Source of the DNA: Trebouxia sp. TZW2008
Lineage: Eukaryota; Chlorophyta; Trebouxiophyceae; Trebouxiales; Trebouxiaceae
Assembly (NCBI GenBank): GCA_002118135.1
Contig: BDIU01000136.1
Coordinates: forward strand, 434,001-498,000
Direction: 5' to 3'
Length of the DNA: 64,000 nt
In this document: positions 1-64,000 of the stretch, in pieces
How the letters are laid out: each line of letters starts with the position of its first letter
Numbering within the stretch: the stretch's first letter is position 1
Made by a program: the position numbers and the translations under genes
Notes under the pieces: model-generated
Told to the model about the DNA's origin: nothing
The model's database searches: none
Seen by the model: the letters and a program-made list of their open reading frames with translations, nothing else

Positions 1-231
1 ATCAACCTGGCACCAGCTGAGGTACTTTTGCTTTGGATGCTTCGATTTGCACGCTCCTTTTCTTATGACTATAGTGGCAGGGAGGGCTGGTCACTGCTGC
101 TGGATGAAAGCTGGCACCAGCTGAGGTACCTTTGACTTGGCTTTTTTGGGTTTGTATAGTTTTTTTGTTATGATTGAACTGCCAGGAGGGCTGGCGGCTG
201 CTGCTGGATGATGTCAATTGGCACCAGCTGA
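1..231 (+). repeat. Three copies of the AAA2 Walker B exon end
   Basis: Unit of about 105 bp. The window-opening exon ends GGCACCAGCTGAG followed by GTAC; the same 3' end with a donor recurs at 111-125 and 219-231. The copies extend upstream into CTGCTGCTGGATGA, so they include most of the Walker B coding sequence, but they carry frame-breaking changes. Only the first is usable. Confidence 0.85.
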
Positions 232-2873
232 GGTAGCTCCTGCTGACTTGCTGTGATTTGTGGTCTATGTTTTTGTCAACTTTGAGGCTTGATTGCTAAA
301 TTCAGAGAGATGAAGTCTGCAGATGCTTTGTATAATACAATATTCAACATAGTTGAAAGGCCACAAACTCCAAATTTGATTTGAGGATTTTAAACTTCGA
401 AATCAAATAGAAATCCAATTCTAGCCTCGGTTGCCATGATCTACTTTGCAACATGCTGCCATTGAGAGCACAGCTGGTGCCTTAGTTTCTGCCTGGCTGT
501 CTTCTTCTTCTCTCATTTTCTGTCTTCTTCTTCTTTCTTTCTGGTCGCCCTTTCATGTTTCTGCCCTTTGCTGCCTGCTTCTGCCCCTCAGCACGCTGCC
601 AATAACTGCATAGGTGGCAGCGTTCTTCTCTACCTTGCTGCAGTATTGGTCTCTGCCTTTTGGAGTTTTGCCCTTCACTGCCTAGGTCTGTCGTTCAAGG
701 TCCTGCCCGTTGCCCCCTGTCACGGTCTGGATCTGCACTTCAACTTGCTGCCCCTGAAGGCTCAGCTGGCATTTTGCTGTAAGGTCCTTGAGCCATGTCT
801 TTTCTGCTGTTACTTTCTCTCGCACCACAAAATGCCCAGCAGTGATTTGTGCGCAAACTAGGTCACAGCATGAAGTACTTGTCTCTCTTCGGTCAGACTG
901 CACTGCAGAGGGTATCAAGTAAGAGCTGCTGCTGTGAGCCAGACTTGCCACGCTCTGCTTTGCAGTCTGCTGCAAGTCAGCATGGTACCTCCTGCTATCA
1001 CGCAGCTGCAGTATCCACAGCATCAATGTCGCAAAGGACATTGCGCAGGTTTGTAAAAGCGTGCAGGGCAAAAGCACCATCAATGGCATCAATTGATCTG
1101 CACAAACGGTTGGACCATGCTGTTCTGTTGCACAGGTCCTGAAGGCAGTTTGCTGCATCTGCATCTGCACCTGACAAGGTCACTGCACTTTGCTAGCAAC
1201 TATGCAGGTCAGCATCAGCATGTAAAGCACCGTTAGTAAGCATTAATACATGATGGTGTTAATGACAGGCCCCAGAGAGTATGGCAGGGCTGCTGGAGGG
1301 CTGCAGCAGCAGTGTGACTATGCAAAGAGTAGGGCGCATGCCTCTGCAAGCCTGCGAAAACCAATGTAGACACCAGTGCTTGATGTTTACAGTGGGTGAG
1401 CCAGTTTGCTTTGTTGCACAGGCCTTAGAGAGGGTAGCAGGCCTGCTCGAGGGCAGCAGTGGCAGTGTGACTGTGGCAGAGAGGGGGGATCTGGGGGCAG
1501 TACCCCGCCACCCCAACTTCTGCTTGCTGGCTGCCATGAACCCCGCCACGGACGCTGGCAAGCGCGACCTGCCCGCACCACTCAGAAACCGCTTCACTGA
1601 GGCAAGAAACGGCTGCATAAATCATTCTGGCTGTTAGATTGCAAGCATCATGCTGCCTGGCTTGCATAAAAGTGATCATGCCAGAATGAGGGAGACAAGC
1701 AATAGCTGCTGCATGAGTTATTTGACTGAGATGCAAGCCTATTGGCGTGCATTTCTTGCTTGTGGACCACACCACCTGGTGAGTAGCCCCAAGCATGTCA
1801 TGCTGTTTGCTTGAGGTGGAGCACGCGCTCATCTCCCTGGAGAGCATACTGCAGCAGATACACATGGGCAAAAGGCCGTGCAATACAGCATTGAGCTCAG
1901 CGTGTTAACGCTTCAAGCATATATGGCCATTTCTGCACGCCTTGAGCCACAGAGTCAACAGACGGTGCTGGCTTTTCATGCACAATGGTGAATGTCATCG
2001 ATTCTTGCGGTATTTTCACTGCTCTGTGGCAACATCTGATCAGCAACCCTGCAACTCCCTGATTGCTCTATGTCAAACTTGAGGCTCAAGTGCAGATATG
2101 GGTGGCTGAGCCAGATGGGCGTGAGGACTTATGCACCCTGGTGGGGGCTTACCTTGGGGGCACGGTGCCCCACCCTCCCATAGATAATGCAGTCAACTTC
2201 TACCAAGCAGCCAAAGCAGCAGCGGTACGCTCAATTGGCAGTGGCCAGTCCTACACCCTTCGATCACCTCCCCCCTCCCCCCAGCATCAACCCAAAGCCA
2301 AACTCATGCTGTACATCAGGAGACGCGATGTTCCGTGTCACTAGATACTTGTGTAGCTTGATGTCGCACAGCGTATTGCGTTGCGCCCATTGAGCTGTTG
2401 TTGTGATGCGCCACCTATACACATGTAAGCTGTGAACATGGATTCTAGCTCGGGGAGCATGACTGTGCTTATGACTGCGGTCCATGACTGTGATGTAGGA
2501 ATCAGGGCAGTTGCAGGACGGGGCAAGTGCAAAGTTCAGCTACAGCCTGCGCATCCTCTTTTATGCATGGCGCTGTTGTATAGCATCAGCACGTGAGCCC
2601 ATTTTGGCTTGCTTGAGACTCAATTTCTATGCATGACTACTGCAGGAATCAGGGAAATTGCAGGATGGGGCAAATCAGAAGCCCAGCTACAGCCTGCGCA
2701 CCCTCTGCAGGGCCTTGGAGTACTGCACAACTGCCCTGCCCCTGTACGGCATGCAGAGGGCCCTTCTGGACGGCCTGAAGATGGCCTTCATGACTCAGCT
2801 GGACCCCAGCTGCGCGCACATCATCCATAGCCTTATCAACTTACACATTACTGGCTCAGCCAAACCACCCAAG
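1..2873 (+). CDS. MDN1: Midasin exons 1-4: AAA2 from Walker B to lid
   Basis: Exons: 1-21, 1422-1601, 2096-2224 and 2646-2873, all joining in phase 0. The first encodes INLAPAE, the tail of a Walker B motif; decayed copies at 81-125 and 181-231 still read LLLDE or LLLDD just before it, so the missing half probably ends in LLLDE. The second encodes a helix reading LERVAGLLEGSSGSVTV, then the sensor segment LLAAMNPATDAGKRDLP and the arginine-finger region LRNRFTE. The third (IWVAEPDGREDLC) and fourth (YSLRTLCRALEY) form the lid. Exon 2 ends with GAG followed by GCAAGA, an apparent GC donor; exon 4 ends with AAG followed by GCATGC, a second candidate GC donor, although four later copies of its 3' end have GT donors. 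AAA numbering follows known midasins and is inferred from the domains that come after. Confidence 0.9.
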
Positions 2874-5800
2874 GCATGCTCCCCTGATTTGGTTTTGCCA
2901 CAGTTCTGCCGCTGCAATGCTTGCCTACTGATTTTCATTCAACTCAACTAGAGCCTGCTGATCATTTGCATCTGCAAAACAGAAACCAATTTCCGAGCTA
3001 TATGTTTCTACTGTTGCAATACACATCATTTGCTCAGCCAAACCACCCAAGGTGCATGTGAAGGACTGCAGCTGGTCTGTCATGATATGATTGCGACTTG
3101 CGCATCATTTGTGCGCTCACATCATCCACAGCCTCATCAACCTACACGTCATTGGCTCAACCAAACCTCCCAAGGTGCAGTACCGTAGCATCTCCTTATA
3201 CAGACTGATTTGGTTGTTCAATGAAGGAATGTTCTTACACAGAGGTAGCAGTGCAGTCAGCATGCAGTGATTGGCTCCGAGTTGCAATGTGTTCGCAACA
3301 AGAATGTTGCAATAGGGAGAAATGAGTGTAGCTGCATGTGAAGGACTGCAGCTAGTTCTACATGCTGCTATTATTGCAGCTTGTGCTCACATCATCCAAA
3401 GCCGCATCAACCTACGTATCACTGGCTCAGCCATACCATCCCAGGTGTGAAAGAACACGCTGCACCATCAGGCGTCATGATGGGAGCCTCTGACTCTGTG
3501 AGTAAGAGCAGCCCTGGGCCTAGGGCGCAGTAATTGCATGTCCAGGACCGCAGCTGGTCTGTCATGCTGCTATCATTGCAGTTTGCGCATTGTCTGTGTT
3601 CACATCAACCACAGCCTCATCAATTTACACATCATTGGCTCAGCCATACCACGCGTGGTGAGAAAACAGAGTTAAACACAGTCAGGCGCCGTGGTGAGAG
3701 CCTCTGTGAGTACAAGCAATCCTGGCCTCAGCAGCCCTGGCCAAAGGGCGCAGCAACTGCAGGTCAAGAAATGTTGCTGGACTGTCATGCATGCTGCTCT
3801 CATTGCAGCTTGCACATCATTCGTTCAAGTCTGAATGCTCAAGTGGTTGATTTACCAACTGATAGGTCTCACCCTATGATATTTGCCTGAGTGCAGCCCC
3901 AGCTGGTGGCTGTATTTTTTGGTTGACTCGCCGCAGGTTCTCATTGTCTTCTTATTGTGCAGACCCTAGAGCGGCGCCTGCAGGCATGTTAGGCTCGACA
4001 TATGGTTCATCAGAGGTTATCAGTTTGTGACGCTTTGTTGTGCAGATCCTGGAGCGGGTGCCTGCAGCGCCAGCAAGGGCTTGACTAGTGATTGATGCTT
4101 GATGGGCCTCAGCTTGAGACTCTATATTATGCAGACCCTGTCGCAAGTGCCTGCAGTGCCGTCAAAGGCTTGACTTGTGATTGATGCTTGATGGGATTTC
4201 TTGCTGTGCAGACCCTGGAGCGGGCGCCTGCAGCCTCGGCAGGTGGCAAGCACGTCCTGTTTGAGCAGTTCTGGCTGGAGAAAGGGCCAGCACCTGTTCC
4301 TGAAGATTCCTCTGCTGATGGTGAGTCTTATTGCACTAGGCTTTGTTCAGTACCTACAGCCGAGCATTATTGTCTTCAGCCTGCACATTGTGGAATGCCA
4401 CCTTGCATCAAGACATTCTGCTGGATGCTGTCACATGCTCCAACATTCACTGAAAGGCGTGTCTGATGTCTCCCTCTTAGCTGCAAATTGAGATGTGCAA
4501 CATGTATGCAATATTGCCAGTCTGAGTATCAAAACAAATCAGATAGAAGAGTCTTGCCCTTTTTGCACACGTCAGACAGGATTGCTCCTTACTGCCTGCA
4601 GGCTTGGGAGGGCACTTTGTGATGACAGGCAGCGTGAGAGGGCACCTGCACAATTTGGCCAGGGCAGCCCTTGTTGGCCGCTACCCAACCCTACTGCAGG
4701 TATCCAAAGCACTTCACTTGTAGCATGTGATCAATGCCTCAAAATGATCGCACCCTTGTGACAACAAGTGGCTTGTGACAGCATTCTGCTCGTGTGACAA
4801 TCTCTCCAGATAGTAGCAAGCAGCTGTGCAAACGGATTGCATTGCTATAGCACACCAGCTTGTTTGTAAAAGCCTCATGATAGTCACAAGCAGCTGTAGA
4901 AATTGCAAGTGATTGCACACCAGCACGTCTTGAACCACCCCAACCAGTCACAAACCTTCGTGAAAGACTTGACTGTGACAGCACACTGTTAACACGCTGG
5001 AGCCTCTGCTGTAGGGTGCTCAGTGTCTGTAGCCCTTGCAGTGAATGCTGCACTTCATGTCACTGTCTGTGCATATGTGTCAAGGAGCAGAGCGACAGCA
5101 GCGATGATGATGTTAGCTACTTGTCCTCCAATGCTGAGTACTTCGTGATGACTCAAAAGTACGCTGAGCTGCTGTCCTGCTGTCTGGTGGCAGTGACATC
5201 ACCACCCTGCATGGCTCAAATGCTTTCCAGAATGAGGCACAGCTTGTCATCACAGTGGCAAGGCGTATGGTGCTATGTCTGAATCAGAGATGTAACGTAC
5301 CTCTGTGCAAGTTGCAGCATGCAACATGTGCCCTAATGATGCCCTATCACATGAACAGGTACTATTACAGCTTTCTGCCTTTGTCATACTGTCAGCATAG
5401 AGTCGCCTGCCAACACAGGGTCCCACATCCAGCGGCAAAACCAGTCTGGGTAGCCTTCCTGGCAGCTAGATCACACCCTGCTGTAAGACTGCTATACGAA
5501 TGCTATTCTGAAGACTGTCATAGCTTTCCTGTCTCTCTGATGCAACAAGCAGGCTCTTGACTGCTGACACAGGGTCCCACATCCAGCGGCAAAACCAGCC
5601 TTGTAGCCTACCTAGCAGCCCAGACAGGTCACACCCTGGTGCGCATTAACAACCACGAGCAGACAGACCTGCAGGAGTACTTGGGTAGCTACATCCCTGA
5701 TGAAACAGGGCGGCTGGTGTTTAGGGAAGGCGCTCTTGTGACTGCTGTCAGGCAGGGTCATTGGCTGCTGCTAGATGAGCTCAACCTAGCCCCTTCACAA

Positions 5801-8800
5801 GTGCTAGAGGCGCTCAACAGGTGAGTCATCAAAGTTTTGTGAACATAGCAATCATCATCAGTCAGAAGACGATGAAATGCCAGTTCATCATGATGTGTTT
5901 CGATCAGTTGAAGCTCAAGCAAGCAAGTTGCCAGCTGTAGACAGGCACTGGCTGCTGTGGATGAGCTGAGTCTGGTCTACTCACAAAGTCCTGGAAGCTC
6001 TCAACAGGTCTTATACAAACACCAGAACAAAGGAAATGCAAAGGCTGTGCTTGTAGACATCACAGCAAGACCCTCTGAGAGCTGAATGAAGCTCTTTCAG
6101 AAGTCCTCAGAGCTACCTATGCTGCTGGACATCGTCACAAGAGCCCACATGAGCAAAAGAGGCCATATCTTTGATTGACTGAAATGTGTTTGATGAAATG
6201 TTTGATTGATTGAAATTATAGTGTCTGTAGCTCAAATAGCAATTTGCAACCTTTTAGGTCTATTTGCAGGCTGTTTGAATGCAATTTGAAAAGGCTTTTT
6301 TGTGATTGCAGGCTTCTTGATGACAACCGGCAGCTGTTTGTGCCAGAGCTTCAGGAGACCATCAACCCACACTCACACTTTATGCTCTTCGCCACACAGA
6401 ACCCTCCAGGTAACTCATCTCACCCTTTCATGCAGGCATATATCCTGTTCAATCTTGGGCATGAAAATTCATCACTGCCTTTGATGTAATGATGCCACAC
6501 AGCATCTTCAAGTGACCCTACCTATGCCCCCATGCACCCATCTTGATCAACACCGGTCAAAACTGCCTGAACACAGCTGAACGTCTGCTGTGGTCAGCAT
6601 GTCTGTAACACGCTGTTGAACCTTTCAAGTCAAAGAACGCCAAGCAGCAAAAGTAGAGGTGTTACTGGCAAGGCCCACAACTGAGCTGATGCGATGCTGC
6701 AGGGCAATATGGTGGGCGAAAGGTGTTGTCGCGTGCCTTTCGGAGCCGTTTCCTAGAGCTGCATGTGGGAGACCTGCCTGACTCAGAGCTTGAGTATATT
6801 TTGCAGCAAAGATGTGCCCTGGCACCTTCTTACTCCAAGAAGCTTGTTGGTGTCATGCGCGAGCTGTATCGCACACGTCAGGTAACTGTCATGAATGTAT
6901 ACAATATAGCTGTGCAACTTTCCCTAGCAGAGATGTGCTCTGGCACATTTTCACTCTAAGAAGTTTGTTGGCATCATGCGTGAACTGTGTCGCACACCTC
7001 TATGCATGCTTTTAATCATCTTTGCTAAAGTCGTCTGGTCACAGATGCCACAGGCATGGGTCGTCAAACATGCTGACCACTATGCTGTACAGAGGCCATG
7101 CTTTCACCCTGCACAGCATGCAAAAGAATATCAAGGCAGCATGTCTGACTGTTACTGCCATTTCACAGTTACCGTACGCGTGGTTGCACACCAACCTGGG
7201 CCCAAAATCCGCAGTCACGCAACAAATTTGCGGAGAAGCACAATGCATATAATGCCACGCACAGGTCAGCAATGTGTTTGCTGGGAAGCATGGCTTTATC
7301 ACCCCAAGAGACCTCTTCAAGTGGGCAGGCCGCGGTGCAGTAGGTTATCAGGAGTTGGCAGAGAATGGATATCTGCTGCTTGGGGAGCGATTACGAACTG
7401 CTGAAGACCGTGCTGTGGTCCAAAGAGCACTTGAGAAGCAGCTGAAAGTCCAGGTGATCTGCTTGCTTGGCATTGACTGTGTTATGCAATTACGCTATTT
7501 TGGGATTTGCTCCTCCTCAGGGGTTGTCAGTCAGCCCTGAGGAGCAGCCCTTGTTATGCATGTCTTCAAAGTACACTGCCCCAGCTCAAGAATGTGCCAA
7601 ATGAGAATGTGCCTGTGCATCGTGCCTGTGCAGCCTGTCTAGCTGCCAAACCTTAACGATCAGCAGGACACCTGGGAATCAGCCAGACTCATTCTATAAT
7701 GTGCAGTATATGCGCTGTATCACACATCAGCCATCATTTAGTCCTGGTAAAACCACCAAGCCGACTATTTGTGGTGCAGCTGGACATGGAGGGCCTTTAC
7801 AACAGAGACGGCAGTGCTCCTCTTCAGCATTTGCAACAGGCCCTGACTGATGAGACGAAGAGGGCTGGTGCGCATGCTGGCGGGGGTAGCCTGGCAGGGG
7901 TGGTGTGGACCCCAAGCATGCGGCGCATGTACACCCTACTTGACAGGTATGGGTTGTGGCTGGCCTTACATTTACCCTGCTTTACAAGTTTGATGTTCAC
8001 CATTGATCATAGCCTCTGGCTACCTTGTGACATCAGTGTTGAGAGGTGAACGTCACAGATGTGCGGAGCACTGCGGATCTGTGTTGTTTGAGAGAAACAC
8101 TGGCAACACCACAGGCAACAACATATGGTCAACTTATGGAACATTGCCATTGCAGATATGCACAGCACTGTGTGCCAGGACTGCTGGTGGTTGACACTGG
8201 GACTGGCAAGACCACAGTATGCCAGATGTTGGCGCTATGAGGGGACAGCAGCTGCATATCATCAACATACTGGATGGCATGATGATGGCATTGCAGGTGT
8301 GCGCAGCACTGCGAGCCAGCACTACTGGTGGGTGACACTGGGACTGGCAAGACCACAGTGTGCCAAATGCTGGCACTCATGAGGGGACAGCAGCTGCACA
8401 TCATCAACTGCAACCAGCACACTGAAACCTCAGACTTCCTTGGAGGCTTTCGGCCTGTCAGGTATCAGAGTGCACTCTCACAGCTGCTGTACGCCCTTGG
8501 GTGGAAATGTCTTTTGTTTGTTGTCATTTTTGTGCTGCAAAGCAGCAGATTGATGGCCTACTGAAACATCACAATCAAGAGATGTCAATGCATGTCACTT
8601 CAGGCTGCATATGCTCACACCAATCCACAAGTCCTCCTCTCAAGTTGGCCCTGCTGCCATGTATGCCCTTGGCTTTGCCCTCTCAGCGCTGCAGATGCAC
8701 ACAGGAACAGAGACAGAGCCATGTATGCATGCGCAGTGTTTCATGCTTCATTTGGCGGTGCATCATCTTCTAAGCGCTGCTATCGCACGTGTAGGGACAG

Positions 8801-11800
8801 AGACAGAGCCATAGGCAGGTTCCATGCAGCGCTAGCAGAGCTGCAGCAGTCAGAACTGCTGACCAGCTGTGGTGTGACTGTGCCCACTGCTGATGAACTG
8901 GCTGGCCCTGAGCTGATGGCTGTGGCCACCGCTGCCACAGCTGCAGTCAGCGCTGCCGAGCATCACTTGCAAGCCCATCTCAATGGTCGTAGCTGGGACA
9001 GTGAGCACCTTCTGCACGTGTTCATGGCCTCTGCCTGCTATGTGCATCAACATGACTGTGACTTCTGAGTTATCAATTGTCTGCACAAGTGAGGTGTGAG
9101 TGTGCCCACTGCTGATGAAATGGCTTGCCCTGAGCTGATGGCGGTGGCCACCCCTTCCACAGCTGCAGTCAGCGCTGCTGAGCATCGATTGCAGAGCATA
9201 TTCCGAAAGCTGCAGCTGGGATGATGCACACCTTGCATATGTGGTGACACCGAGGCAGCTGCTTGAGATCATGCGCAATTGTCTTTGTGGGCATGCCCAT
9301 CTGCAGATTATCTGTGCCATCACACAAATAGCCACAGCGGTTGTAAGCTTCATTGGCAAGCATGGACAAGTCACAGTCAGAAAATACTCTGGCGCTGCAT
9401 CTGTGTAGTTGAGTGTGCACAAAGAATAGCGCGCATGTGATTGATATTTCCTGACGATGTAAGAGCACGGCATGCTAACAGCAGAATGCTAGGACCATCA
9501 GGTACTGTACGTACCTGTGTTTCACATGAACGTCATGCTGTTGCAGCTTAGTTGGCAAAGGCAAAAGCTGCTGTGGACACAACGGCAGAATCATCTGCCT
9601 TCAGACTGCATTTATTCTGACATTGTTTGTAAGGCCCCTTGTTGGATCCCTGCAACAATGAAGGTACATTCACTGGTTGTCTGACTGGTAGATTCAATGC
9701 ATTGGTTGATTGGTGATTGACTGACTGTTCCTGGTGCAGCTGAGCTGGCAAGGGCAAAGCATGCATTGGATACAATGACAGAAGCAGCTGCCATTGCAAG
9801 AGCCCCCTTTGAATGGGCAGACGGCCCTCTGGTGACTGCCATGCGCCACGGCGATATCATCCTCATTGATGAGCTCAACCTTGCTGAAGACGCTGTCCTG
9901 GAAAGACTCAACAGGTGACTTTCCTGTTGCTTGTCTGACACTGCTATCCTGGCCCAATTGTGCTGAATTTGCTGGCTTGAAACAAACAGTGAGTCTGTTC
10001 TGAAGTTGCCAAGCCTGCCATGCGCCAAGGCGATATCATCCTCATTGATGAGCTCAACCTTGCTGAAGATGCTGTCCTGGAAAGACTCAACAGGTGACTC
10101 TCATGATGCCTTTTTGGCCCTGCTTTGTTGCATGTGACATGCCAGAGCTCCCTTTGAATGGGCAGACTGCCCTCTGGTGACTGCCATGCGCCAAGGCGAT
10201 ATCATCCTCATTGATGAGCTCAATCTTGCTGAAGATGCTGTCCTGGAAAGACTCAACAGGTATTTCGCTGGCTGTCTGGCCCTGCTTTTTGGCCCGTGCA
10301 TGCTAAGGACTCTGAACTTCAAGGCAAACAACTGCTTAGGTCCTTGATCTGTTTGGCCACAGTATCTGGCCTGAACTGGGACTGTTCACCAGTCAGAGTA
10401 TTGTTTGCATGTACTGAAACCATAGCTTGGTGCACGGCGCGCCATAACTTCACTGTTGCTTGTTTGTGACATAAACATTACTTCTATAGAGTGGAGTAGA
10501 CCAGGGACACATGCGTAACAAAGCCATCCTGCAAACAAGCACCTGTTAGCCATGACTGCAACATAGGCAGTCTGCCTGTGCTGACACATAGTAGCACTTA
10601 GTGTTTCCCATAAAGCTTTGTGATGCTGGCATCTCAGGCTGCAGCATGGCCCTAGTTTGTCCGTGCATCGTGCTGGAGCCAGCATGTGACCGTACTTCTC
10701 ATTGTCTGTGTAGCGTGCTGGAGCCTGGCCGCAGCCTAACCCTAGCAGAGAAGGGCGGGGCAGGGGCAGAGCTAATCAAAGCTGCCCCAGGCTTTCGCTT
10801 GGTGAGCACTATGAACCCGGGAGGTGACTACGGCAAGAAGGAGCTGTCCCCTGCGCTTGGTAACAGGTTCACGCAGATTTGGGTGCCTGGCATTGAAGAC
10901 GAAGAGGAGCTTACTGCCATTGTGCAGTCTCGCTTGACAGGTGAGCCCCATGACTATCAGCTGTTAGTAATATGATTCACAATTCATATGTGGGACATAA
11001 TAGGCTTGGACTGTCAACATCAGTGGCGCAAATGAGAATGAGCAAGTGGGCGATAGCATGAATGAAGCTGTTGTCTTTGAGGTCAAGGTTTTGGAACACG
11101 TTGTCTGAGATTGTATATACTGACAGCAGTGTCGTCAGCAGCCGCAACTCATGGCTTGGTAAGCATCATTCAACAGATGTTTAGCACCCACTTGATAGAC
11201 CAAGACTTTTTTGCTTGAGGCTTTGTCTGACTGCACTGTCTACCAGGCTTGGCTAGATGGCATGTGTTTGGCTTTGTTGCTTGCTTGACATGCAAAGTTG
11301 CTGTCAGTGCGTAGCAATGCGTCTGAGGTGACTGGCTGTGCTGAGCACACACTTCCACCACCATTCCATATGCGTGACCACCATTGGCAGATTGCCACAG
11401 TGCTGTGTTTTGAGCATCTTGATTGGCTATATTCTGTGCATACAAGCTTGCTAGCAACAAATTGTCTGTGTGTAGATGTGGCTGAGCGGCAGGACCTGAC
11501 CCACAAGCTGCTGGCCTTCTGGAACTTCTACAAGGCAAACGCTGGCGCTGCCCGCACTGGCCTGTCGGTCAGGGATCTGCTTGCCTGGGTAAGGTCTTGC
11601 TTCATATCTTGCCGCGACAGTTGCCCTCTTCAAGGCTCTCGCTGGCAAAACTGTGAGACTCCATCTGGTTCTGGAACACATGCTTTTCACTGCTATGTTC
11701 TATTTTGTGAAGACCCTGCGTGCAAGCAACAGCCAATTATGCCAGCGCAATTGTTTTGTGAGCATCTTTAATACGGACTGCCAATGCAAAGCAGTCGTAT

Positions 11801-14800
11801 TCGTTTAGTGCAGGCTTGACTGTTGGTGCTGCTTCGTGTGAAGCCTTGTGCAATGCATTCACTATGTCAGAGACTGCCTGAATTGCCACTGTGTGGCACA
11901 TGCAATCAGCCTTGTTGGCTGGCTAAAGCATGTAAAACTATATTCTCTCACACATGACAATGATGCATTGCCATCAGGACGTTGCGTTCACGGGGACGCG
12001 TCATGCTGCTTCTACATGCAATGCTTTCATGCTGCTGTTTTGGATCTGTGCGTCCCTGTTGAAGCTGACTGTGAATTGCGTGTGCAGGTGGGCTTCATAA
12101 ATGTAGCTGCGCCGCATATAGGCAGGGAGGCAGCGTATGCACATGGAGCGCATTTAGTGTTCCTGGATGGTATAGGGCTGGGAGTGGGCATGCCCCTTCA
12201 GGTCCTGCCCTGCGCTGCCCTCCCCTGCCCTGCCCCGCCCGCCCCTGTCCTGTCCTGCCTGACCATGGGATTCTGAAATCTTTTGCCTGTGATTGTGTCA
12301 TGCTGTTTCAAGCCAGATTTGCTTGGAACCATGAGCAACGTTTTGAACTGTCCTGCTTGATGTGAAAGAGCCCACAGCTGTAGTCATGCAGGTGTCACAG
12401 ACCGCCAGAGGGCTTCAAGCGTTGCTGCTGACTCAGACTGCAAAACATGTTCTGCTTGCTGCATGTTCCAGGACCAGACACTTATACTTGCTGTATTGAC
12501 GCTGGCGTCTTTTGAGCATCACGGGAAAGACATTTGTTGGTGCAAAACAGCAACAATGCAATGTCATTAATGCAGGTTGCACAAGTTTTGAAAGGAGAAG
12601 TGCCAGCGCTTTCTGGCTGATCAACTGCCAGAGCAACAGTCACAGCTTGCACAGGTGGCAGACACTGAAGCACCACTCATCAACTGCCACCCTGTATCAA
12701 GAATCATGGAGACGACATCTGATGGCTGTGTGACAGACTGCCAGTCTCAGTGTTAATGATGCAGGTTGCACAAGCTTTGAAAGAGAAGTGTCAGCGCTTT
12801 CTGGCAAATCAGCTGCCAGAGCATCAGTCACACCTGGCATCGCACACCACAAAATGGGTCCCAACACAGGTCAACCATGGCAAGGATGTCTGAAAATTAT
12901 GTGGCACTTTACCAACGCTGCTGTGTCATTGAAGCAGGTTGCACAAGCTTTGAAGGAGAAGTGCCAGCGCTTTCTGGCAAATCAGCTGCCAGAGCATCAG
13001 TCACAGCTTGCACAGGCGGCAGGCACTGCAATTGCACAGAATGAACAGATACCTAGTTTAACAGATGACATGCAAATAGAGCAGAGTAGTGAAACAGCAG
13101 GTAGGGTTTGCCTGTGTTCTCTGTTGTTTCTGATTGGCCTCACCAAACGCACTGACCGGTGTGATGGTCAATGTCAGCATTCGCCTGATCATCATGACAG
13201 CGTGAACGATTTTGTCATGAAATGCCTAGTAGCCGTGGCTCATCAGGCTATCAGTAATCAAGCATTGTCATCTTGTCATTGCATGCAATTTGTTTAATTG
13301 CTCTACTGCTGCTGCATTGCTGATTGTAATCAAAGTTCAGGGATGTTATCTTTGAGACTTCATTTCGAATGGCCTGCCTCGACAGACTTTTGCATCAAGC
13401 AGTGCTACCTCAGACTACAACATGGCTCGTATGTGTTGACTGCCAATGCAGGTTGGACACCTTCTGATAGCCTCCTTGAATTGCTAAAGTGTTCACAAGT
13501 GTTGACTGCATTTGCAGGTAGAAGTACTTCAGACACCCTTTGGGGCATCCCGCCATTTTTTGTAGAGCGTGGACCCCACCCCAACCCCCCTGATGCACCC
13601 CCCTTTGACTTCAGAGCCCCTACAACAGCCAGCAACGCCCTCAGAGTGCTAAGAGCCCTCCAGCTGAAAAAAGCAGTACTGCTGGAAGGCAGCCCAGGAG
13701 TTGGAAAAACCAGTCTTGTTTCTGCGCTCGCCACAGCTGTGGGACAACAGCTAGTCCGGATCAATCTGAGTGAGCAGACTGACATGATGGACCTGTTGGG
13801 CGCAGACCTACCCCTAGAGGGGGGTATCCCAGGGCAATTTGCTTGGTGAGTCAGTACCCTCTTGGCTGTCATGTAGTGCTTGGGTTTTGTGGCTTTGTAA
13901 GTTGACAGTCTCACACCTGTCATGTCCTCTGCTCAGTGTTCATGCAGACACCAACTGTGCCTGTTCTGCTGGCAGTTCACAAGGCGTCATACAGTGCTTT
14001 GGCATCATCGGCTGCCTGTCACATATAACCACCTTGCCTGAAGCTGTTCCTCATGAAGACACCAGCTGTGGCTGCTTGCTGTCCGTTAGCAAGGTGTCAT
14101 ACACTGCATCGGCATCATCAGCTGCCTGTGACATACATTTGCCTTACCTCAAACTGTGACTCAGGTGTGACGGCCCGTTGCTGGCAGCCATCAAAGCAGG
14201 TCACTGGGTACTACTGGATGAACTAAATCTGGCAGGGCAAAGCGTGTTGGAAGGCCTAAACGCTGTGCTGGATCACCGAGCAGAGGTGTTCATTCCCGAG
14301 TTGGGCCAGACCTTCAAGTGTCCCCCTTCCTTCCGCTTGTTTGCGGCCCAGAATCCCCTGCAGGAGGGTGGGGGTCGCAAGGGGCTCCCCAAATCCTTCC
14401 TCAACAGATTCAGCAGGGTGCACATCCAACTGCTGCAGTCGCAGGACCTCCTCTTCATTGCTGGTAAGCCCTTAGCTGTCAAGTGAGCCCTGTGTCTGTG
14501 TTGGCCCAGTCACTGTCTGTCAAGAATATACAGCAGCACTATTTCCTGCCCCCAGATGTAGGGTTGTCGCAGCTGCATCAGTCACAAGCTCTACTGCTTA
14601 TTGCTTGCGATAAGCTGCTTGGACTTGTCCCTGGTCCAGAATCTCACTTGCCACATGCAACAACTGCATGAACTAGAAGCTTTGTGACACTGAAGACTGA
14701 CTTTCTCACTGCCTGGGGGCTGCTGATGGGCCTGATTCAGGCCCCCTGCACCCATGCATCCCAGCACTTGGCTTGGTCAGGATAGAGGCGTCGTGGCAGA

Positions 14801-17800
14801 ACTTCGTCAAGGAGCTGATCTGCTTAGCTGCTTGGCTTTGAGATTAGCTTTCTCCATGTCGTCAGGGACTTGCGTGGCGTTGCAGATTAACTGCATCTGC
14901 ACATTTCTGCAAGCTGCTTGGGCAAGACGATGGCTTTCTTGGCAGAACGTCATCAGGCAGCCAATCTGCAGCGCAGCTTTGCCTCTGCTGCTGAACCCCA
15001 GAGTTCACCTGTGCCATCTGCTGCGCTGCTGACAACATCAATCTTGTCTGGTTTGCAGGCTCACTGCATCCATGCTTTCCAGCAAACTGCTTGACCAGCA
15101 TGGTGGCCTTTCTGTTGACTGACATGCACACCATCTGCTAAGCTGCTCAGCATCAAGAACTACTTTTGGCATGTGGTCAGGGCCTGACTTTCATGGATTT
15201 GCAGGATCTCTGCACACACGCATTTCAGCAAGCTGCTTGAGCAAGATGGTGACCTTCCTGGCAGAACTTCATCAGGCCGCCAACCTGCAGCGCAGCTTTG
15301 CCTCAGCCGGCGGGCCTTGGGAGTTCAATCTGCGTGATCTGCTGCGCTGGTGTGACCTAGCACAGGCAGCTGTCCCTGCCAATAGGTATGCCCATGCTGT
15401 GAAAGCCCTGCATGCCTCATGCACCATTTTGTCAACAAAATTTGGCTGTCCATGTGCACACCGCTGTGAATGACCTCTGCCACGTTCGTTTGCATCCTGC
15501 ATTCATCGCAACTGCTCTTTATGCTGTGGTCCTTTTTGCTGTTGAGCATGCACATATGTACTCTGCAACTGCTGTTCATGCTGTGGTCCTTTTTGCTGTT
15601 GAGCATGCACATATGTGCTCTGCAACTGCTGTTCATGCTGTAATAAGTGCCTTTGCATTCTTTTGAAGACCTGTGCAACAAATTCTTGTTGGCTTGTATT
15701 ACATGTGGTGCAAACTTTTGTCACTCAGGTTGCAAGTTTGCTGTCATGCTCACTGCTAGCCTCTTGGCTGCACTTGACTGCACCTTCGTCTGGTTTGTCA
15801 CTGCACACCTGATCTGCCTATGCCCTCAGCCTGATCTCATCAGACTTTGACAGTCTTACACACTTGTTAAGTCAGCTGTAGGTTTGTGTCTAGGGAAGGT
15901 GGGGCCGCATGTGAGCTCGCAGTAGAGCACTTCAGCCAGATGCTGTTTGTGGATCGGCTTCGCACTGCTCAAGACTGGCGGTACCTAGTGGACCTTTGCC
16001 ATAAGCGCTGGGGTTGCCTTTCACCTTTCATGACATCGGTGTTCAGTGATAAGACCTGTGTTTTCACTGTCTCCAGGGATGGCGCTGCTGCAATAGAGCG
16101 TGCTGTCGAGCATTTCAGCCAAATGCTGTTTGTGGAGCGGCTTCGCACCGCTCAAGACCGGCAGCACCTAGTGGACCTTTACCACAAGTGTTGGGGTCAA
16201 CCCCTACCCCTCACACCCCTTCCTGAGCTGTCCATCACCCCTACTGATGTCAGGCTGGGCTGGGCTGTGCTGTCACGCACATACCTCCAGACAGACAGGG
16301 CTAATCCCGGTGAGCCATGCGTTTGCCAGACAGGCACTGTTGACTTTGATGCAGGCATTGACTACAGCAGCTGTGTTTGACTTGCCCAGCATGTCACATC
16401 AGTAAACTGAGCTGGCCTGATGAAATGCAATACTGCATGCATACATGCTCAGCAAGCATTGACTACAGCAGCTATGTTCGACTGGGCTGGCATGTCAACA
16501 ACAGTAGAACAAGCCGGCCTGACGCAACACCGTACTGCCAGCATACATGCTCGGCTTGTGCACATCTGAAAGAGGTGTTTCTTCTCTTGCAGAGTGCATC
16601 CTGTACAATCCTCCACTTCTTGCTGTTCCCCCTTCCCCATCCCCCCCCCTTGGGTCACCTCAATTTCAGCAAGCAAGTGCATCCTGATCATAATAATAAT
16701 AACAATAAATAAATAGTAATAACAATAATCGATGCAGCGTCTGCAATCCTCCCATAAAGCCAGTCCTGTTCTGTTATACAGAGTAATGTGGAATCAACCA
16801 AACCCAGGTCAAGTCTTGAATGCTCTTGTCACAATCACAGGCATCTGAGCATGCATTTTTGATGCCTTTGCAGCAGCACGACCATCGTGCCCCGCTTCTC
16901 AGCACACAGCCAGGCAATACCCTTGAGCTGCTGCCCAGTAAACAAGCAGTGCTGGAGTCAGTGTTGCAAGCCATCAGCAAAGGCTTGATGTGCATTCCAA
17001 ATCCATGCCTATTGTAAATTGTGTCCCTCATGCAGTTGTAGGCAAAGCTGCAGCAAGACCAGCATGCCCAAGCCCCACTACACAGGATGCTAAGACTGTG
17101 TCACGCATGCATTTGCAGGCAAGCTTGCAGCAAGGCAGTCGCGCCCTGCTCCCAGCACACAGCCAGGTTGAACACTACAGCTGCTGCCCAATGCACAAGC
17201 TGTGCTTGAGTCAGTGCTGCAAACCATCAGCAAAGGCTGCATGTGCATTTCAAATACACACAGCCCTCTGTAGTATGTTCCTGGTCCGTTTGCAGGCAGT
17301 TTTGCAACAAGGCCAGCATGCCCCGCTCCCAGCACACAGCCAGGCAACACACTACAGCTGCTGCCTAGTGAATAAGCTGTGCTTGAGTCAGTGCTACAAG
17401 CCATCAGCAAAGGCTGCATGTACATTTCAGCTACACAATGCGCTCTGAACCATCTTTCTGGCGCATTTGCAGGCAGGCTGGCAGCAAGACCATCGTGCCC
17501 CAATCCCAGCACACAGCCAGGCTGCACTCTACAGCTGCTGCCCAGTGAACAAGCTGTATTGGAGTCAGTACTGCAAGCCATCAGCAAAGGCTGGATGTGC
17601 ATACTAGTGGGTACCTCAGGGGTGGGTAAGACAAGCGTGGCTAGAACTGCTGCCCAGCTGGCAGGCAGGCAGCTGACTGAGATCGCACTAACGGGAGGGA
17701 CAGACACTGCTGACCTGCTGGGGGGGTTTGAACAGATGGAGCCCAAGCGCAAGGTTCAGGTGAGCATGCTGCGCTGTGTGTGCTTTGCATGCTTTGCATG

Positions 17801-20800
17801 ACATGTCTGCTGTGACCAGGAGGCAGACATGGCCGACCTGCTGGGGGGCTTTGAACAGAACAAACCCAAGCGCAGGGTCCAAGTGAGCATGCTGTGCTCT
17901 GCACATTTTGCATCCTTGACAAAATTTGCATGGCTTGCCAACTGTGCATGCCAGCTGAGGCATGTAGACATGGCTGACTGGTGGGGCCCCAAGCAGATGG
18001 GGCCGACACGCAATGAGAACGCAATCTGGGAAGTCAATCTTGTCAGGTCATCGCGAGGCAAATTTGCAGAAAGCTGCTACAGTTGCTTCTGTTGCTGATA
18101 GCAAGAACGCCAAGCCATCTGTGCTTTGCAGGAATTGGCTGAGGGTATCAAGCAGCTGCTTGACACGGTGACCTACCACATGCTGACAGCAGGGGACAGG
18201 CTGCCTGTACCTTTTGCCAACTTGTTGCCGCTGCTGGCAGCCATGGCAGAGGCTTGGGCAGCTTACAGCAGCATCGAGACAGCACACGCTGTAGCCAATG
18301 CTGCGCCTGATGCAGGTGAGACTGCTTCTTGCGACAGCAGCCTAGACATCGCACACGCTCACAGGGAATCATAAGGTCTTTGCATGTGGAGCCTTGATGC
18401 AGGCACTTGCGTTTGCGTGATGCATACATGAGAGCAGGTGCCATGCCTTGAGTGATGATGAGCTTGCCTTGGGGTCGTTCTTGATGCTGACTAAATCCTC
18501 ACTACTACTGCCATTGGCAATGTTGTGATTGGTGGTGACTTGGACTTGCTGTGTTTGAAAAGCTGCTTGAGCCTGATGGCAGCTCAGCTTTGGCCTGTGC
18601 AGGTTTGGAGCAGCAGCTACACTTGCTTCAAGCTGTCCTGCACCGCATCACTGCTGCTGCATCAGCCTGCCAATTTGGCACAGCATGGAGTGAGCAGATC
18701 CAGGAACTGCAGCATAAGCTGGAAGTGCTACAGACTGCAACAGCCTCTGGTGAAGGTGGCGCTGGCAGGTCAGTCGCATTTGCCCCTGCATACTGTCTTG
18801 GGCCTTGCAGCACAAGAGCTATGTCGCGTTTTGGATGACATGCTGCGGCAATCACCTGCCAAATTGGCACAGCATGGAGTGAGCAGATTCAAGAGCTGCA
18901 GCATAAGCTGAAAGTGCCACAGACTGCAACAGCCTCTAATGCAGGCGGTCATCAGTCTTAAGTCCAGGCCAATGCAGCAAGGCTATGCTGCAAAGCACCC
19001 ACTTCAGGCCAGTTTGCTTGGGTTTGCCTTGAACAACTGGTTTGCATTGACTACAAAATGCTTGAATGCCGTCTGCATCAAGTGCACAGAGAACCAGAAT
19101 GTGTCCTCTGTCTGAATTTGCTAGTGCAGCTGCATTCCCTAAACCTGCCCTAGATCTATGTGCTGTTGTGGCTGCATTGTGAGTCTGCATCAGGTGCTAC
19201 ATGATTGCATGTGAGCATGTTTGCTATCTGCAGCAAACTAACCAACGCAGGTTGAGCGGGTGGAAGACGCTTTGACACAAGCTGTTCAGCAAGCTCAATG
19301 GGTGCTACTAGACAGCGCAAGTCTGTGCAATTTCACAGCAGGTCTTACACCTGCTGAACCCAGTTTTGGCACTTATCCCGTCTCTAACAAAAAACTTCTG
19401 ATTGATGCAGGTTTGAGTGGGTGGACGGTGCTCTGACACAAGCTGTGCAGCAAGGACATTGGGTGCTACTGGACAGCGCTAATCTGTGCAACTCCACAGT
19501 CTTAGACCGGCTGAACCCGATGCTGGAACCTGGTGGTCAGCTATACCTGAATGAGTGTGGCACTGTGAACGGGCAACCGCGTGTCATTACACCTCATCCA
19601 AATTTCAGGCTGTTTCTTGCCCTTGACCCCAGGTACTAGCTGAATGCGCACTTTGGTTTCAGCTCCTTGCTTGCATGCATTGCCATCCAAACCAACAGGT
19701 CACACATGATTGCCTGGCAGGTCTTGAATCAATGCTACAGCATCCCTTGACAGGTCTGGTTCGTCTGTCAGCAGCGCATTCCAGCAGCTGACAGAATGAC
19801 CTGCAGATACATGACATGCAACCTTCCCTACCCACAGGCATGTACTCACATTGGCATGCACCCACAATCCCAACAACAGAGGGCTTTGTTGCCTTGCACC
19901 TGTTATGCCAGTGATGGAGCAGATCAGTCATTGACAAAACAAATAGTGCAGCAATGACACAGAACATGGTATGCATCAACACTGTCGCAATGCTATAGGA
20001 ATGGAGAGGTGTCAAGAGCCATGCGCAATAGAGGCATTGAGCTGTTCATGTTGCCAGACCCTACTCAGCTCTCCACATCCCCCTCAAACCCTTCCTCCAA
20101 TGTCCTGCCCCAGCCACACTCTGCTGCCCCTGCCCCTCCAAGTGCCTCACAAGCTGCAGCAGAAGCTGCTGAGCTGGCGTCAGCTGAGCTGGAGTCGGCA
20201 TTGGCTGCAGATGGCGTTCCTGGTTGGCAAGCTCCAGCCTGTTTGGCTGCTGCTCATCTGCATGTGGTGCAGCAGGCTGCAAAGGCATACAGGTAGGCGC
20301 TTGCAGCAGCTGACTTGCACAGCAACAAGTGTGTCGGATATGGCTTTTGACGTTCAGACTCAAGGACATGCAGCTAGGTGATGATATTATTTCTGTTGTT
20401 CAGCAGGCTGCAAAGGCATACAGGTAAGTGCTTGCAGCAGCTGGCTTGCATAGCAATGAATTTTGTGCCTATGTTATGTCAAGCTCCAGCCTGTTTGGCT
20501 GCTGCTCATGTGTACATTGTGCAGCAGGCTGCAAAGGCATACAGGTATGCACTTGCAGCTCCTCCTTTGCAGTTGTAGGACATGGATTTGGTGTTGACAT
20601 TGATACAGCAAGACCTGGCTTGTGTAGCGAGATCGTTGAGCTGTCATAGCCAGATCTTTGCACCGCCATCCCACTTGCATTGTAGTTGGTTACTACTGCT
20701 GCCCACCAGCCATGAACCACCTGTTACACATACGCTTCAGCACGCCTCGTGCATTTTCTGCTGTGCGTGAGCATGCGGGTGTGCGTGCCAGCTGAGCTGT

Positions 20801-23800
20801 GCTGTGCTGTGCTATGCTTTGCTGTGCTGTGCTGTGCTGTGCTGTGCTGTGCTGTGCTGTGCTGTGCTGTGCTGTGCTGTGCTGTGCTGTGCTGTGCTGT
20901 GCTGTGCTGTACTGTGCTGTGCTGTGCTGTGCGGGCTGTGTCATCAGCATCTATGCACAAAGCTGCCTGGACGACACAGGGACCGTCACTCCGATCTGAA
21001 CACAGTTTCTGCGTCTATCTTGAATCATTCAACATGGCTTTGGCATGTGCAGGCAAGGTCCTGGTATTCATGAGCTACGGCACCTGGCCAACCTGATGCA
21101 GACGCTGTTGGAGCGGGGCTGGACGCTGTCAAGGGCCCTCACCACAGCATGGGATCAGGTATGCTCCTGTCAGTAGTCAATGCATTGCAATTCTGCACTC
21201 CAAACAGCCATGTCACCTGCGTACCAAACGTGAACTCTCCTGTCAGCCTGCTTGTTTGCTGTCCGAGTATAGCGCAGCCCTTGTCTGCAGCTTGCAGCAG
21301 ACTATAGTGCAGTCTAAGTATGCATCTGACATTCTCTGGACATTTCCTGGGCGAATATGCATATAACAAGGGTCTGCCTAACATTCCAGCCTTGAGCTCA
21401 AATCAGCGCATTCCTGAGGACCCAGCACCCAGCAGACTTGGCAATTGCATTCGCTTGTGTTGTGCCACACAAATAGTTTATGAAGCCCTGCTTCTGCCTG
21501 TGTACATGCCTGCTGTGTGGCAATGCTTACTCAGACAACCGGCCAAGGGTTGAGCAAGTAATCTGCTTGAAAACTTTCATTGCGCACCTTGTATGCGCCC
21601 TGCAAGTCTGCGCCTGTTAGTGAAGGGGTTGAACAGGTAATCTGCATTGAATGGTGAGCTCTGACCCTGCGTCATGCATGCAGGTGTACGTCAAGTCAGA
21701 AGGCTCCCAGGCAGTACAGGCAGCTGCCCAGCACGTACTCACAGTACACTGCCAGCTCTCCTGCACTCAGTCAGTGAATATCACAACAGTTTGACACTGA
21801 CCATGCCTTATGTATGCAGGTGTGCGTCAAGTCAGAAGGCTCCCAGGCAATACAGGCAGCTGCCCAGCAGGCACTCACCCTTTACTGCCAGCCACTACTG
21901 CACTCAGCCAGTGAATATCACAACAGCATGCAGCTTGACACTGATCATGCCTTATGTATGCAGGTGTACGTCAAGTCAGAAGGCTCCCAGGCAGTACAGG
22001 CAGCTGCTCAGCAGGCACTCACCCTTCACTGCCAGCCACTATTGCACTCAGCCAGTGACCACCGCGACAGCATGCAGCTTGACAGCAGCCTGCCTTCCAC
22101 CGCCTCACAATCCACCCTGAGCCCCAGCCCAACCCCAATTGGGGACAGACCCCAGATCCAGGCACTTGTGAAGCCTTGTGCCTGGCCATTTCCTGTGACA
22201 GCCTCGCACTTTGCTGATGACGCTGTGATGGCAACATTGACAAGGGATGCGGCACTTTGGGAATCTCATAGTGCTCAGCTTGTTGCACTGTCCCTATCAC
22301 ACAGGCAGCAAGATTTGACTGCTATCAATGGGCAGTCACTATCTTCAGCCAGGCTGCAGATCATGTTACCAGTGCAAAATGGGGTTGCATCGGATGGCGT
22401 AATGGCAAAGACTGACACACAAGAACAGGTTGAAGGAACTTTGGAAAAGCTATGTGCTAGAGTGGCACAGATGCGGATGCGGCTGGTGTTGCAAGCTGCA
22501 GAGTGCTTTGCAGAGCAAGCAACTGACTCGGATCTAGTCTTCAGAATCGCATTTCCTGGTGCAATTTATGCTCAGACAAAGGTCAGATGCTGGCCGTAGC
22601 TGTGCTTGTGGGCATGTGTTCCCCGGCAATCTTGTCACCTTCAGATTGCTAGCAAGTAGCATATACAGGATTGACCAGAATGTACATGACATCTGCATGC
22701 CAAGGCTTCAGCTTTCTTGACATTGGATGCCTGCCGACGTTTGCGTGCAATTGCCTCTTTCAAAGGGTTCATTGTAGTGCTAGCTGCAAACGCCCTGCAA
22801 ACGCCCTGCAAACGCCCTGCAAACGCCCAAGGCAGCCGCACAGTTGCCCAAGACGTCCTTCTCATGCATCAGGATTGGCCATGCTGCATGTAAGGGGACT
22901 GTCTGATTTTGCCCTTCACAAGGCTTCCTTTCATTTTGACAGTCCTTTTCCCTTGTAGTGCTTCGACATCAAAGCTGTCTGTGAGCTGCTGACTGGCGAA
23001 ATTGAGCAGCATACTGTGCCCATGTACGCACACCCCATCAGGCAGCTACTGCCTACGTGATACTGTAGGCTCAGTGATTTGTGGTCTTGCTTGAAGGGTG
23101 CCTTGGAAACTGTAAGCGGCTCTCACGCAGAGATATTGGGCAGCGTCCAGTGTGCAAGTGAAGCTGTGCAGCAGCTGCTGGCTCACCCAGCTGCTGTGCA
23201 GCTGCTACAGGCCAAGGCTGAAAGCAAGGTGCCACCACTATCCTTGTCATTACTGATAGCATCCACCACTTGTCATTGCTGACAGCATTGACCTTCTGCG
23301 CATGTATGATTTGTGGTACAAAGGCATTAATGCAACATTTATTGTGTACTTTGGCAGCAAGGTACCTCTCAATGCATGCTTGCGCTGCTTGCATGGCATG
23401 TTCTTGCCACAAATACATGTTGTACCTTGTTCATTGCATGTGTCCCATTTCATCTGTTTTCTGCAGGATGCTGCAACAAGCTCAGGGCTTCCAGCAGGCT
23501 CTGATGCTGTAGACTCAGTGGCAATGTTGTCAGAGAAGCTGAGACTGTTGTGGGCAAGCTGTGTTCACGGTGTTGTGCAAGCTGTGATTTTGGGGGGCAC
23601 CCCAGCCTCTTTGCAAAGCTCAGCTCGCAGTGTCCTGCAAGAGAGCTACTGGCGGCACACTCACCCTCAGGTCAGCTATGAAATGTAATGACAGCTGGCC
23701 TTGCAAAGTGTGGCCGCATGTGCAGCTACTTGTCACTGACGCTGTTTGGACTTGACATTTTTGCACAGCTTGCAAGTGCATGACATTCTGCAAGAGAGCT

Positions 23801-26800
23801 ACAGGCGGCATACTCACCCTCAGGTCAGCTTTGAACAGTCATGACAGCTGGTCTTGTATCGTCTCTCACGTTCTCTGCATACAACAGTACCAGACACCAT
23901 GCCCAAACTGTGCAACAGACACAAACAAGCAAGCTGGTCTTACAGAGTGTGGTGAAATGTGCAGTTACTTGTCACTGGCTGCTGTTTGGACCTAACATTT
24001 TGGCATAACTTGCGTGTGCATGCGCATGAGCACAGCTGAAACTCCAATTTGACGGGTGTGTGATCCAACACCTGGATGTCAGAGGTCAAACTGCAGCACA
24101 GAGTGAACCTCACTCACTAGCAAACATCAAGGCTTGATTGACAAAAAATGCTAGGCCAATGCATATTGCGCAAAGAAACTGCCTGGGCCAGTGCTCACAC
24201 TGGCTTATGTGATGTAGGTGAAGGCTAGAAGCCATCCTGTGCACCCTGCAGTGCACTGGCTGTACCCAAGCATTGCAGCTATAGGAGCTGTCCTCCACGC
24301 CCTGATGCAGCCTGCACATGCTATCACCTGGACTACTGAAATGCATGAACAGGTGAGTAATTGGCTTGGAATAGTAATTACACCTCCATGCTCCACTGCA
24401 TCAAACCAGGGTAGGTGTCTTCTGCCTGTAAAGCAGTAAGGTATGCTGATTGCGGAATGCACCTGCAAATGCGCATGTTTGTTTACATGATCATGCAGCT
24501 TGAACATGCAACACTGCCTTAACATGGTCTGCATCATATATGGCGTGCACAGGAGGCACTTGCTATGTTATTCTTCAAACAGCCCAACACACAAATGCTT
24601 CAATGTATGACTTGAAGTCCGGCTGCATGGATGTCACTGTTGCATGGCATGCTGCACAATGCATGCACAACTCCACTCAGTTGGCTAGACACATTAAGCA
24701 GATGATACACAACAAGCCGACAATTGCAACGGCATACAAGAATCTGCTGTCCTGTCTGCAGGTAGCAGCTATACAGCAGTGGCTAGGCAGTCTTTGGAGC
24801 TACGTACATGGCACTCTCACAGCCACAGCTCACCCCTCATGCCGCAGCTTTGCCGTTGAGCCAGTCACCTTCATATGGATGCGCCTCACAAAGACTGTGA
24901 CCAAGCTCTGCACAGCTTGTCCAGATATCATGCAGTGGCAAGAGCTTGTACACCTTTGGCAAGTGGCTGGTCAGATGAATCAGTACCTGGGCTTATCTGC
25001 TGGTCTGCCACCAAAGCCGCTGCTGTGGCGCTACGGTGGCCACCCCTCGCAGCCAGCCAGCTTGCACTTATGTGCTATGCAGGCTGAGCTGTTCCAGCTG
25101 TGTGACCTGACCAGGTGCTGCCCTGCATGCTTTGCCGTGAAAGGCAAGCTGCAAGTTTGACAGTTCCCAATGTTTTGGCATCAGGGCTTGTATGAGAGTG
25201 TGCATTTGCCTGAACACACGTTGTTGCAGCTTTGCATGTTGTGCTACTGCTGCATTTCAGAGTTTGTGTGCTACATTTTGCTTACTATAATGAGTGTGAC
25301 ATAATTGATCAATCAACATGGTATATTCAGCTAGCACCAGGGTTCAGGGTCCCAGGCTCAGGTCGTGGGTTCAAGTCCTGATGCAAGCTGAACAGCTTGC
25401 CACTTAGCTTCATTTCGCTGGGAGCCGGTACTGCTGAGCAAATCATCTCCCAGTGAAGCAAGGCTAGGATGCAAGTCAGTCCTTCGTTTTTTGTTGAAAA
25501 GTGGGACTTTTTGTGCAAATGTATTAGTCAGATAAATGCTGTTGCCCTGCAGGCATGTCAGCAGCGTTACGGTCCTCTTTGTCTTTTTCTGCAAGACCCT
25601 GCAGACACAGTTTGCATTGTTGACGCCAAGCTTGTACCAAATCAGACTTTGACAAGGCATACAGAACAACTTAGTGTTGCATCAAACAACACTGCCAACA
25701 AGTCAATCTTGCTTTGCAGGATTGGCGTTCAAGGCGGCTTTGAACTGGACAGATCAACAGCTACAAGGGTGCAGCAGCTAGTGGCAACCCTGGATCAGCA
25801 GCAGCTGCAAGGCGATCTGGGCCCTGCCATTGTTGCGACCCTATCTGCAGATACTGCACTGCAGCAGACGCTGCTTCAAGGGGTGTGCTACTTCACATTG
25901 GCAGCAGGCAAAGCAGATCACAGCAGAGATGTTGCAGCCTTTGTGCACGGCAGTGACCAGCATCAGTTGCAGATCAAGCAACAGGAGGAGCAAGCTCGAG
26001 AGATCGCTGCTGTGGTCGAGACCAGCATTGTCAAGTCTGTGCAGCAGGTAAGCAGAATTCAGCTATGATCAGTGTTGGTGCAAGGCTGTGAGGCATGCTG
26101 TTAGTGTTGTCAACGGTGCGCTGTGGCGCTTGTCAGCAGTCTATGATCACTGAAGTAACGACAGATCAGCAAACTCATCGGTGTCAGCATTCGGAGCCAG
26201 ATCACTGCTTGCTTCCCTCCATCTGGTTAAAGCGTGCTGATAAATGCCAGCATTTGGAGCCAAGTTGCAGTGTCCTCCTGTCAATCTTGCTAAAGCCTGC
26301 TGTTCAGCTGCTGTGTTAGGCTCATGCATTCGTGCTTGGCTGTGCAGGTTGTTGGTCGCTCTGAGCGGATGACAGGGGATAATGCCACAGCTCCAGATTT
26401 GAGGTCGGTGGTCGGCGATACTGTTCATGGACAGTTGCTTGAGGTTCTCCCTGCAGGCCTCATGACTCATGCAGTGTTCCAGCAGCTTCAGCTGCAACTC
26501 CTGCCATTCCAGGTGAAATTTACTTTGTGTCTCTCTGTACGCTAACTTGTCTTGGTAAACACTTTTGAAGTAAAGACATCTCAATGTAAGGACAATGCAG
26601 TTGATGACCAATCACTGCGTTCTGACTGCAGTGGCACCTCTGAACAAGGACAATTTCATTGGGAACCCAAGCAGTCATTACAAAGACAAGTCACTGTATG
26701 ACTTTTGTGTCTTTTGAGATGCACGCCTGCTGAGTATCTTCAGGCTGAAGACCTCCAGGTCTTTTGCATCTTGCGACGTGATGAGAGGGCATGATGCATT

Positions 26801-29800
26801 GTGTCTGTGCTCAGCATATTTGGGAAAACACAGTGCATGCAGTCAGTTCAGCAGGCCGCTGTGTGCATTGAATGCAGTCTTTGCACGACTTCACCCATAC
26901 TTGTGCTCACTCCTTGCAACTGTGAATGCCCAAGCGAAAGCCTCATAATCTGTTCTTGGATTTGAATAGCATTTTGACTTCTGTTTTATAGCAATCAAGT
27001 CCTTTTTTGTGGGTGCAGGAGATTGAGCTTCTGGAAAAAGGCCTTGCTGTTCTATCCCAACTGACTGCCTGGGCAGTGTCACTTGCCGGACCCACTTCAC
27101 AAGCTGTGGCCTACCTGACAACCGCACCTGCAGCTGTGGCGGCAGATCTGAGAGCGCTACTGCAAGCGTCTGTAAGGTCTGGTGCAAGAGGGGGTCTTGC
27201 CGGCAAGCCCTTGCAGCTGCTGCTGTGGCTGCTGGAGGCAGAGCATCAGGTGAGTGCATCAGTGAGTTTTACTGATTGTGTCAGTGAATGCCATTGTCAT
27301 CATTGTGACTGCATGGAACCCAAAATGCCATCGTCATCATTGTGACTGCATGAAATTCTCAATGCCATCTTTATTGTTGTGACTGCAAGGGATTCTATTT
27401 TCACACAAGCGTGACGCATATGAAAGCATATACAGTCAGCCAAGCTGACTTCTAAATCCATAAAACCACTCATCATCCTGGGCTGTTTCTACACAGAAAG
27501 CCTCCCGTTGTGACACATCATAATGCAGACTTACCTTCTATTCTTGTTTTCACATCATCAAGGTATTCTCATGCCTGCAGGACCAAAACAAGCTTGCCAG
27601 TCAAGCAGCTGACCTCGCTCAAGAAGGATGGTACTGCTGGCATCAGGGTCTGTGGCAGAACCAGTTCTGCCATGCCCTGCCAGGGCAGGGCCTTGAGCCT
27701 GTACTACACTCACTGAGGCCTTTTGATGCCTACAGGACGTGAGCAAGCTTGCCACCCAAGCAGCTGACCTGACTCAAGAAGCGTGGTACTGCTGGCATCA
27801 GACCCTATGGCAGAACCAGCTCTGCCACGCCCTGCCAGGGCAGGGCCCAGGGCTGTTGCATGGTGCTAGTAGGAGCAAATTGGCTGCTGATGTGGCGGCT
27901 GACTCAGCCACACCCATCAGTCATCACCAGGCTAAGGCTCTTCAGCTTAAGCTGCTGACACGGAACATGGCAAGGTGAGTGATGAAGCTTGAGTCACACC
28001 TTCAAACTACACCCGTTGTCCCCAGACAATCCAGATTGCACGTCGTGCTGACTTCATGCATTGTGTGATCAAGTGAGCCTGTCAGGAAGGCAAGTTCACG
28101 TCTGTCTGTGTTCTGTGATGTAACCAACACAGCTGTTTTGCAGCAGCATCTTGGGGCGCACAACATAATCTAGCTAAGCTGGTGCTGAACACTGTTTGTG
28201 CTTGTGTTCAGATCATGTGCTCAGCAAGCTACTGAGCCTCAAGGAAGGGCTGTTCAGGCAGAATGGAGGTGCCTTGCTGCTCTTTTGGCACAGGTCATTG
28301 CTGCTCATCTACCCTCGGTGGCAGATCCAACCGCCCAGCAGCAAATCATAAATGTGGTGACACACCTGCTGCATGCGGCCACCACACAGGCTCCAACTGA
28401 CAGGTAGCATTTTAAAGTTTGAACTCAGCAAATGTGCCTGCTTCCCAGTCAAGTGCCTTGCTTGAGTTCAGCAACAGCTGCTTTGCTTGCATGTTGGTTG
28501 CCTGCGCTGTGGTATGATGCGTAGACGGGCACAGCCAAGCATGTCAATTCAGGTCTGAGACGGATCAAGAGTGCCTTGCTTTAGTTTAGCAACAGCTGCC
28601 TTGCTTGCATGCCGATTGCCTGCGCTGTGGTATGATGTTTAGCAAGGCACAGTCAGATTATGGCAATTAAGGTCCGACACAGACCAAATTTCTGTATGCA
28701 GCAGGCGGCCAGATCTTGCAGCAGACATCATTCTCCAAGATTGCTCTCATGTCACCTTCAGAGACATACTGCAGCCGCTGCTGCTGCCATGCCTCGACAC
28801 GATCCTGACAGCTGTCCATGAGTTTCTGTCTAGCCACACAGCGACGCAAACATCACAGCACAGTGAGCACAGTCAAAGCGGCAGCCGGCCTGCATCATTC
28901 CCTGAGGAAGTGGTTCAAAGTTTGAATTGTGGCAGCGCCTGGGCCATGCTGGGCATGCTGAGGTTGCACTTGGCTGCACCGCCAGCTGGAGCTGATCCTG
29001 TTGGCAAGTATGCCTACAAGCAAGCTCACTTTGAGCGAGTGCTGAAAGAGGACCTTTGTCCAGAGACAAAAGTAAGACCCAGTTCCTACAACCCTTGGTA
29101 CCCTCATGATCTCACACAAGCCAGTCCAAATCCCAACCTATGGCTGCTGTTGTTGTTCTGGACTGTCTGTGAGGTTTCTGCGAGCTGCAGCGTCAGCATG
29201 CCTTGGCACAGTTGACACACAGGTCCTGCTCATCTCGCTCAAGGCAGCTCTTTGAACTTTTGGTCAGTGGTCCCGTGAGCTTAGTATGTCGTCAGACCAC
29301 TGGTCGGATGTTGTAAAGAGCTGCCTAGGAAAGGGGTAATTGGCACCTTCCTTCAACACAGCTCGACTGCTTCTGCATATGCAGGCTATATGTCTCTTGC
29401 ATCAAAGAAAGCCCCTGCTCGTTTTCCTCGCTGGGAGGTTGTGGTATGCTTGTGATGTGTTGGTCCAGAAAACAACCAGAAACCACTTCCTGAATGACAC
29501 ATGTCAGTCAAGATCTGATCTGACAAGTGTCACCTGAATGAGACAGATGGATTAAAAACTGACATTGAATGTCTAAAGAGGAGAAGCTTAGAGCCATTCT
29601 GTGGCTGCGCAGGTGAGGCAGCAGTTTGAGCGGCTGCCAGGAGCGCCAAGGCAGTTTTCCCGCCTCGTCAAATTGCACACAATGACTCAGGAGATGACTC
29701 AGAAGGCAGCTGACATGGAAGCCAAGGCGGTACCCAGGCCTGACCCGCCTCAGTACTCAGCACTATGGCAGAGCGTTCAGCGCTTCCTAAACGGGCTTGC

Positions 29801-32800
29801 TAGTGTGGAGCGGGTCACAAGCTTGATAGCCAGGCTCAAGGTTTGTCCTTTAATCTGAGCATTTCGACTCTTGTTTGCAAAGAGGCAAAGCCGATTGACT
29901 TGTGCTTCAGATAGAATATTTGATTCTGCTTTTGCAAACCTGTTTCAGTTGTCATAGCTCCTGGGCCAAAACAAGTGCATCTGCCATGAATGCACAAATT
30001 GGCTTGTAAGACATGGTCTGAATGCACACTGCTTGCATGGGCATATGTAAATAAGTTGTTCAGCATGAGTACTTGCCTGTCATACGATGTGAAACTTTGC
30101 CCATTGACAGTGATGACCACACAGCGCATGATTGCAACTTTGAGCTGTGCTGAATATGTTTTTCTGCATTCTGCATTCATGCATAGAGACCTCACTACTA
30201 CAGCTTCAGTGAAATTTTGCCAAACGTGCTGTCAAGGTGCGTCACTTTTTGAGCACTACATGATGGTGTGTCACTGTCATGCAGAGAGACGAAGCATCAG
30301 CAGTGCAAGAAGCAGAAGTGCGGCAGCAGAACGCAGCCTCTTGGGCACAATCTGTACTACAGCAACACCCGCTGTACCAAGACCTACTGCAACCCACTAC
30401 TTTTGGCTGTTTCACTTAGCATAGTGAGTATGACCATTCATTATTGCCGTGCAGAGAGCAGAGGCATCAGCAGTGCAAGAAGCAGAAGTGCGGCAGCAGA
30501 ACGCAGCCTCCTGGGCACAATTTGTACTACAGCAGCTCCCACTGTATCAAGAACTATTGCAACCACTGGCTTTTGCCCTTGGTTGTTGCGTTTTGCTTAT
30601 CAAGTGCAGTGGTTCACTAAGCATAGTGCGTCACTGCCTTGCAGAGACAAAGCATCAGCAATGCAAGAAGCAGAAGTGTGGCAGCAGAGCGCAGCCTCTT
30701 CGGCACAGTCTATACTGCAGCAGCACCCACTGTACCAAGACCTATTGCAACCCACTACTTTTGGCTTCTGCTTGTTTTGCCTCTTGAGTATGGTGATTCA
30801 CTTCAGGACAGTGTGTCACTGCCATGCAGAGAGGAGAGGCGTCAGCAGTGCAAGAAGCAGAAGTGTGGCAGCAGAACGCAACCTCTTGGGCACATTCTAT
30901 ACTGCAGCAGCACCCACTGTATCAAGACCTACTGCAACCACTGGCCTTGGCTGTGGGTGAAGTGCGCTATGGATTGTCCCTGATGATCTCTGCTGCCAGT
31001 GGAAGAGCAGATCAGGACTCTGTTGATGCCGCTATTGCTGACTGCTTGACCTTTCCCAGCAGTCTGGGCCAAGGTATGCTTGTTGCCTGTTCTGTCTGCA
31101 TCTGTTTGGATCTAGGAACAATCCCATGCTGCAGCTGTTCCTATCGCTGCACATGCGCTGCCTCAGCGCTGCAACACAGAACAGGAAGCAAACAAGCTCA
31201 TTGCTTTCACCGCTTACTTTGCCCTATATCAATTGCTTTCCACCAGGTAGCACATGCCATCGAGCGTTATGCTTTTGCATGCTAGCTTGTGACCTCAAGG
31301 CATCACTGGTCCTTGCTACATGACAGGACTCTGAAGTTCAACATGCTCCGGCCCCTCACACGGATTGTCAAGGAACAATCTCGTGAAGAGCTCAGCAGCA
31401 AAGTCTGTTGTGCAGTCTATAGTGCCAGTGTGAAGCATATTTGCAGCAGACTGTCAACAGAAGCTGTAGCACAAGCCTGAAGCATGGTGACTGAATGTGC
31501 AGGCACAGTCTGTGGGTCTGAAGCTGGACAACATCTGTTTGCCGGCATGGCCAGGTCAGGGCTCCCAAACCAAATCAAGTCTGATAGGGCAGGTGACTTA
31601 GCAGCATACAGTGCCAGGCTGCACGCTTTGCGCGCTGCGCTGCATGCTGCTGTGCGCTCAGCTCTGGTTCAAGGGCCCAACAGTGAAGCTGCAGCACGTA
31701 GCAATGCACTGTTCACAGACCTTCTGACTGCCTGGGAAGAGATCAAAGCAGCTGAAGAGCAACAGGCGGCTGAGGAAGCAGAGATGTTCAAAACCAAGAC
31801 GCGCAAAATCACTAGCCAAGAGGTCAGTGTTCAACAGCTGGGCTGCATGTCAGCTATATTTCTGCTGTGTCCAAGTCAAGCATTTGCTATCCTGATTGCC
31901 GCTGCAACAGGCTGCAAAGCGAACACATGCTCCAACAGGTCATACGCCTGCTGCAATGATGCATAAAGTGACCTTGCTTATCAACTGTCATAGCTTACAG
32001 CATTCAACGTTGCTGCGAGTGTTGATGTTGCCCTTGCTGCTGCAATGGCCAGCAGGCACATGCTTGTAATGGTGAGCATTGATATTGAAGGTGATGCTGG
32101 TAACAATGTCTAAGATCATCACCTTCAAACTCTCAAAGGTGATGAAATGGCCATGGTGGATTGCAGCAGGAAGATGAACAGAGCTACCAGCAGTACTTTC
32201 CAGATCACTTCAGTGCCTTTGCTGATGTGGCCGAGCAAGATTCCTTGTCAGGTCTGGGCGATGACTCAGCCCTGCAGCAGCCAGCAGCTGAAGCTGACTC
32301 AGCAGGCGTCACAGAAGCTCAGGCTTCCAGCGCTGCAGCTCAGCAGTTACTGCATGGAGACATTGTGCAAGACTTGGTCAGCTTGCACTCCAGGTATGCC
32401 TAGCACCAGCCGTTGGCTTAGTCTGTTTCTGCTTTTTGCCGGTGTGCTTTCTTTGAGGGTACTCTCAAGGACGCTGTCTTGAACCAGAGCAAAAGACGAG
32501 TCTTGCACATTGCTGCTCGTCCCACAGCAGCAAAACCTTGCCTTGCAAGTTCTGTTTGGAAGAGTGCTGTACCCAGTTTGTGTTCTAGCTTCATGTGACT
32601 AGTGACCTGCAAACACTGCTTTGGGTTCTGTCAAAGGCAACAAATTCAATTCAGCTGCATGATGCTGCACCCACTGTTGCAGACAACACTCCAGTGCACA
32701 TCAGGAGACCAAGCCACAAGCCTGTCTGCATCACGTTCACTGCCAACCTGATTTGACTGTTTCCTATGCAGCCGCATGTGCATGCATTAGACGCACCGTT

Positions 32801-35800
32801 TGCTGAAACATCAGTGTTTTGTGCATCATGTCCAGTGTCAACTTGACTCAGCTGCGCAGTGCATCTGCATGTACATTGTTCACATGCACTCATTTCTTGA
32901 CATGCAGGGCATTCCGCCATGCTGAAACAAGCTTCCTGTCTGTGACTGCCCATCCTTGAGCAGTTTTGACCAAGTTTGGCCTTCACTTCAGTTCAGCTTT
33001 TGTCAAGAAAGCATTCGTCAAGCAGCATACATGCAAATGAAGGAACTCAGGATCATGCATGCCTAGATGGTGTGCCAAAAATGTCTGCAGGCTGTTCACC
33101 TCTATTGCCTCGGAGGCACAACACTGTCAGGGAGATGATGCAAGCTGGCTGGCAGGCTTCAGACTGAGATACAGGCAGCTTTCCATGTTCAGATCATACT
33201 TGTCAAGCAAATGCATGAAGCCAGGAGAATGCATGCCAAGATGATATGTTGATGTGTTCTGCAGGCTGTTCACTTCATTTGCCTCAGCAGAACAACACTC
33301 CCAGGGAGATGATGCAAGCTGGCTGGCAGCCTTCAAATTGAGCTACAGCCTGGGTGCGTCAATTATGAAGGGTTTGCAGACCCTACCCAGCACCCATATT
33401 GACCAAGCAACCAATGGGAGTCATTTGATGCAGCTGGCAATGCAGCATCAGCAGCTTACTGCACCTCCTGCTCCAGTTGCAGGCCAAGGTAAGATCTCTT
33501 GAGTTGGCAAGCAGCATTCATGTCTGCCATGTATTTTGATGCACAATCTGTTTGAGCTATCTTTGTAGCAGTGCATGATCTTGGAAGATATGCTTGAGGC
33601 TTGGTGGCTGGTCTCTGCAATGTCATACCATAAGGTTGAAAGCACTGTTGAGGTTGCATGTGTGGCACGTGAGCGTCTTTGTTGCTAGCTCGATTTGCAG
33701 CTGGTTTCCTTCAGCATTGGCTGGGGGGACCAGGTCCTGCCCATCAGCCTTGTTGACATGCAAGCTGTAAAGAAATTGTCACCTATTGCATTGCATAGCG
33801 TTCTGCAGGTTCTCATTGTCTCCAGAAAGTTGTGCGTAAAGCAATGACAACGCCGCATGTTATATAATATTAATAATGAATTATATAATATTTTTATGCC
33901 TGCATATAAATTGCAGGCAGTATGGTGGACATTCAGAAGCCTTGCATAGAGGAATCAGCGCTGCTGCAAGCACCAGTGACTGCGCTAAGGAGGCGACTCA
34001 CTCAGCTGCTGTCAGAGTGGCCTGAGCATCCAGTGCTGCTGCAGCTGGTGGCCATCTGCGATCGCCTCACAGGTTTGTCCTTGAGCGTGCATTTGCTCAC
34101 AAGCATGCACTGGCTCTGTAACTTGCATGCAGGAGTCGGCTGTCTCTGACTGGATGCCAGGTTTGTTCTTGTGCATGAAACCACACGCATTCAACCAGGT
34201 GCAAGCATGAACCTGCATCAGCTGCTGGCAGAGCGGCCTAAGCATCCAGTGCTGCTACAGCTAGGGGCCATATGCAACCGTCTCACAGGTCTGTCCCCTT
34301 GCGCGCAACAACAAACATGCGACAACGTGCATGCGACCTTTGCAAGCATGAAGCTTCAGAGCTGGTGACCAACAGTGACACCCTCACAGGTGTCGTGGCA
34401 CACATTTGTTCACAAGCATGTACTCGCCCTCCATCTGCATGCAGCTAATAGCCATGTGTGACTGCCTCACAGGTGTGTTGTTACGCATTTAGATGCTCAG
34501 AATCTTCTCAAATTGTGGCCATCTGCAACCGCCTCACCAGTGTGTCCTTTCACAAGCAAAGTAAGGCATGCAAAAGATCTAGGCTTGCATCTAGCAAACG
34601 CAAGCCTGGACGTCCAGCTCTTGCGCAGATAGAGCATGCCTGAGAGTGCACCGCATGGTTATAGCAGCTTGAAGGTGTTCATCGGCACAAGTGCACTGGC
34701 ATGTGTTTTGCATTGCAGGCCTCTCTGTGCAGTCTCCCTTGAAAGCAGCCCTGACCGGGCTTGAGTTGGTGCTGGCCAGAGCCCAAATCTGGGAGGAAAG
34801 TGCAGCCAAGCATGTAAGCCTGGCACAAGAGCTTGAGGGTGTTGCTGCACTTGCCACTCGCTGGCGCAAGCTGGAGTTAGCCTCCTGGCGTAACCTGCTT
34901 AACACCACCAGACACCGCCATGCTCAAGGTTAGAAACCTGGCTTAACATGCAGGGCGTCATTAGACACCACCAAGCTGAAGGATAGAGAACTGCCAAGTG
35001 AATGTCGCCAGTTTGGATGGTCATATATGTCATCAGCATTGATGTCCCTAGAGCCAGCAATACACCACACTACTGTGCTGAAGGCTGACTTGATGTGCAG
35101 ACGATCTGTCACGTCACTGGACAACTGGACCAGACAACCTCTGCCTTCAAAATGCGGAAAGCTGAAGTTCTAGTTCAAGTTGTAACTATCCAGAGACCTT
35201 TTGTCATCTGAGGACACTTGCTGCAAGCCTAGCATTTGCAGCATGCGTGCACAGATATGCAACCTAACGCCAATGACTCCAGGCTTAGGATGCTGATGTG
35301 AAGCTCATTTTCTGGACAGCTTCTGTCTACATGTCGATGCCCAGCCCAAGCCAGCCTGGCAAGAGCAGACTTGTGTCACACCTGGCAGACCCCGTTGTCA
35401 TCACCTCATCCCATTGTCATTGACTATATTGCAGGTGCCCACCGTACGTGGTTCCATCTGTATCGCTTGGTCCTGGAGAACCCACAGACAACTCAGAGTG
35501 GGCAACAGGCACAGCAGCAGACAGAGCAAGTGGGTCTGGCAGTTGAGCAGTTTCTGCAGACTTCCACAGTTGGGGAGTGGGAACAGCGGCTAGACATGCT
35601 GTGGAGCTTCAGGTCTGGCTGCACGAAGTCATTCATGTTCATCATTCATTGTTCGGTTTGATGTGTTGCAGCAGGGTTCAGTACAGATAGAACATGTTGC
35701 TGGTCTGCAATGAAAAGTACAGTTGTTTGGCAACATTTGGCAAAAGCAGCAATGATGACTTTGATCATACTTGTCCTCCAATGCTGAGTACTTCATGATG

Positions 35801-38800
35801 ACGCCAAGTATGCTGAGCTGCTCAAAGTCAGGTCGTTCAAATCTTACCAGCTGCCATGCCATGCAAATACTGTTTTCATGCTGGCATACTAGATGCTTTC
35901 GTCGTGTGAAAGGCTTGATGTAACAAGGCTCAAGCAGGATTCATGAGGCTGGGGTGATACTTGCTTTGGTGCAAATGCTGTGCTGTGATGAAATCCAAGA
36001 GGCAGCTGCAGCAGCAGCAGCATTTGAGGATTGTTGCTGCCATGCTGCACAACACGCGCACACGATCAGGGTCATTTTGATTGTCTAAGTATCAAGTAAA
36101 GGTCATGTAGGGGTTCAGTGAGAACGTAGCTGTGAATGAGCTCACACAATGTGATTGTGCAGATGCCATGCCATGATAAACGTCAAGAGGCATCCAGAGC
36201 AGCAGCACTGGAAGGCTGTTGCAGCCACGCTCCACAACACACACACCTACTACAGCCACTTCTCAGGGCTGATGAACAAGGCTCTTTCAGAGGGGCTGTC
36301 AGAGCTTGAGAAACAGCTTGAGGTCAGACTGCACTGTGTCTCATCCACCAAAAGCATCAGAATGACTGCACTCTCATTGTGTCGACTCAAATATACAGCC
36401 CGCACAACACGCATGCTTACTACAGCCAGTTCTCAGGGCTGATGCAAAGGGCCCTGTCAGAGGGGCTGTCAGAGCTCAAGAAACAGCTTGAGGTCCGGCT
36501 GCACACAATCTCATATGTCAAAGCGACTGCAAATAGTGGTGTAGAGTGAAGCATACAGCTTGCGCACAAGTGTTGCAAATCCCATGCATGAAAGCAATCA
36601 TCAGCAGTGAGTGAGTTGACGTATGTATCGCAAATATTGCAGCAACAGGTAAAGATGCATCAGAGTGCTCCTGCTGTGTTTGTTGGTGAAGCGCTGTCAT
36701 GCACTGGCCTTCATGTGCTTTTGCTTCAAGAGTATTGGCTATCATTCTTTGCCTTGTAGTTTACCACATTTCACCTCATTTACCTTGATCCTCTTGACTG
36801 ACTATCATTCACTGTCAGGACTTTGTGCGGCTGGCCAAGTGGGAGGACAGGGGTTACTATGCCATGAAGGCCACCACAGAGCGCAACCAACGCCAACTGC
36901 ACCGCTTGACACGCCGAGCAGAGGAGAGCCTGAGTCAACCGGCCGCTGCTGTGCTAGCAACTGCCTCAAAAGCCATGGGCTTTGCTGATTTGCCTGCCTC
37001 TGATGATGGGTTTGGCTCTACCCCTGGCGGGTCTGGACAGCATTCTGGGGGGTCTGGTGACAAGGCCGGGGGGCTGAGGTTGGGGTCTGGGGGCACCCCA
37101 GTGGGGGGTGACAAGGGCAGGGCTGGCAGAACTAGCAAGGCTACAGTGGTGTCACAGCCATCACAGCCAACTGCAGAGCAGGTGCAGCATACATCAGGAT
37201 GACATGTCACACAAAGGCAATCCTGTGCTCAAAATGTACGCTGCCATGGGTTGACTTGAGCAGAAGCCATGCGGCATGTGTGCACTGCACCCCTCATGTG
37301 CGTAGTTTTAAGGCATTACTGCTTTTGACACTTGTCCATATTTGGCACTTGCAATATATGCAGCATCAAACAATTGTTTGCGTCCATGCATGCACCTTCA
37401 CCACACCTAAACCCTGTCTTGCACGTCCCTTATAGGTCACTAGCCTTACTGCTCGCAGTCTTGTGCACATCTTGAGGCCCACAGCACTGGGTTGCACAAG
37501 CACTGATCATGTGTTCTGCTTGGTCATACAGCTACAGCAAGAAGGCATGGCGGCCTGGCAGCAGTTCTGCACACTAAACATTGTGGTGGAGGCAGCTGAT
37601 GTACCTGCAGCTTTGGACTGGGGCCCTGCCACTGCCCCTGCCCCTGCATCGGCCCCTGTGCAGGGCAGTGAGGGAGGGCTGTACCAGCACAGGCTGCCTC
37701 AGTTGGGCAGCAGGATGCAAGCACTGCTGATCAAGGCAGGCTCTGCTTGGTGTGGCATGTCAGAAGGTGAGCGCTGTCATGCATGCTAGGCGGATTTGAC
37801 ACCCAGTAGTCAGCAGAAGCTTATCCTAGCTGGGTATCAACATCTGTTGCAAGCGTGCTGTGATGCTCACAGCATAGCCCAGACCACACACTCCTGATGC
37901 TGCATGCATAGCACAGGTTGCATTCTGTGTTGTTTGCATGCTCTTGTCAATGATCGCTGTGTCTGTGGCACCAAGGTCAAAACATAGACCAGACGTATGC
38001 TTGACTTGTTGTGCAGGCGCCAGCAGCATTGCGTCAGTGGCAGATGAGGCAGCTGGGCGCGCACTGCAGCTCAGACAGACCAGTCACAGTTGCCATCTGC
38101 GAAAATGACATGTCATGCACCATTCACAACAATTATAACACAGTATGCAGGCGCCATCAGCATTGAAGCAGTGGCTGGTGAAGCAGCTGAGCACGCACTG
38201 CAGCTCAGACAGACCAGTGACAAGGGTGCCCGCCTAAGGAAGAAGAAGGCCCTGAACGACCTGCTGGAGGCTCTGGGCGAGATGGGCTTGAACCGTAGCC
38301 GCTCAGCTTTGCTCTCAAAGAGTCAGATGTCATGTATGCATGCCATAATTTGTCATTTGTCATGCAGGCGTCACAGGCATGGAATCTGTGGCAGGTGAGG
38401 CAGCAGAGCGCGCACTGCAGCTCAGACAGACCAGTGACAAGGGGGCCCGCCTAAGGAAGAAGAAGGCCCTGAACGACCTGCTGAAGGCTCTGGGTGAGAT
38501 GGGCTTGAGCCGCAGCCGCTCAGCTGTACCTATCAATGACCGCACTGTCCAAGCCTGGTTCACTCAGGTCAGGAAAACTTCAATTGGCTGCCCAATCAGT
38601 CCTGCTGTGATGCCTCTTATAAACATTCACGTCTTTCCTGCCCCCAGGCCTGTACTCCACACCCATGCACAGGAACCTCTCTAAATGTGTCTCTTACAAC
38701 TTGCCCCTGTCAAGCCCTGTGTCATATACCTCTCATTGCGCCCCTCAAGCATGTGTTGCATACAAATTTTGTGTGAATCTGTTCACCATAGCCAATGTTT

Positions 38801-41800
38801 GCAGACCCTTTGGGCACACAAACATCCAAGCATCATTGAGTTCGATACAGCGCTGTGATCAGCTGACACCTGCACTGCTGGCTGTTGCGACAGTTATTGC
38901 AAGTGAATTCTGTCACCTCTCTGACTTCTGACACTGTTCCATGCTGCTTTAGGTCAGCCCAGCGCTTGGGGATAGCCCGTTGTTGGGCAGTGGAGTAGGG
39001 CTGACTGGCGTAGCCCCATCGAGGCTAGCAGCTGCACAAGCACAATGGTCCAAGGCCAACAGTTACTTCTACATGAGCATTGCCAGGATGCAGCGCCTTT
39101 GGGAGGTACCTGTTCAACCCTTATTGCCACCTTTGTCTTTTCAGAACCTCGTTGCATATGTCATTGCCATCTTGCGCAGATTGAGTGCATTCTGCATTGT
39201 AAGGCAAGTATATGGCAGCCCAGTTCCAAGGACAGTCAGAGTCTGACCACTTATTGCCACCTTCGACTTCGTCTTTTCTGAATCTTGTCAAATACTTCAG
39301 TGCACATTTTGCGCAGAATTGAGTGTTTCTGTATTGAAAGGCAAGTACACAGCAGCCCAGTTCCAATGACAGTCAGGGAATAGAATCTCCCTGCTTTGCA
39401 GCGCTTGTCAAGCAGGTGTCACAAAAAGGATCTGATCACTGGTACCCAACGTCACAGGCATGATTGTTTCTGCTTCAAATGCAATCTCGCCGCCTTTGGT
39501 CGTTTTCGTCCTTGCCATTCTCATCCTTCACATCAACTTTCTTTCCTCCCAACAGCAAACGACAGAAACTAAGTCTTCCCAGAAAAGCCATGCTAATGGC
39601 TGACATGGATTTGCAGGCTGCCAAAAGCCCACATCATGACATGAGCTCTTTGGAGGTGGAATCTTCAGTGCGCTATTGTGAGCACCTGCTCTTTGTGCAG
39701 CGTGCACAGCGCAGCACGCTGAGCACGCTGAGCCAGCAGTTTTCAAATCTGCAAAGCCTGTGTCAGCTTCTTGTCAGCTGCAAGGATGGTATCCTGGCAC
39801 CTCAGGTCAGCATCAACCTACTTGCCACTTACAGCCCACTTAAATGTTACTTGCATGCAACTTTACATGCCACTTTCACGTCAGATGCATGCCACTTACA
39901 TGCCTTTTCCATGCCGCTTTTGTGCCACTTACATGTCACGCATATGCTGCTTGCGAGCCATGCCCCTGCTGCTTGCATGCTTCAAAGTGCGTGTCAGCAT
40001 GACCTCAATTGCATCAGCCTGTGTCATGCTTGACAGTCTGTATCTGCTGTTTATGCTACACAACGTGATTCAGCACAGGTCTAAGCTCCATTTTGAGCTG
40101 CAATTTGACATTCCAGCAGCAACATTCGCATACCAGAAAGCCAAGTTGCATTTCAACAGTCAGCTCTGTACAGCACTTGATTCTCAGACTTCCTGGGTTA
40201 CGAGCTGTACATCTGAAGATGCATTTGTGTTCTGCATGAGGTGCGTGTCAAGTGCATGTTGCTTGTTTGCAGGCTGGCACAGCACAGTGCATGCTGGACC
40301 AACAGGATGTGCTGAAGCATGTGCTGTGGACTTTGGCTGATGTCAGACGGCTGATTGATGCTGTCAGTCAGGTTGAAGGCAATGCTGCGGCAATCGCACA
40401 TCTTCAGGTAGGGAGCAGCTGTCCCTGCATGCGTGGCATTAGCTCTTGCATGTCCTGACTGCTGTGGCTACTGACCAGCAAGCTGCTTCTGCATGGTAGC
40501 AATGATGTGAAGCTCAACTTGCGCAGAATGCAGCGCTTGACAATCTTTTGCGATAGCTTCACAGACTCTTACCCTGCAGCAGCCCCAATTAGCAAGGACC
40601 AATACCATGTCTGACCTTGCTGGCCCCCCTCCCCCCCCACCCGCCTCCCACCCGCCAACTCATGCACCCACCCTCCTGTTTGAGTCATTGCAAGGGACGC
40701 TGTGAGTGCCACCATGGCTGATGCATTTGCTCGCATTGGCGTGGTAATGCTGGTATTGCCATACATTGGGTGTGCTTCTGCTGTAACTCTTCCTCGCTAT
40801 GCGCAGAGTGCGGCTCTCCTGTTGCAGCAGCACGAGCGCCAGATGCACGCCAGCAGCGCAACGCTTGCTGAGCAGCTGACCACAGCCGTCCTTATTGACA
40901 GCCACCCAGACAGCACACAGCTGGCACACATCTTCATCACAGTCGCAGCTCACACTGACCTGGGTGACAGCCTAGACCTGGTGAGCCGCCTGGCAGAAGA
41001 GGCACGGATTGCAGATCAGCAGCATGCCTATAGTGGTACTGTTCCTGGCTGGGCTCAAGGCTTGAATGCCTTGCAGCAAGCTGCACAACAGGCAGTGTCA
41101 TTAAGTGCACAGAGTGAACAGTCAAAGGCACATGGCCAGGAGTCTGAACACAAGGGTGAGGAAGAAGAGCGGGAGGAGCAACAGCTGGAGATGCACGGTC
41201 AGGATGATGAAGCAGAAGTTTGGGAAGAAGAGCAAGGGAGGCAGCAGCTAGCGGTGGCGGAGCTTGGTCAGCGGTGGCAGGATCAGATTGAGCAGGCTGT
41301 GAAGGGCATGCTGCTGTGGGCACAAAATGTTCAGGGATCAGATGATGAGCAAGCAACAGATACAGGTATGAGAAGCATGTCAATAAAAGTGATGCATACA
41401 GTGTTGCTCCACATTCTTGAATCCTGCTATGCAAGTTCATATGATGCTGAAGTCTGCAAAACTTGCAACAAAGTGAGCAAGTAGGGTTGGAAACCTGCTC
41501 AACTGGGCTGCAAGGCACGTAAGTGCCCCTGGCGTCAATCGTGGTTTGCCCTAGCTGCAAAGTCCAAGGGTATTGGTGAGCCTTGAGACTTGACGTCGTA
41601 GTTCAGCATCATTCCTCTTGAGCTGATCACTGCTGAGCAGGCCTTCTTATGCCTCGGCACTCAATTTTTGACTGCAGCTGTGCTAAGAAGCGACCTGCTT
41701 GCTAATGAGCAACACAAAACCAGCTACAATACACAGCAAAAGTCGAGGGCACATCAATGCGTCAAAATGCCAAGGAAAACAACCGCACACCTCAAGGCTG

Positions 41801-44800
41801 GCCCAGGTTGTGCGTGTGCATTGCAGATGTGGCCAGTATCTTGACTCAGACTTCAGGCCTGGAGAGCAAAATGAACACCAAGAGAGTGGAGCAGCTGTGC
41901 AGACAAGTGTCTGGCCTGGTCGGCTTATTGGTTGAGATGCAAGGCATTCACACCTCTCAAGGTCAGACGCGCCTGCCTGTGTGCATGCGTTCACACAGAT
42001 TTTTTGTCGATTGTGTTGAGTCTGAGGATCAAGGATCTGGTACTCGTTCTGTGTACCGGTCCAATGGTGCATTGGAGTCACTGCTGTAGAAATGAACCCT
42101 GCAATTGGTGTTGCATGTACATGGGTGAACAGCTCAGCATGGTTCACGAGCATCACTACCTCTGCTTGCCCCAACAATACTGTGGTGAGCAACAGCAGCT
42201 TGTTGTGACACCTCAGGCTGCTTGCAGGCGCCACGGCAATTCAAAGCATGCTTTGCATGCTGGGCATGCTGCAGCCCCTGCTGGCAGGTGTGACAGGCAG
42301 CTTCTGCCAACTCAGCTTACAGCTGGTCAGCCTTCATAAGGCCACCGCTAAGTTGGCTTTCATTGTGACTTGCAGGTGCAAAGGCGGTTCAAAGCATGCT
42401 GTGCATGCTGGGCATGCTGCAGCCCCTGCTGGCAGGTGTGACAGGCAGCTTCCGCCAACTCAGCCTACAGCTCCTCAGCCTTCATAAGGCCACCGCTAAG
42501 CTTGGCTACATTGTGACCAGCCTGCTGAGCGGTGTCATGCAAGAGGGCTTCTGCACAGCAACTGAGTCAGAAGAGGGTGCAGCAGGTTTGCAACGCCTTG
42601 CCTCTCGCCTTGTGCTTGATTTGTGGCGTCCAAGCTGATGTGTGGCATGCACTGACTGCATGTGCACAGCAGCTGAGTCAGCAGAGGCTTGTCTCTCACC
42701 TTGTGCTTGCTTTGTGGCAGCCAAGCTGATGTGTGGCATGTGCTGACTGCATGTGCACACGAGCTCAGTCACAAGGGGCGGCAGCAGGCAAGTGGTGATG
42801 TTTCCTTGCCATGTGTTTGCTTAATCCTACAACCTCTGCCTGCATATATGCAATTGACAAGCTCAGGTGCAGCTGAATATAGGGTATCTGTGTGCTGCTG
42901 ATTGTACCAAAGCTGATGCGAAGGGTGGATACATTCCAGTTTACTTTGATCACATGGCTGGCAGTCGAGCATCAGGGCCAAATGCAGATGTCTCACATGC
43001 AATGCTTATAATCTTTCCAGTCCAGGACTCCTCGAGTTGTGATGTTGTCTCCAGTCTTTGGTTGCTGGTAATTGCCGGATGATCTGGTCTTATGTGACAG
43101 GCAAGGGTGCTGGACCCTTCAAGGAGCAGGAAAGTACTGGCATTGGCTGTGTTTTCAGCTGCACTGTCTGTTCATTGTCAATGGCTGGATGATCTGAAAC
43201 AAGTTTCAAAGGACCTTTCTGATCTCAAGATGTTTTTGTGTTGCGACAGGTGAGGGGGCTGGCACCTTCAAAGAGCAGGGGGGCACTGGCATGGGAGAAG
43301 GTGAAGGGGCCAAAGACGTCAGTGATCAGATTGAAAACGAGGATCAGCTGCTTGGTGCTCAGCAGATGGGTCAGGAAGACCAACAGGTGCCTGTCATCAC
43401 CATGTCTAATGCATGCAGCTGCAAGCCATTAACCCTCTTTGCCATCTCGGCCTAAAGCTGCCAGCAAGCATGCTTAGTGTTTTCTTCTTTGTTGTTCTGG
43501 AGCTTCGGCTGTGACTGCCAGCATGGATGCTTGATGTCTGCTACAGACCTAATTGACATATCTGCATTGGTCCAAAACATGCGCATTTGAATCAAGGACC
43601 ATGATGACAGCCTGTGTCATTGACGGTGGATTGACACAAGATGACCAGGCACAGCCCAACAACCAGGGTGCATGTCTTGTGCATTATGTAGGCACCACTT
43701 CTGACCAATGAACACACATTTTTTGGTGGATTGACACAGGATGACAAGGCAGAGCCCAAGAATTAGGACAAATGTCATATGCTTAATGTAAGCAGCACGT
43801 TTGACCAACACGTTGATTGCTGCTGGGTTGACAGAGAATGACATTGCGCAGCCCAAGAATTGGGATGAGAGCAAGTGACTGAGGTGAAAGGGGAGTTCAA
43901 AGGCTTGGGCAAGGTTTCAGCTGACACCCCATCAGTCATTGATGTGAACAATGCACGTACAAATTCTAGAAACATGATGATGACAGCTTTCTTTGACATT
44001 GGCAAATGAACACAGGATGACAAAAGAGAGCTCAAGAAGAAGGATGCATGTCTGACGCGTTATTCAAGCACCACTTTGACCATGGAAACACTTGTCTGAT
44101 GATGTAGTGACACAGATTGACAAGGCGGAGCCCAAAATCCAACACAAGAGCAAGGGCATTGACATGGAAAGAGACTTTGCGGGCTTGTGCAAGAATTGAG
44201 TTAAAACCCCATCAGCCATTGATGTTGTCAAGGCATGTATGATCCATGAAAACATGATCATGGGAGCTTTCTTGAGCATTGGCAAGTGGGTGCAGGATGA
44301 GAAGGCGGAGCCCAAGAACCAGGATGAGAGCAAGGGCATTGAGATGGAAGGGGATTTTGAGGGTAGTCTACACGATCTGCAAGCAGACCCAAATGCTGAT
44401 GAGCAAGAGCAAGAAGAAGGAAAAGATGAGCGCATGGACCAGGTACAGTGATTTCTCCTCATAATAACTGCATTGGTTACCCAGGAGGGGACTTTTTCAT
44501 CAGATTGTCTTGAGTCCAAAGTACCACCCCAACTGGATTGCGGTGATTGATTCCCGAGTGCGATATTGTAACAAGAAGAAAGTCCTCGTATTGAGTGTTC
44601 TTATATCAAGGATTTGTATACACAACATGCTCACTGTCAGAGCTCATCACCAGACTGATTTATCCGCGGTGAGGTTCAGCACCAGGTTGTCCTGCACCTG
44701 AGCTTTGACCAAACGGTCATGTATGCCCCTTGCTTCGTCTGAATGCCACATTTGACTCACATCTCTTTCAAGCTCTTTGGCGTCCCTCATATGACAGCTT

Positions 44801-47800
44801 CAGACAGAAGTTGGTCAAACGTGGTGTTCAGACAATGCACAAGGCATACATGACAATTTGACAGCAATCATTGCAAGTTGCCTCTTGCAAGTCAGCGGTA
44901 GCTCTGCCTGAGTCTAGTCAGGTTCCAAAGCACATCACTGTGCTGCCACAAGTCGCAGCCCAAGTCAATGCAATGAAGAAGTTGAGGAAAGTTGGGTGTA
45001 GTCACATTGTTGAGCAATTCATGCACACCCCAAAGTCTTGTCCACATACAGTTTGTGCTTCTCAGCTCTCATTACTGCAATGCAGGAGATGGGTGATGTT
45101 GGTGATGAAGGGGATGTAGTTGATGAGCAGCTGTGGGGTCAGGACCAGGATAAGCCTGAGCAATCCAAGGCTGAAGAGAAGTATGAGAAAGACGCCCCAA
45201 TACAGGTAAAGCCCTGCTTGCCAGAAGACTGCATACTGATCATGTCATATCTGCTACGTATGCTGGCACAAATGCTAGGTGTGTGTGTCTCGAGTCCTGT
45301 CCTGCCAAACAAGCTTGGCATCTCAACAAGGCACAATGTCTGCCTCGCATTCGTAGGCAGTTAAGCTGCCGTCAGCTAGAGACAAGGCTTAAAGCTTTGA
45401 CGTGGGCATGCAGCCGCATGCTCAGGGTTCTGTGCGTACTATGGCACATCATGCCTTCACCATAGTGCTGTAGGTTGGTGCTCCCTGTTGCAAGTTTGCA
45501 AGAGCTTTCTTGCCAGCTTGGCGAGCAACAGCTCAAGCAACAGCTACTGTTGCTGTTCAAGGCTTAGCAAATTCAGCAGAGGATACCAAAATTTGCACTC
45601 ACACGAACTCTTTCTTACAAACTCAGCTTTTCAGGTGGAAGACGCCAGAGATCTTGAGTACCAAGCAGGCCAAGATGAGGAGAGTGGCCCTGACAAGAAA
45701 GACAAACAAGACTCTCAGCAACAGCGGCAAGAGCAGCAGCAGCGGCAGCAGAAACAGGATGCAGAGCGTGATGCAGACAATCAAGATGAAGCTGGGGAGG
45801 AAGGCAAAGTGAATGAAGATGTTCAAGACAAATACGAAGACTCTCACTTTGCTCCCCCAACTGCGCCGGACCAGGTGAGACACACAATTATGGCAAGTGT
45901 CTGAATGTGGCAAGTTGCATTGGGACCTGGTCAAAACCGCTGTCAGGTATGCAATCAAGCACATGGGTTTTCATGGACCTGACACAGCTGATGCGGCAAA
46001 TTACTACAGGTACTTTAGCTGTCTCATGTGCAAGCAGACCATGCACGGCCTTGGGACCAACAACCAAATGATTTGGAAATCTGTTACTTTATTGAAAGTA
46101 GGATCTTTTTCAAACTCCCAAAAATCTCAAATCTGCGTTTCAAGCCTGATTGCTTTTGCGTCAAGCGCTTGGTACATGTCTGCTGCACATGGTCTATAGT
46201 TTTGCAGTCAACCACATTATACTGGGTGCAGCTGCATGATAGCCATCCAATTGGAGACATCATCATGTGACAGCAGGACTGGTACACAGGTGCGGCAGGA
46301 ATTGTTTCATGACTTTTGATGCACATGGGAGCTGCTGTAAGCACCCTTCACCCAGAATTGTACATCAGTCTTGGTCACAACAGGAAAGATTGAGCCAGGC
46401 TTGCTAGGGTATTTAGGTTATTCCCAGCACCCATATATGCTGAAAATCCTTTGAAGCTTGCTAGCTATATAACCTGCAGCTGGAACCAGCTGTGGTCATC
46501 ACGACGAGGTTACCACTGTGTCATATTTATCTTTCGCCTTTTACTAAAGATAACTGAGTGGTATCCTCACTAAGTCGTATCAACCAATTTTTGTGGCGCT
46601 TTGCGCCTAACAAAGTAATTCTCCTACAAATCAATCCCACCACCCATCATTCGCTGCAAACAAGACCCATCTAATCTTTCATTGCCAGCCACATGATGCA
46701 ATTGCCATGCTGCTGGTGCTGCAAGCTGTCATGATTGACACATTCAGGAGCTTGAGTTGCCAGAAGATCTAAACTTGGACGATGCTGGTCAGCCAGATGA
46801 GCAACAAGCTCCAGACGAGACAGACAACGCTGAGCAGACTGCAGATCAGCAGCAGCAGCAGCAGCAGCAGCAACAGCCAGACTCAGCCAAACAACAAGCA
46901 GATCAGCCTGCAGATGATCAGGATCATGACATGGCAGATGACAGTGGTGATGAAGCTGCAGCAGCAGATGAGGCGGCAGCAGCTACAGAAGGTGCTGCAG
47001 AAATGTCTGAGCAGCTGGAAGATGAGCAGATGGAAGCTGAGCAGTTTGATAAGGGTAGTGAAGAGGGAGCGGATGACCCTATGGAGGGGCCATTAGGTGG
47101 CCATGAAGCTGATGAGGAAGCTGCAGATCAGCAGCAGCAGCAGCCTGAAGCTGGACCGGAGGGTGTGGCAGCTGCAACAGCTGCTTCAACTCCTGCCCAG
47201 GTCAGTCTACAGCTCATGCCCAGCTGTCTAGGCAGGCAGGCCAATCATGTTGCACCTTGCATGTTTTGCAATGCCATGAAGCCCAGCATGCAGAGCTACC
47301 TCTAGTAAGTCAACTTGATTGGAGACCCTGCATCTAGGGGACTGCTCTGATGCATATTGTTGCAGTATGTACCTAGCTACGCTTGCTGAGCTTGTGTAGC
47401 ATGTGTTTTGACTGAATGAAGTGAACTAATGACACCTGCATCCAGCGCTGGCTGTACGTTGGCATCAGTTCAACAGAGATTCATGCAACTGATGCAACCT
47501 GAGGGTACTAATGAATTGTGACTTGCAAGTCAGCGCTTGGCCTCAGATGATCTTCATAGACCTTTGAGACCTCAACAGCATGATGTCCTTGCGCTGAAAC
47601 AGCTGTGTTGAGTGACCAGACAGTGATACTTATGCCATCTGCAGGCAGCCGAAAATGCATGAGGCAACAAAGAAGAAGATAAGTCTGATGATGCATTACC
47701 TCGTGATTATTCTGTGATCTGCAGGCAGCCGGTACTGCAGAAGGCAGCAAAGAAGAAGAAGGCAAGTCTGATGCAGCAGCCCCTCAGCAGGCACAGGCGC

Positions 47801-50800
47801 CACAGCAGGCCCAGCAGGGGGTTCAGGAGGGTCCCCAGGCACCCCCCCAAGGTCAGCAGAGCTCTTTTGGGGTGGCTGAGCCCGGTCAAGGGGGTGCCCC
47901 CATGCCCACCTCGGGTCATGAGGGGGGTCAACAGAAGAATGATGCGGCTGAGCAAAGAGAATCCAACCCTTACAGGTAAGCTGGAGAAGTGCGCTTGCAT
48001 TGATTGGGGCTACATTCACAAGGACTTCTCTCTGTAACAACTGCTTTGGCTCCCAAGAAAGTTGTCCTTATATCAATTTGTCCTTACTTAGAGGTGCCAC
48101 AGCAGTCAGAATGCAGTGATCAATTATCAATTGCATTGTCTTTACATCAGCATTGTCCTTACAATGAGTGTTCTTACAAAGAGAATTACTGTAGCACCTT
48201 TTATGTCATAGCTGCTCAATCTGGCACAGCTATGCTGAGGAAGGATAGCGGTCTGGATAAACAGCAACTTGGTTGCAGGCTGTGGACACCTTCTCTGCAT
48301 GTCTTGTATTCACAAGATGCTTCTGCTTAACATGAAAAGGAGTAAGCCCTTTGCAACCCTTTGCTGGGGTCGCAAAGGCTGCATGTCAGACATGAAGCAC
48401 CAGTCACATCATGAGATGCTTGTGATACTGACGTTCATCAGTTGTCAAATCTGTCAGCGGAGTGCTCATGTTGTGGGTCATTGGGGCACGGTGCAGCAGT
48501 TAACGACTACCATGCTTTGCCCACAACCTGGTCACATACAGATAGTTTGTTTGTTCTTGTGTCATGTGTTTGCATGTCATGGTGAGCACTTTGCAACAGT
48601 GATGTCTGATCATGCAGCAGTCTGGGAGATGCTTAAATGCAGTGGCGGTCCCACCTTGCTGTCAGGAGACCTATAGAGCTCCTTTTGCTTTTCTGACATT
48701 TGACAGCATTGCTGAATTGACGTGCTCTTGTGACTGCAGGAGTTTGGGAGATGCGTTACAGCAATGGCGCTCCCGCCTTGCTGTCACAGGAGACTCAGCA
48801 ACAGCAGCAGCAGCTGAAGAAGAAGAGCAGCCAGTAGCTGATGCAGCAGCAGATGCAGCAGCAGAGCAGGACAAAGCTGACAGCCAGGGCAAGTATGAAT
48901 TCATGGCCGAGGGCGAGGGCAGGGCAGAGGGCGAAACCCAGGCTTTGGCCCCTGCCACAGAGGATCAAGCCAAAGCCATTGAGGCATTGGACCAATCCGG
49001 CTTGCCTGACCAGGACGCTGATGACGTCACGGCAGCTGAGCAGGAAGCTGAGGCACCGCAAGATGACTCGTCGGAGCGCATGCAGGCTGAACAGGTGCTG
49101 AAAAGCAGTACAGGTGGCACTCAGGCTCCAGCTAACATGCAACAGGATACAGCACAAGAGCAGCATCAAGATTCAGTTGTGCCCAGTGGTGAGTCTGATG
49201 CACAAGCTGATGCTGCCATGGGTGAGGCAGAAGAGGAGCGGGCAAAGCTGGATGACAGCTATGTGAGTGCCCAGCTTCAGAGAGCTTCCTTGTCTGATGG
49301 GGCAGCGGGTGGCTTGCCTGATCAGGACATGGTGCTGGCTGAGGGTGGACTCAGTGCCGAGTCAGCTCAGCAGCTGAGGAGGGATGTTGAGCTGCGAGTG
49401 AAGGCAGCGTCGGAAGGGACCCTGCAGTTGGACACCTCAGAGCAAAGCCTCGCATATGGCCAGGAGGTAGTTGCTTCACCCTACTTGAACCATCCTGTTG
49501 CATCTGACTTGTAGGCATGCTCTTGATTGCTTACTTTGCTCAGAAATGCGCATGCCTCTGGCATCAACCCTTGCCGTTGCACACAAGTATGTTGCTTGAT
49601 TGCAGCAGTTCTGTATGTCGCTTGTGTCTCTGAGTCACAGCAAGATATGCAGAGGTGGCATCATATTGCCTGACAGGCAGTTGGGGCTTCTGAGATATCT
49701 GTCTCCAGTTCAAGCTGAGTTGTCTTGCTTCATTGTCCTCGACTGTATTTTGCGGATTTGAGATTATGCTTGCTGCACATATACAACATGTGTGAAGGTC
49801 CTGCTGGCTAGGTTGTGTTGCTTCATTGTCTTCCTCAGTATTTGAGGAGCTTGTGAATGCTTGCTGCAGGTTTTTGACAGGTGTACTGATCTTCAATTTT
49901 TGTGACTGCTTTATGCAGGTTTGGAACAGGTGTGAAGCTCTGACTGCTGGCCTGTCTAGTGACTTGGCTGAGCAGTTGCGTTTGGTGCTGGAGCCACAGC
50001 TGGCTAGCAAGATGGCAGGGGAATACCGCACTGGCAAGCGCATCAGCATGAAGCGAGTCATTGCATACATTGCATCGCACTACAGGAAGGACAAAATCTG
50101 GATGCGCAGGACACATCCAGACAAGCGCAAATATCAGGTCAGGCACACACTACAATTATTCAGTTCAAGCAGAATTTTGGTGCTTGATTGTGCTTGACTT
50201 TCTTCAGCATGTGCAGGTGAAACTAGCAGTCTGTGTACTGGGTTCGCAGCCTTACTCTGCTATGATGCATGACCCATAGCATACACATGTCAAGGGCGCG
50301 CAATCAGTGCAGGCAATTTCATGCACCTCAAGCTGTTTGCTTTCTGCATCAAGTGGTGTTGCAGTCATGTGCTGCAATGAATGCATCACAGCTCCATGTA
50401 CCTAGTCCAGGCTGTTCTATCTGACCTGTAGCAAACACTCTGTATGCATGTGAGCTTTGCATGGGCTCTTGGCACTGGTTTGAGTCTGCTGAGACTGATG
50501 CTGCAAATGCTCCATGTATGCAAGACAAGAAGTGGCAGCACAACGCCCAATTTCTTGTGGCTTGACAGGTCGTTGTTGCTGTGGATGACTCACGGTCTAT
50601 GGGCGAGAATGGCTGTGGTCCATTTGCTTTGGAGGCAGTCACTTTGATCTGCAGAGCCATGGCTCGCCTGGAGGTGGGTGAGATGGGGGTAGTCAGCTAT
50701 GGGGGCAGCAACAGCATCCTGCCCTTGCATCCTCTGGAAAAGCCCTTTGCAGATGCGGACGGGCCAGGCGTCATGGCTCAGATGAACTTTGCACAGGTGA

Positions 50801-51959
50801 GCTTCTCCAGAAACGTACAATGCGGCACCTCAATGCACTAATCAGGTCCATTGGGCAGGGATTACTCTGGTGTCTAGAGCAGATACCTGATGCCTCAACA
50901 ATGCCAACGGGCAACAGCTTGACGCAGCTGCACTCTGCCACGACAGCATACAAGCTTGATGAGCTATGCTTTGTCACTGTGCAAAGACTGTCTGTTTGTG
51001 GTTCAGCTGTGTATTTTGACTTTGGGAGTGCGGCTCAGTATGAACAGCATCATGTTGAAACCGCTCTCAACTGCAGTGCACCTGCTGAGGTGCTGCAACA
51101 TGGACTAACAGCATTGTTTCTTGACATCAATATACAGCATTGTTTTCTGAAAAGGGCAGGCCTGCTATGCAGGACAACACCATTGCGGACAGCCCCATGG
51201 TGGAGCTGCTGACTTCCATGCAGCACATGCTGGAGCAGGCCAGGGTGCGCAGTGTGGGGGTGGGGGGGTTACATGACCTGCACCAGCTTGTCATCATCAT
51301 CGCTGATGGCAGATTTCATGAGAAGGAGAGCCTGCAGAGAGTTGTGGCCGTAAGTTCCAATGTTCAAGTGAATGTTTGTGCTGTGCTTGTGCTGGTGCCT
51401 GCCGGGGGTGAGCTGCGCTGCGCTGCCCTGTGCTGTGCTGTGCTTCTGCAGCCTTGTCATCTTTTCTTGGAGCTGGCACAATTTTGCCATCTATCTCAAT
51501 GCTAGCTGCACTGATTGGTTGAGTGGCTTACAGCATAGACATGACGCCTGCATTTGCAGCGTTTGCAACAGCTCTGTGGTCTGACCAAATGTGGTGTGCA
51601 GGAGGCTTCATCGAAGAAGGGTGTACTGCATGCCTGCATAATAGCTCATGGACAGTGCTTTGCAGCATAGATCAATTCTTGCATTTGCAGCATTTGTGAG
51701 GGCACTGTGATTGATCATTTGTGGTGTGCAGGAGGCTTCATCGAAGAAGGGTGTGCTGCATGCCTTCATCATCCTGGACAATCCAGCCAGCAGCCTGCTA
51801 GACATGCAGACAGTGACTTTTGCCAATGGCAAGCCTGTCTTCACCAAGTACATAGATTCCTTCCCTTTCCCTTTCTACGTTGTGCTAAGGGACATTGCTG
51901 CCTTGCCACACACATTAGCAGACCTGTTGAGGCAGTGGTTTGAACTTGGATCTGCGTAA
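1..51959 (+). CDS. MDN1: Midasin (AAA+ ATPase of 60S ribosome biogenesis), 5'-partial, 72 exons
   Basis: Midasin is a giant nuclear AAA+ motor that removes assembly factors such as Rsa4/Ytm1 homologues from pre-60S particles. I joined 72 exons whose phases agree at every junction, giving about 5130 residues; with the missing N terminus the protein would be near 5850, slightly longer than known midasins. Exons run 1-21, 1422-1601, 2096-2224, 2646-2873 and onward to 51732-51959 (all listed in the block entries). Domain order: end of AAA2, AAA3 (Walker A GPTSSGKTS), AAA4 (GDTGTGKTT), AAA5 (GSPGVGKTS), AAA6 (GTSGVGKTS), linker, acidic region, and MIDAS domain with DDSRS. The C terminus LADLLRQWFEL is typical of the family. 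About 70% of the locus is intron, much of it filled with tandem copies of exon edges. The start codon lies upstream of the window. Identity is certain; a few exon edges (22959-23075 and 31327-31593) are less so. Confidence 0.97.
232..1267. other. Midasin intron sequence without recognised content
   Basis: Part of the first intron (22-1421). Short open frames on both strands show no family similarity. A pyrimidine-rich stretch of TCTTCTT words lies at about 495-545. Confidence 0.6.
1268..1480 (+). repeat. Decoy copy of the AAA2 exon 1422-1601
   Basis: At 1269-1330 a copy with its own acceptor AG reads approximately A-P-E-S-M-A-G-L-L-E-G-C-S-S-S-V-T, matching the real start A-L-E-R-V-A-G-L-L-E-G-S-S-G-S-V-T. 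It lies about 150 bp upstream of the functional exon. Confidence 0.85.
2800..3665 (+). repeat. Five copies of an exon 3' end with donor (AAA2 lid)
   Basis: The segment encoding HIIHSLINLHITGSAKPPK recurs at 2815-2873, about 3020-3055 (partial), 3108-3174, 3378-3445 and 3588-3659. The copies end in a donor-like sequence (GC in the first, GT in the others) and drift at third and other positions. Because the first copy is continuous with the exon body I treat it as functional, but alternative use of a later donor is possible only with extra splicing. Confidence 0.85.
3190..3325 (-). mobile_element. Possible degraded copy of the MITE-like element
   Basis: TTCTTACACAGAGGTAGCAG followed by TGCAGTCAGCATGCAGTGAT resembles CCTTACTTAGAGGTGCCACA...GCAGTCAGAATGCAGTGAT of the copy at 48016-48193. 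Ends are not recognisable. Confidence 0.45.
3950..4260 (+). repeat. Four copies of the acceptor of exon 4212-4320
   Basis: Units of about 80-90 bp. TGTGCAGACCCT with GAGCG and GCCTGCAG recurs near 3957, 4040, 4131 and 4206, together with the following TTGACTTGTGATTGATGCTTG in the middle copies. Only the last continues into open coding sequence. Confidence 0.85.
4212..7453 (+). CDS. MDN1: Midasin exons 5-10: AAA3
   Basis: Exons: 4212-4320, 4602-4699, 5573-5820, 6312-6409, 6703-6881 and 7265-7453. They encode HVLFEQFWLEKGPAPVP, a helix with HNLARAALVGRYPTLLQ, Walker A GPTSSGKTS followed by RINNHEQTDLQEYLGSYIPD, Walker B LLLDELNLAPSQVLEALNR, sensor 1 LFATQNPPG, and the lid with GGRKVLSRAFRSRF and FAGKHGFITPRDLFKWA. 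The RINNHE-TDLQEYLG and FAGK-GFIT-RDLF strings are close to invariant in midasins. All nucleotide-binding residues are present, so this module should bind and hydrolyse ATP. Every intron junction is phase-compatible. Confidence 0.95.
5098..5175 (+). repeat. Dispersed repeat shared with 35750-35825
   Basis: About 75 bp including TTGTCCTCCAATGCTGAGTA followed by CTTCGTGATGACTC and GCTGAGCTGCT. A near-identical sequence occurs in another midasin intron 30 kb away. It is not part of the local exon duplications. One frame reads D-D-D-V-S-Y-L-S-S-N-A-E-Y-F. Confidence 0.85.
5400..6010 (+). repeat. Copies of both edges of the AAA3 Walker A/B exon
   Basis: Upstream of exon 5573-5820, positions 5409-5480 repeat its acceptor and the Walker A segment (GGTCCCACATCCAGCGGCAA). 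Downstream, 5943-6006 repeats its Walker B end and donor (GCTGCTGTGGATGAGCTGAG). The exon has thus been duplicated independently at each edge. Confidence 0.85.
6805..7000 (+). repeat. Decoy copy of the 3' part of exon 6703-6881
   Basis: Positions 6928-6999 repeat 6809-6881 (GATGTGCCCTGGCACCTTCT in the exon, GATGTGCTCTGGCACATTTT in the copy). The copy has lost its donor GT, reading CACACCTC where the exon has CACGTCAG followed by GT. Confidence 0.85.
7780..12201 (+). CDS. MDN1: Midasin exons 11-17: AAA4
   Basis: Exons: 7780-7946, 8297-8461, 8795-9000, 9740-9914, 10714-10940, 11476-11588 and 12088-12201. Visible motifs: VVWTPSMRRMYTLLDR, Walker A LLVGDTGTGKTTVCQML, NCNQHTETSDFLGGFRPVR, FEWADGPLVTAM, Walker B IILIDELNLAEDAVLERLN, SVLEPGRSLTLAEKGG, sensor 1 LVSTMNPGGDYGKKELSPAL, arginine-finger region LGNRFTQIWVP, then lid exons with LSVRDLLAWVGFIN and GAHLVFLDGIG. 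The exon at 8795-9000 is Ala/Gly-rich and less conserved; its end at the GTGAGC donor is chosen because it gives the phase needed by 9740-9914. The Walker B exon exists in three near-identical copies; the first is complete and is taken as the functional one. Confidence 0.92.
8155..8415 (+). repeat. Decoy copy of the AAA4 Walker A exon
   Basis: Positions 8159-8275 repeat 8291-8411, including the acceptor, the GACACTGGGACTGGCAAGAC Walker A sequence and the CAGCAGCTGCA...ATCATCAAC that follows. The copy reads ATGAGGGGACAG after a small deletion and is out of frame. Confidence 0.88.
8695..8825 (+). repeat. Copy of the acceptor of exon 8795-9000
   Basis: GGAACAGAGACAGAGCCAT near 8703 repeats GGGACAGAGACAGAGCCAT at 8794. 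It is short, but lies in the same relation to the exon as the other decoys. Confidence 0.65.
8866..9235 (+). repeat. Decoy copy of the 3' part of exon 8795-9000
   Basis: Positions 9098-9232 repeat about 8870-9000 (GTGTGCCCACTGCTGATGAA, CTGAGCTGATGGC, GCTGCAGTCAGCGCTGC). The copy is degenerate and its donor is lost. Confidence 0.85.
9545..10262 (+). repeat. AAA4 Walker B exon in three near-identical copies, plus an acceptor copy
   Basis: Full exon 9740-9914; copies of its 3' part at 10015-10094 and 10146-10259. All three keep the frame through IILIDELNLAEDAVLERLN and a GT donor (GTGACT, GTGACT, GTATTT). Differences are few: H in the first is Q in the others, and G of ADGPL is C in the third. 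A degenerate copy of the acceptor end lies at 9547-9590. This is the youngest duplication in the window. Confidence 0.92.
10655..10735 (+). repeat. Short copy of the acceptor of exon 10714-10940
   Basis: CGTGCTGGAGCC occurs near 10668 and again at the exon start 10714. Only about 30 bp are recognisable. Confidence 0.55.
12190..12262 (+). repeat. C-rich pyrimidine tract behind a donor
   Basis: Directly after the donor at 12202, some 55 bp consist of CCTGCCC-like units with few purines. It may be slippage-derived; I see no coding sense in it. Confidence 0.6.
12570..13030 (+). repeat. Three copies of the acceptor and 5' part of exon 12938-13100
   Basis: GCAGGTTGCACAAG with TTGAAAG, GAGAAGTG and CAGCGCTTTCTGGC occurs at 12573, 12762 and 12934, spacing about 190 and 172 bp. 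The first two are frame-broken; the third is the exon. Confidence 0.9.
12938..16309 (+). CDS. MDN1: Midasin exons 18-22: AAA5
   Basis: Exons: 12938-13100, 13518-13845, 14165-14463, 15205-15385 and 16077-16309. They encode an entry helix (VAQALKEKCQRFLANQLPE), then NALRVLRALQLKKAVLLEGS with Walker A GSPGVGKTSLVSALA, RINLSEQTDMMDLLGADLP, FAWCDGPLLAAIKAGHW, Walker B VLLDELNLAGQSVLEGLNA, DHRAEVFIPELGQTF, sensor 1 LFAAQNPLQEGGGRKGLP, arginine-finger region SFLNRFSRV, and the lid with PWEFNLRDLLRWCDLA and LRTAQDRQHLV. This is the most canonical module in the window. Tryptophan of FAW is split by the intron (13845/14165). Four of its five exons carry upstream decoy copies. Confidence 0.95.
13425..13545 (+). 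repeat. Acceptor copy upstream of the AAA5 Walker A exon
   Basis: GTGTTGACTGC...GCAGGT...ACTTC/ACCTTC at 13434-13475 recurs at 13498-13540, the real acceptor being at 13517. Spacing is about 64 bp. Confidence 0.7.
13940..14165 (+). repeat. Tandem duplication in an AAA5 intron
   Basis: Two units of about 110 bp (13946-14057 and 14058-14160): GACACCA(A/G)CTGTG, GTCATACA(G/C)TGC and GGCATCATC(G/A)GCTGCCTGT recur in order. It fills most of the intron between 13845 and 14165. Confidence 0.8.
14760..15340 (+). repeat. Four copies of the acceptor region of exon 15205-15385
   Basis: Copies near 14770-14830, 14890-15010, 15055-15150 and the real one from 15195. Shared words are GCATTTC(T/A)GCAAGCTGCTTG, GGCAAGA and TTCTTGGCAGAACGTCATCA. 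The second copy is the best preserved and still covers the CCAGAGTTCA...CTGCTGCGCT part. Confidence 0.85.
15509..15645 (+). repeat. 57-bp tandem repeat, 2.4 copies
   Basis: Starts at 15509, 15566 and 15623; exact spacing of 57 bp. Units contain GCTGTGGTCCTTTTTGCTGT and GAGCATGCACATATGT and differ at two or three positions, so the duplication is recent. Intronic. Confidence 0.92.
15890..16205 (+). repeat. Decoy copy of exon 16077-16309
   Basis: Positions 15894-16019 copy 16077-16201 with their own acceptor CTAG. The copy is fully open and reads VEHFSQMLFVDRLRTAQD against VEHFSQMLFVERLRTAQD in the exon, so it could pass for an exon; it lacks a clear donor. Confidence 0.88.
16350..16560 (+). 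repeat. Tandem duplication after exon 16077-16309
   Basis: Two units of about 105 bp at 16353-16456 and 16458-16558 sharing GCATTGACTACAGCAGC, GGCATGTCA or AGCATGTCA, GGCCTGA and GCATACATGCTC. Intronic. Confidence 0.8.
16690..16732 (+). repeat. AT-rich (TAA)n-like microsatellite
   Basis: An imperfect run of TAA, CAA and ATAAATAA words about 40 bp long in an otherwise GC-balanced intron. Confidence 0.8.
16855..17610 (+). repeat. Four or five copies of the 5' part of the AAA6 Walker A exon
   Basis: CAGCACACAGCCAGG with a following AAGC(A/T)GT, GAGTCAGT and GCCATCAGCAAAGGC recurs in 16860-16990, 17105-17255, 17290-17425 and 17473-17602 (the real exon), with fragments near 17045-17090. Spacing runs from about 170 to 240 bp. 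Each copy carries a TTTGCAG or similar acceptor, so the true acceptor at 17472 competes with several decoys. Confidence 0.9.
17473..21158 (+). CDS. MDN1: Midasin exons 23-28: AAA6 (Walker B without glutamate)
   Basis: Exons: 17473-17759, 18132-18315, 18603-18768, 19411-19632, 19999-20292 and 21053-21158. They encode AVLESVLQAISKGWMCILV, Walker A GTSGVGKTSVARTAAQLAG, TDTADLLGGFEQ, a helical insert, FEWVDGALTQAVQQGHW, a Walker B position reading VLLDSANLCNSTVLDRLN, MLEPGGQLYLNECG, FRLFLALDPR, then VSRAMRNRGIELFMLPD. The Walker B ends D-S where AAA3, AAA4 and AAA5 have D-E, so the catalytic glutamate is absent and this module probably does not hydrolyse ATP; degenerate terminal modules are known in this family. 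An Ala/Ser/Pro-rich insert at about 20070-20220 follows the RNRG motif. Confidence 0.94.
17695..18015 (+). repeat. Three copies of the 3' end of exon 17473-17759
   Basis: After the real donor (GTGAGC at 17760), 17826-17884 repeats GCCGACCTGCTGGGGGGCTT through to another GTGAGCATGCTG donor, and 17966-18010 is a weaker third copy. The second copy keeps the reading DLLGGFEQ and could serve as an alternative donor context. Confidence 0.88.
18600..18945 (+). repeat. Decoy copy of exon 18603-18768
   Basis: Positions 18848-18940 repeat 18657-18749 (CCTGCCAA(A/T)TTGGCACAGCA, AGTGAGCAGAT, AGCTGCAGCATAAGCTG). The copy is open but has no clear donor at the matching place. Confidence 0.88.
19245..19525 (+). 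repeat. Decoy copy of the AAA6 Walker B exon
   Basis: Positions 19246-19345 repeat 19404-19510: an acceptor GCAGGTT, then GAGCGGGTGGAAGACGCT, GACACAAGCTGTTCAGCAAG and GGGTGCTACTAGACAGCGCA. Substitutions and a small deletion break the frame. Confidence 0.88.
20220..20550 (+). repeat. Three copies of the 3' end of exon 19999-20292
   Basis: CAGCAGGCTGCAAAGGCATA followed by CAG and a GT donor occurs at about 20270-20292, 20401-20424 and 20522-20545. The third copy also repeats CTCCAGCCTGTTTGGCTGCT upstream. Three serviceable donors are thus lined up within 260 bp. Confidence 0.9.
20795..20932 (+). repeat. CTGTG pentanucleotide microsatellite, about 27 units
   Basis: A 138-bp array of the five-base unit GCTGT with a few interruptions (GCTAT, GCTTT and ACTGT). 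It lies in the midasin intron between 20292 and 21053. Open frames across it on both strands only translate the repeat. Confidence 0.97.
21680..22075 (+). repeat. Three copies of the 5' part of exon 21964-22581
   Basis: ATGCAGGTGTACGTCAAGTC and the next 90 bp occur at 21678, 21816 and 21958. Spacing is about 140 bp. All keep the acceptor and the reading VKSEGSQA-QAAAQ; the first lost frame near 21738, while the second stays open into the intron. Confidence 0.93.
21964..31822 (+). CDS. MDN1: Midasin exons 29-46: first part of the linker
   Basis: Exons: 21964-22581, 22959-23056, 23075-23228, 23467-23670, 24218-24352, 24762-25114, 25720-26047, 26348-26512, 27019-27249, 27736-27974, 28212-28403, 28705-29071, 29613-29840, 30830-31073, 31135-31246, 31327-31402, 31503-31554 and 31593-31822. 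The linker is a long alpha-helical arm joining the AAA ring to the C-terminal substrate-binding part; sequence conservation is low. Recognisable stretches include HPVHPAVHWLYPSIA and LTAWEEIKAAEEQQAAEEAE. Exons rest mainly on continuous phase and splice sites. Weak spots: 22959-23056 joins 23075-23228 only across an 18-nt gap, 31503-31554 and 31593-31822 are separated by 38 nt, and the end of 31327-31402 could instead be 31429. Introns around 31074-31592 are unusually short (61, 80, 100 and 38 nt). Confidence 0.82.
22785..22828 (+). repeat. 11-bp tandem repeat, four copies
   Basis: Four perfect copies of TGCAAACGCCC in a midasin intron. Confidence 0.95.
23620..24020 (+). repeat. Duplication of the 3' end of exon 23467-23670 with flank
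   Basis: CTGCAAGAGAGCTAC...CACTCACCCTCAGGTCAGC occurs at 23633-23675 and 23787-23827. The flank GCTACTTGTCACTGACGCTG near 23717 recurs as GTTACTTGTCACTGGCTGCT near 23953, so the duplicated unit extends beyond the exon edge. Confidence 0.85.
24353..25719. other. Midasin introns without recognised content
   Basis: The introns 24353-24761 and 25115-25719 flank exon 24762-25114. I see no repeats of neighbouring exons, no element and no antisense gene in them. The same holds for 7454-7779, 10941-11475, 11589-12087, 27250-27575, 29072-29612, 34929-35434, 41366-41826, 44443-45085, 45206-45634, 45875-46747 and 50138-50568. Confidence 0.5.
26537..26698 (+). mobile_element. MITE-like element, copy 1
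   Basis: A non-coding element of about 160 bp whose right end reads CAAAGACAAGTCACTGTA, matching the ends of the copies at 58980 and 48016. Internal words GACAATGCAGTTGATGACCA, GACTGCAGTGGCACCTCTGA and CAAGCAGTCATTACAAAG align to the copy at 58980-59154. The left end (TACGCTAACTTGTCTTGGTAA) is a degraded terminal inverted repeat. It sits in a midasin intron. Confidence 0.75.
27575..27865 (+). repeat. Decoy copy of exon 27736-27974
   Basis: Positions 27580-27700 copy 27735-27850 including the acceptor, AGCAAGCTTGCCA-CAAGCAG and the CTGCCAGGGCAGGGCC end. The copy stays near 85-90% identical by eye but reads ACCAGGGTCT where the exon has ACCCTATGG. Confidence 0.9.
28452..28690 (+). repeat. 119-bp tandem duplication in an intron
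   Basis: Two units starting at 28452 and 28571 share AGTGCCTTGCTT, GTTTAGCAACAGCTGC or the like, CTTGCTTGCATG, and GCCTGCGCTGTGGTATGATG. The second ends at the acceptor of exon 28705-29071. Confidence 0.92.
30268..30970 (+). repeat. Four tandem copies of a linker exon (30830-31073)
   Basis: Copies start at acceptors near 30284, 30454, 30645 and 30830; spacing 170-190 bp. Each keeps TGCAG, then an open frame of about 43 codons reading close to ASAVQEAEVWQQNA and LYQDLLQP. Only the last continues to a donor (31073). Differences between copies look mostly conservative, so the array is recent. Confidence 0.95.
32167..40407 (+). CDS. MDN1: Midasin exons 47-58: second part of the linker
   Basis: Exons: 32167-32393, 33265-33488, 33917-34072, 34719-34928, 35435-35612, 36163-36322, 36819-37181, 37532-37766, 38368-38567, 38953-39105, 39617-39805 and 40273-40407. 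Family-typical stretches are YQQYFPDHFSAFADV, GLELVLARAQIWEESAAKHV with WRKLELASWRNLL, WFHLYRLVLE and GEWEQRLDMLWSFR, HNTHTYYSHFSGLM, DFVRLAKWEDRGYYAMKATT, KKKALNDLLKALGEMGLS, and KANSYFYMSIARMQRL. All phases agree. The exon 36819-37181 carries a Gly/Ser-rich tail (about 37015-37125) that I read as a lineage-specific insertion. Seven of these exons have tandem decoy copies beside them. Confidence 0.92.
33085..33360 (+). repeat. Decoy copy of the 5' part of exon 33265-33488
   Basis: Positions 33089-33180 copy 33261-33352 (CTGCAGGCTGTTCAC, AGGGAGATGATGCAAGCTGG). The upstream flank with ATGCATGCC(T/A)AGATG is duplicated too. Confidence 0.9.
33858..33905 (+). repeat. AT-rich tract before an acceptor
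   Basis: About 45 bp of TTATATAATATTAATAAT-type sequence ending close to the acceptor of exon 33917-34072. It stands out from the surrounding composition. Confidence 0.8.
34005..34545 (+). repeat. Four copies of the 3' end of exon 33917-34072
   Basis: CAGCTGGTGGCCATCTGCGA...CGCCTCACAGGT occurs at 34041-34074, 34257-34290, 34441-34473 and 34516-34543. The second also includes TCAGCTGCTG and AAGCATCCAGTGCTGCT. The first three have CACAG followed by a GT donor. Confidence 0.9.
35750..35825 (+). repeat. Dispersed repeat shared with 5098-5175
   Basis: Same 75-bp sequence as at 5098-5175 with a few substitutions and a short indel. Lies in the midasin intron between 35612 and 36163. Confidence 0.85.
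35980..36500 (+). repeat. Three copies of exon 36163-36322
   Basis: A degenerate upstream copy (35983-36062), the real exon, and a well-kept downstream copy of its 3' half (36393-36494) that repeats TACTACAGCCA(C/G)TTCTCAGG through AAACAGCTTGAG and a GTCCGG donor. Confidence 0.9.
37015..37125 (+). repeat. MDN1: Gly/Ser-rich coding insertion in the linker
   Basis: Within exon 36819-37181 the frame reads GGSGQHSGGSGDKAGG and similar, from GGGTCTGG-like units. The antisense frame is also open, which is a composition effect. Confidence 0.8.
38015..38560 (+). repeat. Three copies of exon 38368-38567
   Basis: Copies start at GCAGGCG(C/T) near 38014, 38147 and 38364. The first stops after GACCAGTCACAG; the second is open and nearly complete, diverging only after CGCTCAGCTTTG, where the real exon reads on into VPINDRTVQAW. 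The second copy has no donor before its frame degrades. Confidence 0.92.
39112..39382 (+). repeat. Tandem duplication of about 135 bp in an intron
   Basis: Units 39112-39240 and 39248-39382 share TTATTGCCACCTT, TTGCGCAGA, GAGTG(C/T)ATTCTG or similar, AAGGCAAGTA and GCAGCCCAGTTCCAA. Confidence 0.9.
40618..40680 (+). repeat. C-rich tract
   Basis: About 60 bp, mostly C with short interruptions, in the intron before exon 40807-41365. Confidence 0.8.
40807..49466 (+). CDS. MDN1: Midasin exons 59-68: acidic, Gln/Ala-rich region
   Basis: Exons: 40807-41365, 41827-41961, 42376-42585, 43250-43386, 44296-44442, 45086-45205, 45635-45874, 46748-47200, 47725-47975 and 48740-49466. In midasins this D/E-rich tether is flexible and connects the linker to the MIDAS domain. 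Conserved islands are SLHKATAKLGYIVTSLL, GGTGMGEGEGAKDVSDQIE, KGIEMEGDFEGSLHDL, DEQLWGQDQDKPEQ, ELELPEDLNLDDAGQ and LGDALQQWRSRLAVTGD. Here the acidic filler is unusually rich in Gln and Ala, including a CAG run of about ten codons near 46848-46876. The 453-nt and 727-nt exons are among the largest of the gene, as expected for a low-complexity region. Confidence 0.94.
42224..42590 (+). repeat. Duplicated exon 42376-42585; copy one supplies the acceptor of copy two
   Basis: Copy 42228-42370 is about 95% like the real exon (42376-42515) and has its own TTGCAG acceptor. Its coding end ATTGTGAC(T)TGCAG now forms the acceptor TGCAG at 42371-42375 used by the real exon, so former coding sequence has become a 3' splice site. 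Confidence 0.92.
42552..42790 (+). repeat. Three copies of the 3' end of exon 42376-42585 with donor flank
   Basis: GCACAGCA(A/G)CTGAGTCAG at 42553 and 42664 and CACACGAGCTCAGTCACAAG at 42755, each followed or preceded by TGTGCTTG(A/C)TTTGTGGC, CCAAGCTGATGTGTGGCATG. Spacing is about 95-110 bp. Confidence 0.88.
43095..43310 (+). repeat. Decoy copy of exon 43250-43386
   Basis: Positions 43094-43150 (GACAGGCAAGGGTGCTGGAC, CTTCAAGGAGCAGG, TACTGGCATTGG) copy 43243-43300. It precedes the exon by about 150 bp. Confidence 0.88.
43615..44350 (+). repeat. Six degenerate copies of the acceptor region of exon 44296-44442
   Basis: ATTGACACA-GATGACAAGGC-GAGCCCAAGAA-type sequence occurs near 43630, 43730, 43835, 44010, 44110 and 44290. 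Later copies also carry GAGAGCAAG and GGGCATTGA(G/C)ATGGAA. Identity declines going upstream, which fits repeated duplication of the exon-proximal unit. Confidence 0.88.
46848..46876 (+). repeat. MDN1: CAG trinucleotide run coding for poly-Gln
   Basis: About nine to ten CAG/CAA codons in the acidic region of midasin. Confidence 0.95.
47643..47775 (+). repeat. Decoy copy of the acceptor of exon 47725-47975
   Basis: GCAGGCAGCCG...GGCA(A/G)CAAAGAAGAAGA...AAGTCTGATGATGCA occurs at 47641-47695 and again at 47721-47778, spacing about 80 bp. The copy contains an in-frame TGA. Confidence 0.9.
48016..48193 (-). mobile_element. MITE-like element, copy 2 (inverted)
   Basis: About 175 bp on the - strand relative to the copy at 58980. 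It starts near GACTTCTCTCTGTAACAACT, contains TTGTCCTTATATCAATTTGT and ACTTAGAGGTGCCAC, and ends TTACAAAGAGAATTACTGTA. The ends are imperfect inverted repeats of each other. It occupies the midasin intron after 47975. Confidence 0.75.
48610..48800 (+). repeat. Decoy copy of the acceptor of exon 48740-49466
   Basis: CAG(T/G)...TGGGAGATGC, GCAGTGGCGGTCCCACCTTG and CTGTCAGGAGAC at 48618-48671 copy 48737-48793. A small indel removes the frame. Confidence 0.88.
49919..51959 (+). CDS. MDN1: Midasin exons 69-72: MIDAS domain and stop
   Basis: Exons: 49919-50137, 50569-50796, 51173-51349 and 51732-51959, all phase 0, ending with TAA at 51957-51959. The VWA-like MIDAS domain docks onto the Ubl domains of the ribosome assembly factors Rsa4 and Ytm1 through a metal ion. 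The metal motif DxSxS is present as VAVDDSRSMGEN; the distal acidic loop reads LVIIIADGRFHEKESL. Upstream, GEYRTGKRISMKRVIAYIAS and KDKIWMRRTHPDKRKYQ are the basic stretch characteristic of midasins just before this domain. The end FTKYIDSFPFPFYVVLRD and LADLLRQWFEL matches the family C terminus, so the gene is complete at this end. Confidence 0.97.
51596..51790 (+). repeat. Decoy copy of the last midasin exon start
   Basis: GTGTGCAGGAGGCTTCATCG and AAGAAGGGTGT(A/G)CTGCATGCC occur at 51594-51636 and 51725-51766. The copy diverges into a stop soon after. Spacing is about 130 bp; the flank CATAGA...GCATTTGCAG is duplicated as well. Confidence 0.92.
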
Positions 51960-52949
51960 TGCGATGTGGTGCCTTGAATGGGCTAAGGCAATGAACAAAT
52001 CCTGCAGAAAGAGCAATGCAGCAGTGCCTTGTATCATGTAAAACTTGTACGTGATAGACACTCTGGTAGACACTCTCTACTAGAGACAGGCTCAAAGTGG
52101 GTATTTATTTTCATTTGAATTGCCAGGTTTGCTATGCTGGTCGCAGTTCACTTCTGGTCTATGAATTATTTGGCTTAGTGAGGACACTACGTAGCGGATC
52201 AGCTGCCTGATGCAGCCTCAGGATCTCTATCAGTGAATCAGACGTGCGTAAATTTTATGCCCTAAACTAGTATATACAAATTCATAACACAGGTGCTTGC
52301 AGTGGTCTTGTACATGCCATGGTGCATGATGTACACGGCTTGATACTAGTCTTCAGTGACATGCTGCGCAGTATGGCTTTGAAGTTGCATGAAACTTGAG
52401 TAGTATCCGAGATCACCTGCATGCAACGCAGAAGCAGCACCGATTGCTTTGAGCACAATTGCCATGCGAAAGTCAAAAGGCAGTAAAAAAGCGCGGGGAT
52501 GGCAGTTTCAGGCGGAGTTCCCCTGCGCTGTGGGGGAAGCAGCCCTGCTTCAACGGATCATTAGCTAAAGTCGCGCACTCATAGCGATCCCAAGATTAGG
52601 CAAGGACGAACTCCTCAAGACAGTCCTATACGTCGTCTGACACGCATCAGGGGCCTGGCAACGCGCCAAACTGCGACCTCTTAGGACCACTGCAGATCGC
52701 AGCTTGTGGCGTTTGCCTAGAATTGGACAGGCTCGCAGCACTCGCCACTTTGCACCTGCCTGGACAGCAAAACAACACACTCGTCGATCAGAAGCAAGCA
52801 GCACGCTCTTCGACTGTGTCCGTCCTGCAATAGACTGCAGCGATTAGCACAGGGGCAAGTGGCCAACACTGAAAGGTGCAGCTCGATGCAAGCGCTGTAG
52901 TATTTGGTGAAGGCTGGCGCTTGGAGGGAGAGGACCGAACCGCAAGCTA
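51960..52949. other. Midasin 3' UTR and upstream region of the transporter gene
   Basis: About 1 kb between two genes on the same strand. TGTAA at 52037-52041, 78 nt after the midasin stop, is a good candidate poly(A) signal for a green alga. The stretch 52480-52920 looks richer in GC than the introns and probably holds the promoter and 5' UTR of the downstream transporter. I saw no convincing coding sequence here on either strand. Confidence 0.5.
52037..52041 (+). terminator. Candidate TGTAA polyadenylation signal of midasin
   Basis: TGTAA lies 78 nt after the midasin stop. TGTAA is the usual signal in chlorophyte algae. The pentamer is common by chance, so its position after a certain stop codon is the main support. 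Confidence 0.5.
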
Positions 52950-55900
52950 ATGGCTGGTGACACGCCAAAGTCAGAGCACTGCACTCGTGTTGTCAGCCCA
53001 TCTAAGGTGAAGCGCGTCCTGCATATGTGTGCATGCATGCATACATACAGATTCCATGCATGCATGTCCCTGGGCATTGCCATACCAAACAGGTTCAATG
53101 TAAGGCTCGACAAAGGCATTGCTGCCTGCAGTTGGAAGCAGGTCACGCAACACATCAGCAGCCTAGTAGCATCTGGGACAAGCTCCAAACCAAAGATGCG
53201 CAGCTAGGCATTCTAAGCATGGTGCTCTTGGTGAGTTACTGCTCTCAGCAATTGCAGCATGCAGTGACGTGCGTCAAAGTGGCACGGCACCAAGCGCAAT
53301 CTGTTACTGATACTTTGACATGCTTGCCGCTTGTTGCAACACCAAGTGCAATCTGATGCTACACTGACAACATGCTCAATGCTTGATGCAGATCTTTCAA
53401 GGCACAGCTCTGTCGCTGATCTTGCGATTTTCCAGAACCACAGCAGAGGTCCCATACTTGGCTAGCGTAGCAGTCATCTGGACAGAGTTGATCAAGCTGG
53501 TCATATGTATAGTAGCAGAGTGCCTAGTTTGTAGGAGAACTGCGCGAGAGAAAGGTGTCACCTATCTGCGGGAAGTGCAAAATGATCTGCAGGATATCAT
53601 TGCAACATCGGTTCCCATGGTCGTTCCTGCTGCACTGTTTGTCATGCAACAGGTGGGTTCAGTGTGGCCTCTAGGATACAATGCATGTTTAGCTGCACTT
53701 GAAGACAAACTCTCTGATGAGCACATGTATGCAGCTGCAGCTGTGTTAATTGTCATGGCAATGCTTTTGTGTTTGGCTGTATGACAAATCATTGATCCAG
53801 CAGCACGCTGAGTCACTGCTGTACTGACATCAGCACATTGTGTTGTCTCCACTGGTGACCGTGACAAGCATGCTGCATTCACTTGTGAATGCATGACATA
53901 TCATGGCAGCGTTCATGTCAGCATCCATTGTTCTGCTCACATGGCTCAGATGCCGACAGCAGCACTCTCAATGACATGCTCATTGGATCATGCTGCGTTC
54001 ACAAGTCAATGCATGACATATCATGGCAGCGTTGATGCAAGCATCCATTGTTTTGCATGGATGTATCAAATGGCTCAGATGCCAACAGTAGCACCCTTAA
54101 TGACATGTTCATTGGATCATTGTGTGGTTGTTCAGGTGTTGGTCATTGTAGCAGCATCGCATCTGGATGCTGTCACCTTTCAGATCTGTTCACAGAGCTT
54201 CAAGATCATGCCGACAGCGCTGTTTGCTGTGTGGCTACTGGGGCAGTATCTTACCCCCATGCAGTGGGCCTCCTTGCCTGTTCTGGCAATTGGTGTTGTC
54301 TTAGTCACCATGAATGGCAGTACTGGTACGCCACCCTCCTCATCTCTTTGCCGAGCTCCGTGCTACAGAAAGCATTAGTTTTGGCATGGTTTTTGAAGAC
54401 TACGCATGCTGTTCTGGCAGAGCACTCTTCTTTTGGGTACTAGCAAGCAACAGAGTGGAGTCCCGCATGAGCATTTGCAATGACAACTTCCAAACTGAAA
54501 GTATTCTGCACTGCGTACCGGCAAGAACTGGGAAACCAACCCTGAACAAGAGTGGGGCACAGGCCAGATGCGCTTAGATGTTGCAGACTTGGCGCTGCAC
54601 AGACAGACTTTCTTGCTGCTATCATAGTCAAGTGTGTGTGTATGAACACAAATGCATCATGCACTCTGATGGCAGCAACCTCTTTAGCTTGATTTGAAGT
54701 ATTACTTTGCATCAATTTGAAGCAACTCGCAGCAGCAGACAATGGTATACTCTTTGATAACGCAGGCACATCAGCAGCAGCTGGCACAGTGGGCGAGGGC
54801 GATTGGGCGCTAGGGCTGAGTGCAAGTGCCCTGTCTGGCTTATCGTCTGCCTATGCTGGAGTGTATTTTGAGAAGTACGTCAAGGGCAAGATGAGCAGCA
54901 CGCTCTGGATACGCAACTTGCAGCTGGGCATCTATGGCTTGCCCTTGAGCATAGCTTACATGTATGCCAAGGACCATGGCCGTCTGCAACAAGCTGGTAT
55001 CATGCAGGTGGGATGCATGCATGCTTGCACAGGAATAACACCCTTTGCAAACTGGGTGGCTGAGCATTACTTTCCTCTTCTCCTTTTTTGCTTTGACCAA
55101 TGCAATATCGAGTATCTTGTCAGCGCCGTATGTTGCAGCAGACCTCAGTCAGATCAACTGCTTGGGCACAGGGTGCATTTCTTGCACATGTGTACTCCAG
55201 TGACCTGTGTCTGGCTTATTTCATGCAAGTCCACTGACTTTGCCTGCCTTGCTCTGCGAACATCAGACAAGCAGCAATTACGTAGCTGTATGTTATCTTA
55301 CAGAAAGATAGCTGATGCCCGCTAATCCAAGTTCAAGCACTGCGCATTCCCTTTTTAGATCACAGGCTTTGTCAGAAGGCCTGCCCAAGTGCACTTGAAG
55401 CGTGAACATCTACATCACTGATCCTCCTGCAGCAGGCATGGTCTTGCATGCAGCTGTGTAACCTGCACAGCTGTATAACCTCATTGTTGTAAGCCTTGGT
55501 GTTCTGTGCAGGGATTCAATTATCTAGCGTGGACAGTGGTCGCTCTGCAAGTCTTTGGCGGCCTCATAGTAGGCATGGTCGTCAAGTACGCCGACAACAT
55601 CCTCAAGAACTTTGCCAACGCCCTATCAGTCATCTTCACAGTCATCGGCGCCATGCCCCTGTTTGGGCAATACCCGTCCATCTTCTTCCTGTTTGGTGTG
55701 GTGGGGGTGCTGCTGTCTGTCTTCATGTACGGCAAGTCCACCCCTTCAGGCTTTGGCGCCTTTGACAGCTGCTATAGGAGCATGTCCACTGCCAACCTAC
55801 AGCTGCTCCTTCAGTCCAACACCTCAGGTGAGCTTGCTAGCGACGTTTTCAGTGTGCGCAAGAAAATGTGATTTTCATGCACACAGCTTGCCAGCTTTTG

Positions 55901-56494
55901 CGCAGTCCGAAGGTGTGTAGAATATGTCAGGGTGAGAAGACACTGTTGACTCATGAAACCTGTCGTAGAACATGAACAGGGCTCTTCAGTCAAAGTGAGC
56001 AAGCTTCTACTCATCTTTTATATGTCTGCTTGCTGCACGCTGAATGCAAGTAGCACTTCCTCGTCAAAGTATATCAGCGTTTCTGACAAGAAGCAATTCA
56101 CTCTGTAGTGATTTTGTCAGGCCTATAGCAGCAGCAGCCTGACTAAACGCTGCAAAGCAACCGACGCCTACAATTCAGACGAGTTCTTCTAGAGCTCTTC
56201 TTCTGTGGTGCAGGAGAAGAACGGTCCATTCTGTACAAGACACTGTTGGGTCTGCGGCGGCAGCGGCCTGTCAACGGCAGGGGCTCCCTTCAGCTTCTCA
56301 CCTGTGCCAGGTTGACGGCCTTGTGCCTCTCCCTTGCCACAGGTCTGCTGCTGGTGCTGGCCACGCGGCATCCCCCAGTGCAGCAAGTGCTCAAAGGTGG
56401 CGTGCAAAAAGCAGGGGAGCTTCTGCAGGGCGTGCGAACGCCCACTTTTGAGGTCAGATTTTGTATGTGCATGCTATGCTACCTATGCTCCTAG
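52950..56494 (+). CDS. Nucleotide-sugar transporter, SLC35A (CMP-sialic acid/UDP-galactose) type
   Basis: Seven exons: 52950-53006, 53159-53230, 53392-53652, 54136-54325, 54766-55007, 55512-55827 and 56214-56494, about 472 residues. The family exchanges a cytosolic nucleotide sugar for the nucleoside monophosphate across the Golgi or ER membrane, with ten predicted membrane helices. Family marks: GTALSLILRFSRTT then ASVAVIWTELIKLVIC; DAVTFQICSQSFKIMPTALF; SGLSSAYAGVYFEKYVKG with LWIRNLQLGIYG; and VVKYADNILKNFANALS. These place it in the Nuc_sug_transp family, but the substrate cannot be read from sequence. The first two exon edges are the weakest, since the N terminus is poorly conserved. The last exon adds a roughly 90-residue tail with one hydrophobic stretch (ALCLSLATGLLLVLA) that I do not recognise; it ends at TAG 56492-56494, unless a further intron starts at GTCAGA after 56451. 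Confidence 0.88.
53880..54125 (+). repeat. 120-bp tandem duplication in a transporter intron
   Basis: Units starting at 53891 and 54011 share GCATGACATATCATGGCAGC, GCATCCATTGTT, ATGGCTCAGATGCC and AATGACATG(C/T)TCATTGGATC. The same habit as in midasin, here in a different gene. Confidence 0.93.
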
Positions 56495-57348
56495 CTGGGC
56501 CTGCTCAGCCTGTCTAGCATGCATTTTGCACGAGTGCTGACTGATTGCTCTATGTGATACTCTGCATATAATCAGTCAAGAAGCATTGTCGTGGCACACT
56601 GGGGACTGTCTGCTTCACTGTTGGGCTGCAAGCTAATGCTGCTTCCAAGATTAGCTCGAAGCTCCAATACCAAAAGATCACTTCTATTTTTTGTGTGTGC
56701 GGCTGCATCAAGAGCCTGACATGTTTCCTTGGAAGAGTATGGAGACTGTTGCAAGCCCACATGTGAATTGCAGGTGGCCACAACCACGCCATAGAACAAG
56801 GCAAGCTGTGCCAGCGTTTCTGAGCGCACAGAAGCAGCGCTCCTAGAAGTATCAAGATGGACCATCACATCTGTTCAGAGCTTGCACCTCAGTCTTGCAG
56901 CGTCCACATGTGACTCAACGAATGAAGCCTGTTTCAGCTGTCCTGACGTGCAATAGGAACTGCAGTAGCCATGTCAACTGCAATTTTGGAGCTGAAGACA
57001 TCTCATTGGCTTTGATGCATGCCAACAGTGCCTCAAGCGGCATGGCGGCTGCATCTAGCCTTTGCTGTTTGCTTGTCTGGCAAGTGAAAATACCTGACGG
57101 ACGCAATTAGGCTGCTTATAACATGACGCCCAACACTGAAATGACTTGATTTTGGTGTTGTCTGCAGACAACAACAGTGTCGGACAAGTACTGTTGCATG
57201 CGCGTGATTGATCATAGACAGTATGAGAAAATTGCGCACAGCCTTTGAAGCACAAGATGGCAACGCGACGACATGGCAATGCCCCCTCGAACATGAAAAT
57301 CAATGTAGAGCACACACATTATTCCTACTGCAATGTAAGTTGAGCATG
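56495..57348. other. Convergent intergenic region
   Basis: About 850 bp between the end of the transporter gene (+) and the stop of the CWC2-like gene (-), so it should contain both 3' UTRs. I found no exon with family similarity on either strand. A TGTAA occurs at 57334-57338 on the + strand, rather far from the transporter stop. Confidence 0.4.
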
Positions 57349-60300
57349 TCAAGGTTCTTCATCACTGCTGCTGCCGTAAGCAATCAAAGAACTCAGGGCA
57401 TTTGCAGGGGCTTCACTTCGTTCTTGCCGTTCAGCATGGCTATGCTGTAATGTTTGGACAACAGACTGCGACTGAATGTTTGAGACCAGGCCGGTGGCAG
57501 GCTCTTGCTGGTGCACATCTGTTTCAGTTGCATGAACAGCGGCCTCTGTTGCACCACCAAGCAGGCTGTCTATGTTTCTTTGGTCTTCCCAGTACTGTGT
57601 TAGCTCATTGATGGTCTGTGGGTCCGCAAAGTATCCATTTTCATGAAACTGCTCTACGGTATCTGCAGCAAGGAAGGTTTTGGAAAGTAGACCTCATATT
57701 GGCCAAGAGCTGAAGCCATATCACAGCACACTCCATCAAGATTTGATGGTTACATAATGCTACCATGCAACACATTTGAGCAACCATCATTCACACTGCT
57801 TTTGGGAGATAGCTGTTGTGACAGCAACCCAAGCAGCCTTCTCCTGTGTTGACAGGCCAAAGGCATGCATATGAGACAAAACTGCCAAGGTGAACAATCT
57901 GCAAACATGATTTCAACATACAGCATGCGTCGGACGCAAGACAGAAAGTACAGCAAGGAATCATGTTCAACTCCAATCATGCCATGGCAAGATTTGCACT
58001 TACAGATGGCACCATGCAGTCATGAGATGCCTACAAACTGCGCTGGCAGACTTACTTGGTTGTGCATGCGTTGCTGGCTGACTTTGCTTGCCATATGCGT
58101 CCTCAAACTGTTTGTCAGTATCTGCACGACACAATGAGTCCTTGCTAACTCAAAGTTTGATGTCTCAACAGTACAATGCATTCAATAATGCAATTCTGCC
58201 ATGTTGTTCTGTGGTTCTGCTACTATCAGCTCATGCAGTCATGTTACCACCCAGAGATGCATATATTATGAGTTTTCAGAACAGAGCAAAAGGGCCGCAC
58301 CTGGATAGGGCGCGACTGCTGTGTCAGCATCTTGATAGTTGCCCTCATCATACTGTTGTGTGGTATCTGCACAGTACATCATCCATTGTCAGGCATAAAT
58401 CAAGCTACTGCGCACAAAGTCTGTGCAAGACTACTGCTTCTGCATGCTATCGCTCAAGCATCTGCCTCAAGCATATGACTGACACTGAACTGAGTATATT
58501 CAGGAGAGCAATGCTGCAAGCCAAACAAGCTTGACAGTTTGCTGGCATGCGCAGACACAATCAGATGACAGCGCAATCACAATGGGCTTGCTGTTTGTTC
58601 GCCGTGACCTCATTTGTTTGTGTTCATTGTACAGCTCCGGCGTAGCTTCTCGAAGGATTTTATGCCAATTACGGGAGAGAGAATAATGGACTTGCTGTGT
58701 ACTGCACGCCAAGATGAGGCTGAGAACAGCACCTGGATATGGTGCAACTGCAGAGTTGTTTGGTATCACGTTCCCATACAACTGTATCTCCATTAGACGG
58801 GCCCTCTTCTGCTCTGGAGGTAGCTCATTGACAGCTTCACGTACAGCATTGATGTAGTCTTCCTCGAACTGCCGCTTCACTCGCCTCACAGCTTTTGGGT
58901 TGGGATCATCATTTGCCCATCGCACATCCAGGCTTTCTGATGAGGCCATGTCAGAGCCATTCAGGTGCTGATTCTGCAGTACAGTAAACTTTATTTGTAA
59001 GGGCGCTCAATTTGAAGACATTCTCAGTGTGACAATGCAGTTCTTAACGAATCACTGCATTCTGGCTGCAGTGGCACCTCTGAGTAAGGACAAATTGATA
59101 TAAGGACAGAATTTTTAGCAACCAAAGCAGTCGTTACAAAGAGAAGTCACTGTACTGCCTCACAGTTTAGCTTTGCTCAAGTCTGCTGTGCCAGCTGACA
59201 TCAAGGGCGTACAAGAGAGATCAGCCAGATGAATGCAGAGATCGCATGCCATACGATGCCTCGCGTTTGCGCGGGCGCAGGTGTCAAATCAATCAATCAA
59301 TCATGCCATACGAATGCAGACAATGCATGTATGCATGCCAGATGAACACAAACACAGCAGAAAGGCATGCCAAATGAAGGCAGATGATGCAGAACTGCCT
59401 GACAGATGACTGTTAACAATGCAAAATCGCATCCCAGATGGGGTGCAGACGATGTCCAACTGCATGCCAGTTGAATGCGTTCACATTCTTCAGAACTGCA
59501 GGGTTGCAACAATGCAAGCTTGAGGCATAATAGGGGCATGAGGTGAATAGCTGCATGCAGAAGCAATGCTCTATTGCGGCTTGGTTACCTGCATAGCTTC
59601 TTTTGCAAACTCGGCTGATGCCCTCCAGTAGTACTGCACAAAGGCTATCGTCTTGCTGGCCACGTTGTAGATACGCTCAATGGGTCCCCATTCATCAAAG
59701 TTGTCCTGCATCCTGCAACAAGCTCAGTGGCCATTTCTGCAAACAAAGCAAGACAGACTGCCCGCCAATGCCTGATGAATTGCATTGGCTAATGCGAGAG
59801 CGCGTTCTTGACTAGTTCTGCAAGACCACTTCAGAAGCATAACCCAAAGTATCAAAGGCGACTGTCAAGTTTTGTTCAAGTTTCAGCAAGCGGTGTAAAC
59901 CAAGCTGCTGTGATCTGATGTCGAAGTTTTGGTGATGCACAGATGACCTCACAAGAGCATTTGTTGCTGACAACCTAGGGCCTCTTTTGCATCACTCACC
60001 TGCAGTAGTTGCCTTATGGCAGGAGCACCTAAATGACCTGCACCGCCATAGTTGACATACAGAGTCTTGCTCTCCCTTTCATATGTGCCAACACCTTTTG
60101 TCCCCATGTTAGACCCTGCTAGCTTGTCTCGACCAAAGATATCTACTGTGTGGTCTGATGTCAGTAACTGCTCAAGGTACTCTGTTGGAAGCTGATGCAA
60201 GTAGTCGCAGTCTTTGCCTTTGTGACAAATTCCTCTGCACAGACACAAGCTTATATATGTGCTATTGTCTCTCGTGTGACCCAAGCACAACAGTAGCACC

Positions 60301-60722
60301 TCCAGGCTGTGCAAAACCAGGACCAGTGAGATAACTATACATGTGCATGATGATCAAGAGCGCCTGGCAAGCCTAGCATGAGGAAAGCTCAGATCACCTG
60401 GCAAAGTACATGCAGCAATACGATGATCTTGCATGCTCGCCACGCGTCCAGCCAGCATCCCTGCTGATGACACATCTGTATTTGGAAGCCTGATGTGTCT
60501 TGGGAGGACGAGGGCCCATGCGTCTGTGGTGCCATATGTTGTAGTCAGCAGGGTCTTGAGCAGCATGCACTGTTATCGGCTGTTCCACCTAAGAAGAAAC
60601 AGCGTGTTAACTCACGTCGTCACACAGTGGGAAGATCACGCAGAAGTGATCATGGGCGAGGTAGCATGCCGCCAGACCTGTTTGCGAGCAACTTTCTTGC
60701 CGTCACTGATGACAAGCGCCAT
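57349..60722 (-). CDS. CWC2: CWC2/Cwf2-like pre-mRNA splicing factor (Torus, CCCH zinc finger, RRM)
   Basis: Eight exons in transcript order: 60722-60678, 60588-60398, 60234-60000, 59705-59589, 58973-58733, 58366-58301, 58121-58056 and 57662-57349, giving 424 residues in one consistent frame. CWC2 contacts U6 snRNA and helps form the active site of the spliceosome within the NineTeen-associated complex. Residues: MALVISDGKKVARKQVE at the start, the Torus segment YNIWHHRRM and RCVISRDAGWT, a C-x8-C-x5-C-x3-H zinc finger (from CCMYFARGIC to CDYLH), the RRM with DIFGRDKLAG, KTLYVNYGG, DNFDEWGPIERIYNV and SKTIAFVQYYWRASAEFA, then DVRWANDDPNPKAV. The C terminus ends SLIAYGSSSDEEP, a motif seen at the ends of several splicing proteins. 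The two 66-nt exons appear to be tandem duplicates of exon edges. Exon 58973-58733 has a MITE directly upstream of its acceptor. Confidence 0.9.
58056..58366 (-). repeat. Duplicated 66-nt exons of the CWC2-like gene
   Basis: Both 58366-58301 and 58121-58056 are 66 nt, start GCAG followed by ATAC and are phase 1 at both ends. The first reads D-T-T-Q-Q-Y-D-E and ends AVAPYPG, exactly like the end of the preceding exon (58733); the second reads D-T-D-K-Q-F-E-D, and the last exon starts T-V-E-Q-F-H-E. Tandem copying of a segment spanning one exon's end and the next exon's start would give this pattern. Confidence 0.75.
58980..59154 (+). mobile_element. MITE-like element, copy 3, abutting a splice acceptor
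   Basis: 175 bp from TACAGTAAACTTTATTTGTA to GTTACAAAGAGAAGTCACTG plus TA. The ends are an imperfect inverted repeat of about 21 bp starting TACAGT; TA at both ends plus CAGT resembles Tc1/mariner or pogo-type non-autonomous elements. A second, internal inverted pair (CAGTGGCACCTCTGAGTAAG at 59068 against the right end) suggests a composite. No coding capacity. On the - strand it lies directly upstream of the CTGCAG acceptor (58979-58974) of the CWC2-like gene. Confidence 0.82.
59210..59480 (+). repeat. Degenerate GCATGCCA-type repeats and an AATC run
   Basis: Words such as GCATGCCATACGA, GCATGCCAGATGAA and GCATGCCAAATGAAGGCAGA recur every 40-60 bp, with (AATC)4 at 59286-59302. It lies in a CWC2-like intron (between exons 59589 and 58973). 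Confidence 0.65.
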
Positions 60723-61231
60723 CGTCTGAAGGGCGTTCACGTTCTTCAAGACAGCGTTTGAGGTAGATGTACGTGCACAGTGATGCTGTGGACGGCAAGC
60801 ATCCTCAGCGTACACCCGCGACGGGACTGAGGCGCCTGACCATCTGCCGTTTCCTGTACTGGAACGTAGTTAAACGAGGTCACGGTTCCCGGAGTCGCCG
60901 CTACTCAGTCAAGGTGGCGCCAACGAAGATCAGCTGAAACAAGGCAAGTGTTGTGCCTCTTCAGTCAACAGGTAGGCTGAATGCAGTGTCGTGAAGCGCC
61001 AGGTCATATACGCAGCTAGCTATATAATCCATAGCATAGCACAGCATGCAGCAGCATGCAGCGCTGCGTGCGGGTCAGCATCGCATGCAAGGCATGCTGG
61101 CAATCACCGCACGCTGACGATTGTTCCGTTCGGTATTTGCCCTCCTGTGCTCTGTTGCAGGCCGCCCGAAAACGTAGCCAAGTCGTGCAGTATACGCATG
61201 TACATGTGCGCGTGAGACCGCTTCAGGCGGC
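60723..61231. promoter_or_regulatory. Shared upstream region of two divergent genes
   Basis: The CWC2-like gene starts at 60722 on the - strand and the unrecognised gene at 61232 on the + strand, so these 509 bp must contain both promoters and 5' UTRs, possibly as a bidirectional promoter. I saw no TATA box at a convincing distance on either side and cannot point to individual elements. Confidence 0.5.
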
Positions 61232-64000
61232 ATGACGGACAATCCCGACCTGGTCCCTTTTGCTAAGTTTGACTGGATTGATGCACTGCCAGACCCTGCA
61301 GACAATCTGGACGCCTTGTTGGCCAAGTATGCACGTCTGCGCTTTGTGTACGAGGTAAACCTGCGTTGTGATCAGCTTGTTTGCTCGCGACTGCTGACGA
61401 AGGCCGTCAAAGCCATTGTCCCGACAATCACCTAATCCTGAAAATGTGCGCAGACAAAGCGACAGCGACGCGACAGAGGTCCGCGGAGAGAAGACCCGCC
61501 ACAAGCCTTTGCTGGAGGTTCAGTGACTCACAGTCCAGCAGTGTTAGCGTTAGCACCCCAGCGCGACCATGCAGACAGCCCAACTGCTCATTCTGCGCTG
61601 CAGCAGCCTGCATATGTCCCTCCTTCAGCTGGCCGGTCCCCACAGACAGTCCAGGCTGCAGCCCCAGCTGAGTACGCTGGATGGGAACATGTCTCCAGTC
61701 CGGCTCTAGCAGCCCAGCCACGCCAGACAATGCAAGTCAAGGATGCAACAGCTGAGCAAGCTTTTGAAACCAGCTCTCCGGATTGCAGAACACCTCACCA
61801 TTCCATGCTTCCTGCACCGGGCGCCTACATGCTACAATCTGGCCAGATCACGCACAGCAAAGAAAACCGGCAGCCTGCAGGGTCTGGCAGCATTCTGGAG
61901 GACCCCATTGTTGCCACAGCATGGCAAAGCAAGAAGCGCAACAGCAAAGGTGCTCTGAATTGGCGCAAGGGTGGGTCCAAGACCTGGACGACATTGAATC
62001 TGCAGCAGGCATCTTCAGGCAATCCAGCCGTGAAGCAACAAGGGCTACTTTCAATAGGCAGCGGGTTGCCACTCAGAGCGCAACACCCTGAGCTGCCCCC
62101 ACTGCTACCGTGTGTACCACAGCAGCACTCAAGTGTCTGGAGTGATGCAGATGATATTGACACAGACCCCACACCTGACAGGCACATGCTTGATACTGAG
62201 AGACACGCTGCAAGCAGCTTGAAGGCCAGAGCCACAGAGGCATTAGCCAACCATAGCAACCCAAAAGCAGCACTGCACATTCACCCTGCCCGTACAGACA
62301 CCAATGCAGGCAATGAATGTGCTGAACCTGTTGTGGCTCAATGGAGTGAACAGCAAGCCAGGCTGCCTAGGCATAGTGCTTTTGCCTCACCTCCAGAAGG
62401 CTCTGAGACTCAGCCTGAGCTGCCCATACAAGCTAGGAGTGGCCAGCAGCTCGTGCAGACTGCCCGTCCACACATACATGCAGGCAATCAAGGCGCTGAG
62501 CCTGCACTGATTCAACAGACAACCTCCGCCTCACCTGTGGAAGAAGGCTTCCAGACTCAGCCTGAGCTGTCCACGCATGCTAACAGTCCCCAGCAGACGC
62601 CACTGCCGCAACAGTCTACTCAGTGTGCAGATACACCCATGCAGTCTCAGCTTCTGCGACAGCCAGTGCCCCACCATTGTGCTCAGTGTTCAGACACACC
62701 AAGACAGTCTCAGCATATGGAAGCCCAACAGGTGCCACCCCTTCAGCAGTCTGATCAGCCTGTGTACAGACCAGAAAACCCTCAGAGTATGCAAGCCCAA
62801 CAAACGCTGCGCCCTCAGCTGTCTGCTCATTGTGCAGACACCCTGAAGCAATTTGAGCACATGCAAGCCCAACAGACACCACTTCCTCAACAGTCTTCTC
62901 AGCTTGCAGACACACCTCATCAGTCTCAGCGTATGCAAGGCCAGGACACCTGCATGCCGTCAGCTGACTTGCGGAATCAAGCAACCGACTTGGGATTGCA
63001 TGACCGTGACTGCACGCAACTCACAGGCAGCAAATCAGACCAGCAGAGTGGCGCCAACACAAAGCTGGGCATGCCTGAAGGTGCTGCTGGAAGCATAACA
63101 CAGTCTGGCAACGGCCAGCAGGGCTTGCATATACAGACGGACAGACCTGTGCAAGTGCTGATGTCCCTGGGCAGGTGAGTCAACAAGTGACAGCACTGCT
63201 CCATCCTGATCTTACTTTGTAGTCAAGCAAAATGACATTGGCAGCAGCGTTTTGCCACTAAAGCAGCTGACATTCCCCCAGCAACACACAATGTGTTTGC
63301 AACTGCATATCTCAGCCAGCAGTTTGTTGACACTGCTCCAAGTCAGTCATATATACAGCCAGTCAATTGCTGAGGGACCATCTAGGAATTCAGAAACCAT
63401 GAGCATTAGACATGTCATGATACCAGCAAATGCATGTTGCAGGTTTGTGGCCGCTCTGCTGGGTAGCTCAGAGCAGCTTGCATATCAGCTTGTGGTGTTT
63501 GATGTTGGTCAAGCTCCCCCAGAAGTGGTGTGTGCAGTCAAGCTACACGCTGCACAGCTGCAGCCTGAGCCCTGGCAGCTTGGCAATTGCATGCAGCTGC
63601 AACTTGTCAGGTGAGACCTGCACAGGACAGAAAAGAAAATCATGTATGCAGTCAAGCTACATGCTGCACAGCTGCAGCCTGAGCCCTGGCAGCTTGGCAA
63701 CTGCAGTCGCAACTTGTCAGGTGTCACCTACACGGGACAGAACTGATGATATTGCATGATCACCACGCATAGCTGCAGCCTGAGCCCTGGCAGCTAAGCA
63801 ATTGCATGCAGCTGCAGCTTGTCAGGTGAGCGGAGTACAGTGGGACCTGCACAGGATAGTTAGTATATTGTTGCATGGTCACTGTACATAGCTGCAGCCT
63901 GAGCCCTGGCAGCTTGGCAACTGCATGCAGCTGCAATTTGTCAGCTGAGACTTGCGAAGGGCAAATAGTGTGTTGTCGCAAGCTTAACACACATAGCTGT
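61232..64000 (+). CDS. Unrecognised Gln/Pro-rich protein, 3'-partial
   Basis: Exons: 61232-61354 (starting ATG, M-T-D-N-P-D-L-V-P-F), 61454-63174 and 63443-63612, in frame; later exons lie beyond the window. The first exon encodes a compact acidic segment (FDWIDALPDPADNLDALL) that looks conserved but that I do not recognise. The second encodes about 570 residues of Gln/Pro/Ser/Ala-rich sequence opening with a basic cluster (TKRQRRDRGPRR), possibly a nuclear localisation signal. It contains about 4.5 repeats of some 28 residues around ADTP-QSQ-MQAQQTPLPQQS (62590-62945) and an earlier larger duplication (62280-62600). The third is ordinary globular sequence (FVAALLGSSEQLAYQLVVF). The pattern fits a nuclear protein with a disordered middle and a folded C-terminal domain; no function is claimed. 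Confidence 0.7.
63535..63955 (+). repeat. Four copies of the 3' end of exon 63443-63612
   Basis: CTGCAGCCTGAGCCCTGGCA...GCAACTTGTCAGGTGA or similar recurs at 63557-63614, 63674-63722, 63772-63828 and 63892-63950. Spacing is about 100-120 bp. The first three have CAG followed by GT; the last has CAGCTGAG, so its donor is lost. Confidence 0.93.

Follow-up and report, generated by a model that had tools for sequence, protein, structure and literature searches.

Introns of a Trebouxia midasin gene carry decayed copies of the adjoining exon edges, most of which end at the splice signal

Introns of the green alga Trebouxia sp. TZW2008 carry local copies of the exon edges that they adjoin. The copies are real, lie outside the exon, have decayed almost neutrally and have kept splice-like sites. 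Mostly they comprise an exon edge with a minimal splice signal only, and usually unrelated sequence stands between copy and exon. They are read here, at somewhat better than even confidence, as relics of an earlier bout of small local duplications throughout the genome, with an offset of about 155 bp; on this reading they are nearly neutral and are not spliced.

The stretch of DNA analysed, referred to as the window, is 64,000 nucleotides long (positions 434001-498000 of contig C132; the assembly comprises 68.5 Mb in 527 contigs). It is occupied mostly by one gene, MDN1 (midasin), the closest relatives of which are the midasins of Trebouxia sp. C0004 and C0006. MDN1 has its start outside the window, about 11.5 kb upstream, and the window carries about the last four fifths of the gene. 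The gene model contains 75 introns of 237-2301 bp (median 499 bp) and exons with a median of 195 bp; the splice consensus is CAG/GT at donors and TGCAG/G at acceptors. Sixty-seven introns were the same with both references, and one of these was discarded; for nine others the choice between the references was made manually, and one exon end was reset by hand to the donor at 34073. The long exons 36819-37766 and 38368-39105 probably conceal additional introns. The second gene encodes a nucleotide-sugar transporter, the third, on the minus strand, an RRM together with a sub-threshold Torus match, and gene 4 has no Pfam match and runs off the end of the window.

PRP8 (contig C218) was modelled by homology; exons outside MDN1 and PRP8 are predicted. 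MDN1 served to train the gene predictor, for which an intron penalty was picked after trials on MDN1 and PRP8; on PRP8, 26 of 29 introns were exact at a penalty of -22 and 24 of 29 at -26, and -24 was adopted. The 230 kb of further sequence mentioned below includes the MDN1 flanks (with 52.1-64 kb of the window), one stretch on the same contig, and C218 with PRP8.

Near-diagonal direct repeats of at least 45 bits numbered 74 pairs in the window, 70 of them at offsets of 50-500 bp; one first-order Markov shuffle of the window yielded a single pair (31.9 bits) and none at 45 bits or more. Six inverted pairs reached 45 bits, one of them within 500 bp. The window with its flanks (114 kb) held 9.5 direct pairs per 10 kb, and five other stretches (150 kb, one on the same contig) held 83 pairs at 1.0 to 9.7 per 10 kb. 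The repeats are thus a property of the genome, as the first-pass annotation of the window had proposed, with MDN1 at the rich end. The same annotation held that all four genes show the pattern, which is so for two of the four: edge copies were found in MDN1 and gene 4 only. In the minus-strand Torus/RRM gene no repeat pair reached 45 bits, and near the transporter there is one contiguous tandem array (53869-54120), outside predicted exons.

At 36 of the 150 MDN1 junctions (25 acceptors and 11 donors among the 75 introns; at least 42 bits) the intron holds a copy of the exon edge beside it. Thirty-one of them lie within the window, and with donor 63611 of predicted gene 4 the earlier figure of at least 35 loci proves nearly right (Table 1). 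When the exon map was rotated 1000 times, 32 MDN1 edges lay inside copies of at least 45 bits against 17.7±3.0 expected. Repeats are commoner at exon edges than position shift would give. This enrichment is modest, and some of it is to be expected, since copies stay recognisable for longer when the exon that they match is constrained.

Table 1. Edge-copy arrays and control arrays in the window (x, number of intron bases in the copy; spacer in bp)
Feature	Positions	Strand	Details
MDN1 (midasin)	1..51956	+	spliced alignment to Trebouxia C0004/C0006 proteins
Acceptor 1422	1265..1483	+	decoy 1265-1329, exon copy 1418-1483, x=4, spacer 88
Acceptor 2646	2494..2706	+	decoy 2494-2559, x=5, spacer 81
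GC donor 2874	2807..3660	+	GT decoys 3020, 3112, 3377; 3601 GT by extrapolation
Acceptor 4212	3949..4234	+	decoys 3963 (x=14), 4046 (x=11)
Acceptor 5573	5407..5641	+	x=12, spacer 77
Donor 5821	5744..6009	+	decoy near 6008, 75% identity, about 42 bits, just under cut-off
Donor 6882	6805..7000	+	x=-2, spacer 46
Acceptor 8297	8145..8408	+	88% identity, x=11, spacer 19
Copy of exon 3' part	8868..9193	+	90% identity; stops 29 bp before modelled donor 9001 (weak, model uncertain); outside the edge-copy count
Donor 9915	9795..10303	+	decoy donors 10094, 10260
Acceptor 12938	12551..13028	+	decoys 12576, 12765
Acceptor 15205	14818..15352	+	decoys 14886, 15059
Acceptor 16077	15885..16197	+	x=9, spacer 53; references disagree on acceptor
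Acceptor 17473	16873..17602	+	decoys 17119, 17296, plus two more copies
Donor 17760	17694..17917	+	x=35, spacer 24
Donor 18769	18652..18948	+	x=-9, spacer 81
Acceptor 19411	19247..19518	+	x=4, spacer 45
Donor 20293	20225..20559	+	decoys 20424, 20545; references disagree on donor
Acceptor 21964	21661..22084	+	three-copy contiguous tandem, 144-bp period, 23 intron bp included
Donor 23671	23635..23856	+	x=33, spacer 84
Acceptor 27736	27571..27847	+	x=10, spacer 33
Acceptor 30830	30254..30954	+	decoys 30285, 30455, 30645
Acceptor 33265	33030..33348	+	x=61, spacer 29; intron part kept
Donor 34073 (hand-set)	34002..34296	+	decoy donor 34289, x=8, spacer 137
Acceptor 36163	35969..36246	+	x=6, spacer 95
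Donor 36323	36233..36504	+	x=12, spacer 68
Acceptor 38368	38006..38525	+	decoys 38017, 38151 (90% identity)
Acceptor 42376	42221..42517	+	91% identity, x=7, no spacer (contiguous)
Acceptor 43250	43093..43295	+	x=8, spacer 95
Acceptor 44296	43601..44363	+	decoys 43740, 43837, 44016, 44116
Acceptor 47725	47623..47773	+	x=22, spacer 12
Acceptor 48740	48613..48794	+	x=5, spacer 64
Acceptor 51732	51522..51772	+	x=78, spacer 11; intron part kept
Control, intron-only contiguous tandem	13940..14163	+	78% identity; stops 2 bp before functional acceptor
Control, intron-only contiguous tandem	28452..28687	+	82% identity; 18 bp before acceptor
Gene 4 donor-type multi-copy array	63529..63963	+	predicted exon 63443-63610

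Acceptor copies had been said to lie upstream of the exon and donor copies downstream, and this holds: 29 acceptor pairs and 8 donor pairs are so oriented, no acceptor lies within the upstream copy, and the one opposite donor case vanishes when the intact donor 34073 is taken as the exon end, after which all acceptor copies are upstream and all donor copies downstream. The orientation is, however, forced by coding, being required for the protein to stay intact. That the complete copy is always the one continuous with the exon follows from the same constraint and is not evidence on its own. Offsets of edge copies were a multiple of three in 22 of 77 cases, no excess, and frame-preserving insertion was rejected.

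Among single-copy edges, similarity ends at the splice signal in 42 of 59 cases, x (the number of intron bases in the copy) lying within 2 to 14 at 24 of 34 acceptors and within -3 to 15 at 18 of 25 donors; these counts omit, by a choice made post hoc, junctions with x above 100 as merged multi-copy alignments (18 of 77; 7 of 36 in MDN1 and 11 of 41 elsewhere), and with them included the figure is 42 of 77. Seventeen pairs, many of them in multi-copy arrays, carry at least 20 intron bp, and some arrays retain 20-113 intron bp. Across 35 acceptor pairs, mean identity fell from 0.80 over the first 20 exon bases to 0.58 on the intron side (11-30 bp), against a null of 0.49; 97% of these pairs exceeded the 95th percentile of the null on the exon side and 31% on the intron side. 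In the copy at -4377 the exon part is 90% identical, and the flanks past the signal are without similarity. The sequence between copy and exon is usually non-homologous, with a spacer of at least 15 bp at 26 of the 36 junctions in MDN1 and at 28 of the 41 in other sequence; the remaining junctions are contiguous (e.g. 42376 and 51732) or belong to multi-copy arrays with merged alignments. In PRP8, junctions account for 4 of the 15 repeat pairs, with x of 5, 3, 6 and 6 and spacers of 29-94 bp.

Rotation applied to copy boundaries gave 23 MDN1 edges at a boundary against 3.1±1.7 expected, and 26 against 5.15±2.24 in the 230 kb of further sequence with its predicted exons. Breaks driven by the motif TGCAG were considered and rejected: in the window region the motif does peak where copies begin (10 of 40 spaced pairs), but outside that region it would by itself account for few cases. 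T content, as a sign of whether the outer flank is a former 3' splice site, was 0.296±0.016 in decoy flanks; true sites gave 0.306-0.318 and randomly drawn intron sequence 0.276.

A sharp boundary of this kind might also be left by plain tandem duplications across the junction in which the intron half has decayed and the exon half has stayed similar through exon constraint, an account that we hold to be rather unlikely. Similarity does stop where constraint stops, the MDN1 offsets (below) are regular in the manner of a tandem unit, edge enrichment under rotation is modest, and intron bases are kept in the longer arrays just mentioned. Residual flank similarity also fits: on the intron side it was present in 3 of 16 arrays at acceptors and 4 of 9 at donors, and on the exon side in one array of each kind (1 of 16 and 1 of 9). 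Such a history was simulated by duplicating 60 or 90 intron bp together with 50-130 exon bp and letting the copy and the intron side evolve neutrally while the exon stayed under constraint. An x of at most 14 then arose at acceptors in 1% of cases at the measured rate (the same at r=0.07 and r=0.105), 12% at r=0.15 and 29% at r=0.20, far from the observed proportion within 2 to 14, and x of at least 40 was recovered in 95% at r=0.105 and 49% at r=0.20. Intron parts that are present differ by 24%, and are hence still visible; codon position 3 differs by 21%, so that introns and synonymous sites appear similar in their rate of change. Identity is still 74.5-86% in six intron-only arrays that abut functional junctions, five of these arrays being contiguous, and the copy at -4377 with its dissimilar flanks also speaks against tandem duplication followed by decay. 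Hypervariable sequence beside splice sites was considered separately and is ruled out by the identity of the same intron-only arrays. The description of the copies as tandem, made in the first-pass annotation, is supported neither by the non-homologous sequence that separates most of them from the exon nor by the simulation.

Edge-copy offsets centre on about 155 bp. In MDN1 their spread was 31 bp, below the expectation from shuffled spacers (P=0.0002; 29 MDN1 arrays), and in the other sequence alone the regularity was not significant (P=0.14). The regular MDN1 offsets favour one event of set size over insertion at random distance and are in tension with a pure insertion model. Two spacers were searched in the genome as candidate mobile elements, and each matched itself only and is single-copy; a 1.6-kb stretch, searched for a second allele or paralogue, was likewise its own sole match.

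The scale near 155 bp, and a boundary anchored at acceptors and donors alike in several genes, would suit a process coupled to splicing, in which RNA fragments with ends set by the splice-signal footprint, or structures at exon boundaries, template an insertion. We nevertheless consider this unlikely. The copies include intron bases, which means that spliced mRNA was not the template, and most of the intron-only arrays, which are about equally diverged, are plain tandem duplications of DNA.

Identity in copies of at least 50 bp ranges from 69 to 91%. In the MDN1 region, 92% is reached by none of 73 such pairs; elsewhere 4 of 73 fall at 92-95% and none is higher, and the sole near-identical edge copy is 32 bp long. 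The copies had been described as ranging up to near identity and as implying a continuing process; these values support neither statement, and judging from divergence young copies are few or absent. If the assembly is built from short reads, near-identical copies could have been collapsed, which would add to their scarcity.

The same figures bear on the idea, which we find distinctly improbable, that the arrays are old tandems in which gene conversion with the constrained exon keeps the exon half similar. In one array the spacers look, by eye, far more diverged than the exon-like parts, and mismatches are weakly clustered (46 copies, Fisher P=0.025 for run lengths). Long identical runs, however, show no excess (P=0.38), intron-only arrays cluster equally (P=0.0065 for run lengths), and recently converted copies of 92% or more are absent among the 73 MDN1 pairs.

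Decay was followed by codon position in 56 pairs, with pair 34002/34218 set aside. Copy and exon differed by 0.111, 0.100 and 0.210 at positions 1, 2 and 3, as would be expected of one neutral lineage paired with an exon free to change only at position 3. Thirty-six indels were counted in 53 copies, 35 of them not multiples of three and one a multiple. Indels per mismatch amounted to 0.057, or about 0.08 if, by our own apportioning, three quarters of mismatches fall on the copy lineage; intron-only arrays gave 0.088. In-frame stops numbered 8 in 1446 codons against 17.4 expected. AG is intact in 37 of 39 decoy acceptors, where about 80% retention is expected for two neutral sites at r=0.105 and alignments tend to end on matches. 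GT is present at 16 of 20 decoy donors, or at 12 of 20 if the four GT decoys of the GC donor count as changed. Decoys compared with each other in multi-copy arrays differ by 0.158 at positions 1 and 2 taken together and by 0.198 at position 3; had they decayed neutrally and independently, both values should be about 0.21. From the few stops, the kept AG and the decoy-decoy differences, some past constraint or shared descent is possible, and the copies fit neutrality well though not fully.

The splice-site score of decoy acceptors is 16.6 half-bits and that of true acceptors 21.4, with 25 of 35 decoys inside the true-site range; decoy donors score 15.9 against 16.1, the decoy equalling or exceeding the real donor in 9 of 16 comparisons. 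The expectation of many decoy splice sites is thereby upheld. Decoys were also considered as coding exons, and these are ruled out by the neutral-like codon pattern and the frameshifting indels. That the copies are functional, as alternative exons or as selected splicing decoys, is very improbable: the intact AG and GT and the shortage of stops would favour it, but the exons are partial, the indels shift the frame and the codon-position pattern is near-neutral. An assembly artefact, to which missing near-identical copies could point through short-read collapse, deserves almost no credence, the copies being 9-31% diverged, with a codon-specific pattern relative to the exon, and present on several contigs.

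The proposal that the copies lengthened introns is supported. The median length of MDN1 introns is 678 bp where copies are present and 431 bp where they are absent; with recognised copies subtracted, the former value drops to 387 bp. The rank correlation between intron length and copy bases is 0.56, and 24% of intron bases lie within copies.

Under the favoured reading, relics of past small local duplications, the origin would be repair-type local duplication with filler, or template switching. The layout of the copies fits known repair outcomes, and direct repeats flanking non-homologous filler are seen in most edge arrays. As these are essential genes in a probably haploid alga, only events that preserved the message would have survived; passages of PMC12712428 report Trebouxia sp. 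A48 as haploid, with reports on T. lynnae differing. The copies may be tolerated because splicing, by exon definition, pairs the two sites nearest the exon, the outer duplicate being ignored even where its signal equals the real one. By protein homology it would be the inner site that is used although the outer donor is equally strong, as exon definition predicts. The signal would have to be regenerated on the inner copy, which would explain its inclusion. A lower bound on x would follow from the need of the inner copy to carry the signal; selection alone does not set the upper bound, since copies with a full branch-point region should survive equally or better. A bolder proposal, of rather low probability in our estimation, is that local duplication coupled to splicing or transcription, with splicing or chromatin as the anchor, placed signal-bounded copies of exon edges at a distance of about one nucleosome length (155 bp) inside the adjacent intron and lengthened introns genome-wide in one past episode.

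Several known systems resemble parts of this pattern. In potato, a local duplicate crosses a 3' splice junction and the former exon part turns intronic; that one recent duplicate, with branch site and pyrimidine tract, created a new intron, whereas in Trebouxia it is existing introns that grew, at many junctions, by copies that mostly lack the branch-site region (x as given above, some arrays being longer) and are set off by a spacer. Repair of staggered breaks with filler likewise leaves direct repeats around unrelated sequence; its repeats are short and its boundaries unrelated to gene structure, while those of Trebouxia are about 30-160 bp, have one edge at the splice signal and, in the rotation tests, are tied to exon edges. 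Mutually exclusive exons are whole exons with both splice sites and an open frame. The copies in Trebouxia share with tandem and mutually exclusive exons (PMC6071210) the placing of exon copies in neighbouring introns, but are partial, frame-broken and nearly neutral. Intron gain by tandem genomic duplication containing AGGT (passages of PMC3443670) also has duplicated exon sequence spliced out; here the copies lie within one modelled intron, AG/GT stands at the start of 7 of 39 decoy acceptors, and at most junctions aligned length does not equal offset as in a contiguous tandem. The AGGT-type route invoked in the first-pass annotation thus finds little correspondence. Introners (PMC9860276) affect introns genome-wide as well; in Trebouxia no common repeat family was seen, the two spacers searched being single-copy. 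Among the open-access papers listed in literature searches, none describes splice-signal-bounded copies of exon edges in its title or the start of its abstract, the closest being the single potato case, and in a passage search of the Trebouxia genome papers PMC11523091 and PMC12712428 the word intron occurs 0 times and once.

The copies provide a dense natural set of duplicate splice sites, with donors as strong as the real ones, of which the exon-proximal one is apparently always used; in a green alga they would constitute a direct test of exon definition. They also present a concrete route of intron growth, since they account for the length gap between the intron classes of one gene, and they raise the sharp question of what places the boundaries of duplications at splice signals.

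In the midasin gene, MDN1, two introns start with GC. The decoys (intronic copies of the adjoining exon edge with a splice-like site) of the GC donor at 2874 have GT, not GC. Another MDN1 intron hosts a U5 spliceosomal RNA on the strand of MDN1 itself.

Features located in MDN1 and in gene 4, the gene without a Pfam match at the window end
Feature	Position	Strand	Host MDN1 intron	Details
GC donor	1602
GC donor	2874
57-bp tandem	15508-15641		intronic	2.4 copies, 96% matches
GCTGT array	20791-20940		20293-21052	30 copies
U5 spliceosomal RNA	46500-46617	+	45875-46747	full-length match, 81 bits vs gathering score 40
Gene 4 repeats	62589-62969	+		one pair at offset 144

The gene 4 repeats lie in a long open frame of that gene and are coding repeats rather than exon-edge copies. 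On other contigs, RNA polymerase Rpb1 domain 1 was matched at two separate loci (C304 and C368; locus handles L025-L030), the match being split into several pieces at each.

Besides the pentanucleotide array, the MDN1 introns hold the 57-bp tandem, and given its high proportion of matches, fairly young tandems can exist in this assembly.
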